Shown here: positions 1 to 64,000 of the stretch, one piece after another
Layout: every line of letters starts with the position of its first letter
Numbering within the stretch: position 1 is the first letter of the stretch
Source: Parabacteroides sp.
Lineage (GTDB): Bacteria; Bacteroidota; Bacteroidia; Bacteroidales; Tannerellaceae
DNA length: 64,000 bases
Reading direction: 5' to 3'
NCBI GenBank assembly: GCA_017481945.1
Contig: JAFUOJ010000011.1
Span: 166,633 to 230,632 of the forward strand
The notes under the pieces: model-generated
The model's database searches: none
Told to the model about the DNA's origin: nothing
What the model saw: the letters and a program-made list of their open reading frames with translations, nothing else
Made by a program: the position numbers and the translations under genes

Positions 1-500
1 GAACTATCAAACTTTGTACCATTTAATAATGTACCTGTATAGTGAACTTTTACGCGATCTTCTGCAGTCGGTTTAGCTCCTTTACCTTCTGTAACTACCT
101 GATATTGCAAACCGCTTTCAGTTGTAATCACACCGCTCTTTGTTTTATTCTCAGCCAAGAACTTTTCGCCTTCTTCTTTATTCTTTTCAGCGTCTCTTGT
201 TGAAGCCTGCATAAAATAATTCTGCATAAAAGCCTGAGCTTCTTGCGGAGTCATTTTCATAGCAGCACTATCACCCTTAATTGCCTGTACGAAACCTGCA
301 ATCAAGTCATCCACGTTAGCAGGATCACCCGGTAATGTCTTCAAATTTTCTTTATAACCGGCACCTGTAGTAATACCAATCGCATAGCTCACGCTATCTG
401 CACCAGTTTTCAAAGAAGCACTCTTGTGTGAACCACCTCCACAAGAGGTCATGCCCATAGCTACAATTACTGTAGCAACCAATACACTAATTTTTTTCAT
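1..500 (-). CDS. FKBP-type peptidyl-prolyl isomerase, lipoprotein (partial, C-terminus off window)
   Basis: Reading leftward from an ATG at 498-500, the frame stays open to the window edge (166 codons). It starts with a lipoprotein signal peptide ending in the lipobox MTSC, with Cys at residue 20 followed by three glycines, so the product should be anchored in a membrane facing the periplasm. Next comes an FKBP N-terminal helical dimerisation domain (SYAIGITTGAGYKENL), then the start of the FKBP fold (SGLQYQVVTEGKGAKPTAEDRVKVHYTG), where it is cut off. By family knowledge it is a Mip/FkpA-like periplasmic foldase catalysing cis-trans isomerisation of Xaa-Pro bonds. It is a paralogue of the next gene, in tandem on the same strand, 15 bases away. 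Family is sure; substrate is unknown. Confidence 0.9.
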   Translation of the reverse strand, partial: MKKISVLVATVIVAMGMTSCGGGSHKSASLKTGADSVSYAIGITTGAGYKENLKTLPGDPANVDDLIAGFVQAIKGDSAAMKMTPQEAQAFMQNYFMQASTRDAEKNKEEGEKFLAENKTKSGVITTESGLQYQVVTEGKGAKPTAEDRVKVHYTGTLLNGTKFDS

Positions 501-515
501 CTTTCTATATTATAT

Positions 516-1103
516 TTATTTTACTATGTCTAATAATTCTACATCAAAGATCAATGTACTATTCGGTTCAATCGCGTCACCAGCTCCATGTTCACCATAA
601 GCCAATTCAGAAGGGATAAAAAGACGCCATTTTGAGCCAACCGGCATTAACTGCAAAGCTTCCACCCAACCCGGAATCACTTGTGACACACCAAATACTG
701 CTGGTTGACCACGCTGTACAGAACTATCAAAGACAGTACCATTAATCAATGTTCCATGATAATGACACTTTACTTTATCTGTGGCAGTTGGTTTTGCACC
801 TTCTCCTTTCTGCAAAACTTGATATTGTAAACCACTTGGCAAAGTAACGACTCCTGCTTTTCCTTTATTAATAGTCAGGAACTCTTCTCCGGCTTTCTTA
901 TTCAGTTCTAACTTTTGCTTCTGAAGATTCATAAAGAATTCATTGATTATTTGCTTAGCTTCATCATAGCTAATTACAGGCTGAGCACCACTCAACACAT
1001 CATTTACTCCTTTTACAAAATCCTCAACTTGGAGATTGTTAATACCTGAATTCTGGAAATTATTTCCGATACTTAGACCCAGTGCGTAACTAATTTTATC
1101 CAT
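516..1103 (-). CDS. FKBP-type peptidyl-prolyl cis-trans isomerase without signal peptide
   Basis: 195 residues. I start at the ATG at 1101-1103 (MDKISYALG). The longer frame begins with a TTG at 1136 that lies inside the predicted -7 box (1134-1141), so it cannot be used. Domains: FKBP N-terminal dimerisation helices about residues 3-85, with a QKLELNKKAGEEFL linker helix, then a complete FKBP_C domain about 93-194 with the typical VKCHYHGTLINGTVFDSS and VIPGWVEALQLMPVGSKWRLFIPSELAYGE stretches. Unlike the upstream-strand neighbour it has no signal peptide or lipobox, so it is probably cytoplasmic. The two genes are 15 bases apart and probably co-transcribed, giving a paralogue pair with one soluble and one lipid-anchored isomerase. 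Confidence 0.92.
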   Translation of the reverse strand: MDKISYALGLSIGNNFQNSGINNLQVEDFVKGVNDVLSGAQPVISYDEAKQIINEFFMNLQKQKLELNKKAGEEFLTINKGKAGVVTLPSGLQYQVLQKGEGAKPTATDKVKCHYHGTLINGTVFDSSVQRGQPAVFGVSQVIPGWVEALQLMPVGSKWRLFIPSELAYGEHGAGDAIEPNSTLIFDVELLDIVK

Positions 1104-1133
1104 TCTTTTTTCTTTTCTACTAATAATGAGCCA

Positions 1134-1141
1134 CAAAAGTA
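1134..1141 (-). promoter_or_regulatory. Predicted Bacteroidetes -7 box for the FKBP pair
   Basis: The minus strand reads TACTTTTG, matching the TAnnTTTG -7 consensus of the Bacteroidetes primary sigma factor. It lies about 30 bases ahead of the ATG at 1103 and rules out the longer TTG start. No clear -33 TTTG was assigned. Confidence 0.5.
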
Positions 1142-1184
1142 ATGCTTTTCACTACATAAACTGCAAACAACAACACTTTTTTAC

Positions 1185-1192
1185 TACTTTTG
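1185..1192 (+). promoter_or_regulatory. Predicted Bacteroidetes -7 box for the DUF4886 gene
   Basis: TACTTTTG matches TAnnTTTG and faces the gene starting at 1256, leaving a leader of roughly 57 bases. It is divergent from the FKBP promoter 45 bases away. Confidence 0.45.
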
Positions 1193-1255
1193 CAACACTT
1201 ATGTAAAGTATAACAGGTTAAAAGATATATTTGTTGACAATTTAAATTTCAAAAA

Positions 1256-2164
1256 ATGAAACACAGAATTCTTTCATTAGTCATTGTATGCTTGAATCTT
1301 TTCAGCATTTCAGTATTCGCACAAACTAATTATCCGCTTCCTCAGAATCCGGATACGCTGCGTATTTTAGGTATCGGTAACAGCTTCACAGATGACGGTA
1401 TGATGTACCTTCCTGAATTATTAGAGGCTGCAGGTATTAAGAATGTAATCTTAGGTCGCCTTTACATCGGAGGTTGCTCATTAGAAGGTCATTGCATTGA
1501 AGACCAAAAAGCTCCGGGAGAAGGTCGTTACATTTATTATAAGTCTACAGAAAACAAATGGGAGCCGGGTGTTAAAGGGACTCATTTGCATACAGGTATT
1601 GAAGACGAGAACTGGGATATCGTCGTTCTACAACAGCAATCAGGTAAATCTGGTTGGTATATGACTTATCAGCCGTGGTTGAATCAATTGATTGAAATCG
1701 TTCGCATGCATTGTTCAAATGCTGGAGCTTGTATTGCATGGCAACAGACTTGGTCATACGCTAATACCAGCAAACATGGAGAGTTCAGTCGTTACGGTAA
1801 AAGTTGTAATATGATGTATCAATCTATCATCAACTGCAACAAACAATTGATGGAAGATACACAAATCAATGTTATTATCCCTTCTGGTACAACAGTACAG
1901 AACTTGCGTGAAACAGCGATGGCTGATTCTTTGCAATTCACTCGCGATGGTTTCCATTTAGATTATAAGATGGGACGTTACGCAGCAGCTTGTGCTTGGT
2001 TCCAGACTTTAGTAGCACCGGTTCTAAAAACAAATTTAGCAGGTAATCCTTGCCGCTTAGCAGGTACAGAACATGCTTTAACAGACGAACAAGCTTTAGC
2101 TTGCCAATTAGCAGCTCGCCAAGCTTGCGCAAGATTATTTGAGGTTACTAAATCCGAAAAATAA
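1256..2164 (+). CDS. DUF4886 (SGNH hydrolase-like) exported protein
   Basis: 302 residues with a cleavable signal peptide (about residues 1-22, ending SVFAQ). The mature part opens with LRILGIGNSFTDDGM, the GNSF block that replaces the GDS block of SGNH hydrolases in the DUF4886 family, and contains NWDIVVLQQQSGKSG and near the end a D-x-x-H-like stretch (TRDGFHLDYKMGRYAAA) that would supply the catalytic Asp/His. This layout suggests a periplasmic or secreted ester hydrolase or deacetylase acting on glycans, but the substrate is not known. The next gene follows after 26 bases and is probably in the same transcript. Confidence 0.85.
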   Translation: MKHRILSLVIVCLNLFSISVFAQTNYPLPQNPDTLRILGIGNSFTDDGMMYLPELLEAAGIKNVILGRLYIGGCSLEGHCIEDQKAPGEGRYIYYKSTENKWEPGVKGTHLHTGIEDENWDIVVLQQQSGKSGWYMTYQPWLNQLIEIVRMHCSNAGACIAWQQTWSYANTSKHGEFSRYGKSCNMMYQSIINCNKQLMEDTQINVIIPSGTTVQNLRETAMADSLQFTRDGFHLDYKMGRYAAACAWFQTLVAPVLKTNLAGNPCRLAGTEHALTDEQALACQLAARQACARLFEVTKSEK

Positions 2165-2190
2165 AATCCTTTAAACATATCCTCTGCCGT

Positions 2191-3087
2191 ATGAAAAAAA
2201 TATTATTCTTTGCATTTATTGCTTTAACAATTCTGCCAGGGTTCGCACAAGATCGGGCAATGCAGATTAGAGAAAAACTTCTGAAGTGTGATGAAAGTAG
2301 TGTATTGGTAACTGCTCATCGAGGTGACTGGAGAAACTTTCCCGAAAACTCTTTAGAAGCTATTGACAATGCTATTCAAATGGGAGTTGATATTGTTGAA
2401 TTAGATGTACAACGTACAAAAGATGGGGTTCTCATCTTAATGCACGACAACACATTAAATCGTACAACTACAGGTAAAGGGAAAATAGAGGAGACAACAA
2501 TGGCCGAGATCAGTCAGCTAAAACTAAAAAATGGCTGTGCGATCCGAACCATACATAAAGTACCTACTTTAGAAGAAGCTTTACTTCATGCCAAAGGGAA
2601 AATCATGATTAATCTGGATAAAGCAGACCGTTTCTTTGAAGAGGTCTATGCTTTATTAGAGAAAACTGGTACAACTAAACAGATTATCATGAAAGGAGGC
2701 AAACCAGCAGAAGAGGTAAAAGCACAATTCGGTAAATATCTTCAAGAGGTTATTTATATGCCGATTGTTAACTTAGACAAAGACAACGCAGAACAACAGA
2801 TCGAAAGCTTCATCAGCGATATGCACCCTGTTGCATTTGAATTGGTCTATGCTAACAAATCAAATCCTTTACCTCAAAAACTACAGAAAAGTTTAAAAGG
2901 ACGTACACTCATTTGGTATAATACTTTATGGGATACATTAGCCGGAGGTCACGATGATGACGCTTCATTACGCAATACAGATGACGGTTATGGTTATCTT
3001 ATTGATCAATTGGGAGCACGTATCATTCAGACTGACCGTCCTCAGTTCCTTTTAGACTATTTACGTAGTAGAAAATTACATGAATAA
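2191..3087 (+). CDS. Exported glycerophosphodiester phosphodiesterase family protein
   Basis: 298 residues. Signal peptide about 1-20 (MKKILFF...GFAQ). The GDPD signature is complete: TAHRGDWRNFPENS with His43, then the metal-binding IVELDV with Glu70 and Asp72, then HDNTLNRTTTGKG with His85. The family is a TIM barrel that cleaves glycerophosphodiesters to glycerol-3-phosphate and an alcohol using a divalent metal; the signal peptide places it in the periplasm. It follows the DUF4886 gene and ends just ahead of a strong hairpin terminator. The real substrate (phospholipid headgroup, teichoic-like polymer or other) cannot be read from the sequence. Confidence 0.9.
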   Translation: MKKILFFAFIALTILPGFAQDRAMQIREKLLKCDESSVLVTAHRGDWRNFPENSLEAIDNAIQMGVDIVELDVQRTKDGVLILMHDNTLNRTTTGKGKIEETTMAEISQLKLKNGCAIRTIHKVPTLEEALLHAKGKIMINLDKADRFFEEVYALLEKTGTTKQIIMKGGKPAEEVKAQFGKYLQEVIYMPIVNLDKDNAEQQIESFISDMHPVAFELVYANKSNPLPQKLQKSLKGRTLIWYNTLWDTLAGGHDDDASLRNTDDGYGYLIDQLGARIIQTDRPQFLLDYLRSRKLHE

Positions 3088-3100
3088 TCTTACAAACAAA

Positions 3101-3133
3101 AATGGGCTGTCTTCTTTATAAGGACAGCCCATT
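3101..3133. terminator. Bidirectional rho-independent terminator
   Basis: An 11 bp perfect stem, AATGGGCTGTC (3101-3111) with GACAGCCCATT (3123-3133), an 11-base loop, and A/T runs on both sides. It sits between the converging glycerophosphodiesterase and sppA genes and can serve both. Confidence 0.85.
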
Positions 3134-3149
3134 TTTTATAGTTCTATTA

Positions 3150-4925
3150 TTATAAACCTTTTACATTAAATGGCATTCGAGCAATAATACCGGATTCAGT
3201 TTCCGCTCTTTTTATAGTCGTATACAACTCATATTGTTCTTTGCCTAATACTGACTTCACCATAGAAACCTTCATTTCCTCCATCTGTTTTTCTAAAAGT
3301 TTAGTGAAAAAATCTTTCGGTCCATCAGCTATAGTTACAGAATAATCACTCAAATCAGCTAAAGCAGCAGCCTCTTGAATTGCCACTTCCATACCACCTA
3401 ACTGATCAACCAGACCTCTCTCCAAAGCTTGCTCACCTGTCCACACACGACCTTGACCGATTGAATCGATTTCGCTCTTAGTCATACCACGACCATCAGC
3501 ACAACGAGTCAAGAACAAATCATAAGTACGTTCAACACTTCTCTGGATCAAAGTTTTTTCGTCCTCACGCATTGGGCGAGTCAAATCTCCCATATCTGCA
3601 TAAGTATTTGTTTTTACCATATCAGTAGTAATACCCACCTTCTCTAAAGTTCCTGTGAAATTTTGAATCACACCGAACACACCGATAGATCCGGTTAAAG
3701 TTGTCCGCTCTGCAATAATCTTATTTGCAGCACAAGAGATATAATAACCACCGGAAGCCGCATAGTTACCCATAGATACAACGATCGGCTTTTTCGCCTT
3801 TAAATCAACGACTGCTTTCCAGATTTGTTCAGAGATATATGCACTACCTCCCGGAGAGTTTACACGAAATACGACCGCTTTCACATCTTCATCATCTTGT
3901 AATTTACGTAGCTTTTTCACCATCTCTTCTGAAATAACCGATTCATTGGCATACATAGAAGATGATGGATCTTCTTCACGAATCTCTCCTTCAGCATATA
4001 AGACGGCAATTTTATTAGAGAAGTCTTTCTCCTTCACCGGAATTGAAGCAACTTTATCAACATTGGCTGTTTTTAATTTACCCTTCATATCCTGACCAGC
4101 CATTGCTTTCACACAATTTTCAGCTTCATAACGATAACGAAGTCCATCGACTAATTTATAATCAACAGCGTTAGAGGCCTCTCCCATTGACAGTCCTTCA
4201 TTTAAATAACGTTCCAAAGCTTCAGATGAGATTGAACGACTCTTCTCTATTTCCGTTGTCAAATTTCCCCAGATACTACCTAAGAAAGAAGTCAATTGTT
4301 CCCGATTTGCTTCACTAAACTTCTTCAAGAAGAAAGGTTCAACAGCACTTTTATAGGTTCCTACCTTAAATATATAAGTTTCTACACCTAACTTTTCTGT
4401 TAATCCGGTAAAGAAAACTCCCTGTGAAGCCAATCCAACCAAAGCGACACTACCCTGTGGATTTACAAATATTGAGTCTGCAACACTACACAAATAGTAA
4501 GCCCCTTGTGTATAATAATCTCCATAAGAGACAATAAACTTTCCGCTATTCTTGAAATCTACTAACTCACGACGAATGGCTTCTATATTCGCAAAGCCTG
4601 AAGACAATAAGCCTGCTTCTAAATAGATTCCTTTAATATAATCATTTGTCTTTGCTCTACGAATTGCTTTTACAACATCAGAAAGAGCCAACTGCTCATT
4701 CGTTTCTCCCATCAACTCTGCAAATGGATTTTGAACAGCTTGATCAACTAAAGTTCCTTTCAAAGAAAGTTTAAAGACTGTATTTTCAGTCGGTTTATAC
4801 TCCGTCGTTCCTTCAGCACTGGCCACTATCCCTATTACAAAGAAGAAAGAGGCCACCATAACGATTCCCAATGCGATCAACACACCTAACGTGGACGCAA
4901 ATACTGTTTTAAAGAATTGTTTCAT
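3150..4925 (-). CDS. sppA: Signal peptide peptidase SppA, 67 kDa type
   Basis: 591 residues, the double-domain length of Proteobacteria-like SppA/protease IV. One N-terminal transmembrane segment (about residues 8-36). The first S49 domain carries the general-base lysine in GTYKSAVEPF (Lys192); the second carries the nucleophile in NYAASGGYYIS (Ser391), the arrangement known from E. coli SppA. It should sit in the inner membrane with the catalytic bowl in the periplasm and degrade cleaved signal peptides. Short intergenic repeats (array F) lie just upstream of its start. Confidence 0.95.
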   Translation of the reverse strand: MKQFFKTVFASTLGVLIALGIVMVASFFFVIGIVASAEGTTEYKPTENTVFKLSLKGTLVDQAVQNPFAELMGETNEQLALSDVVKAIRRAKTNDYIKGIYLEAGLLSSGFANIEAIRRELVDFKNSGKFIVSYGDYYTQGAYYLCSVADSIFVNPQGSVALVGLASQGVFFTGLTEKLGVETYIFKVGTYKSAVEPFFLKKFSEANREQLTSFLGSIWGNLTTEIEKSRSISSEALERYLNEGLSMGEASNAVDYKLVDGLRYRYEAENCVKAMAGQDMKGKLKTANVDKVASIPVKEKDFSNKIAVLYAEGEIREEDPSSSMYANESVISEEMVKKLRKLQDDEDVKAVVFRVNSPGGSAYISEQIWKAVVDLKAKKPIVVSMGNYAASGGYYISCAANKIIAERTTLTGSIGVFGVIQNFTGTLEKVGITTDMVKTNTYADMGDLTRPMREDEKTLIQRSVERTYDLFLTRCADGRGMTKSEIDSIGQGRVWTGEQALERGLVDQLGGMEVAIQEAAALADLSDYSVTIADGPKDFFTKLLEKQMEEMKVSMVKSVLGKEQYELYTTIKRAETESGIIARMPFNVKGL

Positions 4926-4999
4926 ATTACTTTATATTCTTAAATTCACTTTTCAGGCACAAAAGAATACAATATTTCCTATTTCACAAAATATCTCCT

Positions 5000-5070
5000 G
5001 TCCCATTTTTTCTCGCTCAAGTCCTATTTTTTCTGGGACGGGAGCCATTAATTAAAAACACACGTCCCAT
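5000..5070. repeat. Array F: four units on a 21-22 bp lattice
   Basis: Units start at 5000 (GTCCCATTTTTT), 5021 (GTCCTATTTTTT), 5042 (GAGCCATTAATT) and 5064 (GTCCCATTAAAC). A GGGAC at 5035-5039 is the inverse of the GTCCC head of the first unit. The array fills the gap between the stop codon of the DUF2461 gene (last unit abuts it) and the sppA start. It is the weakest of the seven arrays: the heads are conserved but the third unit is diverged, and T-rich composition helps the match. Confidence 0.5.
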
Positions 5071-5744
5071 TAAACGCGCCCCAAGTATTCGTCTACAGTA
5101 TAATTCAGAAAACGGTTGAATGGATACAGTAATTTAAAATCTTCAACGACTTTATCCAGCCAATCGGGAGTAAAAAAATATTCATCCGGCTTATAAGAAG
5201 CTACACAAAAGTCCTTATGACGAAGTATTTCTCCATATTCAAAATCAGAAGGATAACCAACTGGCATACGTTTCAATACCTCCCCCTCCATCACTGGATA
5301 AGTCTTCTTAAATTGGGGATTCTCAAGAATTTCCACCAACTCCTCAATATTCTCATAAATATCCTTACGAAGCATTTTTAACAAGACAGGAGGAGGACAC
5401 CAAACTCCACCCGAAAGCATACAACCACCCGGCTCTAAATGAATATAATAACCCCCGCGTTCACTACCTCTTCCACCACAAGAGGCTATATAAGCAGCGA
5501 AGTGGCGTTTATACGGTGTTTTGTCTGGAGAAAAACGGATGTCTCGATAAATACGGAAAAGGCAATCTTTTGCGTCTAAGCCTGCAACTTCCGGATCAAA
5601 CAAGCCGATTCGGTCAATCAACAGTTGAACATTTTCTATAAAGTTTTTACGTAAGACATCGTATCGACTCTTATTAGCTTGAAACCACTCTCTATTATTA
5701 TTTACCTGTAGTTCCTTTAAAAACTGAATTATCTCTGCATTCAT
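5070..5744 (-). CDS. DUF2461 domain protein
   Basis: 224 residues, normal family length. It shows the DUF2461/TIGR02453 landmarks: LNNREWFQANKSRYD-like start (here VNNNREWFQANKSRYD), FRIYRDIRFSPDKTPYKRHF and GGYYIHLEPGGCMLSGGVWCPPP. The family is widespread and its biochemical role is not established. The start has a clear GAGGA ribosome site about 8 bases upstream, unusual strength for this genome. It has its own likely promoter (minus-strand TATGTTTG at 5774-5781). Confidence 0.88.
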   Translation of the reverse strand: MNAEIIQFLKELQVNNNREWFQANKSRYDVLRKNFIENVQLLIDRIGLFDPEVAGLDAKDCLFRIYRDIRFSPDKTPYKRHFAAYIASCGGRGSERGGYYIHLEPGGCMLSGGVWCPPPVLLKMLRKDIYENIEELVEILENPQFKKTYPVMEGEVLKRMPVGYPSDFEYGEILRHKDFCVASYKPDEYFFTPDWLDKVVEDFKLLYPFNRFLNYTVDEYLGRV

Positions 5745-5773
5745 AAAGTCCTCATTATTATAAAGAATTTATG

Positions 5774-5781
5774 CAAACATA
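5774..5781 (-). promoter_or_regulatory. Predicted -7 box for the DUF2461 gene
   Basis: The minus strand reads TATGTTTG, matching TAnnTTTG, about 30 bases ahead of the start codon at 5744. Confidence 0.4.
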
Positions 5782-5864
5782 ATCATCATTTTTCAAATAA
5801 CAGTTCAATCCCAATACATTCTTTCACTTTAACAACAAAACGACCTTCCTTCCGGCTCTCACGC

Positions 5865-6635
5865 TCATTGTTCCTTATTTTTCAGTCCTAAAGTATCCGC
5901 CTGTAAAACATTTCCTTGACGCTGTTTTTCTTGTTCTCTTTTCTTTTTCATCTGTGCCTGCATTTGCTCACGTAAAAGTCGCTTTTCAGCAGGCATTTCC
6001 GGTAATTGATTAACCAATTCACGCATTTTTTCAACAGGGATTGTCATCTTTTTCCCATCAGGAGCCAACATGACTATCTCATCTGCACTACGGAAAAAGG
6101 CATCTTCACAAACAGCTTCCAAAAACGGACGATAGTTATATAAATTCTCTTGTGACTTTTCTGTCTTCAGATAAGCTTTTAAATAGGCATACTTACTAAA
6201 GATCGTCTTTTGTAATCTAACTTCGTCTTCAAATAGACTGGGATCTAAATCCCAATAGTGCCGATTAATTTCATATAGAAAGATCAATTGTTTAGGGTCT
6301 GCCTTCCAAGCAGCATAATACAGTTTCTCAGCCTCATTCCAACGTCCGTCACGTTGTAAAACATCCCCTCGAAATGTAGTCAACATATTGACGAGAAATG
6401 GCTTCGGTTGCATATTCAATTCGGCTTGATCCAACAGTTCAAATGCTCGCTTCCGGTCATACGTTTTCCCTATTGCAGCCCCATATAACAATGCAGTCTC
6501 TATGTCTGTAGAGTCTATCTCATAAGCCTTAGCCAATAAATCAACAGCGTCAAAAGCATGACCGGACATATAACGAGAGGCTCCCGCATATTTTAAGTTT
6601 AAGAAGGAAATTACTAAACAGTAACAAGAAAGCAA
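5865..6635 (-). CDS. TPR-repeat ORF, probably an N-terminally damaged gene or the out-of-frame tail of the M56 gene
   Basis: 256 codons from a TTG directly after an in-frame TAG; the first ATG (residue 23) falls inside what already looks like a TPR helix (LKYAGASRYMSGHAFDAVDLLAKAYEIDS), so neither start looks natural. The body holds about three TPR-like helix pairs and ends in a charged Q/K/E-rich tail. The 5' 86 bases overlap the end of the M56 ORF in another frame; shifting one base near the A-run at about 6592 would join the M56 reading frame to this one after its last membrane segment. Either the two were fused by a deletion and are now out of frame, or a single protein has been frameshifted. 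Function unknown. Confidence 0.55.
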   Translation of the reverse strand: MLSCYCLVISFLNLKYAGASRYMSGHAFDAVDLLAKAYEIDSTDIETALLYGAAIGKTYDRKRAFELLDQAELNMQPKPFLVNMLTTFRGDVLQRDGRWNEAEKLYYAAWKADPKQLIFLYEINRHYWDLDPSLFEDEVRLQKTIFSKYAYLKAYLKTEKSQENLYNYRPFLEAVCEDAFFRSADEIVMLAPDGKKMTIPVEKMRELVNQLPEMPAEKRLLREQMQAQMKKKREQEKQRQGNVLQADTLGLKNKEQ

Positions 6636-7481
6636 CTATCGGTATGAAGACCAAATACTTCGTTCTTCCGATTCCCCGTGTACGTTTCTTATTCATCATC
6701 AGAATCCGATTCTTCAAATGCAACATATTGAAGTTATTGGATAAAGCAGCTATTGATTTATCGGTGTGGGCCAACCCTAACAAATGATATTGATAACTTC
6801 TACTATCATATCCTGACTTCAACACCTTATCATCTGCCAAATACTCTAAATTATGGCGGACTTCACGCTTCAGCAACCAAGCAAACGGATTCACCCAACA
6901 GGCTATACAAACTAACTCGCTTAACATGACATCAATGGAATACCATTGATTGACATGCGTGCACTCATGCGTTAAAATCTCATCTATTTCCTTCTCGGAA
7001 TGACTCTCTACATGTAAGAACACTAAGCGGAAAAAAGAAAAGGGTCCAGCCGGATCACTTAATAAATGTACACGTACATTTCGGACATAAGCAACTTCTG
7101 ATTTATAGGCCAACCCAAGATACTACCCAACTGGACAAAGAATCTAAGAAGCAGTATGAACACACCGCCCCAATACAGATAAGAGATACCGGAAAGGAAA
7201 AGCTCCTGCCAGTTTACTCCGGTAGCACTACTTTCTGAAACGGGGGTTACTTCCGGCAGAATAGCCGAATACATCTGAATCACCTCCGTCATTGGCTCCT
7301 GTTCCCGAATCCAATCTTGAATATCCAAAAACGGATATATCACTGATACTCCGAAGAACACCAGTAAGATGGTACGACGCAACTTGAAAAAGGTATCCTT
7401 ATAAAAGAACAACCGATAGAAAGCGTAGAGGAGTACAAGAGCCATATTTACCTTCAGAAAGTAGGCAAATTCCGGTATCAT
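6550..7481 (-). pseudogene. BlaR1/MecR1-like M56 metallopeptidase, frameshifted
   Basis: Two overlapping frames together give one M56 sensor peptidase. The first (start ATG at 7481) has membrane segments and ends prematurely at 7059 after ILGWPINQKLL. The second resumes at about 7113 with AYKSEVAYVRNVRVH, then the zinc motif HECTH, WVNPFAWLLKREVRHNLEYLADD, and a last membrane segment KYLVFIPIVAFLLLF. Adding one G to the GGG run at about 7114-7117 would restore a continuous ILGLAYKSEV. The frame then ends at 6550 soon after the last membrane segment, where it overlaps the TPR ORF. In intact systems this family senses a signal and cleaves the BlaI repressor. Two frame breaks within about 550 bases argue for decay, although a sequencing error in the G run cannot be excluded. 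Confidence 0.75.
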
Positions 7482-7499
7482 AATATCTCTGTATTAAAA

Positions 7500-7862
7500 T
7501 TATTCCTGTCCCTTTTCAATCATGTCAATGATTTCTTTCAACTCGTCAGCCGAAATAGACTGTTCTTTAGCGAAGAAAGAAACCATTTCCTTGTATGAAT
7601 TAGCAAAATAGTTATTTACCACACTACCCATGAAGAAACGTTTGTACTCTTCGATTGGGATAATCGGTGTGTACTCATACGTATTCCCATAACGTTTTGC
7701 TTTTACATACTTCTTACGTTCTAGGTTTTTCACAACAGAGGCCAACGTAGTATAAGGCGGTTTAGGATTCTCATACTCAGCCAATACATCTTTAATGAAA
7801 CACGGAGCAAGCTTCCAAATGCGGCGCATTGCTTCTTCTTCTTGTCTAGTCAATCTTTCCAT
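7500..7862 (-). CDS. BlaI/MecI/CopY-family transcriptional repressor
   Basis: 120 residues from the ATG at 7860-7862 (MERLTRQEEEAMRRIW); an ATG three codons earlier is also possible, and the longer leader has no family support. The winged-helix DNA-binding part (YTTLASVVKNLERKKYVKAKRYGNTYEYTP) and C-terminal dimer helix (ELKEIIDMIEKG) are intact. The family is dimeric and represses its own operon, classically blaI-blaR1, until an M56 peptidase cuts it. Here the peptidase gene, 18 bases downstream, is broken, so the repressor may be permanently active or answer another protease. Confidence 0.9.
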   Translation of the reverse strand: MERLTRQEEEAMRRIWKLAPCFIKDVLAEYENPKPPYTTLASVVKNLERKKYVKAKRYGNTYEYTPIIPIEEYKRFFMGSVVNNYFANSYKEMVSFFAKEQSISADELKEIIDMIEKGQE

Positions 7863-8010
7863 TTTTATCATTTTAATTTTATGATTACGGTGCGAATATG
7901 CGAAATAACCGTAAATATCCAAAGAATAGTCTGTTAAATTCTATCAAAAAAGTATACTGTTTTAAAACATATATTTCTTTCTTGCTCTGTCTCATTTTGT
8001 TTCATCCTTC

Positions 8011-8095
8011 GAAAGTTACCGCTTTCTAAGGGCGAAAGCGGTAACTTTCGGGTCATGAAAGCGGTAAGTTTCGTCACCCGAAAGCGGTAACTTTC
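8011..8095. repeat. Array A: four units on an exact 23 bp lattice
   Basis: Cores at 8011-8026 (GAAAGTTACCGCTTTC, the inverse of the others), 8034-8049 and 8080-8095 (GAAAGCGGTAACTTTC) and 8057-8072 (one base different). Each core is itself an inverted repeat, GAAAG...CTTTC, around a 6 bp centre. Starts are 23 bp apart with 7 bp spacers; two spacers are nearly inverse of each other (GGGTCAT and ATGACTC). A degenerate fifth unit may follow at 8103. The array lies in the 356 bp divergent gap between blaI and kdgK, upstream of the kdgK promoter. Otherwise I see only A/T-rich sequence in this gap. Confidence 0.85.
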
Positions 8096-8181
8096 ATGAC
8101 TCGAAACAAAACTTTTCCTTTAATTTGTACCGAGAACCCCGATGTTTTGCAAAACAAAAGGCTTATTTAAAAATAAACCTT

Positions 8182-8189
8182 TATTTTTG
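8182..8189 (+). promoter_or_regulatory. Predicted -7 box for the kdgK-eda-uxaC operon
   Basis: TATTTTTG matches TAnnTTTG, 30 bases ahead of the kdgK start. Array A ends 87 bases upstream of it. Confidence 0.5.
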
Positions 8190-8218
8190 TAGCCTAAAAT
8201 ATATTATAAACCATTGAT

Positions 8219-9262
8219 ATGGAGAAAAAAGTAATAACCTTTGGAGAAATCATGCTTAGACTGGCTACACCAGACTATCTCCGTTTTTGTCAAAGTGATA
8301 AATTGAATGCTACCTTTGGTGGTGGCGAAGCAAACGTAGCTGTATCACTGGCTAATTATGGTATTGCAACAGAGTTTGTAACCCGTTTGCCGAAAAACGA
8401 CATTGCACGTGCTTGTGTAATGGATTTACGTAAATATGGTGTAGGTACAAACCACATCGTTTATGGGGGCGACCGTTTAGGTATTTATTTCTTAGAAACA
8501 GGTGCTGTAGCACGTGCCAGCAAGGTGGTTTACGACCGTGCTCATTCCGCAATCTCTGAAATTCAGCCGGGAATGGTGAATTGGGAAGAGGTATTCAAAG
8601 ACGCTTCTTGGTTCCACTGGACAGGTATCACACCTGCTATCTCACAAGGAGCTGCTGACGCTTGCTTGGAAGCCATTCAAGTAGCCAACCGCATGGGTAT
8701 CCCTGTCTCTTGTGACTTAAACTACCGCAAGAACTTATGGAAATATGGAAAGACAGCTTCTGAAATCATGCCGGAGCTGGTAGCCGGTTGCGACGTAATC
8801 TTAGGAAACGAGGAAGACGCAGAAAAGGTATTCGGTATCAAACCGGAGGGATTCGATGTTACTGCAACCAATGGTGAAGTAAACGCAGCTGAGTTCGAAT
8901 CAGTTTGTACACAGTTGATGGCTAAATTCCCACGTGCAAAGAAGGTAATCATTACGCTACGTGGCGCAATCAATGCAAACCACAACACTTGGGGCGGTGT
9001 TCTATATGCAGACGGTAAGCTCTACCAGTCTCGTCGTTACGACATTACTCACATTGTAGACCGTGTAGGTGGCGGTGACTCTTTCATGGGTGGCTTAATC
9101 TATGGTTTATTGACTTATACAACAGACGACCAGAAAGCGCTTGACTTCGCAGTCGCTGCTTCTTGCTTGAAACACACGATCTACGGTGACTACAATCAAG
9201 TAACAGTAGAAGAGGTTGAAAAGCTAATGAGCGGAGACGCTTCCGGACGAGTTTCAAGATAA
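8219..9262 (+). CDS. kdgK: 2-keto-3-deoxygluconate kinase (PfkB family)
   Basis: 347 residues. PfkB/ribokinase fold with the substrate-side motif GGGEANVAVSLANYG near the N-terminus and the C-terminal anion-hole motif DRVGGGDSFMGG, whose Asp287 is the expected catalytic base. It phosphorylates 2-keto-3-deoxygluconate to KDPG in the cytoplasm. The kdgK call rather than another PfkB sugar kinase rests on the directly following KDPG aldolase gene (30 bp gap) and uronate isomerase gene, which together form a hexuronate degradation unit. Confidence 0.92.
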   Translation: MEKKVITFGEIMLRLATPDYLRFCQSDKLNATFGGGEANVAVSLANYGIATEFVTRLPKNDIARACVMDLRKYGVGTNHIVYGGDRLGIYFLETGAVARASKVVYDRAHSAISEIQPGMVNWEEVFKDASWFHWTGITPAISQGAADACLEAIQVANRMGIPVSCDLNYRKNLWKYGKTASEIMPELVAGCDVILGNEEDAEKVFGIKPEGFDVTATNGEVNAAEFESVCTQLMAKFPRAKKVIITLRGAINANHNTWGGVLYADGKLYQSRRYDITHIVDRVGGGDSFMGGLIYGLLTYTTDDQKALDFAVAASCLKHTIYGDYNQVTVEEVEKLMSGDASGRVSR

Positions 9263-9292
9263 TCACAATCATACAAATTCATTATTCTTAGC

Positions 9293-9961
9293 ATGGCAAG
9301 ATTCAATAAATTACAGGTACTGGACGCTATCATTAGCACAGGCATGGTTCCTGTATACTATAATAAAGATGTAGAAACAGCTAAACAAGTTGTAAAGGCT
9401 TGTTACGAAGGCGGTGTTCGTGCGTTCGAATTCACAAACCGCGGTGACTTTGCTCATGAGGTATTCGCTGAGTTGAATAAATTCGCAGCTAAAGAATGTC
9501 CGGAATTGGTATTAGGCGTAGGTTCTATTGTAGACGCAGGAACTGCCTCTTTATATCTGCAATTGGGAGCTAACTTCATCGTAGGCCCGTTGTTCAATCC
9601 GGAGATTGCAAAAGTTTGTAACCGCCGTTTAGTTCCTTACACACCGGGTTGCGGCTCTGTTTCTGAAATCGGCTTCGCACAAGAAGTTGGTTGCGACCTT
9701 TGCAAGATCTTCCCGGCAGGCAACGTAGGAGGTCCTTCATTCGTAAAGAACATGAAAGCTCCAATGCCTTGGTCTATGATCATGGCTACCGGTGCTGTTG
9801 AACCGACTGAAGAAAACCTATCAGCTTGGTTCAAGGCTGGCGTTACTTGCGTAGGTATGGGTTCTAAACTCTTCCCGAAAGAGATGATCGCAGAAGGCAA
9901 CTGGGAGGGTATCTCTGCTCTTTGCCGCAACGCGTTGGATATTATCAAGAAGTATCGTTAA
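9293..9961 (+). CDS. eda: KDPG/KHG aldolase
   Basis: 222 residues, class I aldolase of the Entner-Doudoroff and hexuronate routes, splitting KDPG into pyruvate and glyceraldehyde-3-phosphate. Visible landmarks: Glu46 in AFEFTNRG, the substrate-binding [23 protein letters not shown], and the Schiff-base lysine Lys138 in [14 protein letters not shown]. Second gene of the kdgK-eda-uxaC operon; 20 bp before uxaC. Confidence 0.94.
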
Positions 9962-9981
9962 CAGCATAAACCACTAATAGT

Positions 9982-11385
9982 ATGAAAACATTCATGGATT
10001 CTAATTTCCTGCTTTTGTCAGACACAGCTCAGCAGCTGTATCACGAACATGCAGCGAAAATGCCGATCATTGACTATCACTGTCACCTAATTCCTCAGCA
10101 GATTGCAGACAACTATCAGTTTGCAGACCTGACTGAGATCTGGTTAGGCGGTGACCACTATAAATGGCGTGCCATGCGTGCGAATGGTGTCCCCGAAGAA
10201 TACATCACAGGCGATAAACCTGCCTATGAGAAGTTTGAGAAGTGGGCTGACACGCTTCAACACGCTATGCGCAACCCGTTGTATCACTGGACACACTTGG
10301 AACTAAGCCGTATCTTCGGTGTAGACAAGGTGTTGAATCCGGCTACTGCACGCGAGATCTACGACGAATGTACTGCCAAGTTGCAGACACCGGAGTTCCG
10401 TGCGCAGGCCATCATGGAACGTATGAACGTAGAGGTTGTTTGTACGACTGACGACCCCATCGACGATTTGAAGTATCACGCTGCTATCCGTCAAGGCAGT
10501 CTGAAGACGAAAGTCCTTCCGACTTGGCGTCCGGACAAGGCTATGGCAATCGACAATACAGAGGCTTACAACGAATATCTGACCAAGTTGGAAGCTGCTG
10601 CCGATATGTCTATCCTTAGCTACAAAGACTTAGTGGCTGCTTTGCAGAAACGTCATGACTACTTCGCTGCCGAAGGGTGCGTCTTGTCTGACCACGGCTT
10701 GACAGCCTTCATCTATGTGCCTTATACAGACGCTGAGATCGAAGCTATCTTCATGAAAGCCCGTATGAACAAGGAACTGACCGCTGAAGAGGTCGACAAG
10801 TTCCGCTCTGCGATCCTACATGACTTAGCAGTTATGAACGCACATAAAGGATGGGTACAGCAGTTCCACATCGGTGCGACTCGTAACAACAACGCCCGCA
10901 TGTTTAAGAAGTTAGGTGCTGACACCGGCTATGACGCTATCGGCGACTTCGAGGTGGCTGCTCCTATGTCACGCTTCTTAAGCCGTTTGGACGAAGAGGG
11001 CGAGTTGGCTAAATCCATCTTCTACAACTTGAACCCGCGTGATAACGAGTTGATTGTGACTACAATCTACAGTTTCAACGACGGTACGGTTCCGGGCAAA
11101 ATGCAGTACGGTTCCGGCTGGTGGTTCTTGGATCAGATTCACGGTATGGAGCGACAGTTGAACGCTTTGTCAGACTTAGGTCTGCTGAGCCGTTTCGTCG
11201 GTATGCTGACGGACTCTCGTAGCTTCTTGTCTTATCCGCGCCATGAATATTTCCGCCGTATCCTTTGCAACCTCTTAGGTCGCGAGGTGGAAGACGGTTT
11301 GCTTCCGGCTTCCGAACTTCCATTCATCGGCAAGATGGTCGAGGACATTAGCTACAATAACGCTAAGCAATATTTCGGCTTTTAA
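9982..11385 (+). CDS. uxaC: Uronate (glucuronate/galacturonate) isomerase
   Basis: 467 residues, full family length. N-terminal metal-binding DYHCHL motif of the amidohydrolase fold, CTTDDPIDDLKYH in the middle, and NARMFKKLGADTGYD and YGSGWWFLDQ toward the end. Converts D-glucuronate to D-fructuronate and D-galacturonate to D-tagaturonate. It supplies the first step to the two upstream genes, but the fructuronate reductase and mannonate dehydratase expected between are not in this window. A hairpin terminator follows at 11475. Confidence 0.96.
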   Translation: MKTFMDSNFLLLSDTAQQLYHEHAAKMPIIDYHCHLIPQQIADNYQFADLTEIWLGGDHYKWRAMRANGVPEEYITGDKPAYEKFEKWADTLQHAMRNPLYHWTHLELSRIFGVDKVLNPATAREIYDECTAKLQTPEFRAQAIMERMNVEVVCTTDDPIDDLKYHAAIRQGSLKTKVLPTWRPDKAMAIDNTEAYNEYLTKLEAAADMSILSYKDLVAALQKRHDYFAAEGCVLSDHGLTAFIYVPYTDAEIEAIFMKARMNKELTAEEVDKFRSAILHDLAVMNAHKGWVQQFHIGATRNNNARMFKKLGADTGYDAIGDFEVAAPMSRFLSRLDEEGELAKSIFYNLNPRDNELIVTTIYSFNDGTVPGKMQYGSGWWFLDQIHGMERQLNALSDLGLLSRFVGMLTDSRSFLSYPRHEYFRRILCNLLGREVEDGLLPASELPFIGKMVEDISYNNAKQYFGF

Positions 11386-11474
11386 TTTGTTTTATGGCAT
11401 AATAATTAAACAATGTGTACGACGTGATGTCGTTTAGAATTTCATTTTATTTCAATTAAAAACGTAATTTATAA

Positions 11475-11511
11475 GAAAGGTTCCCCTTGTGATAAGTCGA
11501 ACCTTTCACTT
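11475..11511 (+). terminator. Rho-independent terminator of the kdgK-eda-uxaC operon
   Basis: Stem GAAAGGTTC (11475-11483) with GAACCTTTC (11499-11507), 15-base loop, followed after A-C by TTTTT. About 90 bases after the uxaC stop. Confidence 0.7.
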
Positions 11512-11550
11512 TTTATATCCCTCTCTTAATTTAAAATCAACAAATAATAC

Positions 11551-11558
11551 TATCTTTG
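11551..11558 (+). promoter_or_regulatory. Predicted -7 box for the HU-like gene
   Basis: TATCTTTG matches TAnnTTTG. If used, transcription begins near 11565 and the transcript carries array B within a leader of about 220 bases before the ATG at 11786. Confidence 0.5.
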
Positions 11559-11607
11559 TTCGGGTTGTAAGAGAATGATTCGAGGCGGTCTTTTTCTTCC
11601 TTAAAAC

Positions 11608-11713
11608 GACATACCGATGTCCCCCCTGACGACATACCGATGTCGGCGGGTGCTTCATACCGATGTCACCGGGGTCGACATACCGATGTCGGCAGCAGCG
11701 ACATACCGATGTC
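11608..11713. repeat. Array B: five units on an exact 23 bp lattice
   Basis: Cores GACATACCGATGTC at 11608-11621, 11631-11644, 11677-11690 and 11700-11713, and a version with two changed bases at 11654-11667. Every start is 23 bp from the last. The core is an inverted repeat, GACAT...ATGTC around ACCG; the 9 bp spacers are GC-rich and unrelated to each other. In RNA each core could form a tiny 5 bp hairpin. The array occupies the 400 bp gap between uxaC and the HU-like gene and, by the predicted promoter, lies in the HU-like 5' leader. Confidence 0.88.
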
Positions 11714-11785
11714 GTTTTTAGGTACAAAAGCGTCAGAATCCGGCTCTCACATCCATTATTGTTAAACCTATTAAAATTTTTTCTC

Positions 11786-12280
11786 ATGGCTATTTCTTAT
11801 AAGTTAGTTCAGAAGGGAAATCCCTCCAAGAAGGAGGATCCGAAGAAGTGGTACGCTGTACCTAAGAGTTCTACCGCACAGACTGGCAAGCAGATGACCA
11901 AGGCTGCCACCGAAAACACGACCGTTGCTCCTATTGAATTAGAAGCGGCTCTTGATTTATTGGCCAAATATGTACCCAAGCAGATTGTGCAGGGGCATAC
12001 GGTACATATCCCCGGGGTCGGTTATTTACGTCTATCGTTCAAGAGCAAAGGGGTGGAAAACATTGAGGACTTCAACGCCGGCGAAATGATCTACGACGCA
12101 AAACTGGTTTTCAAACCGGACGAAGAGTTGCGCAGTGCTATCCTTGAGAATCTGCAGTACGAGGAGGGCGGTGTCCTTGCCGAAGGCATTGAGTATGCCA
12201 ACCGGAAGTCCTACCTGCAGCTCGTCAATCCGGGTGGCTCAGGCAGCACCGGTGAGGACGACGCGCCGGATGAGCTTTAA
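11786..12280 (+). CDS. HU-like (Bacteroidales HU-HIG type) DNA-binding protein
   Basis: 164 residues. I start at the ATG at 11786 (MAISYKLVQKGNPSKKEDPKKWYAVPKSS), the standard N-terminus of this Bacteroidales family; the upstream in-frame ATG at 11663 lies inside repeat array B and codes for no recognisable protein. The IHF/HU-like domain covers about residues 1-125 (NTTVAPIELEAALDLLAKYVPKQIVQG then HIPGVGYLRLSF). The last 25 residues are a Gly/Ser/acidic tail ending GEDDAPDEL. Family members bind DNA without known sequence specificity. A strong bidirectional terminator follows. Confidence 0.9.
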   Translation: MAISYKLVQKGNPSKKEDPKKWYAVPKSSTAQTGKQMTKAATENTTVAPIELEAALDLLAKYVPKQIVQGHTVHIPGVGYLRLSFKSKGVENIEDFNAGEMIYDAKLVFKPDEELRSAILENLQYEEGGVLAEGIEYANRKSYLQLVNPGGSGSTGEDDAPDEL

Positions 12281-12284
12281 TTAA

Positions 12285-12315
12285 AAAGGCTGGGATTCAA
12301 GGGATCCCAGCCTTT
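12285..12315. terminator. Bidirectional rho-independent terminator
   Basis: 12 bp perfect stem AAAGGCTGGGAT (12285-12296) with ATCCCAGCCTTT (12304-12315), 7-base loop, A-run before and T-run after. Sits between the converging HU-like and porW/sprE genes. Confidence 0.88.
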
Positions 12316-12324
12316 TTTGTATGC

Positions 12325-15300
12325 TTATCTTCTGCGTTTCGCCTTTGCGGCAGCCTCCTTCGCCTTCAGTGCCTCTTTGCGGGCTTTCTCTTTGGCCTTG
12401 AGTTTGGCTTTGTACTCGCGTTCCTTCTGCTTACGAGCCTTTTCTTTGGCTTTCAGACGTGCTTTGTAGTCACGTTCTTTCTGCTTACGTAGCTCTTCGC
12501 GTGCTTTCAGCTTCGCTTTACGGTCGGCAGCGGTCTGCTTAGCCTTCTCCTTACGGTCTTGTTCGAGTTGCTTTTCGCGGTCGGCCTTCGCTTTCAATAA
12601 GGCTTCTTCCTCGGCTTTCTGGCGTTTCAGCAGCTCTTCGTTCTCTTTGGCAGCTCGTTCCTGTAACTCTTTATCGGCCTTCTGTTGTGCTTCGAATGCC
12701 TTACGGGCCTCTTCCTTACGAGCAGCCTCTTCAGCGGCTTCCTTATCGCGTAGTTCCTTGATCTCCTTCAAGGTGAGTTGCTTCGGCTGTTCCACCGGAG
12801 TGGTCGTCTCAATCTTCGGTACCGCCAAGGTATCTGCTGCCGGACGGGCCGGTGGTAGAGTGACCTCTTCTGCCGGAGCCTCTTCGGGCTCAGGAGTAGC
12901 GGTTTCTGTTTCGGCTTTCGCCTCTTCCTCTTTAATCTCTTCTGCGGTCATACGGGCTTTCCAACGGGCTGCTAATTCCGGAGCCGCCTCGCCAAAGTTT
13001 TCTTGGAAGAAGAGGATATATTCATCCAAGGTCTTTCCGCGCATAAGTGTCTCATAGTTATCATCCGAGATAGGAAGGATAGCGACATTCTTATCCAACG
13101 AAGTGCCATAGCCGTCTGCCCCGTATATCATCTTATAATAATGTAGAGCTTCGTCTACACTATAGAAGCCCTTTATCGTCAGCATACTCATCGGACCGGC
13201 CTCTTCAAAGCTGAGGTCAAACTCTTTCACCATGAAGTTGGCGAAGTTGTAGGCGGCAACAGCGAAGAGCAATTGGTTGCGGTCTATCGTTCCGGTCGGG
13301 AACATCAACAGCATACGGTAAGGCGTATTCGGTTCAGCAGTAAAGACACGTGCCGAATCGGCAGCCGATAGGGTTCCATCTTCACCCAAACCGAAGCGTA
13401 GGTTCCAAGTCATCCCCTTGATACCGCCTTGTACCAGCATACGACCTCGAAGCACCCCTTTCAACATCTCGCCTGCCAGCTCGGTGACATCTGCCGATGG
13501 ATACTTTTCGACTAATGCCTTCAATGCAGCCTTGAAGCCCTCAGCGTCTCCGGCCTGCACATAGGTCAAAGCGTCCAAGAACATAAACTTCGGCATTAGG
13601 TCTGCCAACGGGTATTTCTCACTGACATAGTGATAGTTCCGACGCACGGCCGTCGTATCTTCTGCCAGATAACTGCTATAGGTCTGTTGATAAATGGAAT
13701 CCTGCACCACATCCATCATGCGGATATTATAGGCGTAGTTCGGATCGGAGATAGCCACTGTATAGTCCGATTCGGGGAAGGCGGTCATCAGCTTATTCTT
13801 ATAAGTGGTAGCTACCGTCTCGTTTCCTGCACGGAGTGCCATCAAATAGACTTGATAATAGCTTTCCAACAGGTATTTAGTCTGAGGGAAGCGACGTTCC
13901 AACTCCTCAAAGGCTTCGATTGCCAACGGAATATCTTCCAACTTGTCTTTATAGATCATGGCCATGTTATAAAGCCCGTCCTCGATAATCAGGTTGGAAG
14001 CCTCTACATCCTCCGGAGTCATCGGGAGCTGCTGGATGTAGTACTCACGCGTCTTGGGGTCATCAGCAGCGACCGGTTCCAAGCCGCTCTCAAGGGATTC
14101 TGCTGCTTGGTCAGCCTGTGCGACATTCTCTCCCTCGACTGCCTGTTGCGTCTGTTCCTCTGTATTCTCATTGAAGGTAGACATCTCCTTCTTCCGGCGA
14201 CGCCAATGGTCCTCTAATGTACGCCGTCCCCACTTCCGTTGAAAGGCGGTCTTACCCTGTGCTACAGTCTGCGGATTATAGAAATAGAAACCGGAGCCTC
14301 CACCGGCAGTCGGGAGTACAATGCCACCCGTCTCCGTACCCGGTCGGTCGATACCTGTACCTTTCGCCTCTTGTTCGGCCAAGTAGGCCTCCTTCTCGGC
14401 TAACTTCTTCGCCTCTTCCTCCTCTTTCTTCACCTGTTCGATGATTTTATCAATCACTGCCAGCCGTTCTGCTTCCGGCATTTTAGCCAAGGTCTGCAAA
14501 CTGTCCTGCAGGTGAACAGCCTCCACATGTACCACCAATTCATCCAGTACTGCGGATAGTTTGGAGACACGCTCGTAATCTTTATATTCTTTCTGAATAC
14601 CGGCCAACGCTCCGCTAAAGTTCGGTTGCGCCTGCACATAGTTACGCTGTTGAAAATAGAGGTCACCTAATTTAATCTGACATATCGCTTTGTCTAAACC
14701 GTTCTGCGTACTTTTCTCCACTCCCAACTCATAGTTTTTTATGGCGTTCAGCGTATCCTCCCGACTTAGATACAGGTTCCCCAAAGCATAGTAGACCTGA
14801 TCTAACAGGTCTTTATTCTTCTCACTCTTCGCCATCCGCTGAAGCTTCTTCACGACCTTCTGATAGTTTCCTCCGGTAAATACTTCTGTCTGACGAATGC
14901 GAGCGGCGAACTCCAGCTCATACGGGGGATTTGCTTTTATCACCTGTCCAAACATCTGATAAGCCAGCCCGTTTTGTTCCAACTCGGTGTATATCTGTCC
15001 TAAGAGGTATTTCATGCGGGAACGCTGACGGCGATTCTTTTCTGCCTTAATAGCGGTCTTAAAGTAGGGAACTGCCTCCTCAAACTGTTTGTTCTTTACC
15101 AAGTAGTCGGCATACACAGCTGCATACTGGTTCAAGTTCTTCTTTGGAATCCCATTGGTATTCAGTTTTCCTAAAATATCTTCTGCCTCGTAGAACCAAT
15201 CCATCTCTGAGTAGCAGCGAGCTTGCCACAAGCGAGCTTCCGCCACGACCTCTTCATCATGTGCATAATGACGGGCGATATAGGAAAAGGTAGCCGAAGC

Positions 15301-15753
15301 CTGCAAAAAGTCTGCGTTATAGAACTGTGCCTGTCCCATCAGCAACCAACATTTCTTTAGGAAAGGGTTGTATTCCTCTTGCTCTTGCCAAGCACGTTGT
15401 TTCGGGTCATTACGCCATCCGGCTTTCTTAGGCGGCTTTGCCTTAATGGAGTGTAGTTTAATGGCTTTGTTGCTCTTTTCAATGGCTCGGTCGAAGGGAC
15501 CGCCGGTGTTTTGCTTCTCTTTGGGTTGGGCACTGATCGGGTACATCAGAATCATGTCAGAATAACTCTCTTTGTAGCCGTTCTGCATGGAGAGTAGTGC
15601 CTCATCAAAAGAGGTCTTTCCGTTGAAGTAAATATTATAGCGGGAAGTAAAGGCATGATAAAATCGGCTCGCCTTCGTATTCTTCTTCGTACTGCAAGAC
15701 CAGAACAGAGAGACTGCCAACAATAGAATTATATAATAGAAACCTTTCTTCAT
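12325..15753 (-). CDS. PorW/SprE-type TPR lipoprotein, type IX secretion/gliding component
   Basis: 1142 residues from the ATG at 15751-15753 (MKKGFYYIILLLAVSLFWSC), which gives a proper lipobox with Cys20; the five-residue longer start has less support. The sequence after the lipobox (FYHAFTSRYNIYFNGKTSFDEALL) is typical of the PorW/SprE family, followed by many TPR helix pairs to about residue 440, a Pro/Gly-poor linker, further TPRs, and an unusual last 150 or so residues that are a Lys/Glu/Ala/Arg-rich coiled coil with repeated KARKQKERDYKAKLKAKEK segments ending KAKRRR. PorW/SprE proteins are periplasmic-side outer-membrane lipoproteins needed for T9SS. A T9SS-tailed protease at 20816 fits with this. 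The basic tail is longer than I expect for the family. Confidence 0.85.
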   Translation of the reverse strand: MKKGFYYIILLLAVSLFWSCSTKKNTKASRFYHAFTSRYNIYFNGKTSFDEALLSMQNGYKESYSDMILMYPISAQPKEKQNTGGPFDRAIEKSNKAIKLHSIKAKPPKKAGWRNDPKQRAWQEQEEYNPFLKKCWLLMGQAQFYNADFLQASATFSYIARHYAHDEEVVAEARLWQARCYSEMDWFYEAEDILGKLNTNGIPKKNLNQYAAVYADYLVKNKQFEEAVPYFKTAIKAEKNRRQRSRMKYLLGQIYTELEQNGLAYQMFGQVIKANPPYELEFAARIRQTEVFTGGNYQKVVKKLQRMAKSEKNKDLLDQVYYALGNLYLSREDTLNAIKNYELGVEKSTQNGLDKAICQIKLGDLYFQQRNYVQAQPNFSGALAGIQKEYKDYERVSKLSAVLDELVVHVEAVHLQDSLQTLAKMPEAERLAVIDKIIEQVKKEEEEAKKLAEKEAYLAEQEAKGTGIDRPGTETGGIVLPTAGGGSGFYFYNPQTVAQGKTAFQRKWGRRTLEDHWRRRKKEMSTFNENTEEQTQQAVEGENVAQADQAAESLESGLEPVAADDPKTREYYIQQLPMTPEDVEASNLIIEDGLYNMAMIYKDKLEDIPLAIEAFEELERRFPQTKYLLESYYQVYLMALRAGNETVATTYKNKLMTAFPESDYTVAISDPNYAYNIRMMDVVQDSIYQQTYSSYLAEDTTAVRRNYHYVSEKYPLADLMPKFMFLDALTYVQAGDAEGFKAALKALVEKYPSADVTELAGEMLKGVLRGRMLVQGGIKGMTWNLRFGLGEDGTLSAADSARVFTAEPNTPYRMLLMFPTGTIDRNQLLFAVAAYNFANFMVKEFDLSFEEAGPMSMLTIKGFYSVDEALHYYKMIYGADGYGTSLDKNVAILPISDDNYETLMRGKTLDEYILFFQENFGEAAPELAARWKARMTAEEIKEEEAKAETETATPEPEEAPAEEVTLPPARPAADTLAVPKIETTTPVEQPKQLTLKEIKELRDKEAAEEAARKEEARKAFEAQQKADKELQERAAKENEELLKRQKAEEEALLKAKADREKQLEQDRKEKAKQTAADRKAKLKAREELRKQKERDYKARLKAKEKARKQKEREYKAKLKAKEKARKEALKAKEAAAKAKRRR

Positions 15754-15823
15754 GAAATCATCTGCCACATGCCCATCCCTACGTAGGAATAACCTTGTTT
15801 ATCCCCTTGTGCATATTTTTATT

Positions 15824-16627
15824 TTAACGCTCACGTACTGCTTTTATTGCTTTCATTATTAAAAAGAAAAGAACCAGTACCAAAATGATAAACGCTCCAG
15901 AAGGCACATTCAGATAGTAAGAGAGAACCAATCCGGAGACACAGCCCAAGAACCCCAGTAGCATACTTCCCCAGATAATCTTTTTGAAGTCTGAAGTAAA
16001 CAGGTTTATGGAAATCTGCGGTAGGGTCAGCAGACTCATCAAAAGCATAATGCCGACCATACGAATCGACAGCACAATAGTCACCGCTACCAAGCAAATC
16101 ATCGTATATTCTATCAACCGTACCGGAAGCCTTTGCGTCAGTGCGAAATCCCGATCAAAAGCGACATAAACAATCTCCCGCAAAAAGAATCCGAAAAGAA
16201 GGATGAGGAGGAGGGTCAAGATAGCCATCCCGATCAAATCACCGGTAGAGATCGTCAATATGTTTCCAAACAGATAGGCCGAAAGATTAGGAGCATACCC
16301 CGGAGTCAAGAAGATAAAAATAACTCCCAATGCCATCCCTAACGACCAGACTCCTGCAATCGCAGAATCCTCCCGAATGTTTTGTGTCCGACTCATCCAC
16401 TCTACTCCCAACGCAGAGAGTACGGAAAAAACCATCGCCATCAGTACCGGATTCATCCCCAAATAGAACCCCAGACCTAACCCGCCAAAAGAGGCATGCG
16501 TAATCCCGCCGCTAATAAAAACCAAACGTCGTGAAACAATATAGGTCCCCACAATACCGCAAGCAATGGCGGTAAGCAGACTTCCTAATAAAGCATGTTG
16601 AAAAAAACTATATTGCAGTAAATCCAT
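15824..16627 (-). CDS. Zinc/manganese ABC transporter permease (ZnuB/MntB family)
   Basis: 267 residues with seven to eight hydrophobic segments and the ABC-3 family signatures: SRRLVFISGGITHASFGGLGLG near the N-terminus and VGIMLLMSLLTLPQ in the second half. Inner-membrane channel for a divalent metal. The matching ATPase and binding-protein genes are not adjacent, so the partner must be elsewhere. It lies in the minus-strand run aroA - small membrane protein - permease - porW/sprE. Array C is directly upstream of its start. Confidence 0.9.
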   Translation of the reverse strand: MDLLQYSFFQHALLGSLLTAIACGIVGTYIVSRRLVFISGGITHASFGGLGLGFYLGMNPVLMAMVFSVLSALGVEWMSRTQNIREDSAIAGVWSLGMALGVIFIFLTPGYAPNLSAYLFGNILTISTGDLIGMAILTLLLILLFGFFLREIVYVAFDRDFALTQRLPVRLIEYTMICLVAVTIVLSIRMVGIMLLMSLLTLPQISINLFTSDFKKIIWGSMLLGFLGCVSGLVLSYYLNVPSGAFIILVLVLFFLIMKAIKAVRER

Positions 16628-16660
16628 TCTCTATCTCTTCTTAATCTCTATTTTTTTCGG

Positions 16661-16724
16661 TCGGCAGGGAAATAGTATTCCCTCGGCAGGAAACAAGAAT
16701 TTCCTCGGCAGGGAATTTTCCTCC
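16661..16724. repeat. Array C: three units on an exact 22 bp lattice
   Basis: Units start at 16661, 16683 and 16705, each opening TCGGCAGG and containing an inverted repeat: GGGAA...TTCCC, GGAAA...TTTCC and GGGAA...TTCC. It occupies the 100 bp gap between the stop of the small membrane protein and the start of the permease. The string TCGGCAGGAAA of the second unit recurs, inverted, in array D at 47508-47519. Confidence 0.75.
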
Positions 16725-16728
16725 AATG

Positions 16729-17154
16729 CTAATGGATTCGCCGTTCACCGACAATCAAAAAAGCTTCATCCTTCAATGCGTCCGGCAAATTGATCTCACG
16801 CAACTGAAGACTCCGTAACCATCCGGCAACCTCTACCTCCTGCAACGTGTAGAGTACCTCTCGAAACTCATTCTCCGCCTCCTCGTCATAGGCGTCCGAA
16901 GCTATGCCCCGAAACCGATCCAGCTCCTCGTCATCATAATATTCGATTCCTTTACTCACAGCAGCTAACAGGCTATCCCGTTCGCAGGTCTCATGCTGTC
17001 CGCAGCATTCTTCTTCTGCAGTCAGCTCTTTCGGTTCAGGAATCTCTGTGATCTCTCCGCGCTCCAACATCTGTTGCAGCTTCCGGTTCCGGAAATATCC
17101 AGCTACAGCGGCGACAAGTCCTAAAGCAATTATACCTATTATAATATACCACAT
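16729..17154 (-). CDS. Small conserved membrane protein with CC-x5-C motif
   Basis: 141 residues from the ATG at 17152-17154, five bases after the aroA stop codon. One N-terminal membrane segment (WYIIIGIIALGLVAAVAGYF), then a charged cytoplasmic or periplasmic part with the cysteine cluster EECCGQHETCERDSLLAAVSK and a well conserved-looking end (GWLRSLQLREINLPDALKDEAFLIVGERR). I recognise it as a type of protein found next to aroA in Bacteroidales, without known function. The cysteines could bind a metal, and a metal permease gene follows, but that link is only inference. Confidence 0.8.
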   Translation of the reverse strand: MWYIIIGIIALGLVAAVAGYFRNRKLQQMLERGEITEIPEPKELTAEEECCGQHETCERDSLLAAVSKGIEYYDDEELDRFRGIASDAYDEEAENEFREVLYTLQEVEVAGWLRSLQLREINLPDALKDEAFLIVGERRIH

Positions 17155-17159
17155 GATAC

Positions 17160-18386
17160 TTAATAAGAGGTTATAGAATATCCAGCCGCCTTGAGATCTT
17201 CCCAAAAATGCGGGTAACTCTTACTTACAACTTCGGGATCAGCAATCTCTATTCCTTCCGGGCGAACCAACGCAGCCGGGGCAAAAGCCATAGCCATACG
17301 GTGATCTTCATAGGTAGCAATCACCGGATGTTCTTCCGGTTCACAGCGTTCACCATTCCACTCCAGAATGCTATCATTACTATCCGTCAGCAGATACCCT
17401 AACTTACGAAGCTCTGTTTTCAATGCCTCAATACGATCCGTCTCCTTAATCTTCAGGCTTTGCAATCCCGTAAAGCGGAAAGGCGTATTCATTAACACGC
17501 AAGCCACCACAAATGTTTGTGCCAAGTCCGGTTCATTCACGAAGTTATAGTTCAACTTCTTAACGCTGTTACCATTACGTCTGAGAAGTACTCCCCGTTC
17601 AGTGAAAGTAGTACCGACTCCCAATTGAGCAAAGAGTTTGGCTCCTGCAGAATCTCCTTGCAAACTATTCTTAAATAATCCCAACAACTCAATCTCTGCG
17701 TTTCGCGACAACGCCATCATAGCATACCAGTAGGAAGCGGCGCTCCAATCTGACTCCACCGTGAAAGGGATTGGGTTGTACTCTTGCGGACGGACTTTAA
17801 TGGTAGAGCCGTTCCACTCTGCTTTTACAGCATATTGCGCCATCAATTGCAGTGTAAGATTGATATAAGGCTTTGAGATGATATTTCCCTCCAAATGCAA
17901 AGTCAATCCGTTCTCCATCAGCGGAGCAATCATCAACAATGCAGATATATACTGCGAACTAACTCCGCCGGCCAACGAAATCTCGCCACCCTGCAAAGCA
18001 CTTCCGAAGATTCGCAAAGGAGGATACCCCTCTTTCTCCATATACTCGACCTTTGCCCCCAAAGCATTGAGCGCGTCTACCAAGATCTTTATCGGACGGT
18101 TCTTCATACGTTCCGTACCGGTGATTGTCCACTCGCCTACTACCTTAGACAAAAAAGCTGTCAAGAACCGCATAGCAGTTCCCGCAGCTTTTATATCAAA
18201 ATCACGTTCGTTTGAGTTCAGAGCCTTAACCATCACTTCCGTATCGTCACAGTCCGACAGATTCTGAATATCATACGGACTATAACTCAATGCGTTTAGG
18301 ATTAACGCACGATTACAGATACTCTTTGAAGCAGGAAGCTTAACAGAAGCTTTCAATAAGGCTGGAGCTGTTATTCTATATTTCAT
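17160..18386 (-). CDS. aroA: 3-phosphoshikimate 1-carboxyvinyltransferase (EPSP synthase)
   Basis: 408 residues. N-terminal substrate-binding LPASKSICNRALILNALS, central GTAMRFLTAFLS, VSSQYISALLMIAPL, and the C-terminal KETDRIEALKTELRKLG and YEDHRMAMAFAPAAL blocks are all present. Sixth step of the shikimate pathway, transferring enolpyruvate from PEP to shikimate-3-phosphate in the cytoplasm. First gene of a minus-strand group with the small membrane protein and the metal permease; a predicted promoter lies at 18412. Confidence 0.97.
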   Translation of the reverse strand: MKYRITAPALLKASVKLPASKSICNRALILNALSYSPYDIQNLSDCDDTEVMVKALNSNERDFDIKAAGTAMRFLTAFLSKVVGEWTITGTERMKNRPIKILVDALNALGAKVEYMEKEGYPPLRIFGSALQGGEISLAGGVSSQYISALLMIAPLMENGLTLHLEGNIISKPYINLTLQLMAQYAVKAEWNGSTIKVRPQEYNPIPFTVESDWSAASYWYAMMALSRNAEIELLGLFKNSLQGDSAGAKLFAQLGVGTTFTERGVLLRRNGNSVKKLNYNFVNEPDLAQTFVVACVLMNTPFRFTGLQSLKIKETDRIEALKTELRKLGYLLTDSNDSILEWNGERCEPEEHPVIATYEDHRMAMAFAPAALVRPEGIEIADPEVVSKSYPHFWEDLKAAGYSITSY

Positions 18387-18411
18387 TATAATTGCACAAT
18401 TATACGGAGTG

Positions 18412-18419
18412 CAAAAGTA
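18412..18419 (-). promoter_or_regulatory. Predicted -7 box for aroA
   Basis: The minus strand reads TACTTTTG, matching TAnnTTTG, 26 bases ahead of the aroA start codon. Confidence 0.5.
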
Positions 18420-18454
18420 CAGATTTTATGCTTTCCAATAAAGCCCCTCGCTCT

Positions 18455-19438
18455 CTATTTCTTCAAATAAGGCTTCCCTTTCTTCCAAAAGACCTCCTCT
18501 TGCGTGATAAACCAAGTCTTTCCATGATCATTATTGCCCTGATAAAAGAGGTAAGTCCGTCCGTCTACATCTGTGAAGATATGAGGATGTCCGGATTCAC
18601 TGGAGTTCCATTCCCCCGGCTTACCGTTAGGCAAGAAAGGCTCCTCCGAGAGGCGTTTCCAGACGATGCCATCCCGGCTTTCCGCCACTCCGACCTGTTG
18701 GGGAGCATTATTGTAGGCACCGGCATAGAACATAAACAGTTTCTTTCCTTTCTTGGCGATAGAAGCACCTTCGATACACTGTCCTTCCCAAGGATAAACC
18801 GGATAGAGGATCGATGAATCGGCAGCCTGTACCCAATCCTCCCGATTAAAAGTCGTATTTCCCGGAGCAACAGCCACTCCCTGCATTTGGATCTTATAGT
18901 CCTTGTCGCGAGTCGCAAAATAGAGGAAATAGCGTCCTTCAAATTCGCACACCTCCGCGTCTATCGCTCTTCCACAATTCCAATCACCTGTAGGAGAGAA
19001 AATCGGATTCGTCGCGTTCCGTTCAAAATGAATACCATCTTCAGATACGGCATGACAAATCGCATCCTTTTTCCCATTCCCATACGTCTGATAGAACAGA
19101 TGAACCTTGCCATCCTTCACCAAAGCACCGGGGGCACAAAGTCCCTTCTTCTCATATTCAGCATTCGGAGCAGGCGTGATCTCCCCCACCTTAGTCCAAT
19201 TCACCAAATCGCTGCTGGCTGCAATACCTATATTCCAGCCGGAATTAGGATCACCCTTCTTAGGCGGTATCGAATGATACATCAAATAACGTCCCTTGAA
19301 ATTCACCACGTGCGGGTCTTTCGCATAAGGGACTCCCACTCGAGAGGTATCCCCGTACATCATCCGTACCTTCTGGGCTCCCATCCTCCCCGGGAGTAAA
19401 ATCAAAGCAAGAAACAGCAATAAAGTCTTTATTCGCAT
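18455..19438 (-). CDS. Exported five-bladed beta-propeller glycoside hydrolase, GH43-like
   Basis: 327 residues, signal peptide about 1-21 (LILLPGRMGAQ). The three acidic residues of this hydrolase clan are visible: Asp41 in YAKDPHVVNFKGRYLMYHS, Asp160 in CGRAIDAEVCEFEG, and Glu223 in CIEGASIAKKGKKLFMFY. Blade-type repeats such as GKVHLFYQTYG and GRTYLFYQGNN support the fold. GH43, GH32-like or a related family cannot be separated by eye, so the sugar substrate is open. It lies 13 bp downstream of the Rpn-type gene on the same strand. Confidence 0.83.
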   Translation of the reverse strand: MRIKTLLLFLALILLPGRMGAQKVRMMYGDTSRVGVPYAKDPHVVNFKGRYLMYHSIPPKKGDPNSGWNIGIAASSDLVNWTKVGEITPAPNAEYEKKGLCAPGALVKDGKVHLFYQTYGNGKKDAICHAVSEDGIHFERNATNPIFSPTGDWNCGRAIDAEVCEFEGRYFLYFATRDKDYKIQMQGVAVAPGNTTFNREDWVQAADSSILYPVYPWEGQCIEGASIAKKGKKLFMFYAGAYNNAPQQVGVAESRDGIVWKRLSEEPFLPNGKPGEWNSSESGHPHIFTDVDGRTYLFYQGNNDHGKTWFITQEEVFWKKGKPYLKK

Positions 19439-19451
19439 GGTATTTAAGTTT

Positions 19452-20345
19452 TTATTTTGAGCCTAACAAAGTCATAACCTCCTCTTCCGACAGCTTGGCT
19501 ATCTTGGCAATTGAAGAAATGTCCATCCCCTGTTCACGCATATTTTGAATCATAAGACGAATACCCTCGAATTTACCTTCCGCTCGTCCTTTGGCTTCCC
19601 CCTCTTCGAGTCCTTCTGCCTTACCTTCTTCAAGCCCTTGGTGATAAAAGGTGTACATCGTATTGTTATAATCCCTATAGTGCTTCAATGCCTGGTCGTA
19701 TTCCCAACGTTCTTCCTCACTCAAAGTAGCCACGTTTGCAACCTCCAGGATCTTCCCGAAAACGGATTTCTCTACATAAAAAGGATAATTCTCAAATGTT
19801 TCCATATTCTTCAATAAATAAATCCAACGATCAAAATCGGTCTGACACTCCTCCACCGTCTTGTTAAAATGGGGCAAACTCAAATAAATCTGACGCATTT
19901 TGTTGTTCACCACCTCTCCCGTTTCACGGTCTGCCAATACAACATCCGTACGAAACTTCGTCAACGACGCTATCTTAAAATTCAAAAAGAAGATGCCATA
20001 TACCGGACAAATCTCATATCTCCAAGCGGTACCTTTCAGCCCCTGCTCGTCTATCATTCGGCATAGATAATACAACGCACGATCCAGGAAATAACCCTGA
20101 TACTGGTTTTGTATCTCTACGATGAACTGTGTGCCGTCCTCATCCTCACATAGAATGTCGTAAATCACCACCTTATGATTCAAAGACCTCGGAACCTTCT
20201 CCTTATTCATCAGGTTGATACGCTTCACATGGCGCTCATCTCCCAAAATCACTCGTATCAGTTCCGTCAGCAACTCTTTACTCACTTCCCTACCGAACAG
20301 ATGTTTAAACCCCACGTCGGTAAAGGGATTCATATACTTTCCCAT
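19452..20345 (-). CDS. Rpn/PD-(D/E)XK nuclease family transposase-like protein
   Basis: 297 residues. N-terminus MNPFTDVGFKHLFG and the PD-(D/E)XK-type core IYDILCEDEDGTQFIVEIQ with Asp63, Glu77 and Gln79 identify the Rpn/YhgA-like family (TIGR01784). Such proteins are recombination-promoting nucleases, common in many copies in Bacteroidales. The C-terminal third holds the family's low-complexity Gly-Glu-Ala/Lys repeat (EEGKAEGLEEGEAKGRAEGK), prone to length change. It has its own predicted promoter and abuts the symmetric repeat element E upstream. Confidence 0.9.
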   Translation of the reverse strand: MGKYMNPFTDVGFKHLFGREVSKELLTELIRVILGDERHVKRINLMNKEKVPRSLNHKVVIYDILCEDEDGTQFIVEIQNQYQGYFLDRALYYLCRMIDEQGLKGTAWRYEICPVYGIFFLNFKIASLTKFRTDVVLADRETGEVVNNKMRQIYLSLPHFNKTVEECQTDFDRWIYLLKNMETFENYPFYVEKSVFGKILEVANVATLSEEERWEYDQALKHYRDYNNTMYTFYHQGLEEGKAEGLEEGEAKGRAEGKFEGIRLMIQNMREQGMDISSIAKIAKLSEEEVMTLLGSK

Positions 20346-20385
20346 AGTTTTTAGGATTTAGTTAATACTGTTATTTGTTTGAAAG

Positions 20386-20393
20386 CAAAGATA
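20386..20393 (-). promoter_or_regulatory. Predicted -7 box for the Rpn-type gene
   Basis: The minus strand reads TATCTTTG, matching TAnnTTTG, 41 bases ahead of the start at 20345. Element E begins 85 bases further upstream. Confidence 0.45.
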
Positions 20394-20477
20394 AGAGTTT
20401 ATTCAGAACATCATCGCCATTTCAGAGGGAATTTTCCAGTCCGGACAAAGTTTCAGGGAGAGGCTTAGTGGTCGTGA

Positions 20478-20683
20478 CTTCCCAACGCGGACGGTCGCAA
20501 CCTTCGCGACCGGTAAGGTATTACTTCTTATTCCGTACGGAATATACTCGTATTCCACTCGGAATAATTTACAATTCCACTCGGAATATAATTTTATTCC
20601 GTACGGAATATTTCTTTATTCCACGTGGAATTATAAAAAAGACCTTACCAGTCGCGGAAGTAGCGACCGGTAAGGTTGGGAAG
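20478..20683. repeat. Element E: mirror-symmetric 206 bp element with five palindromes on a 22 bp lattice and 42 bp inverted arms
   Basis: Five 14 bp cores ATTCC-nnnn-GGAAT at 20530, 20552, 20574, 20596 and 20618, exactly 22 bp apart; the centres are GTAC, ACTC, ACTC, GTAC and ACGT. Flanking arms 20478-20519 and 20642-20683 are inverted copies of each other (33 of 42 positions match by hand alignment). The midpoint of the arms and the midpoint of the middle core coincide at 20580.5, so the whole element is symmetric. The arms also hold GACCGGTAAGGT at 20508 and again at 20665. It fills most of the 470 bp gap between the divergent Rpn-type and protease genes. No coding sequence is credible in it. 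Layout resembles a MITE with an internal minisatellite. Confidence 0.88.
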
Positions 20684-20799
20684 GGAAGAAGCTATGGGGT
20701 AGCTGGAGATAACAAAAAAGGGGATTGGGATAAATCCTTTCTCAACATATTTATCTTTCAAATTCTGTCTGAAATAGAAGAATAATCTCTTTTAAATCG

Positions 20800-20807
20800 T
20801 ATATTTG
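20800..20807 (+). promoter_or_regulatory. Predicted -7 box for the T9SS-tailed protease gene
   Basis: TATATTTG matches TAnnTTTG and lies only 9 bases before the ATG at 20816, so the leader would be nearly absent. Confidence 0.4.
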
Positions 20808-20815
20808 CGACTGTT

Positions 20816-22462
20816 ATGATGAAAAATAATATTCTCTACATTATTTGCTTGCTCTTTTGTGTTTCGGGCAAGGCTCAAATTAGCCACGGCGGAACACCCT
20901 TACCTCTTTCCATCACAAAAAGTCAAGAGGAGGATCTATTTATTCAAATGCCTGAGTTTAACCTCAGAGAGCAACTTCGGCAGGATTCACTTGAGGCAAG
21001 TGATTTTCGTAACGGATATCGGTTTGCTTACAAATTTATAACTGATTACACACCGGACAATTCGGGTATTCATTTCACGCTTCCAGACGGAACAAAAGTA
21101 TGGCGATTAGGTTTTTATTCTCCCAATGCTTACTCTCTCAATCTGTTATTCAGTCAATATCATCTTCCAGAAGGGGCTCGCGTGTACCTTTATAATAAAG
21201 ACCAAACAGAAGTATTAGGTTCTTTTACTCACTTAAATAATTCAGAATTAGGATTACTGCCTGTTGCACCGATTGTGGGAGACCGAATAATCGTCGAATA
21301 TCAAGAGCCGGCTACGGTTGCTTTCCCGGGACAACTGACCATTGGGGAAGTTAATCATGGATATCGTCAGTTCCGAATTTCTGAACCACAACCAGACCAG
21401 TCTAATTTCTGGTGTATGCCCCCTTTGGCCTGTTATCAAGATACTACAGAGTATTATAATGCCATTGAGCGAAGTGTTATTTTACTTATTATCAATGGGA
21501 CAACAAGTTGTACAGGCACATTAGTTAATAACACCGCACAGGATGGGAAACCCTATCTATTAACCGCTTCCCACTGTTTGAACGAGCGATTTCAACTAAC
21601 CAACCCGGACTATGCTGCCGTTGCCGGAAATATTATCTGTTATTTCAATTATAACAGTCCTCAATGCAGTCCGGTAGAAGTTGGACAAACAGACCAAACC
21701 ATGTCCTCTGCTTACTTTCGCGCAGCTAATGAAAAGACAGATATGGCCTTATTGGAGTTATTGGAAGTACCACCGACAGATTATAATGTATATTATGCTG
21801 GCTGGAATGCACAGGACAAAGGGGTAAATCCCTATGTTTGTATTCACCATCCGGGAGGTTCTTTAAAACGACTAAATCAAGTTGATGGAGACATCGAATT
21901 ACTCACTTATACTATACAGGAAATGGATTTCAATCCGCTTACTCATTGGAAAGTAAGCCGTTGGTCTACAGGATGTACAGCCGCAGGTTCTTCGGGCTCT
22001 CCTCTGATTGATGGGAATAATCATGTTATTGGAGCTCTAACCGGTGGATCCTCTTTTTGTAGTTCACCTATCAATGATTATTTCTTCGCTTTACAAAAAA
22101 GTTGGGCAGAGCCGGCTGATAGTAGCAAACAACTTAAATGTTGGTTGGATCCTATCGGTTTAGAAACACCTATTTGTGACGGAATGGATACAAACTCATC
22201 TGGAACAGCACTTGAAGGTTTTCCAATAGAAACCGAATTAAATTGGTCTATCGATCAAAAGAATCGGACTATTCATCTCTCATTTCCTGCTGTTATCACG
22301 CAAGCAAGCTTAACACTGATCACGATTGAAGGAAAGATTGTAATGCAAATCCCTATTCATCATCAAGAGGCAACGATAAAGACAGGAGGTATATCCCCTG
22401 GTATATATATAGCTAAAGTGGTTTATAACAACAAAGTTTATACAAAAAAGGTCTTGTTTTAA
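20816..22462 (+). CDS. Secreted trypsin-like serine protease with type IX sorting domain
   Basis: 548 residues. Signal peptide about 1-20 (ending SGKAQ). The catalytic triad of an S1/lysyl-endopeptidase-like domain is visible: His253 in LLTASHCL, Asp309 in KTDMALLEL, Ser393 in TAAGSSGSPL, with several cysteines likely forming disulphides. Residues about 490-548 form a T9SS type A C-terminal domain, ending in PGIYIAKVVYNNKVYTKKVLF-type sequence (split here: GIYIAKVV then KVYTKKVLF). It should be exported through Sec and then T9SS to the cell surface or medium, with the tail cut off. It fits with the PorW/SprE homologue in this window. Confidence 0.9.
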   Translation: MMKNNILYIICLLFCVSGKAQISHGGTPLPLSITKSQEEDLFIQMPEFNLREQLRQDSLEASDFRNGYRFAYKFITDYTPDNSGIHFTLPDGTKVWRLGFYSPNAYSLNLLFSQYHLPEGARVYLYNKDQTEVLGSFTHLNNSELGLLPVAPIVGDRIIVEYQEPATVAFPGQLTIGEVNHGYRQFRISEPQPDQSNFWCMPPLACYQDTTEYYNAIERSVILLIINGTTSCTGTLVNNTAQDGKPYLLTASHCLNERFQLTNPDYAAVAGNIICYFNYNSPQCSPVEVGQTDQTMSSAYFRAANEKTDMALLELLEVPPTDYNVYYAGWNAQDKGVNPYVCIHHPGGSLKRLNQVDGDIELLTYTIQEMDFNPLTHWKVSRWSTGCTAAGSSGSPLIDGNNHVIGALTGGSSFCSSPINDYFFALQKSWAEPADSSKQLKCWLDPIGLETPICDGMDTNSSGTALEGFPIETELNWSIDQKNRTIHLSFPAVITQASLTLITIEGKIVMQIPIHHQEATIKTGGISPGIYIAKVVYNNKVYTKKVLF

Positions 22463-22498
22463 TTAAAATAAGCATGATTAGAAAGATTTTATACATTG

Positions 22499-22533
22499 TT
22501 TGTTCGACATAAACAAAAAATGCTTTAATTTTG
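22499..22533 (+). promoter_or_regulatory. Predicted promoter of the OmpA-like/TPR lipoprotein gene
   Basis: A TTTG at 22499-22502 and a TAATTTTG at 22526-22533 give the spaced -33/-7 pair of Bacteroidetes promoters. The leader would be about 65 bases. The gene's strongly biased codon use suggests high expression. Confidence 0.55.
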
Positions 22534-22605
22534 CATGTTGATAGATAGGAGCAGATTGAAAGTGAATATATAAACATAATAACATTTTAAACTTACATCA
22601 AAATT

Positions 22606-24297
22606 ATGAACAAAAAGTTTTTATTGCCTTTCTTCGTATTGGCAGCACTTCTAACTTTTTCTTCTTGTTCAAACAAGTTGAAACCGTTAGCTGAAGAGTA
22701 CATCAAAGCTGAACCGCAGCCGTTAGAGGCTATCGGAGGCAAAGTACCTGTAACTATCAACGCTACTTTCCCTGCAAAATGGTTCAACAAGAAAGCGGTA
22801 GTAACTGTAACTCCGGTTCTTCGTTACGAAGGTGGTGAAGCATGGGGTACATCTTACACTTACCAAGGTGAAAAAGTAAAAGGTAACAATCAAGTTATCC
22901 CGCAGAAAGAAGGTGCTAATGTAACAATGAAGTCTGCTTTCACTTACAAACCTGAAATGAAAAAGTCAGAATTATATTTGACTTTTGACGCTAAAATCAA
23001 AAACAAAACTGTTAAATTGCCAGATGTAAAGATCGGTGAAGGTGTTATCGCAACATCAGAATTGGCTGATGCAGCTACTGCTAATGCAGCTATCGCAGCA
23101 GACAAATTCCAGCGTATCATTAAAGAAGCTCACGATGCAAACATCATGTTCCTTATCCACCAAGCTGAACTTCGTTCTAAAGAATTAAAGAAAGACGAAA
23201 TCGCAGATTGGAAGAACTTGGTTAAGAATGCAGATGAAGCTCCTAACCAGAATGTAGCAATTGAAATCTCTGCTTACGCTTCTCCTGATGGTGGTGTTAA
23301 ATACAACACTGGTTTGGCTGAAAGACGTGAAGGTAACACAAACAAATATTTGGCTAAAGAATTGAAGAAGATGAAAGTGGACGTTCCTGTTGACGCTCGC
23401 TACACAGCTCAAGACTGGGAAGGTTTCCAAGAATTAGTTTCTAAATCAAACATCCAGGATAAAGACCTTGTATTACGAGTTCTTTCTATGTACAAAGATC
23501 CTGAACAACGCGAACAGGAAATTAAGAACATCTCTTCTGTATTCAGTACTTTGGCAGAAGAAATCTTACCTCAACTTCGTCGTTCTCGTTTGACTGCTAA
23601 CATCGAAATCATCGGTAAGTCTGACGAAGAAATCAGCGCATTGGCTAAGAGTGATCCTAAAGCATTGAACATCGAAGAAATCCTTTACGCTGCAACATTG
23701 ACAAACAATGACAACGAAAAGATGGCTATCTATAAGAAAGCTTCTGAATTGTATCCTAACTGCTACCGTACATGGAACAACATCGGTATGATGGCATTCC
23801 GTGCTGGCGATTTGAACAAGGCTGAACAAATGTTCAACAAAGCAAACTCAGTTAAGAACAATCCAGAATCAAATATGAACTTAGGTTTGATTGCTTTGAC
23901 AAAGGGTGACCAAGCTAAAGCTCAGCAATTATTTGGTAGTGCTTCTGGTGTTGCAGAATTAGGTGAAGCTCTTGGTGTTCTTTACTTAGAACAAGGTGAA
24001 TGGGCTAAGGCTGCAAATTCTTTTGGCTCTGTAAAATCTAATAATGCTGCATTAGCTCAGATTTTAACAAAAGATTATAGCAAGGCTTCTCAAACTTTGA
24101 ATGCAGTTGCTAAGCCAGACGCAACAACTTCTTACTTGAAAGCAATCGTTGCTGCTCGTACAAATGATTCTAATGGTGTAATCAGTAACTTGAAAGCTGC
24201 TATTGCAGCTGATAAGTCTTTGGCTAAAGAAGCTGCTACAGACTTAGAATTTGCTAAATATGCAACTAACAGTGACTTCGCTTCATTGGTTAAGTAA
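22606..24297 (+). CDS. OmpA-like/TPR outer-membrane lipoprotein
   Basis: 563 residues. Lipoprotein signal ending LTFSSC (Cys21). About residues 25-150 look like a beta-rich domain; about 215-290 resemble an OmpA-type peptidoglycan-binding region (VAIEISAYASPDGG then GLAERREGNTNKYLAKEL); from about 355 on there are TPR pairs (YRTWNNIGMMAFRAGDLNKAEQMF and similar). Codon choice is narrow (GAA, GGT, GCT, AAC), a sign of abundant expression in this group. Related TPR lipoproteins in Porphyromonadaceae are major antigens, but I do not assign a name. It likely tethers the outer membrane to peptidoglycan or serves assembly of envelope proteins. Confidence 0.8.
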   Translation: MNKKFLLPFFVLAALLTFSSCSNKLKPLAEEYIKAEPQPLEAIGGKVPVTINATFPAKWFNKKAVVTVTPVLRYEGGEAWGTSYTYQGEKVKGNNQVIPQKEGANVTMKSAFTYKPEMKKSELYLTFDAKIKNKTVKLPDVKIGEGVIATSELADAATANAAIAADKFQRIIKEAHDANIMFLIHQAELRSKELKKDEIADWKNLVKNADEAPNQNVAIEISAYASPDGGVKYNTGLAERREGNTNKYLAKELKKMKVDVPVDARYTAQDWEGFQELVSKSNIQDKDLVLRVLSMYKDPEQREQEIKNISSVFSTLAEEILPQLRRSRLTANIEIIGKSDEEISALAKSDPKALNIEEILYAATLTNNDNEKMAIYKKASELYPNCYRTWNNIGMMAFRAGDLNKAEQMFNKANSVKNNPESNMNLGLIALTKGDQAKAQQLFGSASGVAELGEALGVLYLEQGEWAKAANSFGSVKSNNAALAQILTKDYSKASQTLNAVAKPDATTSYLKAIVAARTNDSNGVISNLKAAIAADKSLAKEAATDLEFAKYATNSDFASLVK

Positions 24298-24319
24298 TTA
24301 TTAGATTTATATAGATAAG

Positions 24320-24351
24320 AAGGAGATGGGCAAGAGTTCATCTCCTTTTTT
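24320..24351 (+). terminator. Rho-independent terminator
   Basis: Stem AAGGAGATG (24320-24328) with CATCTCCTT (24339-24347) and 10-base loop, followed by a T-run. Follows the OmpA-like/TPR lipoprotein gene by 22 bases. Confidence 0.82.
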
Positions 24352-24416
24352 ATATCCTATAACATAGATCCAATGATAACTTTCACTCTTTTAACTAAAT
24401 ATCTATCAAATCAAGC

Positions 24417-24430
24417 AGGAAATATTTCCT
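24417..24430. promoter_or_regulatory. Perfect 14 bp palindrome at the GH92 promoter (possible operator)
   Basis: AGGAAATATTTCCT is a perfect palindrome ending 18 bases before the predicted -7 box at 24449, that is across the -33 region. A dimeric regulator could bind here; no regulator is identified. Confidence 0.4.
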
Positions 24431-24448
24431 AATCTCCCACACATTGCT

Positions 24449-24456
24449 TATTTTTG
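24449..24456 (+). promoter_or_regulatory. Predicted -7 box for the GH92 gene pair
   Basis: TATTTTTG matches TAnnTTTG. It lies inside the 5' end of the longest GH92 frame (TTG at 24444) and so rules out that start. Confidence 0.5.
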
Positions 24457-24494
24457 GAAATTCTATCGAAATTAGGAAAAATACACAAATACAA

Positions 24495-26813
24495 ATGCAA
24501 AAACAAATGAAATCAATGGTTATCGCCTTAGCGGCGTGCATGGCCATACCCGCTATGGCCCAAAAGACAGATTTGGTTAATCCAATCATCGGTACTAATG
24601 GCATGGGACACACTTTTCCTGGTGCTTGTGCTCCTTTTGGTATCGTGCAGGTAAGTCCTGATACTGATACTATTCCTCAGAACATTGACGGGGTTTACCA
24701 ACCGCGTGTTTATGAATATTGCGCAGGTTATCAGCACAAAGACAGTTCAATTGTTGGTTTTAGCCACACACACTTCAACGGTACAGGTCACTCAGATTTG
24801 GGTGATATTTTATTAATGCCTTATACAGGTGAAACTCAACTAAATCCGGGAACAGCAGAAAATCCGGATAGTGGATATCGTTCTCGCTTCAGCCATGACA
24901 CAGAGGTTTCTCATCCGGGTTATTATGAAGTTCTTTTGGCTGATGATCAAATTAAAGTACAGTTAACAGCAACTCAACGTACTGGTATTCACAAATATAC
25001 TTATCCTGCAAATCAAACAAAGAAATTAATTCTTGATTTGAATCATGGTATTTACAACTATGACGGTAAAGTACTATGGGCAAACTTACGTGTTGAGAAT
25101 GATACCTTAATCACAGGTTATCGTATTACAAACGGCTGGAGCCGAGTAAACTACACTTATTTTGCAATTTCATTCTCTCAACCAATTACGCACTATGGTT
25201 ATAAAGACTTTGGTCCGATTAAGTATGGTGGTGGTTTACGTCGTTTCCCACATGAAGAGAACTTCCCTGAAATCGGTGGTCGTCAAGTAGTTTCTTATTT
25301 TGAATTCGAAGGAGGTGCAAAACCTTTAGAAGTTAAAGTAGCTCTATCAGCAGTCGGAACAGACGGAGCAATCAAGAACTTACATGCAGAAGCTTCAGGT
25401 AAATCCTTTGATACTATTCGTAAAGAGGCAAATGAAAAATGGGAAAAAGAACTTTCTGTTATTGACGCAGAGGGGAATAACGACCAAATGACAATGCTTT
25501 ATACATCTTTGTATCACACTATGATCAATCCATCTGTTTACATGGACGTAGACGGTAGATATCGTGGTCTTGATCATAATATTCACCAGTCTAATGATTT
25601 TACAAATTACACCGTATTTTCAGTTTGGGATACTTATCGTGCACTACATCCACTATTTAATATCATCAAACGTGAAGAGAGTGTAGACATCATTAAATCT
25701 ATGATCACTCACTATCAACAAAGTGTTCATCACATGCTTCCTATTTGGTCACACATGGCTAACGAGAACTGGTGTATGAGAACTTATCACTCTGTTTCTG
25801 TATTGGCAGACGCAATCACAAAAGGTCTTCCTATTGATAAAAACGAAGCATTAAAAGCAATGATCAGCACTTCTAATGTTCCTTATTTTGACTACACCGC
25901 AGAATATAAACAATATGGTTACATTCCTTTTGAATGTTCAAAAAGTTCTTCTGCTTCTACTACATTAGAGAATGCTTTCGAAGACTGGGCTATTTATAGT
26001 ACAGCTTCCAAAATGGGAGATAAACAGACAGCTGAAATTTACAAGAAACGTGCTCTATCTTACCAGAACTTATTTAAACCAGGATTCGGTTTTGCTTGTC
26101 CTCGTTACAAAGACGGTAGTTGGAAAGAAGATTTAGATGTATTAGAAACACACCACCAAGGTTTCTTGGAAGGAAACTCTTGGAACTATTCATTCTATGT
26201 ACCACAGGCTCCTACTAACTTAATTAAGTTAATGGGTGGCGATCGTAGTTTCGTCAATAAATTAGATTCATTGTTTACAATGCATTTACCAGATAAGTTC
26301 TTTGAAAATACAGAAGATGTAAGTCGTGAAGGTTTATTAGGGACTTATGGACATGGTAATGAACCTAGCCAGCACATTCCTTATCTATATGCTTGGTCTT
26401 CACAACCGTGGAAAACTCAATATTGGGTACGTGAAATTATGAATAAGATGTATCGCAACAACATCGACGGTTTGTGTGGTAACGATGACTGTGGTCAAAT
26501 GTCTGCATGGTATATTTTCTCTGCAATGGGCTTCTATCCTGTATGTCCAGGTACAGACCAGTATATCATTGGTGCTCCTTATTTACCTTACTTAAAAGTT
26601 AATTTGGAAAATGGTAAAACATTTGAAATAAAAGCTCCGAAAGTAAGCGACAAGAACCGTTATATCAAGTCAGTAAAATTGAATGGTAAAGTTTACAACA
26701 AAGCTTATATCACCCATGATGACATTATGAATGGTGGTGAACTTATTTTCGAAATGACTTCTAAACCTAACAAGGGAAGAAAGTTAGAAAAACCTTATTC
26801 ATTGATTGATTAA
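24495..26813 (+). CDS. GH92 alpha-mannosidase, exported
   Basis: 772 residues from the ATG at 24495 (MQKQMKSMVIALAACMAIPAMAQ, a good signal peptide); an ATG at 24507 would also serve. GH92 hallmarks are present: VNPIIGTNGMGHTFPGACAPFG at the mature N-terminus, SHTHFNGTGHSDLGDI, and GNDDCGQMSAWYIFSAMGFYPVCPG (given here in parts: GNDDCGQMSAW, SAMGFYPVCPG). The family comprises calcium-dependent exo-alpha-mannosidases acting on N-glycans and similar mannosides. No SusC/SusD pair lies nearby. The next gene starts 11 bases after the stop and is likely its partner. Confidence 0.95.
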   Translation: MQKQMKSMVIALAACMAIPAMAQKTDLVNPIIGTNGMGHTFPGACAPFGIVQVSPDTDTIPQNIDGVYQPRVYEYCAGYQHKDSSIVGFSHTHFNGTGHSDLGDILLMPYTGETQLNPGTAENPDSGYRSRFSHDTEVSHPGYYEVLLADDQIKVQLTATQRTGIHKYTYPANQTKKLILDLNHGIYNYDGKVLWANLRVENDTLITGYRITNGWSRVNYTYFAISFSQPITHYGYKDFGPIKYGGGLRRFPHEENFPEIGGRQVVSYFEFEGGAKPLEVKVALSAVGTDGAIKNLHAEASGKSFDTIRKEANEKWEKELSVIDAEGNNDQMTMLYTSLYHTMINPSVYMDVDGRYRGLDHNIHQSNDFTNYTVFSVWDTYRALHPLFNIIKREESVDIIKSMITHYQQSVHHMLPIWSHMANENWCMRTYHSVSVLADAITKGLPIDKNEALKAMISTSNVPYFDYTAEYKQYGYIPFECSKSSSASTTLENAFEDWAIYSTASKMGDKQTAEIYKKRALSYQNLFKPGFGFACPRYKDGSWKEDLDVLETHHQGFLEGNSWNYSFYVPQAPTNLIKLMGGDRSFVNKLDSLFTMHLPDKFFENTEDVSREGLLGTYGHGNEPSQHIPYLYAWSSQPWKTQYWVREIMNKMYRNNIDGLCGNDDCGQMSAWYIFSAMGFYPVCPGTDQYIIGAPYLPYLKVNLENGKTFEIKAPKVSDKNRYIKSVKLNGKVYNKAYITHDDIMNGGELIFEMTSKPNKGRKLEKPYSLID

Positions 26814-26824
26814 AACGAGGTATC

Positions 26825-28477
26825 ATGAGATTATTTGTCATAAATATTCTCTCTATTATTTTAGGAGCACAGGTGTTTTTCGCCTGTGCTCCTTCTCTTA
26901 ATAAAGAGGAAAGTCCTAAACATCGGCTCATTCACAACAATGATGGAACTGATTTGTTAGGGAATCTATGGTTTAACAAACGGCCATTGACGCTTGCGGA
27001 TTTAGATTCCTGTGTGAGTATGGTTGCTAATTCTCAAGTTACAACCTATATGATTTGTACAGGGAGTAATCTATTTCACTATCGTTCTAACTATGGACGC
27101 ATATTAGGTGAAGACTTTAAAGGATTAAAACTTCGAGAATCTGATTCTATACAATATAAAACTCTTCAAACCTATTATTTAAACCATTTAAATTTAGAAA
27201 AAGAGGGAACAGATCTTATATCTTACACTCTAAAAAAGGCTAAAGAAAAAGGGTTAGAGACTTTTATCACTTGTCGATTGAATGACCTACACTTTAATGA
27301 TACAACAACAAACTGTCCTACATCCTATTCTGAATTTTGGGTACAACATCCTGAATACTGGTTAAAGGACTCTACACAAGGTTGGAATAGTGCAGGAGCT
27401 CTCAATTTTGCAATAAAGGAGGTAAGAGATTATAAATTAACCGTTATTTCTGAGCAATTAGAAAAATATGCCAATTTCGTCGATGGATATGATTTGGATT
27501 TTATGCGTTTCATCGTCTATTTCAAATCAGGAACAGGAGTAAAAAATGCCCCTCTCCTAACTCAGTTTGTCAAAGATGTCCGTAAAAAAGTCGATGAAAT
27601 ATCAGCTAAACAGAGAAGAAAAATTCTGCTTTCAGCTCGTATTGCTCCAACTGTAGAACAAAATTTAATGAAAGGCATAGATATTCGTGAATGGCTACGT
27701 TTAGGTCTATTAGATTTTATTAGTACTGGTATTCATTGGCAAGGTAACCCAGCAATGCCTGTTGCCCAATTTAAAGAGGAATTAGGTAATGATTTAAATA
27801 TTCCATTTTATAGTTCAGTAGACGATGGTGGGTATCATTATTCTCAACGAGAGACATGGTCTCACGGTATATACCGAGGTATGTGTTCACATATTCTTTC
27901 ACAAGGAGCAGACGGAATCTATCTATTCAACTATTACTTTGGTGAATTAGCCAAACACAATGGTAAATTACATTTAGAAGACGGAGGACAAGTCTGTCGT
28001 GTCATCATGCCAGAACTTCTCCAAGAATTAGGATCTTTAGAAACCCTAAAGAGACGGAACAAGATTTATGCATTGTCAGATGGAAGAATTGAATATGAAA
28101 TCAAACATAATACACCTCTTCCTTTAAATGTAAATAAATTAGAACGATCACAAGCTCAAATTTATGTAGGAGATATGGTCGAAGAGGATTATCCTCAAGA
28201 GGTTATTCTTTTTATCCGTACCAATCATCCTGCTTCTTATCAACTACTAGTCAATGGAGAAAAAGTAGAAAAAGAAATGCCTTCTTATACTCTTTTATAC
28301 GATAAAGAACGTAAATTGAAAAGAGATGAGAAAGTTTATGCTTTTATACTTCCAGAACATACTCTTAAACATGGGAATAATATTATTGAATTTCTATCAC
28401 AAGGAGAAGAGTTTACTATCAAACGAATAGAATTGGCATTGAAATACGGAGATGTTGAAACACACGGATACTTCTAA
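26825..28477 (+). CDS. Lipoprotein of unknown function with a TIM-barrel glycosidase-like look
   Basis: 550 residues. Lipobox VFFAC (Cys21). The middle shows barrel-like strands with SYTLKKAKEKGLETFITCRLND, NFVDGYDLDFMRFIVYF (an acidic pair at a strand end, as in GHL-type glycosidases) and GIHWQGNPAMPVAQF, and the C-terminal 150 residues look like a beta-sandwich. I do not recognise a named family with confidence. Placement 11 bp behind a GH92 mannosidase suggests a surface or periplasmic enzyme on the same glycan. A strong terminator follows. Confidence 0.7.
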   Translation: MRLFVINILSIILGAQVFFACAPSLNKEESPKHRLIHNNDGTDLLGNLWFNKRPLTLADLDSCVSMVANSQVTTYMICTGSNLFHYRSNYGRILGEDFKGLKLRESDSIQYKTLQTYYLNHLNLEKEGTDLISYTLKKAKEKGLETFITCRLNDLHFNDTTTNCPTSYSEFWVQHPEYWLKDSTQGWNSAGALNFAIKEVRDYKLTVISEQLEKYANFVDGYDLDFMRFIVYFKSGTGVKNAPLLTQFVKDVRKKVDEISAKQRRKILLSARIAPTVEQNLMKGIDIREWLRLGLLDFISTGIHWQGNPAMPVAQFKEELGNDLNIPFYSSVDDGGYHYSQRETWSHGIYRGMCSHILSQGADGIYLFNYYFGELAKHNGKLHLEDGGQVCRVIMPELLQELGSLETLKRRNKIYALSDGRIEYEIKHNTPLPLNVNKLERSQAQIYVGDMVEEDYPQEVILFIRTNHPASYQLLVNGEKVEKEMPSYTLLYDKERKLKRDEKVYAFILPEHTLKHGNNIIEFLSQGEEFTIKRIELALKYGDVETHGYF

Positions 28478-28479
28478 AA

Positions 28480-28516
28480 AATCACCCAAAAGTCAAGCAT
28501 AAACTTTTGGGTGATT
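28480..28516. terminator. Bidirectional rho-independent terminator
   Basis: 14 bp perfect stem AATCACCCAAAAGT (28480-28493) with ACTTTTGGGTGATT (28503-28516), 9-base loop, A-run before and T-rich after. Sits between the converging lipoprotein gene and typA. Confidence 0.87.
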
Positions 28517-28536
28517 CTTTTATAGCCATTCTATTC

Positions 28537-30333
28537 CTATCTATTTTGTCTTTTACGTTCTAATTCATCTAAGATTATTTTACGCATACGCATACTATTC
28601 GGTGTAATTTCCACATATTCATCACCTTTGATATATTCCAAAGCATCTTCCAAACTAAAAACAGTTGGAGGAGCCAACGAAACTTTATCATCAGAACCTG
28701 AAGCGCGCATATTCGTTAACTTCTTAGACTTTGTCACATTTACAACAAGATCATTATCTTTTGTATGCTCTCCCACAACCTGTCCTGCATATACTTCATC
28801 TCCAGGGGCGATGAAGAAACGTCCGCGTGATTGTAAATTATTCAATGCATAAGCATAGGCTGTACCCGTTTCCATCGCAATAATAGAACCATTTGTACGA
28901 CGTTCCATATCTCCTTTCCAAGGTTGATATTCAAGGAAACGGTGCGCCATAATAGCTTCTCCCGCAGATGCTGTCAGCACAGCATTATTCAAACCTATAA
29001 TACCACGAGAAGGGATTGTAAACTCAAGGTGCATACGATCATTTTTACTTTCCATCATCGTCATCTCACCTTTTCGTTTTGTCACCATATCAATAATACG
29101 GCTAGCACAATCCTCTGGCAAGTTTACAGTAAGTTGTTCAACCGGTTCACATTTTTCTCCATTTATTTCTTTAATAATAACTTGAGGCTGACCAACTTGC
29201 AATTCATATCCTTCACGACGCATAGTCTCAATCAAGACTGACAAATGAAGAACACCACGACCATATACCAACCATGAATCTGCCGAATCCGTCGGAACAA
29301 CACGTAAAGCTAAATTCTTATCTAACTCTTTTGTCAAACGGTCAAAAATATGGCGAGAAGTAACAAACTTACCATCCTTACCGAAAAATGGAGAGTTGTT
29401 AATTGTAAAAAGCATTGACATCGTCGGTTCATCTATTGCAATAGTTGGTAACGCTTCAGGTTCATTCGCGTCTGCAATTGTTTCACCAATTTCAAACCCT
29501 TCCACACCAATAATAGCACAGATATCTCCAGACTGAACAGAATCCACTTTTGTACGTCCCAATCCTTCAAAGACATCAATCTCTTTAATTTTGGATTTTA
29601 CCATCGAGCCATCACGTTTACATAACATGATATCTTGTCCCTCACGTAATTCTCCACGATGTACACGACCTACAGCAATACGCCCTACATATTTAGAATA
29701 ATCCAAAGAAGTAATCAACATTTGTGAAGCTCCCTCCAACACCTCTGGTTCTGGTATATACTGAATAATTGCGTCCAACAATGCTGTAATATCCTCTTTC
29801 GGCTTTTTCCAATCTTCAGACATCCAACCTTGCTTTGCAGAACCATAAATAGTTGGGAAATCCAACTGTTCTTCTGTTGCGTCTAAGTTAAACATCAAAT
29901 CAAATACCATTTCCTGTACTTCATCAGGACGGCAATTCGGTTTATCAACTTTATTAATAACAACAATTGGTTTCAATCCTAACTGAATAGCCTTTTGAAG
30001 CACAAAACGAGTCTGTGGCATTGGCCCTTCAAATGCGTCAACCAATAACAGACAACCATCTGCCATATTTAGAACACGTTCTACTTCTCCACCAAAATCA
30101 GCGTGCCCCGGAGTATCGATAATATTGATTTTATAACCTTTATAATTGATAGATACATTCTTAGCAAGAATCGTAATTCCTCGCTCGCGTTCCAAATCAT
30201 TGTTGTCCAGAAACTGATCCGGTTCTGCCTGTCCTTCACGAAAAAGCTTACCGGCTAATAACATTTTATCCACAAGCGTTGTTTTGCCGTGGTCTACGTG
30301 CGCAATAATCGCAATGTTTCTAATCTTTTGCAT
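28537..30333 (-). CDS. typA: Ribosome-associated GTPase TypA/BipA
   Basis: 598 residues. G motifs: AHVDHGKT (11-18), ERGITI (switch I), DTPGH (73-77), NKVD (127-130). Domain II and the BipA-specific C-terminal domain ([21 protein letters not shown]-type, here [18 protein letters not shown]) follow. A translational GTPase that binds 70S ribosomes and helps 50S assembly at low temperature and stress. It is divergent from rpsO. Confidence 0.97.
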
Positions 30334-30354
30334 TGAAAACTAATTTACTGGCGA

Positions 30355-30362
30355 CAAAAATA
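30355..30362 (-). promoter_or_regulatory. Predicted -7 box for typA
   Basis: The minus strand reads TATTTTTG, matching TAnnTTTG, 22 bases before the typA start. Confidence 0.45.
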
Positions 30363-30424
30363 CAATAAATTTACGATATGTATATGTCAATCGTATTCCA
30401 AAATAAAAAAGAGATATAAAAAGA

Positions 30425-30455
30425 TTTGCTAATCCAAAAGGAATAACTACCTTTG
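30425..30455 (+). promoter_or_regulatory. Predicted promoter of rpsO
   Basis: TTTG at 30425-30428 and TACCTTTG at 30448-30455 form a spaced -33/-7 pair; the leader would be about 42 bases. Confidence 0.5.
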
Positions 30456-30503
30456 TCGCCGCTTAGATAACATAGTATTAATTTATTAAAGTACACAAGA
30501 ATC

Positions 30504-30773
30504 ATGTTTTTAGATTCAGCAAAGAAAAAAGAACTTTTCGAAAAGTATGGTAAATCTGCAACAGACACAGGTTCTGCAGAAAGCCAAATTGCACTGTTTA
30601 CAGTACGTATTTCACATTTGACAGAACATTTAAAGGTTAATCACAAAGACCACAGTTCAGAAAGAGCTTTGAAGATGTTGGTTGGTAAACGTCGTCGTTT
30701 ATTGGATTACCTTATCAAAACTGATATCGAAAGATATCGTTCTATCATCAAAGAACTTGGTATCAGAAAGTAA
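30504..30773 (+). CDS. rpsO: 30S ribosomal protein S15
   Basis: 89 residues, exact family length. TDTGSAESQIALFTVRI, LTEHLKVNHKDHSSERAL and GKRRRLLDYL are the conserved 16S rRNA-contact helices. Early-binding protein of the small-subunit platform. Ends before a hairpin terminator at 30800. Confidence 0.98.
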   Translation: MFLDSAKKKELFEKYGKSATDTGSAESQIALFTVRISHLTEHLKVNHKDHSSERALKMLVGKRRRLLDYLIKTDIERYRSIIKELGIRK

Positions 30774-30799
30774 AAAGTTATTTCCTCGAAAGAAGTTTA

Positions 30800-30836
30800 A
30801 AAGGATGGCCTTCTTGAAAGACCATCCTTTTTTCTT
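30800..30836 (+). terminator. Rho-independent terminator after rpsO
   Basis: Stem AAAGGATGG (30800-30808) with CCATCCTTT (30822-30830), then T-rich sequence. Confidence 0.8.
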
Positions 30837-30905
30837 TTCAAGAATAAATTATAAGTTCATAAATATCAATCATTAAATAATAAATAACAAACTATTACTT
30901 ATTAT

Positions 30906-31493
30906 ATGGGAACCAATAAAATTATCGGAGCAAAAATTAAAAGCATCCGTGAATCTAAACAACTCTCTATAGAAGAAACGGCCGAACGCTCAGGCTTAAG
31001 TATTGAACAAATTGAACGTATTGAAGGGAATATCGATTTCCCCTCTTTAGCACCTTTAATCAAAATTGCTCGTGTTTTAGGAGTACGTTTAGGAACATTC
31101 TTAGATGATCAATCTGAGTTAGGCCCCGTTGTATGCCGGAAAAAAGATAGTAACAATGAAGCGAGTGGTATCGGATTTAGCAATAACGACAGCCAAGCTC
31201 GTAAACATATGGAGTATCACTCTTTATCACAGGATAAATCAGGCCGTCACATGGAACCGTTTCTGATTGACGTTGCACCAACAGAAGAAGGTGTTAATTT
31301 CGTTCTTTCTTCTCATGAAGGGGAAGAATTTATCTATGTGATGGAAGGTGTTCTTGAAATCAATTATGGTAAGAACACCTATATCTTAGAAGAAGGTGAC
31401 AGTATCTACTATGATTCAATTGTTGCACATCACGTACATGCAGCAGCAAATAATACAGCAAAAATCCTTGGTGTCATTTATACTCCTTATTAA
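30906..31493 (+). CDS. XRE-family regulator with C-terminal cupin
   Basis: 195 residues. Helix-turn-helix about residues 8-62 ([20 protein letters not shown] then [10 protein letters not shown]), and a cupin_2 sensor fold about 115-190 ([21 protein letters not shown] then [18 protein letters not shown]). The cupin probably binds a small ligand that controls DNA binding. It is 8 bases ahead of an acyl-CoA ligase gene and most likely regulates that operon. Confidence 0.92.
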
Positions 31494-31501
31494 TTTCATC
31501 T

Positions 31502-33157
31502 ATGGCAATACAATTACAGAACAAAACGCTCGGGCAATGGATGGAATATTGGGCTGAGACAACACCCGACAAAGAATATTTAGTATATTCCGACCGAGAT
31601 TTACGCTTCACCTGGAAAGAATTCAACTCTCGTGTGGATAGAATGGCAAAGGGAATGCTCTCTATAGGGGTTAAACATGGAACCCATGTAGGGATTTGGG
31701 CAACGAATGTTCCCGATTGGCTTACATTCTTATATGCAGCCGCTAAAATTGGAGCAGTTGCCGTTACTGTCAATACCAATTATAAGCAAAGTGAATTGGA
31801 GTTTTTAGTGAAGGACGCAGACATCCATACACTATGCATTACAGATGGAGTCTTCGACGGAAGTTATATCGACATGGTATATACTATGCTCCCTGAGTTA
31901 AAAGAATCACAACGAGGATTCCTTAAAAGCGAACGTTTCCCAGTCCTAAAAAATGTTGTCTACATCGGACAAGAAAAGTTCAGAGGGATGTATAATACCC
32001 CTGAATTACTCTTATTGGGAGAAAACATTGATGACAATACATTAATCGAAGCTAAGAAATTAGTAGAGCCACATGATGTTGTTAATATGCAATACACTTC
32101 AGGGACTACAGGCTTTCCCAAAGGAGTTATGTTAACACACTACAACATTGCCAACAATGGTTTACTAACAGGTGAACATATGAAATTCACTTCGAAGGAT
32201 AAACTTTGTTGTTGTGTCCCACTATTTCATTGCTTCGGTGTCGTATTAGCTTCTATGAACGTATTAACACATGGTTGTACGCAGGTAATGGTAGAGAAAT
32301 TCGACCCTCTAGTTGTCTTAGCTTCCATTCATAAAGAACGCTGTACAGCACTTTATGGTGTACCAACAATGTTCATTGCCGAACTAAATCACCCCATGTT
32401 CAATATGTTCGATCTTACCTCCCTGCGAACAGGTATCATGGCAGGTTCTCTCTGTCCTATTGAACTAATGAAGCAGGTAGAAGAAAAAATGTTCATGCGT
32501 GTTACCAGTGTGTACGGTTTAACCGAGACATCTCCTGGTATGACTCACTCTCGCATAGATGATCCGGAAGAAGTTCGTTATACCACAGTCGGCCATGACT
32601 ATGAATATACCGAAGTCCGTGTTATTGATCCTGAAACAGGCGAAGAATGTCCAGTTGGTGTACAGGGAGAAATGTGTAACCGAGGTTATAACACAATGAA
32701 GGGGTACTACAATAATCCTACAGCAACAGCAGAAATTATTGATAAAGATGGATTCCTACATAGCGGAGATTTAGGGGTCAAAGATGAAAATGGGAATTAT
32801 CGAATTACCGGGCGTATTAAAGATATGATTATCCGAGGTGGTGAAAATATTTATCCTCGCGAATTAGAAGAATTTTTATATCATTTAGAAGGTGTAAAAG
32901 ATGTACAAGTGGCAGCTGTTCCTTCTAAAAAATATGGAGAAGAAGTAGGTGCTTTCATTATTTTACATGAGGGAGTAACCATGACAGAGGATATCGTAAA
33001 GGATTTCTGCCGAGGAAAGATCGCACGTCACAAAATACCTAAATATATCTTCTTTGTTGATACATTTCCTATGACAGGTAGTGGAAAGATTCAAAAGTTC
33101 AAGTTGAAAGATTTATCACTTCAACTTTTAGCAGAAAAAGGTATTATTCCTGTATAA
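31502..33157 (+). CDS. AMP-forming acyl-CoA synthetase (fatty acid-CoA ligase-like)
   Basis: 551 residues. ANL superfamily: the P-loop [16 protein letters not shown] near residue 200, [14 protein letters not shown] (A5), [39 protein letters not shown] (A7-A8, in parts [21 protein letters not shown]) and the C-terminal lysine in [11 protein letters not shown]. It activates a carboxylic acid with ATP and CoA; chain length cannot be told. Coupled to the XRE-cupin regulator. Confidence 0.92.
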
Positions 33158-33180
33158 AGAACATACCTTTACATACAAAG

Positions 33181-33217
33181 AAAAGGAGCTTTTACCATTT
33201 AAAAGTTCCTTTTTCTT
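33181..33217 (+). terminator. Rho-independent terminator after the acyl-CoA ligase
   Basis: Stem AAAAGGAGCTTTT (33181-33193) with AAAAGTTCCTTTT (33201-33213; one G-T pair), 7-base loop and T-rich tail. Confidence 0.72.
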
Positions 33218-33248
33218 TCTTAGAAAACTGAATCCCACCAAATATTAC

Positions 33249-33256
33249 TACCTTTG
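33249..33256 (+). promoter_or_regulatory. Predicted -7 box for ahcY
   Basis: TACCTTTG matches TAnnTTTG. It overlaps the TTG of the longest ahcY frame (33254), so that start is excluded. Confidence 0.5.
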
Positions 33257-33286
33257 TGTCATAATACATATATTAGAATATTCTCT

Positions 33287-34705
33287 ATGTCACAATTATT
33301 TCCAACTAATCTGCCTTATAAAGTAGCAGATATGAGTTTAGCAGAATTCGGTCGTAAAGAAATTGAAATCGCTGAACACGAAATGCCGGGACTTATGGCA
33401 CTTCGTAAGAAGTATGCTGAACAAAAACCCTTGAAAGGGGCACGTATCACTGGCTCACTGCACATGACCATTCAAACAGCAGTGTTAATCGAAACATTAG
33501 TTGCGTTAGGAGCCGATGTTCGCTGGGCAAGTTGTAATATATTCTCTACCCAAGACCACGCTGCTGCTGCAATCGCAGCAGACGGAGTTCCCGTTTTTGC
33601 CTGGAAAGGCGAATCATTAGAAGAATATTGGTGGTGTACAGATATGGCACTTCGTTTCCCTGATGGTAAAGGACCACACATGATTGTAGATGATGGTGGA
33701 GATGCCTCTCTATTAGTCCACATGGGGTACAGAGCTGAAAATAATGCAGAAACGATCAATCGTAAAGGTAATAATCACGAAGAACAAGTCATCCTTGATA
33801 CACTTAATCGTATCTTAATCGAAGATAATACTCGTTGGCATCGTACAATTGCTGACATGAAAGGGGTTTCCGAGGAAACGACTACCGGAGTACATCGTTT
33901 ATACCAAATGATGGAAAAAGGAGAATTATTAGTACCAGCTATAAATGTAAACGACTCTGTTACCAAATCAAAATTTGATAACCTATACGGTTGTCGGGAA
34001 TCATTAGCAGATGGAATCAAACGAGCTACAGATGTTATGATTGCGGGGAAAGTCGTAGTTGTTGCTGGTTATGGTGATGTTGGTAAAGGATGTTCACATT
34101 CTATGCGCTCTTACGGTGCACGTGTCTTAGTCACAGAAATCGATCCCATTTGTGCTTTACAAGCCGCAATGGAAGGTTTTGAAGTAACGACAATGGAAGA
34201 GGCTGTAAAAGAAGGTAATATATTTGTTACGACTACTGGAAATTGTGACATTATTACTATCGAACACATGGCGCAGATGAAAGACCAAGCAATCGTTTGT
34301 AATATTGGCCATTTTGACAATGAGATTCAAGTTGATAAACTAATCAACTATCCAAACATTAAACATACAAACATCAAACCCCAAGTTGATAAATATACTT
34401 TTCCTACTGGAAACTCTATCTTCTTACTAGCAGAAGGTCGTTTAGTCAACTTAGGTTGTGCAACAGGTCACCCATCATTTGTAATGAGCAACTCATTTAC
34501 AAATCAAGTATTAGCTCAAATGGATCTATGGACAATGCCTTACGAAGTAGGTGTTTATCGTTTACCTAAACGTTTAGACGAAGAAGTAGCTCGTCTACAT
34601 TTAGAACGTATTGGTGTCAAATTGTCAAAATTAACACAAAAACAGGCTGATTATATAGGTGTTCCTGTCGAAGGACCGTACAAGGCTGAACATTATAGAT
34701 ATTAA
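33287..34705 (+). CDS. ahcY: Adenosylhomocysteinase
   Basis: 472 residues from the ATG at 33287 ([27 protein letters not shown]). [19 protein letters not shown]-type substrate site (here [18 protein letters not shown]), the NAD-binding [13 protein letters not shown], and the C-terminal KAEHYRY motif contributing to NAD binding. Hydrolyses S-adenosylhomocysteine to adenosine and homocysteine, keeping methylation going. I see no SAH or SAM riboswitch in the short leader. A weak A-rich/T-rich hairpin (about 34711-34745) follows. Confidence 0.97.
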
Positions 34706-34756
34706 AACAAAGAGGGGGAGAAAACTTTTTAACCTCCCCTTTTAATCTTCATTTTT

Positions 34757-35875
34757 ATGAGAATAGCAATTCTTTCTCCTTTTTATCCTTACCGTGGTGG
34801 TATTGCCCAATTTAGTGCAATGTTTTATACTGAATTAAAAAAAGAAGGTCACATTGTACAAGCTTTTAATTTTAAACGCTTATACCCAGATTTCCTTTTT
34901 CCAGGAAAAACTCAATATGTAGAAAAAGGAGACAAAGCCATTGCTATAGAAAGCCAACGTCTTTTAGATAGTATCAATCCACTCTCTTATTTTCAGACAG
35001 TTCAAGCCCTACAAAAATTCAAACCGGAAGTATTAATTATAAGTTATTGGATGTCTTTCTTTGTTCCTGGATATGCACATATTGCGAACAGAATGAAAAA
35101 ATATTGTAAGGTTATTACATTAATTCATAACGCAATACCTCACGAACCTAAGTTTTTTGACCGACCAATGGCCAAATTATTTTTTAAACAATGTCATGGT
35201 TTTATCGTATTAAGCGATATTGTCCGAGACGATTTATTAAAACTCTATCCTAAAGCTCAATATATACAAAATCCTCATCCTCTATACAACCATTTTGGAG
35301 TTCCAATTGATAAAAGAATAGCCTGTGATAAAATACATATTCCAAATAATAAAAAGAATCTATTATTTTTTGGATTGATTCGAGATTACAAAGGGTTAGA
35401 TTTGTTAATTGAGGCTATTAATATTTTAGACAATTCTTACCAACTGATTATTGTAGGAGAATGTTATGGCTCTTTTGAAAAGTATCAAAAACAGATTAAT
35501 AATTCCCCTGCTAAAGGACGTATTTTTGTTTATAATTATTATATCAGCGATGATGATATACCTTTATTCTTTTCCGCTGCAGATGCTTTAGTTTTACCTT
35601 ATCGATCAGCTACCCAAAGTGGTGTCGTATCTATTGCTTACCATTACAATTTACCAATGGTTAGTACACCTGTAGGAGATTTTTCTCAGAGTATTGCAAA
35701 ACCGGGAACCGGTATTGTTGTACCAGAAATATCAGTATCTGCATTAGCAAAAGGTATTCAATCCTTATTCACGGAAGAAACATTGAATTCAATCTCAAAG
35801 CAAATAAAAAAAGAGAAAGTAGCTCTTTCATGGGGAACTTTCACAAAAAAACTACTCTCTTTTATAAGAAGATAA
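34757..35875 (+). CDS. Glycosyltransferase family 4
   Basis: 372 residues, GT-B fold. N-terminal YPYRGGIAQFSAMFYTELKKEGH with the glycine-rich acceptor loop; C-terminal nucleotide-sugar part with LFFGLIRDYKGLDLLIEA, FFSAADALVLPYRSATQSGVVSIAYHY (in parts: FFSAADALVLPYR, QSGVVSIAYHY). Retaining transferase for a surface glycan; donor and acceptor unknown. Stands alone on the plus strand between ahcY and the converging YfhO gene. Confidence 0.87.
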   Translation: MRIAILSPFYPYRGGIAQFSAMFYTELKKEGHIVQAFNFKRLYPDFLFPGKTQYVEKGDKAIAIESQRLLDSINPLSYFQTVQALQKFKPEVLIISYWMSFFVPGYAHIANRMKKYCKVITLIHNAIPHEPKFFDRPMAKLFFKQCHGFIVLSDIVRDDLLKLYPKAQYIQNPHPLYNHFGVPIDKRIACDKIHIPNNKKNLLFFGLIRDYKGLDLLIEAINILDNSYQLIIVGECYGSFEKYQKQINNSPAKGRIFVYNYYISDDDIPLFFSAADALVLPYRSATQSGVVSIAYHYNLPMVSTPVGDFSQSIAKPGTGIVVPEISVSALAKGIQSLFTEETLNSISKQIKKEKVALSWGTFTKKLLSFIRR

Positions 35876-35888
35876 TATAAATTTATTT

Positions 35889-38387
35889 TTATCTTTCAGA
35901 GTGATATATTATATCTTTTATAGAAAAGCCAATTGCAACCAAAAATAACAAGAGAAGCAATAGAGAACTATAAGAAGCAATATAAGAGGCTGTTATATAG
36001 CTATCCGGTCTAAATTCAAAAACAATCTCATGTTTTCCTGCAGGGACTAATAAAGCTCGCAACGTCCAGTCTACTCGAAAATGTGGAACTTCATTACCAT
36101 CAATCATTGCTTTCCAGCCTGGCTGATAATAAATTTCAGAGAAAACAGCTAATTGTTCTGTTCGAGAATTAGATGTATAAACCAACTTATTAGGACGATA
36201 ACTATTTAAAGAGATTGTAGCCATAGAATCTATCTGAGGACTAAAACTAACTAATTCAGTCTTAAATTGTTTATCTACAACAGCTTCTTTTAATGGGTTT
36301 AATGTTTCCAACGCCATTATTTCCTCATCAGCATTATTTACAAATTTAATAGTATCAACAAACCAAGCATTTCCATATGCAAATGGATTCTTTAATGGAG
36401 CTTGTTCCGGATTATAAATAATGTAACGCATATTCAACATATTTAATGAAGGGCATTGAGTAAATGTCTTATATAAATCCTCTGCCGATTGTGCATTCTG
36501 TAAAGATCCTATAAGCGAAGATATTTCCCGCCCTAAACGAAAATCTATTAATTCTTGGTACCTTCTTAATTTTGCTGCATGATATCCTCCTATAGATTTA
36601 TGATAATAAGAAGTATTTGTCTCATTAAATGGATTATTCAAATTTAAAACTCGATAGGATGGATCTTTATCTTTCAAAATCTCAGAATCAGCAATCGTCA
36701 TTTTATGAACATCATTTCTTTGTCCCTTTGAAATAAAATTGCTTTCATTCAAATAACGACGATCTACAACCCAAAGATCAACTAACACAAAAACAATCAT
36801 TCCAGATATAACATATTTTGTTATTTTCTTTCGATCCTTAGAAACATAAAACCAAAATAACAAAGAAGCTCCTAACAAAATAAAAGACAAAGATCGTAAC
36901 GCATCTGAAGAAGCTAAAGAAGCTCTATCTAAAAGTAATGCATTATAATACCAATCAGGTAACTGATACTGAGTATCATAAACAGAATGAAAATTTAAAA
37001 ATAAATTAGGCATTAACCAAAGTAAAAAACAAATTCCTCCTGTGAAAATCAATGAAATAAAAAGTCCTTTTTTAATTAGAACATCGTCTAGTTTACCAGA
37101 AAAAAATTCTTTTAATCCCCAAATAGCAATCATAGGGAAGATTAACCCTGGTATTACTAAAGCCATCTCTACCGTACGAAATTTATTATACATCGGTAAA
37201 TAATGGAACATAAGGCTATTAAAACTATCAAAATTTCGTCCTAAAGCCAACAAAATAAAAAATAAAGAACAAATAAATAACCACCACTTCATTGGGTTTT
37301 TAATCAAAAACATTCCCAAAACAAAAAGGAAACAAATTAAAGCTCCAAAATAAACTGGTCCAGAAGTAAAAGATTTATCTCCCCAATACGTTGGAGCATG
37401 TAACTCTTTACCTACCTGAGTACCTTTTTTTCTTAACTCTTTGTATAATTCAGAATCTGGTCCCAATATACCAGCAGAACTACCTCCGTAGGCATTAGGA
37501 ACTAATAACGTCATTAATTCACCCCTTCCATAACTCCAAGCAAAAGCATAATCTTTATCTAATCCCGAAGAAACCTTTTCACCGTTAGGGGTAGATATTG
37601 TTAATTCAGTTGCTCCACGTGTAGAAGTTTTACTTAATTCCCAATTAGCATATAAACTATCAATATTAGGTAAAACAGCCAAACAAATACTCCCTAATAA
37701 CAGTAACGAAACTTTCAATAATTGTTTCCAATCCTTACTTTTCATCTTTTCATACACATATCCCAAATAGATAAAAGCGCATAAAAAGACCAAATAATAA
37801 GTAATCTGCAAATGATTCTCACGAATAGAAGTAGCCACAGCAAAGGTAAATAATGTAACTCCCCATAAATATTTCTTTCGAAATAAAAGATACATACCAG
37901 CCACTGTCAATGGCATATAAGCAATCACATAAGCTTTTGTTATGTGTCCGGCTTCCAATATAATAAAATTATAAGAAGCAAATGCATACGCTATTGCCCC
38001 CAAGATTGCCAACCATTTACTCATACCCATGACACACATTAATATATAGAAACAAATTAATGCAATCAACACGATACGAGCAGAAGAATAATCAAATATA
38101 GATAATACTTTATTTGCAATCCCTAAATGAACCTCTGGTTTATTCGCGACTGTAACTTGATAAGAAGGCATTCCGGAAAACATACTACCTAACCAAGCAA
38201 CAATATCTCCAGAATCATCATTCTGAAGAGTAACCAATTCTCTTGACATACCCTCAAACTGTTGAGTATCCCCTTGACGAATTACTTTTCCATCTAACTG
38301 AACTGGAGAAAAATAAGTAGTAACCAAGGCAACAAATATCAAGAATGCAATTAAATGCCCCCATGACTTCTTTATAAAAGTTCTCAT
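35889..38387 (-). CDS. YfhO-family multi-membrane-spanning protein
   Basis: 832 residues with about 12-13 membrane segments and a large extracytoplasmic C-terminal part. Features of the YfhO (GT-C-like) family: RQGDTQQFEGMSRELVTLQNDDSG after the first segment, SIRENHLQITYY, and the late YQPGWKAMIDGNEVPHFRVDWTLRALLVPAGKHEI-type segment (in parts: YYQPGWKAMIDG, LRALLVPAGKHEI). In Gram-positives YfhO adds sugars to lipoteichoic acid; in Bacteroidales its acceptor is unknown. It has its own divergent promoter against the GT2 gene at 38483. Confidence 0.88.
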   Translation of the reverse strand: MRTFIKKSWGHLIAFLIFVALVTTYFSPVQLDGKVIRQGDTQQFEGMSRELVTLQNDDSGDIVAWLGSMFSGMPSYQVTVANKPEVHLGIANKVLSIFDYSSARIVLIALICFYILMCVMGMSKWLAILGAIAYAFASYNFIILEAGHITKAYVIAYMPLTVAGMYLLFRKKYLWGVTLFTFAVATSIRENHLQITYYLVFLCAFIYLGYVYEKMKSKDWKQLLKVSLLLLGSICLAVLPNIDSLYANWELSKTSTRGATELTISTPNGEKVSSGLDKDYAFAWSYGRGELMTLLVPNAYGGSSAGILGPDSELYKELRKKGTQVGKELHAPTYWGDKSFTSGPVYFGALICFLFVLGMFLIKNPMKWWLFICSLFFILLALGRNFDSFNSLMFHYLPMYNKFRTVEMALVIPGLIFPMIAIWGLKEFFSGKLDDVLIKKGLFISLIFTGGICFLLWLMPNLFLNFHSVYDTQYQLPDWYYNALLLDRASLASSDALRSLSFILLGASLLFWFYVSKDRKKITKYVISGMIVFVLVDLWVVDRRYLNESNFISKGQRNDVHKMTIADSEILKDKDPSYRVLNLNNPFNETNTSYYHKSIGGYHAAKLRRYQELIDFRLGREISSLIGSLQNAQSAEDLYKTFTQCPSLNMLNMRYIIYNPEQAPLKNPFAYGNAWFVDTIKFVNNADEEIMALETLNPLKEAVVDKQFKTELVSFSPQIDSMATISLNSYRPNKLVYTSNSRTEQLAVFSEIYYQPGWKAMIDGNEVPHFRVDWTLRALLVPAGKHEIVFEFRPDSYITASYIASYSSLLLLLLFLVAIGFSIKDIIYHSER

Positions 38388-38415
38388 TCTATTCTAAATT
38401 AATTAATATAAAGTG

Positions 38416-38423
38416 CAAAGATA
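38416..38423 (-). promoter_or_regulatory. Predicted -7 box for the YfhO gene
   Basis: The minus strand reads TATCTTTG, matching TAnnTTTG, 29 bases before the start at 38387; divergent from the next promoter 30 bases away. Confidence 0.48.
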
Positions 38424-38445
38424 CAACAACTTCAAAATATTTTCG

Positions 38446-38453
38446 TACATTTG
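38446..38453 (+). promoter_or_regulatory. Predicted -7 box for the GT2 gene at 38483
   Basis: TACATTTG matches TAnnTTTG, 30 bases before the start codon. Confidence 0.48.
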
Positions 38454-38482
38454 CCAATCAAGAAATTGTAATTAGAATAAAT

Positions 38483-39388
38483 ATGTTTTTATCAGTTGTA
38501 ATTTGTACATACAACAGAGGGAAATATCTTCCAATGGTACTGGATAGTTTAAAAAATCAACAATATCCTTCCGACTCTTTTGAAATTATTCTCATTAATA
38601 ACAACAGTACAGATAACACAGAAGTTATTATAAAAACATACCAAAAAGAAAATCCAAATTTTCCCCTACAATATATTATTGAATATAATCAGGGTATTTC
38701 TCATGCTCGAAATAAAGGAGTAATGTGTTCAAATGGCGAAATCATCGTTTTTATTGATGATGACGAAACTGTAGAATCAAACTTTCTGCAAGAAATAGAT
38801 GATTTCTTCACTCACTATCCCAACGTAGGTATTTCTTCCGGCCCTGTTGTTCCTATTTATGAAACAATACAACCCAAGTGGTTATCCCATTTCACTATGC
38901 GTTTAGTTACAGGAGCTTATGACAAAGGGAAACAAATTAAAGAATTATCTCCCAAAGATTACCCCGGAACTGGACATGCCTGTTTTCGAAAAGAATTATT
39001 TTTAAAATACGGAGCTTTTGATATCACATTAGGAAGAAAGGGTAACTCTTTAATGGGAGCAGAAGACAAAGACTTTTTTTTACGATTAATGAAAGGAGGT
39101 GAAAAATGTTACTATTTACCTTCCGCAAAAATTTATCACCATATACCTGATAGTAAATTAACTGACGAACATTTCAAAAAGTTAACTTATGCAATCGGTA
39201 AAAGTGAACGTGTACGTACACTCAACCTTAGTAAATTTTCTTTTTATAAACACTTACTATTAGAAAGTGGTAAATGGGGAGTTTCTATATTCCTATGGTT
39301 TTGGTATTTAATTACACTACATATATCTAAAGGGAATAAATTAATACTATTCAGATGGCAAGTAGGAAAAGGATTACTTAATTATTAA
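38483..39388 (+). CDS. Glycosyltransferase family 2
   Basis: 301 residues, GT-A fold: FLSVVICTYNRGKYLPMVLDSL, then INNNSTDNTEV, GISHARNKG and the metal-binding IVFIDDDE; MGAEDKDFFLRL as the acceptor-side ED-x-D-type motif. A C-terminal hydrophobic stretch suggests membrane association. Its stop codon overlaps that of the converging DUF5672 gene by 4 bases, so no terminator can sit between them. Confidence 0.9.
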   Translation: MFLSVVICTYNRGKYLPMVLDSLKNQQYPSDSFEIILINNNSTDNTEVIIKTYQKENPNFPLQYIIEYNQGISHARNKGVMCSNGEIIVFIDDDETVESNFLQEIDDFFTHYPNVGISSGPVVPIYETIQPKWLSHFTMRLVTGAYDKGKQIKELSPKDYPGTGHACFRKELFLKYGAFDITLGRKGNSLMGAEDKDFFLRLMKGGEKCYYLPSAKIYHHIPDSKLTDEHFKKLTYAIGKSERVRTLNLSKFSFYKHLLLESGKWGVSIFLWFWYLITLHISKGNKLILFRWQVGKGLLNY

Positions 39389-40182
39389 TCTACTTTTATA
39401 TACTTTTCCCAGAAAGAGAAATTTTTTCTCCAAGCATGACACCCAAAAGGTAATTCTTCCAATGTTTCCTTAAACAATAAATTAGGAGAACATTCAAATG
39501 AAAAAAACATTGATTCTTTATAATCAGGAACTTTAAACGGGTTTAATAATTTATATTTTAAAGACGCATAAAAACGATCTTCATTTTGTTCATTAATAGA
39601 AATTAAATAATCTAATGTATTTCCTCCAAACAAAAGGATCCTAACATAATAAAAAAATCTATGGATAAACCCTCTATTCTCTAAATATGAAAATAAACCC
39701 TCATAAGAAAATAATTTTCCACTCATATTAAATAGATCAATGAATGAACGAATTCTTCTTAAAGATAAACCTCCATTTCCTGAAATTTTTTTATTAAATG
39801 ATCCATCACTATACAACCATGGAGCCCCTATATAATCATAATTTTTTTTACACCAATACATCAAATCATCTCTAAATACATACGCGTCTAATTGATAAAT
39901 AAGCATATAATCATAAAATTCAAAACTACAATAAAAATCACGGCTTAACATTAACCTATTATAACCAGAAATACCCTTAAAATAAAAGGGATCAAAATAT
40001 TTAACATTTAATCTTATATTATATCTAATAAAAATAGAACTATAATTAGAAATATTTAAGTTATTTGGAACAATTAAACAAATATCATAATTATTTAAGA
40101 TCCTAAGACATTGAATTAATGATACAAATTCATCTTTATCCGGATTTTCTTTATACACAGGAATAACAATAACACATCTCAT
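39385..40182 (-). CDS. DUF5672 glycosyltransferase-like protein
   Basis: 265 residues. Carries DUF5672 landmarks: VIVIPVYKENPDKDE at the N-terminus, YDYMLIYQLDAYVFRDDLMYW (acidic DxD-like YQLDAYVF), YIGAPW and ISGNGGLSLRR, with CHAWRKN near the end. Probably a GT-A-type transferase of the glycan cluster. Codons are strongly A/T-rich, unlike the core genes around the cluster. Last gene of the AT-rich minus-strand operon. Confidence 0.82.
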   Translation of the reverse strand: MRCVIVIPVYKENPDKDEFVSLIQCLRILNNYDICLIVPNNLNISNYSSIFIRYNIRLNVKYFDPFYFKGISGYNRLMLSRDFYCSFEFYDYMLIYQLDAYVFRDDLMYWCKKNYDYIGAPWLYSDGSFNKKISGNGGLSLRRIRSFIDLFNMSGKLFSYEGLFSYLENRGFIHRFFYYVRILLFGGNTLDYLISINEQNEDRFYASLKYKLLNPFKVPDYKESMFFSFECSPNLLFKETLEELPFGCHAWRKNFSFWEKYIKVD

Positions 40183-40188
40183 ACTGAA

Positions 40189-41121
40189 TTATTTTATAAA
40201 AGGGAATAACCTAGAAATCTTTATGTTTATTTCTATTTTTCGTTTATATCGTCTTACAAAGCCATATTCTGTACAACGCTTAGCCCTTTCTATCGGCTGT
40301 TTTATAATATGAGATATAAAAACATCTAAAGAAGAATACCAATCTTCATAGGTGCATCCTGAAAGCAACCAAGGTTCAGACATCTTTTTTAAATAATAAT
40401 CATCATCCGAATCCAATCGAATAATTTCCTCAATAACAGAATCAATAGAAGATTTATCCACAACATGAATAAAAGACTTCTCATTAAAGTCTTTTTTCAC
40501 CTCAGGATTACCCCAATAAATAGGTATTGAATTCACAACCATAGGTTCCATTATTTTCTCAGTAGTATATCCAAGCAAAGAACTATTTTCAAATGCGATT
40601 GTAAATTTATAATCTTGTATAAAAGCTATTTTATCAGAAACCGGCTTTCCAATATTATTCAAATGCCTACCTCCAGAATCTATTGTCTTATATTTAGACA
40701 ATTCATAGAAAAACTCATCTCTAAAAGGATCTGCAAAAGTTATATTAGAATAAACAAAATTACAGAACTTACGATTTAGTACTTTTTCTTTATCAAATTG
40801 TTTATAACTTAATTGATCATATCCCTTGTATAACAAATACAGGGGAAAACGAAGATGTCTATCTCCAAAAGAGATTGGATGAAAAGATAAAGCATAATCA
40901 AAAAGATTAAAATCCGGGATATTATTTTCTCCTGTAAAATAAATCTTTATACAATTCTTATATTTCAAATGTTTATTACCAAAAGAAGAACAAAAAAGAT
41001 AATCTGGAGATGAATTCACTTCAAAATTAATCTTATTTCTCATCAAACATCTGGTTATAAAATTATCATTCATATCCAGATCTTTCCAGAAATCCACAAA
41101 ATAGATACGTATTTTTTTCAT
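40189..41121 (-). CDS. Glycosyltransferase family 10 (alpha-1,3/1,4-fucosyltransferase-like)
   Basis: 310 residues. The GT10 donor-binding block is clear: KFTIAFENSS (172-181), GYTTEKIMEP (184-193), then IPIYWGNPEV (199-208); upstream FTGENNIPDFNLFDYALSFH is also typical. Members transfer L-fucose from GDP-fucose to GlcNAc or Glc in Lewis-type structures; the bacterial enzymes are peripheral membrane proteins with a basic C-terminal tail, seen here (RRYKRKIEINIKISR). Its start overlaps the previous gene's stop by 4 bases. GDP-fucose synthesis genes are not in the window. Confidence 0.9.
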   Translation of the reverse strand: MKKIRIYFVDFWKDLDMNDNFITRCLMRNKINFEVNSSPDYLFCSSFGNKHLKYKNCIKIYFTGENNIPDFNLFDYALSFHPISFGDRHLRFPLYLLYKGYDQLSYKQFDKEKVLNRKFCNFVYSNITFADPFRDEFFYELSKYKTIDSGGRHLNNIGKPVSDKIAFIQDYKFTIAFENSSLLGYTTEKIMEPMVVNSIPIYWGNPEVKKDFNEKSFIHVVDKSSIDSVIEEIIRLDSDDDYYLKKMSEPWLLSGCTYEDWYSSLDVFISHIIKQPIERAKRCTEYGFVRRYKRKIEINIKISRLFPFIK

Positions 41122-42071
41122 CCAAATTTAGCCTTATATAAATATTTTAATAATTTGTATTTTAATAGCATAAGAATCGGCATACTAAAATCACTAAATA
41201 GTTTATGAGAATACACTGAATCTATTCGTTTATAGATAGAACAAATATAATCACCACTCAAATTAGATTTTATTAAATTTTTAAGAAAATACAATCTCAA
41301 ATTCCATAAATATTCACACAATAAATACAAGGTTTTCTTTTCCTTTATAGAATTTGCTTCTTCTAATATTTTAGTTATAATAACATACAAACTATCAAAA
41401 TTTTTCTCAGTCTTTTTCTGCGTTATTGATTGAGGTCGAATATAATATAAATAAGTTGGTTGTTCACAAACTATCATAGTGTAACTTTCTCTTGCGATTT
41501 GAAACGACCACAAATTATCTTCGTGTACAATACCTTCCTGAAACCAGCAATTTTTCTGAAAGAATATTTTTTTATTAATCAATTTATTACAAGCCATTTC
41601 ATACCATTCTTTTTTTAAAAAAGAATTTAAGACTTCAGATCCATTCCATATTTTCTCATCACTTAATTTTAAAGAAGGAAATTTTTTTGAAGAAGCTCCA
41701 ATTATATCTATGGTACCAACAACTAAATCAACAGGATTTTGACACATTTTTTTTACTAAATACATTATTGCATTTTCAGGTATTGCATCATCACTATCTA
41801 AGAAAAAAAGATAATCTCCAGTAGAAAATCTTACACCCGTATTTCGAGCTGCAGAAAGTCCTTTATTCTTAGTATGTGTTACAATAGATATATTTTTATC
41901 TGGATATAATTTCATTATTCTCCGAACCTTTATAATACTATCATCCGGAGAAGCGTCATCTACCAATATAATCTCTATATCTTTATATGTCTGATTTATG
42001 ACAGACAATAAACATCTTTCAATATATTGAGAGACATTATAAACAGGTATTATAATAGAAACTTTAAACAT
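41118..42071 (-). CDS. Glycosyltransferase family 2
   Basis: 317 residues. GT-A signature: KVSIIIPVYNVSQYIERCL, LVDDASPDDS, GLSAARNTGVR and FLDSDDAI; acceptor side HEDNLWSF. Looks like an inverting capsular/LPS sugar transferase. Overlaps both neighbours by 4-8 bases, so translation is coupled in the operon. Confidence 0.9.
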   Translation of the reverse strand: MFKVSIIIPVYNVSQYIERCLLSVINQTYKDIEIILVDDASPDDSIIKVRRIMKLYPDKNISIVTHTKNKGLSAARNTGVRFSTGDYLFFLDSDDAIPENAIMYLVKKMCQNPVDLVVGTIDIIGASSKKFPSLKLSDEKIWNGSEVLNSFLKKEWYEMACNKLINKKIFFQKNCWFQEGIVHEDNLWSFQIARESYTMIVCEQPTYLYYIRPQSITQKKTEKNFDSLYVIITKILEEANSIKEKKTLYLLCEYLWNLRLYFLKNLIKSNLSGDYICSIYKRIDSVYSHKLFSDFSMPILMLLKYKLLKYLYKAKFG

Positions 42072-42987
42072 GAATATTACATTTATTCAAAAAATTATTC
42101 CAAGCCTGTACATTTACATTTTTTTTTGTATTCCAATATTCTTGTTTCTCTTTATTTCCTAAAACTTTAAAGATAAAACGACGAAATACAGATTTAAAAT
42201 GAATCAGATAATAAAGGCATTTAGAATGTCTAAATGAATATATTTTTTTAAACAACATATAATTCCCTTCATATAAAAGTTGTAATCGAGAATTCTTTAT
42301 ATAAGAAGATCTTCCTTCAAAATGAACAATCTTAGCAGTAGGTAATGAGTAAATCTTATAACCCGTATGAAGGATACGATAACAAAACTCTATATCCTCT
42401 CCATTCATAAAAAAATCAGGATCAAAAGCTCCAATCTTCTTTATTAAATCCATCCGCACCATTAAATCAGCACCAATAATAGATCTAACAGACAATGGTT
42501 TTGATTCATAATTATAAAAAATTGATCGACTTGCTTTTAATGGTATTAATCTCAAATAGAAAATAGAAAGAAACTCTTGAAACAGAGAAAAATCAAATCG
42601 ATTTAAAGAAAATGTAGGTTTTCCTTCTATATCAACAAGATTTCCTCCACATGCTCCAGCCAGTTGATTTTTTTTCAAAAAAAGATACATTTCTGATATT
42701 GCATCATTTTCCAAAAGGGTATCTGGATTTAAAAATAAAACCATTTCTCCCTTTGCCACATCTACTCCTAAATTATTAGCCTTTCCAAAACCTAAATTTT
42801 CCTCAGCTTGAATAAATACAACTTCAGGATAAATAGAAGTCAATAACTTCTCTGAATTATCTCCAGAATTATTATCAACAACAATTATTTCATAAGAAAT
42901 ATCATTTGTGTGTTTTTTAATAGATTCAATACTATTTAGTATTAAAGAGACTGTTTTATAATTAACATAGACAACTGAAACATTCAT
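42064..42987 (-). CDS. Glycosyltransferase family 2, rhamnosyltransferase-like
   Basis: 307 residues. MNVSVVYVNYKT, IVVDNNSGDNSEKLL, GFGKANNLGVD, LFLNPDT and MNGEDIEFCYRI match the subgroup that includes rhamnosyl- and galactofuranosyltransferases; the actual sugar is not determined. Six bases after the preceding GT2 gene. Confidence 0.88.
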   Translation of the reverse strand: MNVSVVYVNYKTVSLILNSIESIKKHTNDISYEIIVVDNNSGDNSEKLLTSIYPEVVFIQAEENLGFGKANNLGVDVAKGEMVLFLNPDTLLENDAISEMYLFLKKNQLAGACGGNLVDIEGKPTFSLNRFDFSLFQEFLSIFYLRLIPLKASRSIFYNYESKPLSVRSIIGADLMVRMDLIKKIGAFDPDFFMNGEDIEFCYRILHTGYKIYSLPTAKIVHFEGRSSYIKNSRLQLLYEGNYMLFKKIYSFRHSKCLYYLIHFKSVFRRFIFKVLGNKEKQEYWNTKKNVNVQAWNNFLNKCNIHV

Positions 42988-42993
42988 ATTTAT

Positions 42994-43836
42994 TCACTTT
43001 CTAATTTCTAAAATATTCCTTAATCGAATTCTCAAATAAGCAAGACCAATGACAGATGTAAATCCATATCGCAACAGTAAAAATATTTGCTTCTGATTCA
43101 AAGAAAGCTTTTTTCTCAGTTTCAATAAAAAAAACATATCTAATCCTTTATTGAATAACTCTTTTAATGATGTTCTTTTATTTTTTCCAACACCAATAAC
43201 ATTAGAATCATGTTGTCTATAAGCGACTAAAGTTTTAGGGCAAAAATATATACACCCAAATCTTTTTACTATTAACGCGATCCAAGCATCATGATAATAA
43301 TAAAAAGAAGGAAATGGATATATATACTTTTTTAAATCAGCTGTAAACATACAAGTACACCCTGTAACATTATTTTTCCCAAACAAATAGTCATCAAAAC
43401 AGAGTTCTACCGGAATAGATGAATAAGTAAAAAATGAATTATATAAAATTCCTCCTTGTTTATCAATCAATGTTGCATCTGAATGAACCAACGAATATTT
43501 TTTATTAATTAAATATGACAACAGAATCTCAATTTTATTACGATCCCAAATATCATCTTGATCTGAAAGAGCTATAAAATCTCCTGAGGCCAAATCTATG
43601 GCAGAAGAAAAATTTGCTCGAAACCCTTTTCTTTTTTTATTTCTAAACACACAAATATTTGCATTATTTTGAGAAAACTTTCTCAAAATATCCATCGATT
43701 TATCGATGGAGCCATCATCTTGTATAATTAATTCATATATAGGATATGTTTGATTCAAAATTGATTTTAGCTGTTCTTCTAGAAATTTTTCACCATTATA
43801 GGTACACATAACAACTGAGACTTTCCTTTTCATCAT
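42994..43836 (-). CDS. Glycosyltransferase family 2
   Basis: 280 residues. KVSVVMCTYNGEKFLEEQL, IIQDDGSIDKS, ALSDQDDIWD: the subgroup with DQDDIW seen in O-antigen/capsule transferases. Starts six bases after the flippase stop; two adjacent ATGs are possible. AT-rich codons. Confidence 0.9.
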   Translation of the reverse strand: MMKRKVSVVMCTYNGEKFLEEQLKSILNQTYPIYELIIQDDGSIDKSMDILRKFSQNNANICVFRNKKRKGFRANFSSAIDLASGDFIALSDQDDIWDRNKIEILLSYLINKKYSLVHSDATLIDKQGGILYNSFFTYSSIPVELCFDDYLFGKNNVTGCTCMFTADLKKYIYPFPSFYYYHDAWIALIVKRFGCIYFCPKTLVAYRQHDSNVIGVGKNKRTSLKELFNKGLDMFFLLKLRKKLSLNQKQIFLLLRYGFTSVIGLAYLRIRLRNILEIRK

Positions 43837-43842
43837 CGTTCT

Positions 43843-45282
43843 CTATTTTCTAAATACAAACTGTAAACATTCCCTGAAAATCACAGATTTCCCAACAAAC
43901 ATCAAAAAACAATATATAACAACAGATAATAAAACTTTTGTCGCAAATAATAAATACATATTCTCTATTTGTTTTGTAAAAAAATAAACAAATAAGAATA
44001 CTATAAGCGACATACTTATATATGGAAATATATCTTTCAATACATTTATCAAACAAATTCCTATTAAATGATTCACATACCAATGCCAAATAGATAACCA
44101 CACTATTATATTAACTAATACATTCGCAAATACCATCCAAAGAATACCTAAACGAAGTGTCAAAAAAGCTATCAATAATTGAAATAGTCCAATAAAAATA
44201 TGACTTTTCAAATAAAAACTAGACTTTCCATGTGCAACTACTATTTGAGAATATAATAATTGAATAGGACAGAAAGCTCCCCAAATACAAAATAGCTGCA
44301 AAATTGGCACACAAGGTAACCACTTTTCTCCCACAGCAATAAAGATTAACTCTTCTCCGACAAAAGCAAGACCTAACATTATAGGAAAAGAAATAAAAAC
44401 AGCAAAACGTATCATCTTACGAAGTACTTGAACTTGACGTTCTTTATCACCATTTACTTCTGCAAATACAGGCTGAGCCACCCCATTAATCATTCCTCCA
44501 ATTGCGGAATAGCCCATTGACATCCATTTATTTCCTTGAGAATATAAACCAACGTCAGTCGCATTATAAAACTTACCTAAAAGAACAGTAAAAATATTGG
44601 CATTAATATGTCCAAACATATTAGTAAACAAAATCTTCACACTAAAAGTAAACATCTCTTTTATGGGAGAAAAATGAAACTGCCAAGTAGGTCTCCATGG
44701 AGTATAAAACCAACGAAGAAGCATGCACATTCCAGCATAAATAAGAGATTGTATAGCCAAAGCCCAATAACCACATCCTTTAAATGCTAATGTAACTCCA
44801 ACAAATCCGGATATAATCAATGCTGTTAAATCAATCTTCGCACGTTCTTTTACCAACAACTTACGAAATAAGACTGCACTATGTGCTGTACCTAAAGCTC
44901 CAAAAACAATGGTTAAAAATAAAACACGCGATAAAAGAACTAGTTCTGGTCGACCAAAAAAGGTCGCAATCAATGGGGCTATAAGAAACAATACAAGATA
45001 TAAAAAACTAGCAGCAATTACATTAAACCAAAATACCGCATTGTAATCCTCATGACGAAATTCCGGTTTATTGGTTAAAGCTGCAGTAAAACCACTTTCA
45101 GATATAGAGTTGGCAATAGCTATAAAAATAGTCAACATACCAACTAATCCATAATCTTCAACAGTCAGTATTCTTGCCAAAAAAATACCAAAAAACATTC
45201 CTAAGAGTTGCTGAACCCCATTACTCAACCCGCCCCAAAAAAGGCCTTTAGCGGTTTTCTCTTTGAGAGTTTGTTCGGACAT
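43843..45282 (-). CDS. Wzx-type polysaccharide/oligosaccharide flippase
   Basis: 479 residues, 12-14 membrane segments, MOP/MVF superfamily: TLKEKTAKGLFWGGLSNGVQQLLGMFFGIFLARILTVEDYGLVGM-type start (in parts: GLFWGGLSNGVQQLL, RILTVEDYGLVGM), SESGFTAALTNK. Flips lipid-linked glycans across the inner membrane. First gene of the glycan operon; no Wzy-type polymerase is visible in the following genes, which suggests a short oligosaccharide rather than a polymer. Confidence 0.9.
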   Translation of the reverse strand: MSEQTLKEKTAKGLFWGGLSNGVQQLLGMFFGIFLARILTVEDYGLVGMLTIFIAIANSISESGFTAALTNKPEFRHEDYNAVFWFNVIAASFLYLVLFLIAPLIATFFGRPELVLLSRVLFLTIVFGALGTAHSAVLFRKLLVKERAKIDLTALIISGFVGVTLAFKGCGYWALAIQSLIYAGMCMLLRWFYTPWRPTWQFHFSPIKEMFTFSVKILFTNMFGHINANIFTVLLGKFYNATDVGLYSQGNKWMSMGYSAIGGMINGVAQPVFAEVNGDKERQVQVLRKMIRFAVFISFPIMLGLAFVGEELIFIAVGEKWLPCVPILQLFCIWGAFCPIQLLYSQIVVAHGKSSFYLKSHIFIGLFQLLIAFLTLRLGILWMVFANVLVNIIVWLSIWHWYVNHLIGICLINVLKDIFPYISMSLIVFLFVYFFTKQIENMYLLFATKVLLSVVIYCFLMFVGKSVIFRECLQFVFRK

Positions 45283-45291
45283 TCAAATTAT

Positions 45292-45551
45292 TTATTCTGT
45301 TAGTTTATTTAAAACATATGTTTGAAACCAACCAGGAATATATTCAATAGAATCTTCTATCAAAATTTCATTTGCTTCGACAGTTGCAAATAATTTAGGT
45401 TCAGAATAACTATTATCAAACAAAATACTTTCAAATCATCAGCATTAATATACACTCCCAAATGAATACCTCTTTCTGAAACTATTTTCAGTAAAGTCGA
45501 TTTACCAGAGCCATTTGGTCCTGCAAATATTCGAAGTCTTTTTGTTGCCAC
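45292..45551 (-). pseudogene. Zeta-toxin-like P-loop kinase remnant
   Basis: Starts with GTG at 45549-45551: a typical zeta-like start, KRLRIFAGPNGSGKST (Walker A, residues 11-19) and GVYINADDL, then the frame goes wrong after about 44 residues. In a shifted frame the C-terminus of the same protein family continues to a stop at 45292-45294 (SIEYIPGWFQTYVL). The middle, normally over 100 residues, is missing, so an internal deletion with frame change has occurred. It cannot be an active kinase. Confidence 0.7.
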
Positions 45552-45775
45552 TACTCCAAGCTATATTTTCTCTTTACAACTTTATATCTCGCTTGGTGAG
45601 TCTTAGAAACAATAGACAAGGAACCTTGCGGATCGATACGGCAAACATTATTTCCTCGAAGAACTGTTACAGGGAGACCTTGAGCTAATGCATTCTTATA
45701 AGCACTTCGACCTTCTGCTTTTAATGCTCCTGTAATCACTATTTTTTCATCTTCCAATGTAAACGCCTTTTTCAT
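45551..45775 (-). CDS. Small antitoxin-like partner of the zeta remnant
   Basis: 74 residues: FTLEDEKIVITGALKAEGRSAYKNALAQGLPVTVLRGN. Small proteins of this type sit directly before zeta-like P-loop ATPases in Bacteroidetes, with overlapping stop and start as here (one shared base). Function as an antitoxin is inferred only from position. It is intact although its partner is destroyed. Confidence 0.6.
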   Translation of the reverse strand: MKKAFTLEDEKIVITGALKAEGRSAYKNALAQGLPVTVLRGNNVCRIDPQGSLSIVSKTHQARYKVVKRKYSLE

Positions 45776-45804
45776 ATTCTATTTTTATAACATAATCTCC
45801 TTCA

Positions 45805-47118
45805 TCACCGTCCTATGCACCCATACACGAATCCGTTCTCTTCCAGCTCTTTGATGTCGTAGATATTACGACCGTCTAAAATTAGAGGGGTAGTCATCAA
45901 CTTTTTAATAGCAGACCAAGAGGGCATGCGAAACTCTTTCCATTCCGTAACAAGCAGAAGAGCGTCTACATCAACCACTGCGTCATAAATATCCTGGGCA
46001 TAACGAACCGTATCTCCCAAACGACGACGTGTTTCCTCCATAGCTACCGGATCATAAACCGAAACTTCACAACCGGCTGCCAATAGCTTATCAATTAAAA
46101 CCAAAGAGGGGGCTTCGCGCATATCATCCGTTTCCGGCTTAAACGCCAATCCCCAAAGAGCCACGCGTTTCCCTTGCAAATTTCCCTGGAAATAATCATT
46201 CAGCTTTCGGAACAAGATAGACTTTTGTTCTTCGTTTACCTCTTCCACAGCCTCCAAGATCCGCATGGTATATCCATTCGACTTTGCTGTCTTAATTAAT
46301 GCCTTTATATCTTTTGGGAAACAGGAGCCACCATATCCACAACCGGCATACAAGAAACGGTTCCCGATACGAGCGTCTGAACCGATTCCTTTGCGCACCA
46401 TATTCACATCTGCTCCCACAATCTCGCACAAATTTGCGATGTCATTCATAAAGCTGATACGGGTAGCCAGCATTGCGTTAGCCGCATATTTCGTCATCTC
46501 TGCCGAAGGAACATCCATAAATATCACGCGGAAATTATTTAACAAAAAAGGACGATACAAACGTGTCATCAACTCTTTTGCCCGTTCCGATTCCACTCCG
46601 ACTACGACACGGTCCGGACTCATAAAGTCTTTTATCGCAGCCCCTTCTTTCAGGAACTCCGGATTGGAAGCAACATCAAACGCAATCTGTACACCCCGCC
46701 GGTCTAATTCTTCCTGAATTACTTCGCGAACCTTACGGGCCGTTCCTACCGGAACTGTACTTTTAGTTACAATCAGCAAATGCTTCGTGATATGACGTCC
46801 TACCGTACGAGCCACCTCCATTACATACTTCAAATCGGCACTTCCGTCCTCATCCGGCGGCGTACCAACTGCGCTAAAGAGGACTTCTACCTCATTCAAG
46901 CATTCCGTTAAATCTGTGGTGAAATGAAGGCGACCGGCTTTCTGGTTGCGGTGGACCATTTTCTCCAAGCCCGGTTCATAGATAGGAATGATTCCCTGCT
47001 TTAAGTTTTCAATCTTCTGTGCATTTACATCTACACAAAAAACTTCTGTTCCCATTTCGGCAAAACAGGTTCCCGTAACAAGTCCGACATAGCCTGTTCC
47101 GACTATTGCTATTTTCAT
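45805..47118 (-). CDS. ugd: UDP-glucose 6-dehydrogenase
   Basis: 437 residues. N-terminal NAD fold GTGYVGLVTGTCFAEMG, TVPVGTARKV, SNPEFLKEGAAIKDF, catalytic Cys266 in GYGGSCFPKD, and the C-terminal LWGLAFKPETDDMREAPS. Oxidises UDP-glucose to UDP-glucuronate for surface glycans. Gene codons are more balanced in GC than the flippase operon downstream. Has a promoter and a hairpin in its leader. Confidence 0.95.
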   Translation of the reverse strand: MKIAIVGTGYVGLVTGTCFAEMGTEVFCVDVNAQKIENLKQGIIPIYEPGLEKMVHRNQKAGRLHFTTDLTECLNEVEVLFSAVGTPPDEDGSADLKYVMEVARTVGRHITKHLLIVTKSTVPVGTARKVREVIQEELDRRGVQIAFDVASNPEFLKEGAAIKDFMSPDRVVVGVESERAKELMTRLYRPFLLNNFRVIFMDVPSAEMTKYAANAMLATRISFMNDIANLCEIVGADVNMVRKGIGSDARIGNRFLYAGCGYGGSCFPKDIKALIKTAKSNGYTMRILEAVEEVNEEQKSILFRKLNDYFQGNLQGKRVALWGLAFKPETDDMREAPSLVLIDKLLAAGCEVSVYDPVAMEETRRRLGDTVRYAQDIYDAVVDVDALLLVTEWKEFRMPSWSAIKKLMTTPLILDGRNIYDIKELEENGFVYGCIGR

Positions 47119-47178
47119 GATTTTATAATCAAATAAGATTTACCATTGTCCTCTTTTACGAGCGGCGAGGACACAACA

Positions 47179-47213
47179 AAGTTCGTCACTCCCAATCTCA
47201 GAATGACGAACTT
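47179..47213 (-). other. Hairpin at the start of the ugd leader
   Basis: AAGTTCGTCA (47179-47188) and TGACGAACTT (47204-47213) form a 10 bp perfect stem with a 15-base loop, directly downstream of the predicted ugd start site. It would sit at the very 5' end of the ugd mRNA, where hairpins can protect from decay. Confidence 0.5.
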
Positions 47214-47217
47214 GCTA

Positions 47218-47225
47218 CAAAGATA
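47218..47225 (-). promoter_or_regulatory. Predicted -7 box for ugd
   Basis: The minus strand reads TATCTTTG, matching TAnnTTTG; leader of roughly 95 bases. Confidence 0.45.
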
Positions 47226-47421
47226 AGCGTTTGCTGCGACCCAAACAAGCCTACGCCCCATTCTCTATTCAACAAATAAGAAAGAATTTTCCCCCTTTCC
47301 CTTTCATTTTGACAAACCTCAACTCTCGGAGAATCGAATATTTCCAAAGAGAAATACTAAACCCGGAAATATAACAAGCATTAAAGGGTTACTTTCCGCC
47401 TTTACCCAAGGATTTTTCCAA

Positions 47422-47520
47422 TCCCATAGGAACGAATTTAATTTCCCCAGTGACTAAATACGCACTCACTGGGCAGGAAATAATTAATCACTGGGCTACA
47501 AAATCAAATTTCCTGCCGAG
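47422..47520. repeat. Array D: units on a 22 bp lattice, related to array C
   Basis: In the 689 bp gap between ugd and the next plus-strand gene. TCACTGGG occurs at 47466 and 47488, its inverse CCCAGTGA at 47446; GGGCAGGAAAT (47471-47481) has its near-inverse ATTTCCTGCC at 47508-47517. Units begin at 47444, 47466, 47488 and 47510, possibly 47422. ATTTCCTGCCGA at 47508-47519 is the inverse of a string in array C. The rest of the gap holds the ugd promoter and hairpin, the next gene's promoter, and A/T-rich sequence with nothing else I can support. Confidence 0.7.
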
Positions 47521-47778
47521 AAAAAATAAATAGCAGCCGACTCATTAGCACTTTACTCCTCTCTCTCTTCATTTTTCATCCTAAGAAGAGTATCTAAGCC
47601 TTCCTTTTATCTCTTTTTAACACCTTATTGAATCCGATTCACAGAGCTGTTCCAACAAACAAAATGTTACCATTCAAGAGGGATTCATAGCATTCTAATA
47701 GTTTTACCCGACAGTAACAATTCATCCCTTAAATAACAATTCTTGTCCCAAACTACTGCTCTAAATGAATAAATTGTG

Positions 47779-47786
47779 TAATTTTG
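47779..47786 (+). promoter_or_regulatory. Predicted -7 box for the acetyltransferase-like gene
   Basis: TAATTTTG matches TAnnTTTG and overlaps the TTG at 47784, so translation must start further down, at 47808. Confidence 0.5.
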
Positions 47787-47807
47787 CAGTACAAACAATT
47801 AGGAATA

Positions 47808-48947
47808 ATGGGCGTAGTAATAAAAGAAGTTACCAGTAGGAAAGAACTAAAACAATTCGTAAAGTTCAATATCGAGTTATACAAAGGCAATCCCTATCAC
47901 ATTCCGGGCTTGATCGAGGAAGAGATGGTTACGCTGGATAGAGAAAAGAATCCGGCATTTGAAGTTTGTGATGCAATCTATTTTTTAGCTTACAAAGACA
48001 ACAAAATTGTCGGACGTATTGCAGGGATTATTAACCATCGAAGCAATGAGACCTGGAACCAAAAGAATGCACGTTTTGGATTCGTAGATTTCATCGATGA
48101 TGATGAAGTGGTAGACGCCCTGTTCGGTGCTGTTGAAAAATGGGCTAAAGAACAAGGAATGGAAGCGTTGCAAGGCCCGATGGGATTCACAGACTTGGAC
48201 CACGAGGGAATGCTGATTGAAGGTTTTGACCAATTGGGAACTATGGCGACAATCTACAATTATCCTTACTATCCGACACAGATGGAGAGAATGGGATACG
48301 CCAAAGACCAAGATTGGCACGAGTTCAAGGTATATATTCCTGATGGAGTACCAGAAAAGCATTTACGTATTGGTGAGATTGTAAAAAAGAAATATGGACT
48401 CAAGATTATGAAGTTCAAAAACGCAAAGTCCATCATGCCGTACGCACAGAAGGTATTCCAAACATTGAATGAATCTTATGCACCTTTATATGGCTTTGCT
48501 CGTTTAACTCAAAAGCAGATAGATTACTATATAAATATGTATATCCCCATGCTCCAGTACGATTTAGTAACATTAATCGTTCGAGAGGAGGATGACGCCG
48601 TAGTCGGCTTTGGTATCTCATTACCCAGTTTATCCAAAGCTATGCAAAAAGCAAAAGGACGTTTATTCCCATTTGGTTGGATCCATTTGCTAAAAGCATT
48701 AAAGAGCAAACCGAAAATAATTGATTTGTATTTGATGGGAGTACTTCCGGAATATCAAAGCAAAGGAGTAAATGCACTATTATTTAATGATCTAATTCCT
48801 GTCTACCGAAGTGTTGGTGCTGTTTATGCGGAAAGTAATCCGGAATTGGAAACAAACAATGCCGTACAAGCACAATGGGATTATTTCAAACGAGAACATC
48901 ACAAGACAAGAAGAGCATTCATTAAGAAATTAACAGGTAACGATTAA
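47808..48947 (+). CDS. GNAT-like acyltransferase of unknown substrate
   Basis: 379 residues from the ATG at 47808 with a TTAGGAA ribosome site; the 8-codon longer frame starts inside the promoter. N-terminal half resembles the family with MVTLDREKNPAFEVCDAIYFLAYKDNKIVGRIAGIINH (in parts: AYKDNKIVGRIAGIINH), then MEALQGPMGFTDLDHEGMLIEGFDQLGTMATIYNYPYY; the C-terminal half ends with a GNAT-type LMGVLPEYQSKGVNALLF and TNNAVQAQWDYF. Two-domain acyltransferases of this size exist; the target cannot be read. Confidence 0.8.
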   Translation: MGVVIKEVTSRKELKQFVKFNIELYKGNPYHIPGLIEEEMVTLDREKNPAFEVCDAIYFLAYKDNKIVGRIAGIINHRSNETWNQKNARFGFVDFIDDDEVVDALFGAVEKWAKEQGMEALQGPMGFTDLDHEGMLIEGFDQLGTMATIYNYPYYPTQMERMGYAKDQDWHEFKVYIPDGVPEKHLRIGEIVKKKYGLKIMKFKNAKSIMPYAQKVFQTLNESYAPLYGFARLTQKQIDYYINMYIPMLQYDLVTLIVREEDDAVVGFGISLPSLSKAMQKAKGRLFPFGWIHLLKALKSKPKIIDLYLMGVLPEYQSKGVNALLFNDLIPVYRSVGAVYAESNPELETNNAVQAQWDYFKREHHKTRRAFIKKLTGND

Positions 48948-49004
48948 ATATTCGACAGAGAAAAGTTGAGAGATACATAAATAAAAATCAAACAATAGAA
49001 AGAT

Positions 49005-50924
49005 ATGAATGATAATAAAATAGACATACTAAAAGAGTCTTCAAACATTAACTTTGATGACTCCCAATCTGTCAACTCCCAACTTTCAACTGTTAATTAT
49101 AGCGATGACGATATTAAGACGCTCGATTGGATGGAGCACATTCGTCGTCGTCCGGGAATGTATATCGGAAAGTTAGGGGATGGTAGTTATCCGGATGATG
49201 GGATTTATGTTTTACTGAAAGAAGTTTTGGACAATTCTATCGACGAATATATGATGGGATTTGGGAAGACGATTGAAGTAACCATTGAAGAAGGTACTGT
49301 TTCTGTTCGCGACTACGGACGTGGCGTGCCTTTAGGCAAAGTGGTTGATGTTTCCAGTAAAATGAATACCGGAGCTAAATACGATAGTAAGGCATTCAAA
49401 AAATCAGTAGGTTTGAATGGTGTCGGTATTAAAGCGGTTAATGCACTTAGTAGCTACTTTTTAATTGTCAGTCATCGCGATGGCGAATGCAAACGAGTAG
49501 AATACAGCAAAGCGGTAGTAACCGAAGACGCTCCTATATCTCCAACAACAGAAGCGAATGGGACATTAACTTACTTTATTCCCGACAAAGAAATTTTTAA
49601 GGACTATCAATATAAAGATGAATATATCGAAAGTCTTCTCAAAAACTATGTTTTTCTAAACTCAGGATTGACTATTATATACAATGGGAAACGGTATCAT
49701 TCTCGTAATGGATTAGTAGACCTGTTGAACGAGAATATGACAGCCGAACCTTTATATCCTATCATCCATTTAAAAGGAGATGATATTGAGGTAGTAATCA
49801 CACATAGTAATCAATATGGGGAAGAATATTATTCATTTGTTAACGGACAACATACAACCCAAGGCGGGACACATCTATCTGCCTTCCGTGAGACATTGGG
49901 ACGCGTCATTAAAGAATACTATAACAAAAACTTCGAATATTCAGATATTCGTGCTGGTATCGTTGCTGCAATTAGTATCAAAGTAGAAGAACCTGTGTTC
50001 GAGAGCCAAACTAAAACAAAGTTAGGTTCTAAAGACATGGGACCAGATGGCCCTTCTGTTGGTAAATTCATTGGAGATTTCATCAAAAAAGAATTAGACA
50101 ACTACCTGCATAAAAATGCTGAGACTTCCGATATCTTGCTTCGTAAAATCCAAGAATCAGAAAAGGAACGTAAAGCAATAGCCGGTGTTACCAAATTAGC
50201 TCGTGAACGCGCAAAGAAAGCGAACTTACACAATCGCAAACTGAGAGATTGCCGTTTACACCTAAATGATACTAAAGGAGACAATTTGGAAGAGAGTAGT
50301 ATTTTTATCACAGAGGGAGATTCAGCAAGTGGTTCTATTACAAAGAGCCGAGATCCGAATCTACAAGCGGTATTCAGTCTCCGAGGGAAACCGTTGAACA
50401 GTTACGGATTGACTAAAAAGATCGTCTATGAGAATGAAGAGTTCAATCTATTACAAGCAGCTCTAAATATTGAAGATGGATTAGATGGATTACGATATAA
50501 TAAAGTAATCATTGCAACAGATGCAGACGTAGATGGTATGCATATTCGGTTACTATTGATTACTTTCTTTTTACAATTCTTCCCAGATCTAATCAAACGG
50601 AATCATGTATACATCCTACAAACTCCTTTATTCCGCGTACGAAACAAGCAAAAGACTTGGTATTGTTACACAGAGGAGGAACGGGTAAATGCTATTGCAG
50701 CAGCAGGTAAAAATGCAGAGATTACCCGATTTAAAGGATTAGGAGAAATCTCTCCTGATGAATTTAAACATTTCATCGGGAAAGATATCCGTTTAGATCC
50801 GGTAACCATGAAGAAAGAAGATCTTGTAAAAGATATGTTAGAGTTCTATATGGGTAAAAATACTATGGAACGACAGAATTTTATTATTGATAACTTAGTT
50901 GTTGAAGAGGACGTAGTAAATTAA
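49005..50924 (+). CDS. parE: DNA topoisomerase IV subunit B (GyrB/ParE family)
   Basis: 639 residues. GHKL ATPase: [90 protein letters not shown]-terminal RFKGLGEI. The shorter length and [12 protein letters not shown]-type insertion indicate ParE rather than GyrB. Head of a very tight operon: coaD begins 2 bases after its stop. Confidence 0.92.
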
Positions 50925-50926
50925 CA

Positions 50927-51400
50927 ATGGAAAATAAATTGACTAAGCGTATTGCGCTTTTCCCCGGGACTTTTGACCCTTTTACTATTGGACATGCTTC
51001 ATTAGTTGAACGTGGTCTGAACTTAGTCGACGAAATTATTATTTCTATCGGGATCAATGATAAAAAGAATACCTATTTTTCTTTAGAAAAACGGTTGGAG
51101 GCTATTCAAGAATTATACAAAGATGAACCTCGAGTACAAGTCAGGGCCTACAATTCTTTAACTGTTGATTTTGCCCAACAAGTACATGCTGGCTTTATCT
51201 TGCGTGGTATTCGTACAGTTAATGATTTTGAATATGAAAAGAATATTGCTGATGTAAACCGAATGTTAAGCGGAATTGAAACATTTATTCTTTTTACAGA
51301 ACCAAAACATACACATATTAGTTCCAGTATTGTCCGTGAACTATTGCGTTATGGTAAAGATATATCTCCGTTTATACCCAAAGGTATGAACCTATTTTAA
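50927..51400 (+). CDS. coaD: Phosphopantetheine adenylyltransferase
   Basis: 157 residues. [10 protein letters not shown] (14-23) nucleotidyltransferase motif, [15 protein letters not shown], and [16 protein letters not shown]. Penultimate step of CoA synthesis. 2 bases after parE and 11 before the protease gene. Confidence 0.97.
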
Positions 51401-51411
51401 ATACAAGAACA

Positions 51412-53004
51412 ATGAAAAGAATTTTAGCACCACTTTTTATATTAAGTTTATTTGCAGTATCTCTATCGGCACAACGTAATAACAATATAAATGCACGAAA
51501 GCTGCAATTAGCATTGTATGCGATCTCAAATCTATACGTTGATTCAACCAATGAAACGAAATTGGTTGAAGATGCCATCGTAGGTATGTTGGAAAAGTTA
51601 GACCCTCATTCCACCTATACGGATCCTGAAGAGACGAAAGAAATGACAGAACCTTTACAAGGTAACTTTGATGGTATTGGTATTCAGTTTAATATGTTAA
51701 CTGATACATTATATGTCATTCAGGTAATACCAGGTGGACCATCTGAGAAAGTTGGACTAATGGCTGGCGACCGAATCATTATGGTAGACGATACTCTTAT
51801 TGCAGGTGTTAAAATGAAAAATACAGATGTGATGAAACGTTTACGTGGACCCAAAAACACAGAAGTTCGTGTAAAAGTTTTACGTAACCACGTTCCTGAT
51901 CTTATTGAATTTAAAATCATCCGCGGTAAAATTCCTGTATACAGTTTAGACGCAGCTTATATGGCTGATAAGAAGACCGGTTATATAAAATTAAACCGTT
52001 TCGCAGCCTCCTCCGCAGATGAATTTCGAGAAGCCTTAGAAAAACTAAAAAAACAAGGAATGAAAAACCTGATCCTTGATCTACAAGGGAATGGTGGTGG
52101 CTATTTAAATATTGCCATAGATTTAGCAGATGAATTTTTAAGTAAAGATAAACTAATTGTATATACAGAAGGCAACAAACAACCACGTGAAGAGGCTAAA
52201 TCAACAACTCGTGGTGGTTTTGAAGAAGGACGCTTAGTTATTATGGTAGATGAGACCTCTGCTTCTGCCAGTGAAATTCTTTCCGGAGCTGTTCAAGATT
52301 GGGATCGTGGTGTAGTCGTTGGTCGTCGAACTTTTGGAAAAGGATTGGTACAAAAGCCTATTCCGCTTCCTGATGGTTCAATGATTCGTTTAACAATAGC
52401 TCGCTATTATACACCCACAGGACGTTCAATCCAAAAACCGTATGAAAACGGTAAACAGGAACAATATAATCACGACCTTATTGATCGTTATAATCGCGGA
52501 GAATTGATGAGTGAAGATAGCATTCATTTCCCAGACTCAATGAAATACAACACATTGGGAAACAAGCGTATTGTCTATGGAGGAGGAGGTATTATGCCAG
52601 ATGTATTTATTCCTATAGATACAACACGTTATACCAATTATCACCGTAACATTGTTGCTGCTGGTTTAGTAAATCGTATTGCGATGAATTATTTAGATAA
52701 TCATCGTATAGAATTAAACAAGAAATATCCTAAATTGGCTCAATATAAGCAGAACTTCAACATTACAGAAGACATGATGCAAGAACTTATAGCTTTAGCG
52801 AATAAAGACAAAATCGAGTTTAATGAGGAACAATATAATCGTTCAAAACCGCTTATAATGCTTCAAATAAAGGCATTAATAGCTCGTGACCTATATGATA
52901 TGACAGAGTACTTCCAAATCATCAATGATGATAACGAAAGTTTTCAGGAGGCTCTTCGTATCATTAACGATGAAGAACGATATAACAAAGAGTTAGGCAG
53001 ATAG
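51412..53004 (+). CDS. C-terminal processing peptidase, S41 family
   Basis: 530 residues. Signal peptide (1-20, ending SLSA). N-terminal helical part with LDPHSTYTDPEE, PDZ domain about 85-165 (GIGIQFN, VIPGGPSEKVGLMAGDRI), then the protease core with GNGGGYL, the nucleophile Ser285 in TSASASEIL and general base Lys310 in RRTFGKGLVQ, 25 residues apart as in E. coli Tsp. Periplasmic processing or clearance of proteins. Third gene of the parE operon. Confidence 0.94.
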   Translation: MKRILAPLFILSLFAVSLSAQRNNNINARKLQLALYAISNLYVDSTNETKLVEDAIVGMLEKLDPHSTYTDPEETKEMTEPLQGNFDGIGIQFNMLTDTLYVIQVIPGGPSEKVGLMAGDRIIMVDDTLIAGVKMKNTDVMKRLRGPKNTEVRVKVLRNHVPDLIEFKIIRGKIPVYSLDAAYMADKKTGYIKLNRFAASSADEFREALEKLKKQGMKNLILDLQGNGGGYLNIAIDLADEFLSKDKLIVYTEGNKQPREEAKSTTRGGFEEGRLVIMVDETSASASEILSGAVQDWDRGVVVGRRTFGKGLVQKPIPLPDGSMIRLTIARYYTPTGRSIQKPYENGKQEQYNHDLIDRYNRGELMSEDSIHFPDSMKYNTLGNKRIVYGGGGIMPDVFIPIDTTRYTNYHRNIVAAGLVNRIAMNYLDNHRIELNKKYPKLAQYKQNFNITEDMMQELIALANKDKIEFNEEQYNRSKPLIMLQIKALIARDLYDMTEYFQIINDDNESFQEALRIINDEERYNKELGR

Positions 53005-53007
53005 ATT

Positions 53008-53535
53008 ATGTATTGGACACTTTTCCTGACATTCATAAAAATTGGAGCTTTCACGATTGGAGGAGGATATGCTATGCTCCCATTAATCCAACGAGAAGTG
53101 GTAGATCGAGGATGGTTATCTAAAGAGGATTTTATAGACCTCTTTTCCGTAGCTCAATCTCTTCCTGGTATTTTTGCAGTAAATATTTCTATATTCGTAG
53201 GATATAAACTTAAAAAGATAACAGGAGGTATTATCTGTGCTTTAGGAACAATCCTTCCTTCTTTCTTAATCATCTTAGCTATTGCACTATTTTTTACTCA
53301 AATACAAGACAATATATGGATCGAAAAAGCTTTCAAAGGATTACGTCCTGCAGTTGTAGCGTTAATAGCTGTACCATGCTTAACAACTGCTCGATCCATT
53401 AAACTTAGCCACAAAGCATTCATTATTCCTATTACAGCAGCATTACTTATTTGGTTAGGAGGTTTATCTCCCGTCTGGATTATTTTGGCAGCTATCGTAG
53501 GAGGTATTATTTACGGGTTAAAAATAAAAAAATAA
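53008..53535 (+). CDS. Chromate transporter family protein, first half-size subunit
   Basis: 175 residues, about five membrane segments. FIKIGAFTIGGGYAMLPLIQREVVDRGWLSKEDF (in parts: IGAFTIGGGYAMLPL, VVDRGWLS) and SVAQSLPGIFAVNIS are CHR-family signatures. Short-chain CHR proteins work as a pair; the second lies 4 bases downstream. Despite the family name the natural substrate may not be chromate. Confidence 0.92.
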   Translation: MYWTLFLTFIKIGAFTIGGGYAMLPLIQREVVDRGWLSKEDFIDLFSVAQSLPGIFAVNISIFVGYKLKKITGGIICALGTILPSFLIILAIALFFTQIQDNIWIEKAFKGLRPAVVALIAVPCLTTARSIKLSHKAFIIPITAALLIWLGGLSPVWIILAAIVGGIIYGLKIKK

Positions 53536-53539
53536 GGAT

Positions 53540-54088
53540 ATGATCTGGTTAGAATTATTTTACGTCTATCTTAAAATTGGCATATTTGGTTTTGGTGGCG
53601 GTTATGCAATGCTTTCATTAATACAAGCAGACGTTGTGGATCGTTATGGTTGGATAACTTCACAGGAATTTACAGATATAGTTGCCATTTCACAGATGAC
53701 GCCGGGTCCTATTGGTATTAATAGTGCAACTTACATTGGATATACGGCTATACATAATGCAGGATATTCACCTACAATGGCCATATTAGGATCTTGCCTA
53801 ACAACATTTGCAGTTTGTCTACCCTCTTTCTTATTAGTTTTAGCTATTTCGTATGCATTTGCCAAGTTTAGAAATAACAAATATGTTGAAGCTGCTTTTT
53901 ATGGACTTCGTCCAGCAACAGTCGGACTAATTGCAGCAGCAGCCTTATTACTAATGAATAACGAAAATTTTATCGATTATAAAAGTTGGCTCATATTTGG
54001 AGCTGCGTTTATACTAACATGGAAATTTAAAATAAGTCCCATTTTAATGATTGTCATAGCGGGAATTGCAGGTATCATGTTGTATTGA
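53540..54088 (+). CDS. Chromate transporter family protein, second half-size subunit
   Basis: 182 residues, about five to six membrane segments. IGIFGFGGGYAMLSLIQADVVDRYGW and ISQMTPGPIGINSATYIGY are the second-half CHR signatures. Last gene of the parE-coaD-ctpA-chr-chr run. Confidence 0.92.
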   Translation: MIWLELFYVYLKIGIFGFGGGYAMLSLIQADVVDRYGWITSQEFTDIVAISQMTPGPIGINSATYIGYTAIHNAGYSPTMAILGSCLTTFAVCLPSFLLVLAISYAFAKFRNNKYVEAAFYGLRPATVGLIAAAALLLMNNENFIDYKSWLIFGAAFILTWKFKISPILMIVIAGIAGIMLY

Positions 54089-54184
54089 CATAGACTTAAA
54101 TATATTTTGTCGATATTTCTTCTGTTTTTGTCGAGAGAAAATTTATTTTTTTCTAATCTAATTGTAAACATATTTATTGTTCTA

Positions 54185-54192
54185 TAGTTTTG
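54185..54192 (+). promoter_or_regulatory. Predicted -7 box for the efflux operon
   Basis: TAGTTTTG matches TAnnTTTG, 48 bases ahead of the TolC-like start. Confidence 0.45.
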
Positions 54193-54240
54193 CTTTCATA
54201 ATAAAGACAAAAGATTATTTTGTTGTAAAACGAAAATATT

Positions 54241-55596
54241 ATGAAACATATTCCTTACATATTTTTCATCTGTCTCTTTTTATTACCGACAGAAATAGGA
54301 GCAGAAAACGAAGATTCTAAACAGTGGACTCTCCGTGATTGTATTAATTATGCATTAGAAAACAATATAACAATTCGCCGTAATCGTATTAGTGTAGAAA
54401 CTGCTCAAGAAGATATTAAAGCTGCGAAAGCAGATCTACTACCCTCTTTAAACGGAAGTATTAGTCAGCGTATCGTGAATCGTCCCAACCGAGTAAACGG
54501 GACTATCATTAGTGGAGACAATATCACTACGAGTGAAAGTAAGACTTCATATAATGGGAACTATGGCATTGATGCAAACTGGACCATTTACAATGGGAAT
54601 AAACGATTAAATACAATTAAACAACAAGAGCTAAATAACCAAATAGCAGAACTTAGTGTAAACGAAAACGAGAATTCTATTGAAGAAAGTATTACTCAAC
54701 TTTATGTACAAATTCTGTATTCGGCAGAAGCGGTTAAAGTCAATGAATCTACTCTGGAGGTTAGCAAAAAGGAATTTGCTCGAGGTCAAGAACTATTCAA
54801 TGCCGGCAGTATTGCATCCAGTGATTTGGCACAATTAGAAGCACAAGTAAGCAGTGACAATTATCAATTAGTCATTGCTCAAACAACTTTACAAGATTAT
54901 AAATTACAATTAAAACAACTACTTGAATTAGATGGAAATGTAGACTTAGAACTCTATTTACCGCAAATAGATGACACTAATGTCTTAGTTCCACTACCAA
55001 CAAAGGACGATGTTTACAACAAAGCATTAATCATCCGCCCTGAAATAGAAGCAAGTAAATTAAACATAGAGACTTCTGACTTAAATATAAAAATTGCTCG
55101 GGCAGGCTATATACCAAGTTTAAGTTTAAGTGCAGGTATCGGAAGTACAAATGCAAACGGAAATGATTTTAGTTTTAGCGAACAAATCAAGCAAAACTGG
55201 AACAACTCTTTAGGTCTAACATTAAGTATTCCTATCTTTGATAAACGGCAAACCAAAAGTGCAATTAATAAAGCCAAGTTACAAAAACAAAACAGTCAAT
55301 TGGATTTATTAGATGAACAAAAGACTCTTTATAGAAAAATTGAAACGCTTTGGTTAAATGCAAATAGTGCACAACAACAGTACATCGCAGCCAACCAAAA
55401 GCTTAAAAGTACACAAACCAGTTATGAGCTTGTTAGCGAACAATTCAAATTAGGAATGCGGAATACTCTTGAATTACTTACAGAAAAAAACAACCTGTTA
55501 AGTGCACAACAAGAAACGCTTCAGGCAAAATATACAGCATTATTAAATGCAGGTTTACTACACTTCTATCAAGGAGATCAAATAAACCTCTTTTAA
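54241..55596 (+). CDS. TolC-family outer-membrane efflux protein
   Basis: 451 residues with a signal peptide (1-21, ending TEIGA). The two OEP repeats are visible: WTLRDCINYALENNITIRRNRI with LPSLNGSIS, and PEIEASKLNIETSDLNIKIARAGYIPSLSLSAG (in parts: EASKLNIETSDLNIKIA, GYIPSLSLSAG). Forms a trimeric exit duct. First gene of an export system with the adaptor, ATPase and permease that follow. Confidence 0.94.
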   Translation: MKHIPYIFFICLFLLPTEIGAENEDSKQWTLRDCINYALENNITIRRNRISVETAQEDIKAAKADLLPSLNGSISQRIVNRPNRVNGTIISGDNITTSESKTSYNGNYGIDANWTIYNGNKRLNTIKQQELNNQIAELSVNENENSIEESITQLYVQILYSAEAVKVNESTLEVSKKEFARGQELFNAGSIASSDLAQLEAQVSSDNYQLVIAQTTLQDYKLQLKQLLELDGNVDLELYLPQIDDTNVLVPLPTKDDVYNKALIIRPEIEASKLNIETSDLNIKIARAGYIPSLSLSAGIGSTNANGNDFSFSEQIKQNWNNSLGLTLSIPIFDKRQTKSAINKAKLQKQNSQLDLLDEQKTLYRKIETLWLNANSAQQQYIAANQKLKSTQTSYELVSEQFKLGMRNTLELLTEKNNLLSAQQETLQAKYTALLNAGLLHFYQGDQINLF

Positions 55597-55637
55597 ACGT
55601 AAACAGAAACAAGACCACTAATGAATTTATATTCACT

Positions 55638-55690
55638 CTCTTTTTATTTGGTCCCTGCTTTTCGTGTTTCGGCAGGGACCTTAAAAAGAG
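55638..55690 (+). other. Long intercistronic hairpin between the TolC-like and adaptor genes
   Basis: Outer stem CTCTTTTTA/TAAAAAGAG and inner stem GGTCCCTGC/GCAGGGACC with a 13-base loop. It is not followed by a T-run on either strand, so it looks like an RNA-processing or stability element, not a terminator. Confidence 0.6.
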
Positions 55691-55722
55691 ATTTACATAA
55701 GAAATAAAAAACAAATAAAGAT

Positions 55723-56958
55723 ATGAACAAAAAGAAACTAATCATCGGTGTTATCAGCGTACTGGTCATCGTTGGAGGTATTTGGTTTTTCACCAATAAA
55801 CCTTCAAAAGGAGGCTTTAAGCTTGAGACTAGCAAAGTAAGCAGGAACTCTATTTCGAACACAGTCACTGCTACCGGAACTGTTGAACCTGTTACAGAAG
55901 TACAAGTAGGTACACAAGTATCAGGCATTATCGACAAACTGTATGCCGACTACAATGATGTGGTAAAAGCAGGACAATTGATTGCAGAGATGGATAAGGT
56001 TAATTTAAAAGCTGAACTTGCCTCTGCTGAAGCTCAATTAGCAAGTAGCAAAACAGAATATGAATATCAACAAAAGAATTACGCTCGCAGTAAGGTTCTT
56101 TATGAAAAGAAATTAATAAGTGATTCTGAATATGAAACTGCCACCTATAATTATGAAAAGGCAAAAGCTGCCTACGACCAGAATAAAGCGTCTATGGTAA
56201 AAGTTAAACGGAATCTCGAATATGCAACTATTACGAGTCCTATCAATGGAGTCATTATCAATCGTGCAGTAGAAGAAGGTCAAACAGTTGCTGCCGGCTT
56301 TGAAACCCCAACTTTATTCACAATTGCAGCAGACTTAACTAAAATGCAAGTTATTGCCGACGTAGATGAAGCTGATATAGGTAATGTATTAGAAGGGCAG
56401 CGTGTTACTTTTACAGTTGATGCTTATCCAAATGATGTATTCGAGGGGAAAGTTATGCAAATTCGCTTAGGAGACAGTGAAAGTAGCAGCAGTACCTCTT
56501 CATCTACCTCTACAGTTGTTACCTATGAAGTGGTTATTTCTGCAGATAATCCTGATTTGAAATTAAAACCGCGTTTGACAGCAAATATAACCATATTTAC
56601 TTTAGAACGTGACAATGTACTGACAGTCCCAACAAAAGCTTTACGCTTTGTACCTGAACCAGACATGCTAATGCAATTAGGATATACAATAGCAGAGCCG
56701 GCTATGACTCCAACTCCTAATGGGAAACGCGTTATATGGACTATCAATGGGAAAGAATTAAAACCCAAAACAGTGACTGTTGGTTCCACAAGCGGTAACC
56801 AGATTGAGGTTATAGAAGGTGTAAGCGAAGGAGAAGTATTAGCTGTTGATTTAGAATCAACCATAGCTTCACCTATGACCTCTAATGAAGAGACAGAAAG
56901 AAGTCCGTTTATGCCTGGCCCTCCGGGAAGCAACAAAAATAAAAAAGGAGCAAAGTAA
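55723..56958 (+). CDS. Periplasmic adaptor (MacA/HlyD-like)
   Basis: 411 residues. N-terminal membrane anchor (about 5-24), barrel-sandwich halves TVTATGTVEPVTEVQVGTQVSG and YATITSPINGVIINRAVEEGQTV around a coiled-coil hairpin (about 95-150), then beta-barrel VIADVDEADIGNVLEGQRVTF. Ser/Thr-rich loop near residue 245. Links inner-membrane MacB to the TolC-like duct. Confidence 0.93.
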   Translation: MNKKKLIIGVISVLVIVGGIWFFTNKPSKGGFKLETSKVSRNSISNTVTATGTVEPVTEVQVGTQVSGIIDKLYADYNDVVKAGQLIAEMDKVNLKAELASAEAQLASSKTEYEYQQKNYARSKVLYEKKLISDSEYETATYNYEKAKAAYDQNKASMVKVKRNLEYATITSPINGVIINRAVEEGQTVAAGFETPTLFTIAADLTKMQVIADVDEADIGNVLEGQRVTFTVDAYPNDVFEGKVMQIRLGDSESSSSTSSSTSTVVTYEVVISADNPDLKLKPRLTANITIFTLERDNVLTVPTKALRFVPEPDMLMQLGYTIAEPAMTPTPNGKRVIWTINGKELKPKTVTVGSTSGNQIEVIEGVSEGEVLAVDLESTIASPMTSNEETERSPFMPGPPGSNKNKKGAK

Positions 56959-56962
56959 ATCT

Positions 56963-56991
56963 GTAAAAGTAGGCGTCAGACCTACTTTTAC
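56963..56991 (+). other. Intercistronic hairpin between adaptor and ATPase genes
   Basis: 11 bp perfect stem GTAAAAGTAGG (56963-56973) with CCTACTTTTAC (56981-56991), 7-base loop, no T-run following. It lies 5 bases after the adaptor stop. Confidence 0.6.
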
Positions 56992-57007
56992 ATCAAAAAT
57001 GACAATC

Positions 57008-57748
57008 ATGAAAGAGATTATCAAATTAGAGAATATCAAACGTGATTTCAAAGTTGGAGACGAAATTGTCCATGCTTTACGTGGCGTATCTTTCACAATT
57101 CATGAGGGAGAGTTTGTCACGATCATGGGTACATCCGGCTCTGGGAAAAGTACTTTGCTGAATACATTAGGTTGTTTAGATACACCTACCAGCGGAGAGT
57201 ATTATCTTGACGGGGTATCTGTACGAACAATGGGAAAGAATGCGCGTGCAACTTTACGTAATCGAAAAATTGGTTTTGTCTTTCAAAATTACAATTTGTT
57301 ACCCAAAACAACCGCGGTAGAGAACGTCGAATTACCACTTATGTACAATTCTTCGTATAGTGCTACTGCACGTTATCAGAAAGCCGTTGAAGCATTAATT
57401 GCCGTTGGATTGGGAGACCGTCTAATGCACAAAAGCAATCAAATGTCCGGAGGACAAATGCAACGTGTTGCCATTGCCCGAGCTTTAGTAAACGATCCTG
57501 CCGTTATTTTAGCAGATGAAGCAACCGGAAACTTGGACACTCGCACTTCTTTCGAAATCTTAGTCTTATTTCAGAAGCTGCATGCCGAAGGGCGTACCAT
57601 TATATTCGTAACCCACAATCCGGAAATTGCTCAATACAGTAGCCGGAACATCACATTACGAGATGGACATGTAACCTCTGACACAGTAAATACCGATATT
57701 CTAAATGCAGCAGAAGCCTTAGCGAAGTTGCCTAAGAATGACGATTAA
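57008..57748 (+). CDS. MacB-type ABC transporter ATP-binding protein
   Basis: 246 residues from the ATG at 57008 (MKEIIKLENIKRDFKVGDE); an ATG at 56999 is also possible, and the much longer frame would run through the hairpin and overlap the adaptor gene. Walker A GTSGSGKST, signature MSGGQMQRVAIARAL, Walker B VILADEATGNLD. Drives export together with the permease gene 27 bases downstream. Confidence 0.95.
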   Translation: MKEIIKLENIKRDFKVGDEIVHALRGVSFTIHEGEFVTIMGTSGSGKSTLLNTLGCLDTPTSGEYYLDGVSVRTMGKNARATLRNRKIGFVFQNYNLLPKTTAVENVELPLMYNSSYSATARYQKAVEALIAVGLGDRLMHKSNQMSGGQMQRVAIARALVNDPAVILADEATGNLDTRTSFEILVLFQKLHAEGRTIIFVTHNPEIAQYSSRNITLRDGHVTSDTVNTDILNAAEALAKLPKNDD

Positions 57749-57774
57749 CAAGAGATTCTTAATAACAATTTACA

Positions 57775-58995
57775 ATGAACGGAACGAACCTAATAAAAAT
57801 AGCCCTTCGGGCACTCGCAAATAATAAACTACGCGGTTTTTTAACAATGCTGGGTATCATTATTGGTGTTGCCTCTGTTATTACCATGCTTGCTATCGGA
57901 CAAGGGTCTAAGCGAAGTATCCAGGCACAAATCAGTGAGATGGGTTCTAACATGATTATGATTCATCCGGGAGCTGACATGCGAGGAGGTGTCCGACAAG
58001 ACGCTTCTGCTATGGAAACGCTAAAGCTGGAAGATTATCAAAACATAGTAGACGAAACTCGATATGTATCTGCTGTTTCTCCTTCCGTCAACAGTAGTGG
58101 ACAAGCCATTTACGGAGCAAATAACGCACCAACTACAGTCTATGGTATCAGCCCCGACTATTTAGAGATTCGTCGATACAAGGTTGAGGATGGAGACATG
58201 TTTACTGAACAAGATATTCAGACAGCAGCAAAAGTCTGTGTTGTCGGTAAAACCGTTGTCGATAATCTATTCCCTGATGGGAGTAGCCCTGTAGGGAAAG
58301 TTATACGCTTCCAGAAGTTACCTTTCCGTATTGTAGGTGTATTAGAAAGTAAAGGATATAACAGCATGGGAATGGACCAGGACGATTTAATCTTAGCTCC
58401 ATACACAACTATTCAAAAGAAAGTTCTGGCCATTACCCATCTGCAAGGCATTAACTGTTCAGCTCTCAAAGAAGAATATACTGAACAGGCAATCGACGAG
58501 ATTACAGAAATACTGCGCCGCAACCATAAGTTGAGAGATATGGATGCTGATGATTTTACAATTCGTAGTCAACAGGAGTTAAGTACGATGTTGACAAGTA
58601 CGACAGATATGATGACTGTGCTGTTGGCGGCTGTGGCTGGTATTTCGCTCCTCGTCGGAGGTATCGGGATTATGAATATCATGTATGTTTCAGTAACGGA
58701 GCGTACTCGTGAAATCGGTCTTCGTATGAGTATCGGAGCCAAAGGGATTGATATTTTAGCACAGTTCCTAATTGAATCCATCCTCATCAGTGTAACCGGA
58801 GGGTTAATCGGAGTCTTCTTAGGAGTCGGTGCTGCGCTAATTGTCAATGGAGTTGCCCACTTCCCTATCTATATTCAGCCGTGGAGTGTAATTCTTTCTT
58901 TTGCTGTATGTACCATCACAGGCGTATTCTTTGGCTGGTATCCTGCAAAGAAAGCAGCTCAACTTGATCCGATTGAAGCCATCCGTTACGAATAG
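57775..58995 (+). CDS. MacB-type ABC transporter permease
   Basis: 406 residues. N-terminal membrane segment (LTMLGIIIGVASVITMLAIGQGSKR), periplasmic MacB_PCD domain about 50-245, three C-terminal segments with VGGIGIMNIMYVSVTERTREIGLRMSIGA (in parts: GGIGIMNIMYVSV, TREIGLRMSIGA). Mechanotransmitter-type exporter; cargo unknown (peptides, lipids or drugs are known for relatives). Confidence 0.95.
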   Translation: MNGTNLIKIALRALANNKLRGFLTMLGIIIGVASVITMLAIGQGSKRSIQAQISEMGSNMIMIHPGADMRGGVRQDASAMETLKLEDYQNIVDETRYVSAVSPSVNSSGQAIYGANNAPTTVYGISPDYLEIRRYKVEDGDMFTEQDIQTAAKVCVVGKTVVDNLFPDGSSPVGKVIRFQKLPFRIVGVLESKGYNSMGMDQDDLILAPYTTIQKKVLAITHLQGINCSALKEEYTEQAIDEITEILRRNHKLRDMDADDFTIRSQQELSTMLTSTTDMMTVLLAAVAGISLLVGGIGIMNIMYVSVTERTREIGLRMSIGAKGIDILAQFLIESILISVTGGLIGVFLGVGAALIVNGVAHFPIYIQPWSVILSFAVCTITGVFFGWYPAKKAAQLDPIEAIRYE

Positions 58996-59035
58996 GAGTG
59001 CTGATATATTTGTTTACATAAAAGTAAAAGATTAA

Positions 59036-60097
59036 ATGACAACGCCAACTACAACATTGCCACCTCTTAAGGGGATGGGAAGTATTATACATATTGTTGC
59101 ATGGGGAATCCTTTTCGGTCTTCCTTTCTTTTTTACGGGAAAGGAACCGCAAGAGATGAACGTTTATAATTATATCCGTTCAGTTACGGTTCCTATTTCA
59201 TTTATGTTTGTCTTTTATGTAAACTTTTTCTTATTGGTAGACCGTTACTTATTTTCTAAGTACACCTGGAAGTTTTTCCTCAGTAACGTGATATTAATTG
59301 CAGCCGCAATATTGTGTGTCCACCTACTCATGGACATACTTCCTCCACCAGCCAACTGGCACAATCCCCCACACCATCGACGAGAGATACAAGAAAGCAT
59401 TGGTTTCTTTTTGGTAAACGCGACTATCTATATGTTAGTCGCTGGGCTCAGTGTTGCTATCAAAATGACTTGGGTATGGTTTCAGACAGAAACAACACGC
59501 CGCGAGTTGGAAAAGAGCCGCGCCGAAGCTGAGCTACAAAACCTTAAAAGCCAGCTTAATCCACACTTCTTATTTAATACTCTCAATAACATTTACAGCC
59601 TGATTTCTTTCAGTCCCGAACGGGCACAAGAAGCGGTTCATGATTTGAGCCGTCTGCTTCGCTATGTTCTCTACGAAAGCAGTCAGCCAGTTGTTCCCTT
59701 AGAAAGAGAACTTTCTTTCATTCAGAACTATGTTGAATTAATGCGTATTCGTCTTCCTGAACATGTAAAAGTATCTACTCACATATCAGCAAACAATCAA
59801 GAGACACCGATTGCTCCTCTCCTGTTCATCTCGCTTATTGAAAATGCGTTTAAACATGGAGTGAGCCACAGCGAGCCTTCCTTTATCGATTTAACTATAC
59901 GGCAAGAGGGAGAACGGATTGTATGCGAGATTCATAACAGTTACTTCCCTAAAAATAGCAATCAAGACAAAAGTGGTTCTGGTATAGGGCTACAAAACCT
60001 CAGCCGTCGTCTGGAACTCCTTTATCCGGCACACCATATATTCACTTACGGGCAGAAAGGAGACGAGTATATCTGTCTGCTGGAGTTGCAATCCTAA
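59036..60097 (+). CDS. LytS-type sensor histidine kinase
   Basis: 353 residues, four membrane segments in the first 150 residues, then the His_kinase motif LKSQLNPHFLFNTLNNIYSL (His in NPHFLFN) and the ATPase SLIENAFKHGVSHSEP and GSGIGLQNLSRRLELLY. No large extracellular sensor domain. Follows the permease by 40 bases and precedes its response regulator, so it probably controls this exporter. Confidence 0.93.
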   Translation: MTTPTTTLPPLKGMGSIIHIVAWGILFGLPFFFTGKEPQEMNVYNYIRSVTVPISFMFVFYVNFFLLVDRYLFSKYTWKFFLSNVILIAAAILCVHLLMDILPPPANWHNPPHHRREIQESIGFFLVNATIYMLVAGLSVAIKMTWVWFQTETTRRELEKSRAEAELQNLKSQLNPHFLFNTLNNIYSLISFSPERAQEAVHDLSRLLRYVLYESSQPVVPLERELSFIQNYVELMRIRLPEHVKVSTHISANNQETPIAPLLFISLIENAFKHGVSHSEPSFIDLTIRQEGERIVCEIHNSYFPKNSNQDKSGSGIGLQNLSRRLELLYPAHHIFTYGQKGDEYICLLELQS

Positions 60098-60140
60098 AGA
60101 TTTGTTGTATTTTTGTTCAATCTATTTATACAACCGACTT

Positions 60141-60860
60141 ATGACATTAACATGTGCAATCATAGATGATGAACCTCTGGCGATTAGCCTGTTAGAAAGT
60201 TATGTAAATAAAACTCCATTCTTACAGTTAGTGGGGAAATTTAACAGTGCACTTAATGCCCTCTCCGAATTAAGTACGCAGCCAGTAGACCTGCTTTTCC
60301 TTGACATTCAAATGCCAGAGTTAAATGGTCTGGAGTTCTCACGCATTCTAAAAGCAGATACCCGTATTATCTTTACCACTGCCTTTGAACAATATGCACT
60401 CGACAGCTACAAAGTAAATGCGCTTGACTATCTATTAAAGCCTATCAGCTATCCCGATTTCCTAAAAGCGGCGAACAAAGCACTCCAATGGTACGAATTG
60501 GTTAAAGGGAACAAAGGGAACGAAAATAACACGGAATCAATATTCATCAAAACTGAATATAAATTGGTTCAAGTAGAACTGCGTAAAATTCTCTATATCG
60601 AAGGGCTGAAAGATTATGTCAAGATATTTATCGAGGATGAACCTCATCCCATCCTTTCGCTAATGAGTATAAAGTCATTAGAAGAGTTACTACCTTCCAA
60701 TCGTTTCATCCGTGTACATCGTTCTTTCATTGTACAACCGGAAAAGATTAAAGTTATCGAGAGAAATCGAATTGTTTTTGGTAAAGAATACATTCCTATC
60801 TCCGACAACTACAAACAAAAATTCATGGAGTTTTTATCTCAACGTTCCTTATTGCCCTAA
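60141..60860 (+). CDS. LytTR response regulator
   Basis: 239 residues from the ATG at 60141 (MTLTCAIIDDEPLAIS); the 13-codon longer frame overlaps a possible internal promoter TATTTTTG at 60109-60116 and lacks support. Receiver domain with Asp55 in LLFLDIQMPELNG; LytTR DNA-binding domain from about 140 (FIKTEYKLVQVELRKILYIEGLKDYVKI in part; RFIRVHRSFIV). The two proteins form the usual Bacteroidetes LytS/LytTR pair. Confidence 0.93.
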   Translation: MTLTCAIIDDEPLAISLLESYVNKTPFLQLVGKFNSALNALSELSTQPVDLLFLDIQMPELNGLEFSRILKADTRIIFTTAFEQYALDSYKVNALDYLLKPISYPDFLKAANKALQWYELVKGNKGNENNTESIFIKTEYKLVQVELRKILYIEGLKDYVKIFIEDEPHPILSLMSIKSLEELLPSNRFIRVHRSFIVQPEKIKVIERNRIVFGKEYIPISDNYKQKFMEFLSQRSLLP

Positions 60861-60867
60861 AAAGGAG

Positions 60868-60955
60868 TCCGCATCCGTCTCTCATTCGATCCGCACCCCT
60901 TTTTTCTTCGCTGCGCATCCATTTCATTTTTTATGCGCAGCAAAAAATAAATATC
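60868..60955. repeat. Array G: four units on an exact 22 bp lattice
   Basis: Heads TCCGCATCC (60868), TCCGCACCC (60890), TGCGCATCC (60912) and TGCGCAGCA (60934). GCTGCGCAT at 60910-60918 and ATGCGCAGC at 60933-60941 form an inverted pair. Lies in the 101 bp gap between the converging response regulator and dacB genes, where it may also serve as a transcription barrier. Confidence 0.68.
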
Positions 60956-60961
60956 CTCTTA

Positions 60962-62419
60962 TCAAAAGAGTCGAAGCAGTAATCGCTCCAATCCTTTTGT
61001 CATGTCTCGCATACTACATGTATAATTATTAGAGAAAAGAGCAACTGCATACTGTTTTTCTCCTTTTGTAATATAGCCGACATAGCAACGTACGCCCGTG
61101 ATTCCACCACTCTTTAGCTGTGCTTTACCTTGTAACTTTGTTCCTTTCAAAAAGTTTCGTACAGATCCTTCCACTCCTACCTCGGGTAAAGAAGCTCTAA
61201 AAGCTTCAGAGACTTTTGACTGGGTTGCCATATAAAACAACAAATCACCCATAAATCGAGCTGAAACTTTATCCATCGGAGCTAATCCACTTCCATCATA
61301 CATCTTAAGCGACTGCACATCCAACCCCTTCTCTTTCCAATACTCTTTTATAACCTCTATACCTTGCCCGAAAGAGGAGATAACTTCATTCTTTTGTTTT
61401 TTGTACTGTAACCCGACTGTTTTTAATAAAGCGTCTGCATATAAATTATGGCTCACGTGGTTGCATACACGTACTATTTCTCTAAGCGGGGGTGAATAGG
61501 TCGTTACTAAAGTTTTTCGTTCTTTCCTCTTCCATCGTTTCTGTTCAACCTCTATACGATGACAAGAAGGATTACCATCCACCTGAATCCCCCTTTGCTG
61601 AAGAAAAGAGGTAAAATACTGTGCAAGAAATAGAGCAGGGTCAGGAATATCTCCTTTTAAAACGTATGATTCCCGGTTGGCCGGTAAAGAACCATAAAGA
61701 TAACGTATATCCTCCAATGGAGCCCCTATGATATAGGCACTATCCGAAGAGATAGCAGCAACTTTTACATAGTTTTTGAACTGAATAGAAGATATTTGAG
61801 GTTCCATACCTATCACGGTAGGTAACGTCCCTACAGTGCCGGTTCGTAAAAACAGCTTATATAAATTATCAAACACAGAAAGCCCATAACTTCCCGCTGC
61901 ATAGTAGTTTCCCATATCCTCTCGCAGCCATTTGGTAGAAGCCCCTTCCGTATCAAAAATACTTTCATCAGCAATGATAGAACCTGTTATCTGCCGAACC
62001 CCCGCCTGTTCCAATGCAGAGAACCAGGCACTCAGAAACTCACGATGTTCTGGAGCAAAATGCGACGAACCTAACGAAGGATCGCCACTACCCTTAATAT
62101 AAAGATTACCCCGTAGAACTCCATCCTGCAAAGTTCCATCATATTGTAATGACGTTGGGTATTGATAATCCTCACCCAATAGATCTAATGCCGTAGCTGT
62201 TGAAACCACCTTTAATACAGAAGCTGGAGATAACAACCGATCCATATCATATTCATAAAGTATCTCTCCATTTTGTAAATCCTTTGCTATAAAGGAAAAA
62301 GAAGCTCCTCGCATATAAGAAGTTTGCAACAATTGTTCAATAGGTGCAGGAATTTGGGCACTTGTACCCCATCGTAAACAAATCAACAAACAAAGCAAGA
62401 ATATTTTATTCCGTATCAT
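60962..62419 (-). CDS. dacB: D-alanyl-D-alanine carboxypeptidase/endopeptidase (PBP4, S13 family)
   Basis: 485 residues, signal peptide about 1-21. Active-site SxxK is Ser67-Val-Leu-Lys70 in SPASVLKVVSTATALDLLG; the SxN motif is SHN in CNHVSHNLYADALLKT; the KTG box appears as KSG in AQLKSGGITGVRCYVGY. Large domain insertion between boxes as usual for this class. Trims or cleaves peptidoglycan cross-links in the periplasm. Shares a mirror-image promoter region with the next gene. Confidence 0.95.
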   Translation of the reverse strand: MIRNKIFLLCLLICLRWGTSAQIPAPIEQLLQTSYMRGASFSFIAKDLQNGEILYEYDMDRLLSPASVLKVVSTATALDLLGEDYQYPTSLQYDGTLQDGVLRGNLYIKGSGDPSLGSSHFAPEHREFLSAWFSALEQAGVRQITGSIIADESIFDTEGASTKWLREDMGNYYAAGSYGLSVFDNLYKLFLRTGTVGTLPTVIGMEPQISSIQFKNYVKVAAISSDSAYIIGAPLEDIRYLYGSLPANRESYVLKGDIPDPALFLAQYFTSFLQQRGIQVDGNPSCHRIEVEQKRWKRKERKTLVTTYSPPLREIVRVCNHVSHNLYADALLKTVGLQYKKQKNEVISSFGQGIEVIKEYWKEKGLDVQSLKMYDGSGLAPMDKVSARFMGDLLFYMATQSKVSEAFRASLPEVGVEGSVRNFLKGTKLQGKAQLKSGGITGVRCYVGYITKGEKQYAVALFSNNYTCSMRDMTKGLERLLLRLF

Positions 62420-62440
62420 CTTTTCTATTCGACTTTATCT

Positions 62441-62459
62441 TATCTTTGTGGCAAAGATA
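62441..62459. promoter_or_regulatory. Mirror-image divergent -7 boxes for dacB and the AI-2E family gene
   Basis: TATCTTTG (62441-62448) on the plus strand and TATCTTTG on the minus strand (62452-62459) are separated by three bases, making a 19 bp near-perfect palindrome. Each is a TAnnTTTG box pointing to its own gene (starts at 62470 and 62419), so the two polymerase sites would exclude each other. Confidence 0.55.
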
Positions 62460-62469
62460 AACATAAAAT

Positions 62470-63618
62470 ATGAACCCTTTGTTTGATAAGCCTTTTACCT
62501 TCGATCGGGTAGCTCGTATTCTCTTCGGGATAGCAGTACTCAGTGGTCTGATTTATTTGATCGCAGTACTACGCAATGCTTTATTGCCCTTTTTAATTGC
62601 TTGGTTGCTTGCTTATATGGTACAACCTTTTGTCAAATTCTTTCAGTACAAACTTAAGCTGAAAAGTCGAGTGCTGTCCATATTAGCCGTACTACTTTCC
62701 TTGCTTCTGATTGTAGCTTTGATAGGAGTGGTTATTGTACCTTCCGTAACTCAAGAAGTCAACCGTACAATGGAATTGTTACAACGCCATAATACCAATT
62801 ATGGACAAATACCTTTAGTCCCTCAATCTTGGGTAAACTACTTAGAAGAAAACATCGAACCGGAGCAAGTAGCACAGCTACTTAGTAGAGAGAACATCAC
62901 GAAAGCGGTCAAACAAATTGCGCCGAAGATGTGGGTAGTACTTACCAACACATTTTCTTTTCTCTTTAGTATTGCAATCGTATTCATCATCTTCCTTTAC
63001 TTCATCTTTATCCTGCTGGATTATGAAAGAATTGCAGACGGTTGGATAAAACTAATACCTGAACGGTATCGTCCCTTTGTCCAAGGGTTGGCCGATGACG
63101 TAGAATATAGTATGAATCGCTATTTCCGTGGACAATCGTTGATAGCTTTATCAGTCGGTATCCTTTTTGCAATTGGATTTAAGATCATAGGGTTTCCTTT
63201 GGCCGTTATCTTCGGACTCTTTATCGGTGTGCTTAACCTGATTCCCTATATGCAGACAATAGGGATAATACCTATGGTTTTACTAAGCTTACTAAAGGCA
63301 GCGGAGACAGGAGAAAATTTCTGGATGATATTTGGCGGTGCAATACTTGTTCTTTGTGTAGTGCAATGTATACAAGATTTATATCTTACTCCCCGTATCA
63401 TGGGAAAGGCAATGGGATTAAATCCAGCTATTATCCTTTTATCTTTATCTATTTGGGGAACTTTGTTAGGATTTATAGGTTTAATCATCGCATTGCCTTT
63501 AACAACACTTTTTCTTTCTTATTATAAACGTTTTATTCTTATGGAAAATGACCTTTCCATACCCAAGAAACCGGATAATTCAAAGGTAGAGAAGAAAAAA
63601 TTAATAGAAAACGAGTAA
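62470..63618 (+). CDS. AI-2E family transporter (PerM-like membrane protein)
   Basis: 382 residues, eight or so membrane segments. Typical features: IAWLLAYMVQPFVKFFQ near the N-terminus, FRGQSLIALSVGILFAIGFKIIGFPLAVIFGLFIGVLNLIPYMQT-type core (in parts: RGQSLIALSVGIL, FGLFIGVLNLIPY), and VQCIQDLYLTPRIMGKAMGLNPAIILLSL-type end. The family name is historical; many members transport other things, such as ions. Confidence 0.9.
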   Translation: MNPLFDKPFTFDRVARILFGIAVLSGLIYLIAVLRNALLPFLIAWLLAYMVQPFVKFFQYKLKLKSRVLSILAVLLSLLLIVALIGVVIVPSVTQEVNRTMELLQRHNTNYGQIPLVPQSWVNYLEENIEPEQVAQLLSRENITKAVKQIAPKMWVVLTNTFSFLFSIAIVFIIFLYFIFILLDYERIADGWIKLIPERYRPFVQGLADDVEYSMNRYFRGQSLIALSVGILFAIGFKIIGFPLAVIFGLFIGVLNLIPYMQTIGIIPMVLLSLLKAAETGENFWMIFGGAILVLCVVQCIQDLYLTPRIMGKAMGLNPAIILLSLSIWGTLLGFIGLIIALPLTTLFLSYYKRFILMENDLSIPKKPDNSKVEKKKLIENE

Positions 63619-63657
63619 TTTTTTTGTCGAAGCTATTGCATATATAAAAAAAAGCCT

Positions 63658-63665
63658 TACCTTTG
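63658..63665 (+). promoter_or_regulatory. Predicted -7 box for tRNA-Lys
   Basis: TACCTTTG matches TAnnTTTG, 32 bases before the tRNA. Confidence 0.45.
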
Positions 63666-63696
63666 CACCCGAATTACAAAAGTAATCGCAAAGGAT

Positions 63697-63769
63697 GATT
63701 CGCTAGCTCAGCAGGTAGAGCACATCCCTTTTAAGGATGGGGTCCTGGGTTCGAACCCCAGGCGGATCA
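63697..63769 (+). tRNA. tRNA-Lys (anticodon TTT)
   Basis: 73 bases. Acceptor stem GATTCGC pairs with GCGGATC (one T-G), discriminator A; D arm GCTC...GAGC; anticodon arm CATCC-CTTTTAA-GGATG with anticodon TTT; T arm CTGGG-TTCGAAC-CCCAG. No CCA is encoded. Confidence 0.97.
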
Positions 63770-63774
63770 CTGAA

Positions 63775-63804
63775 AGAAGGGACTTGAAAAAGTCCCTTCT
63801 TTTT
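63775..63804 (+). terminator. Rho-independent terminator after tRNA-Lys
   Basis: 11 bp perfect stem AGAAGGGACTT (63775-63785) with AAGTCCCTTCT (63790-63800), GAAA loop and T-run. Confidence 0.9.
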
Positions 63805-64000
63805 CTAATATTCTTATCTCCTTTGATTATCAAAAGGTTACAAATCGCTATCAGGTATTCACATTGAGTGTGGCACCAATAAAAAAAAGAGGTAAAGGTG
63901 ACACCGTTGGACATAAAAAGCCACTTTCGGACGGCTTTTGTGTTACAGCAGTTGTGTTACACTCCTCACAAATGTGTTACACTATGAACAATAGAGTTCG
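63805..64000. other. Non-coding stretch with TGTGTTACA repeats, possible upstream region of an integrated element
   Basis: TGTGTTACA occurs at 63939, 63953 and 63973, the last two extended to the palindrome-like TGTGTTACAC, directly before an ATG at 63984 whose frame (MNNRV) runs off the window. A hairpin AAAAGCC/GGCTTTT lies at 63916-63939. Location just behind a tRNA gene suggests an integrase or element start, but this cannot be shown within the window. Confidence 0.35.

Follow-up and report, generated by a model that had tools for sequence, protein, structure and literature searches.

Tandem repeat arrays with a pitch of 22-23 bp are present in the window (the whole stretch of 64,000 nucleotides analyzed) and elsewhere in the genome of the same gut Parabacteroides. 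These arrays probably group palindromic DNA sites to which HU-HIG proteins bind, with cores specific to each paralogue and with copies both at the paralogue's own gene and scattered. What the sequences themselves show is the pitch and dyad symmetry of the arrays, where they are placed, their association with genes, the sharing of cores between loci and the co-occurrence of cores with HU paralogues. The HU-HIG gene is new as a partner of repeat arrays, and our literature search on a link between arrays and HU found nothing.

Arrays in the Window

An earlier note had described seven intergenic arrays of fixed pitch, with three to five units each. This observation was partly confirmed and largely holds, and its interpretation is partly supported. 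We tested each array (no strand assigned) in segments of 161-301 bp at lags 20-24 against 500 dinucleotide shuffles. All seven are noncoding and have a fixed pitch. Arrays B, C, D and E are strong and G passes, the score being reached by 0/500 shuffles in all five; A and F are marginal two-unit cases.

Array B (8010..8106) consists of four CGAAAG-N6-CTTTCG-like units starting at 8010, 8033, 8056 and 8079, at the claimed pitch of 23 bp. It is flanked by pfkB and a BlaI/MecI-type repressor gene, which was assigned by profile match to the Penicillinase_R family (PF03965; 7500..7922, minus strand). Array C (11606..11714) possesses five CGACATACCGATGTCG units, one of them degenerate, at a pitch of 23 bp and not 22. 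In array D (16656..16715), GGCAGGGAAA..TTCCC forms two palindromes at a pitch of 22 bp (2.5 copies by another repeat count). Array E (20529..20631) contains five ATTCCNNNNGGAAT palindromes at a pitch of 22 bp, nested by eye between repeats of a second, GCGACTTACCAGTCGC-like family; a transposase-family gene (PDDEXK_2, PF12784, profile match; 19452..20345, minus strand) lies to its left. Array G (60868..60939) gave a lag-22 signal across a hairpin-like inverted repeat. By eye it is mainly this one hairpin, unlike the other arrays of the window, and convergent genes lie 8 and 22 bp away on its two sides. Array A (4995..5034) has two weak units at lag 21, not 23, and its score of 13 was matched by 2/500 shuffles. 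Array F (47456..47520, scored as far as 47496, the end being set by eye) carries GGGCAGGAAAT in two weak units at lag 22, and 1/500 shuffles reached its score. The inverted-repeat core claimed for A, B, C and E does not extend to A, where the hairpin scan gave no hairpin; dyad symmetry was found in most arrays scored, not in those alone.

No coding gene was said to be involved. The arrays are indeed noncoding, but an HU-HIG gene (PF18291, profile match; 11786..12280, plus strand) that encodes 164 aa lies next to array C. The domain scored 73.8 bits against the Pfam cut-off of 26.2. The 3′ end of the array is 71 bp upstream of this gene, and a longer mechanical ORF start at 11663 falls within the array. 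Upstream of the array, TATCTTTG (11551..11558, plus strand) matches TAnnTTTG, the promoter motif of Bacteroidetes. Array C is located between a promoter-like motif and the HU-HIG start. By eye, the protein has an acidic tail and no C-terminal winged helix. Upstream arrays were also detected at two relatives of this gene in other species, one with a nearly identical core; the gene with 69% identity in genome G007 has this core upstream as CGACATCCCGATGTCG.

Pitch of the Repeats across the Genome

We sampled 864 kb of the genome for a lag scan (threshold 17) and 464 kb for an exact-repeat test. The sampled stretches were non-random: the first batch comprised contigs matched by array E queries, and the second partly contigs with HU genes. 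Noncoding exact repeats of at least nine bases numbered 30 at distances of 21-23, as compared with 0.4 expected from shuffles, and 28 at distances of 41-46, as compared with 1.8. The lag scan detected 25 noncoding self-repeat loci at lags 20-24 and 16 at lags 40-44, several of the latter being doubles of 22, and none at each of the control lags (15-19, 26-30, 33-37 and 48-52). The coding loci at these six lag ranges, in the same order, were 7, 2, 3, 1, 2 and 3. Chance origin of the arrays was rejected on the shuffle tests and the empty control lags, and the peak at 22-23 bp proposed in the earlier note exists beyond the window.

The note's claim that every locus has its own core did not stand. 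The array C core recurs at position 7485 of contig C7, the array E core recurs on contig C11 upstream of an HU-type gene, and GAAACTNNNAGTTTC is present at nine loci of the genome. Arrays were found beside 10/19 HU genes tested in this genome. Five of these 10 HU-linked cores recur elsewhere in the 864 kb, and two more do so by eye or BLAST. By hand count, 12/25 loci of the 22-23 bp class are beside an HU gene or have a core in common with one that is; in the batch not picked for HU genes, the HU-linked fraction was 5/13. No HU link was found for 13/25 loci, including B, D, L013 and the AGTTTC-core loci. The AGTTTC core occurs at nine loci here, and its other holder, G023, has four weak HU matches only.

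HU Genes and Upstream Arrays in Bacteroidales

We call an HU-HIG gene with a C-terminal winged helix HU-wHTH, and defined an upstream array as a score of at least 16 at lags 20-24 within 300 bp. In alignment A2, winged-helix families matched part of the 20 members (best 1e-5), and winged helices of the PDB matched weakly. Upstream arrays were detected at 27/29 distinct HU-wHTH genes, which, as in both upstream surveys, were best-scoring or listed matches and not a random draw. The corresponding values were 2/29 for TetR genes (Fisher p 1e-11) and 13/145 for background genes (p 1e-19), where divergent pairs were counted twice and the window's own HU-HIG gene is among the 13. Control lags gave 0/66 HU rows and 0/29 TetR genes. 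The broken-frame L126 was omitted from the HU-wHTH set, L179 and L180 have no listed coordinates, and L169, which is the L223 locus, was counted once; one of 30 TetR loci was dropped for its short upstream region. TAnnTTTG ends 11-28 bp upstream of the array in 16/27 HU-wHTH cases (1.7 expected).

HU genes of fewer than 185 aa in the first set had arrays in 3/32 cases, like the background. A survey of G007 and G015 (330 bp, lags 20-25; 18/31 listed matches used, one with 4 bp upstream) gave 7/10 for genes below 185 aa and 6/7 for those of at least 185 aa, the single miss having 73 bp upstream. In other Bacteroidales families (48 loci, one dropped), arrays were found at 11/15 long HU genes and at 5/32 short or ill-started ones, a class that includes loci without a proper start.

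Alternatively, the arrays could be operators with several sites each, serving many unrelated regulators among which HU proteins form only one group. Array B adjoins a BlaI/MecI-type gene, two of the TetR genes have an upstream array, and one array has an ECF sigma gene on one side and an HU-wHTH gene on the other. However, the TetR rate is not above background, a single pitch is used across families, and the arrays of this genome show no promoter bias (convergent gaps 4/25, counted by hand, vs 35/269; two weak A/T-rich arrays of 16 were left out of the placement count). We therefore regard this explanation as quite unlikely.

The more alike two proteins are, the more alike are their cores (Mantel rho 0.34, p 0.0005), as expected for sites of HU-HIG proteins. 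The signal for the HU part, 0.29, nearly equals that of the winged helix, and plain co-descent would give the same. The earlier note had proposed comparing unit numbers between strains; a comparison of HU loci in 11 ortholog sets showed mostly unchanged units and one clear partial loss (L223/L295). Half-sites were conserved across orthologues at 165/208 positions and linkers at 148/208 (p 0.07, not significant).

DNA Sites or RNA Hairpins

Since the units are dyad-symmetric, they might act as RNA hairpins, either terminators or RNA-protein sites. In the 22-23 bp class, arm complementarity was 0.646 within and 0.638 between units (0.677 and 0.669 in a second set), and no compensatory arm change was found. 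Thus, DNA sites are favored over RNA hairpins for this class. The 41-42 bp class offers points for RNA: 5/9 loci are at most 60 bp downstream of a stop codon, and the outer arms at locus L022 are compensatory (0.78 within vs 0.45 between units). Known RNA families were rejected as the identity of the arrays, because Rfam at gathering scores returned only a single tRNA in the window. A role of the arrays as RNA hairpins is very improbable.

Dispersed Arrays in Other Genomes

Dispersed TCACNNNNGTGAA arrays were detected at 24 loci in G049, nine in G017, eight in G016 and six in G011; the first three counts each include one array at the HU-wHTH gene itself, and the HU-linked cores of G011 are related to TCACNNNNGTGAA but degenerate. 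A reversed-pattern control for TCACNNNNGTGAA gave 0 loci. The TCAC pattern also matches G015 and G052, where the type is a different one of 23 bp. ACAGCTGT arrays were found at six loci in G041, three each in G019 and G007, and two each in G022 and G024, and none in 33 other genomes. Orthologous HU-wHTH genes with a ACAGCTGT core upstream exist in G041, G019, G022 and G024. In G007, which was searched later, a 67% identical HU-wHTH gene has a like array. Judged from sequence, the two dispersed core families co-occur with HU paralogues of like core, the paralogue being checked in the array-holding genomes; both families are nearly absent from the other genomes.

For copy structure, 40 of the 47 listed loci were fetched from four genomes. 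Exactly four units at 22-22-22 were present in 32 copies, three units in six, and a stray fifth in two. By eye, 17/20 G049 copies have common flanks on both sides, and 254-311 bp can be aligned between several of them. Thus, a longer element carried the array along. The note's idea of purely local copying is not supported, since cores are common to several loci, whole arrays are dispersed and G049 copies lie in a longer element. Dispersed copies favor convergent gaps (15/36 vs 3/36 for other gaps). Because of this preference they are not ordinary operators, and a general role as promoter operators was rejected on copy placement.

These flanks and the convergent placement, together with the IS5-like ends of BrickBuilt, would suit minisatellites that behave as selfish, MITE-like elements and are mobilized by unrelated transposases, HU genes merely tolerating them upstream. 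This explanation leaves unexplained the arrays at 27/29 HU-wHTH genes, their position past the promoter motif and the cores that track the protein. Moreover, L157, the HU-linked G049 copy, lacks the element flanks by eye, and for 5/7 copies in G016, G017 carries a copy at the corresponding locus. We consider this explanation unlikely.

Proposed Mechanism

We propose that HU-HIG proteins are an expanded HU-like DNA-binding family in Bacteroidales and that an array comprises their palindromic sites, each paralogue having its own core sequence. One array would be beside the paralogue's own gene; in genes of the winged-helix type it would mostly follow the promoter and precede the start codon, so that the protein, once bound, would block transcription of its own gene. 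Additional copies, with four sites in most cases, would be scattered between genes, and in one species the array appears to have multiplied within a longer MITE-like element. Sites 22-23 bp apart are two helical turns apart, so that dimers could stack on one DNA face; the earlier suggestion of proteins aligned on one face fits this pitch. Binding and autoregulation are inferred from these arrangements, and the scattered copies may serve DNA architecture, regulation or as decoys.

Across 28 Parabacteroides genomes, each genome has between 5 and 54 matches to PF18291. Ordinary HU genes from other bacteria, used as controls, also match this profile, so that a match alone does not make a gene an HU-HIG gene; nevertheless, the array system may be large. 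More tentatively, and with somewhat less than even confidence, dozens of mutually insulated addressing systems might run in parallel in Bacteroidales genomes, each HU-HIG paralogue having a palindromic code to itself, a four-site array for autoregulation and docking arrays scattered elsewhere. Code and protein would diverge together, and the whole could form an unrecognized sequence-coded nucleoid or self-marking layer. HU is a weakly sequence-specific protein. If the proposal is true, HU becomes a family whose sequence specificity can evolve, the array preceding a paralogue's gene allows the DNA code of that paralogue to be predicted, and the 22-, 23- and perhaps 41-nt repeats noted in Porphyromonas gingivalis can be assigned a partner protein and a function open to testing.

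Comparison with Known Systems

CRISPR arrays are short palindromic repeats at an even pitch. The arrays here differ in being dyads of about 14-17 bp with linkers of 6-8 bp, and no cas family was present among the 25 of 90 matched families listed (44 proteins, nearly all immediate array neighbors). MatP-matS and Noc-NBS each combine a site-specific nucleoid protein with scattered palindromic sites that are not confined to promoters, as one protein and its sites would be here. Unlike them, the present arrays involve many paralogues, each with a private core, sites in groups of about four, and cores that differ between species.

REP/BIME elements with RAYT proteins, the subject of PMC2817692, share evenly spaced alternating palindromes, dispersed intergenic copies and one protein gene flanked by the repeat. 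Their partner is a Y1 transposase, whereas the partner here is HU-like; no Y1_Tnp match was found in this genome (83% complete), and REP/RAYT was rejected on this ground.

The closest known system is BrickBuilt, a MITE minisatellite of 23 nt in P. gingivalis with intergenic tandem units and 19 copies in one strain (PMC4596501). The same source reports it in P. gingivalis and P. gulae, with a leader, a tail and IS5-like terminal repeats, some copies lacking leader and tail, and mentions repeats of 22, 23 and 41 nt in P. gingivalis as well. The window class shares its 22-23 nt intergenic tandem units. Leader and tail are common to BrickBuilt copies, whereas, by eye, same-core loci of our genome have no common flanking sequence outside the array; 17/20 G049 copies do share flanks. 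Unit number in BrickBuilt varies between strains from 1 to 22.8 per copy, whereas dispersed copies of the G049 type mostly have four. The consulted part of that account draws no HU link. Nevertheless, the relation to the P. gingivalis class that the earlier note had left open gains support: the published 23-nt consensus contains a 6+6 bp dyad, TCTCRTRTGAGA, across the unit junction, and Table 1 of PMC4596501 places BrickBuilt_14 (84 nt) upstream of two genes, between the membrane-protein gene PGN_0871 (minus strand) and the PF00216 DNA-binding gene PGN_0872 (plus strand).

Pitch and Number of the Arrays

The regular pitch of the arrays is real, and the array class is broader than first thought. 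The earlier note had claimed a fixed pitch of 21-23 bp, and this was borne out. Among exact repeats of at least 9 bases in noncoding DNA, 30 were observed at a distance of 21-23 versus 0.4 in shuffled sequence, and 28 at 41-46 versus 1.8 (464 kb). In the lag scan of noncoding DNA (864 kb sample), 25 loci were detected at lags 20-24 and 16 at lags 40-44, with no loci in the four control ranges (15-19, 26-30, 33-37 and 48-52). A caller for alternating inverted arms found 16 arrays versus a shuffle mean of 0.3; in an eightfold larger amount of coding DNA, it found 2. In other Bacteroidales, the noncoding DNA of 70 uxaC loci also gave a 22-bp peak (27 versus 0.6). Arrays with different cores were present soon after uxaC in three unrelated species (L048:7445-7581, L104:7413-7506 and L096:7465-7535).

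The source genome is 83% complete (2.79 Mb, 45 contigs), and its nearest relatives by UxaC comparison are Parabacteroides. Seven arrays had been claimed in the window. B, C, D and E (approximately 8.0, 11.6, 16.7 and 20.5 kb) score far above shuffles and stand. Arrays A and F (5.0 and 47.4 kb) are marginal, with two units each. Array G (60.9 kb) has a lag-22 score, yet by eye it is mainly one inverted repeat, and its flanking genes are convergent.

Unit Structure and Shared Cores

The typical 22-23 bp unit combines a dyad of approximately 14-17 bp, variable at its centre, with a linker of 6-8 bp; in several 41-bp arrays, 6-3-6 dyads are separated by 26 bp. Hairpins under selection should show compensatory arm change. 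Arm complementarity was 0.677 within and 0.669 between units in 18 own-genome arrays, and 0.646 and 0.638, respectively, in 33 HU-linked rows, which include one locus twice. Since complementarity is no higher within than between units, the pattern is the one expected of sites for a dimeric DNA-binding protein. In the 41-bp array L022, the outer arms do show compensation.

The proposal that each locus has its own core did not hold. The array C core is present again at C7:7485 and that of array E at C11, and GAAACTNNNAGTTTC occurs at nine loci in the own genome and two in G023, and was absent from the 36 other genus genomes searched. Thus, cores mark families rather than single loci. By eye, array E is enclosed on both sides by members of a second dispersed repeat family resembling GCGACTTACCAGTCGC (window 20463-20717 for the whole nest). 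This family was also seen at L010, L012 and L029, and at C41 it follows an HU-type gene.

A second array class has a 41-bp pitch (L022:10441-10669, L026:15800-16060, L027:15222-15505 and L032:225-422), and these four are mostly directly 3' of stop codons. No partner protein has been found so far for this class. A 42-bp repeat family (CCACCGCCTCCGATT..) occurs at two own-genome loci (L021:18033-18370 and L148:3662-4025). The published PgRS elements of P. gingivalis, like the 41-bp class, have 41-nt repeats.

Arrays at HU-Type Genes

The gene following array C (window 11606..11714) encodes an HU-like DNA-binding protein of the HU-HIG type (PF18291; window 11786..12280, + strand, 164 aa). Among the proteins of window 11786-12280 and L113-L125, many HU-HIG proteins without the winged helix, including this one, have an acidic tail ending in PDEL or PEEL. 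The own genome has 17 PF18291 matches plus further PF14848 matches, and an array adjoins 10 of the 19 HU genes tested (seven upstream, three downstream).

Across the genus, 22-bp arrays were visible by eye upstream of HU genes. When the 300 bp before each gene were scored, an array was detected for 27 of 29 distinct genes of the type with a C-terminal winged helix (HU-wHTH), 1/4 HU genes with an Ig-like part, 3/32 HU genes shorter than 185 aa, 2/29 control TetR genes and 13/145 background genes. TetR loci with upstream 22-bp arrays were L195 and L206. In other Bacteroidales families, arrays preceded 11/15 long HU genes and 5/32 others. Since arrays were found at 7/10 shorter HU genes in G007 and G015, the link extends beyond the winged-helix type. 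At L271, L272 and L273, from another Bacteroidales family, two successive 22-bp arrays with differing cores apparently lie upstream of HU-wHTH genes, by eye.

As an association, the HU-HIG link is strong. The 27 HU-wHTH arrays end 35-185 bp ahead of the ATG. In 16 of these cases, the array is preceded by a TAnnTTTG motif whose end lies 11-28 bp upstream of it. A protein bound at such an array could block transcription. We infer that HU-HIG proteins may bind the arrays and regulate their own genes, and that the scattered copies may have a role.

Proposed Pairing of Core and Paralogue

The more alike two HU proteins are, the more alike their cores (Mantel rho 0.34, p 0.0005); rho was 0.30 among protein pairs less than 60% identical, though the HU part by itself gave 0.29. 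In orthologous arrays, units and placement are mostly kept and other positions changed. Core patterns were searched in 38 genus genomes, and HU paralogues were looked up in the genomes with matches.

TCACNNNNGTGAA arrays: G049 has 24 loci, G017 nine, G016 eight, G011 six and G044 one. The first three each possess an HU-wHTH gene with a TCACNNNNGTGAA array upstream. G011 has two HU-wHTH genes with related but degenerate cores. In G044, an HU-wHTH gene 64% identical to that of G011 was found after the pattern search; a contig end cuts off its upstream region. The matches in G015 and G052 are of a different, 23-bp type, and the G015 array precedes an HU-HIG gene that shares 55% identity with the one in the window.

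ACAGCTGT arrays: Matches were confined to G041, G019, G022, G024 and G007. The first four carry an orthologous HU-wHTH gene with the ACAGCTGT core. G007, examined after the pattern search, has an HU-wHTH gene 67% identical to these orthologues with a like array. It also encodes a protein related to the HU-HIG protein of the window (69% identity), with CGACATCCCGATGTCG units at pitch 23 upstream.

The own-genome sample comprised 25 loci at 22-23 bp (24 from the lag scan, and array F). Twelve, one of them by eye, were HU-linked, adjoining an HU gene or sharing a core with an array that does; in the first batch, not selected for HU genes, 5/13 were. For the remaining loci of this sample, including arrays B and D, L013 and loci of the nine-copy AGTTTC core, no HU partner was found.

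Dispersed Copies

Exactly four units spaced 22-22-22 were present in 32 of the 40 dispersed copies fetched. Where both neighbours were known, 15/36 copies lay in convergent gaps, versus 3/36 other gaps at the same loci. In G049, 17/20 copies have common flanks, by eye; L332 and L337, whose loci are also conserved in G016 and G017, are without them. These results indicate that the array existed at a few loci and was multiplied in one lineage inside a longer element.

Comparison with Known Systems

A 2017 paper reportedly deals with HU-superfamily clades. In the PubMed Central literature searched, no paper tying HU-HIG proteins to such arrays was found. The closest known system found in PubMed Central is BrickBuilt of P. 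gingivalis (PMC4596501). In the sections of that article consulted, its authors describe five neighbours as DNA/RNA-binding, with HU not linked. According to Table 1, BrickBuilt_14 is flanked by PGN_0871 (-) and PGN_0872 (+), and the latter is a DNA-binding protein of family PF00216.
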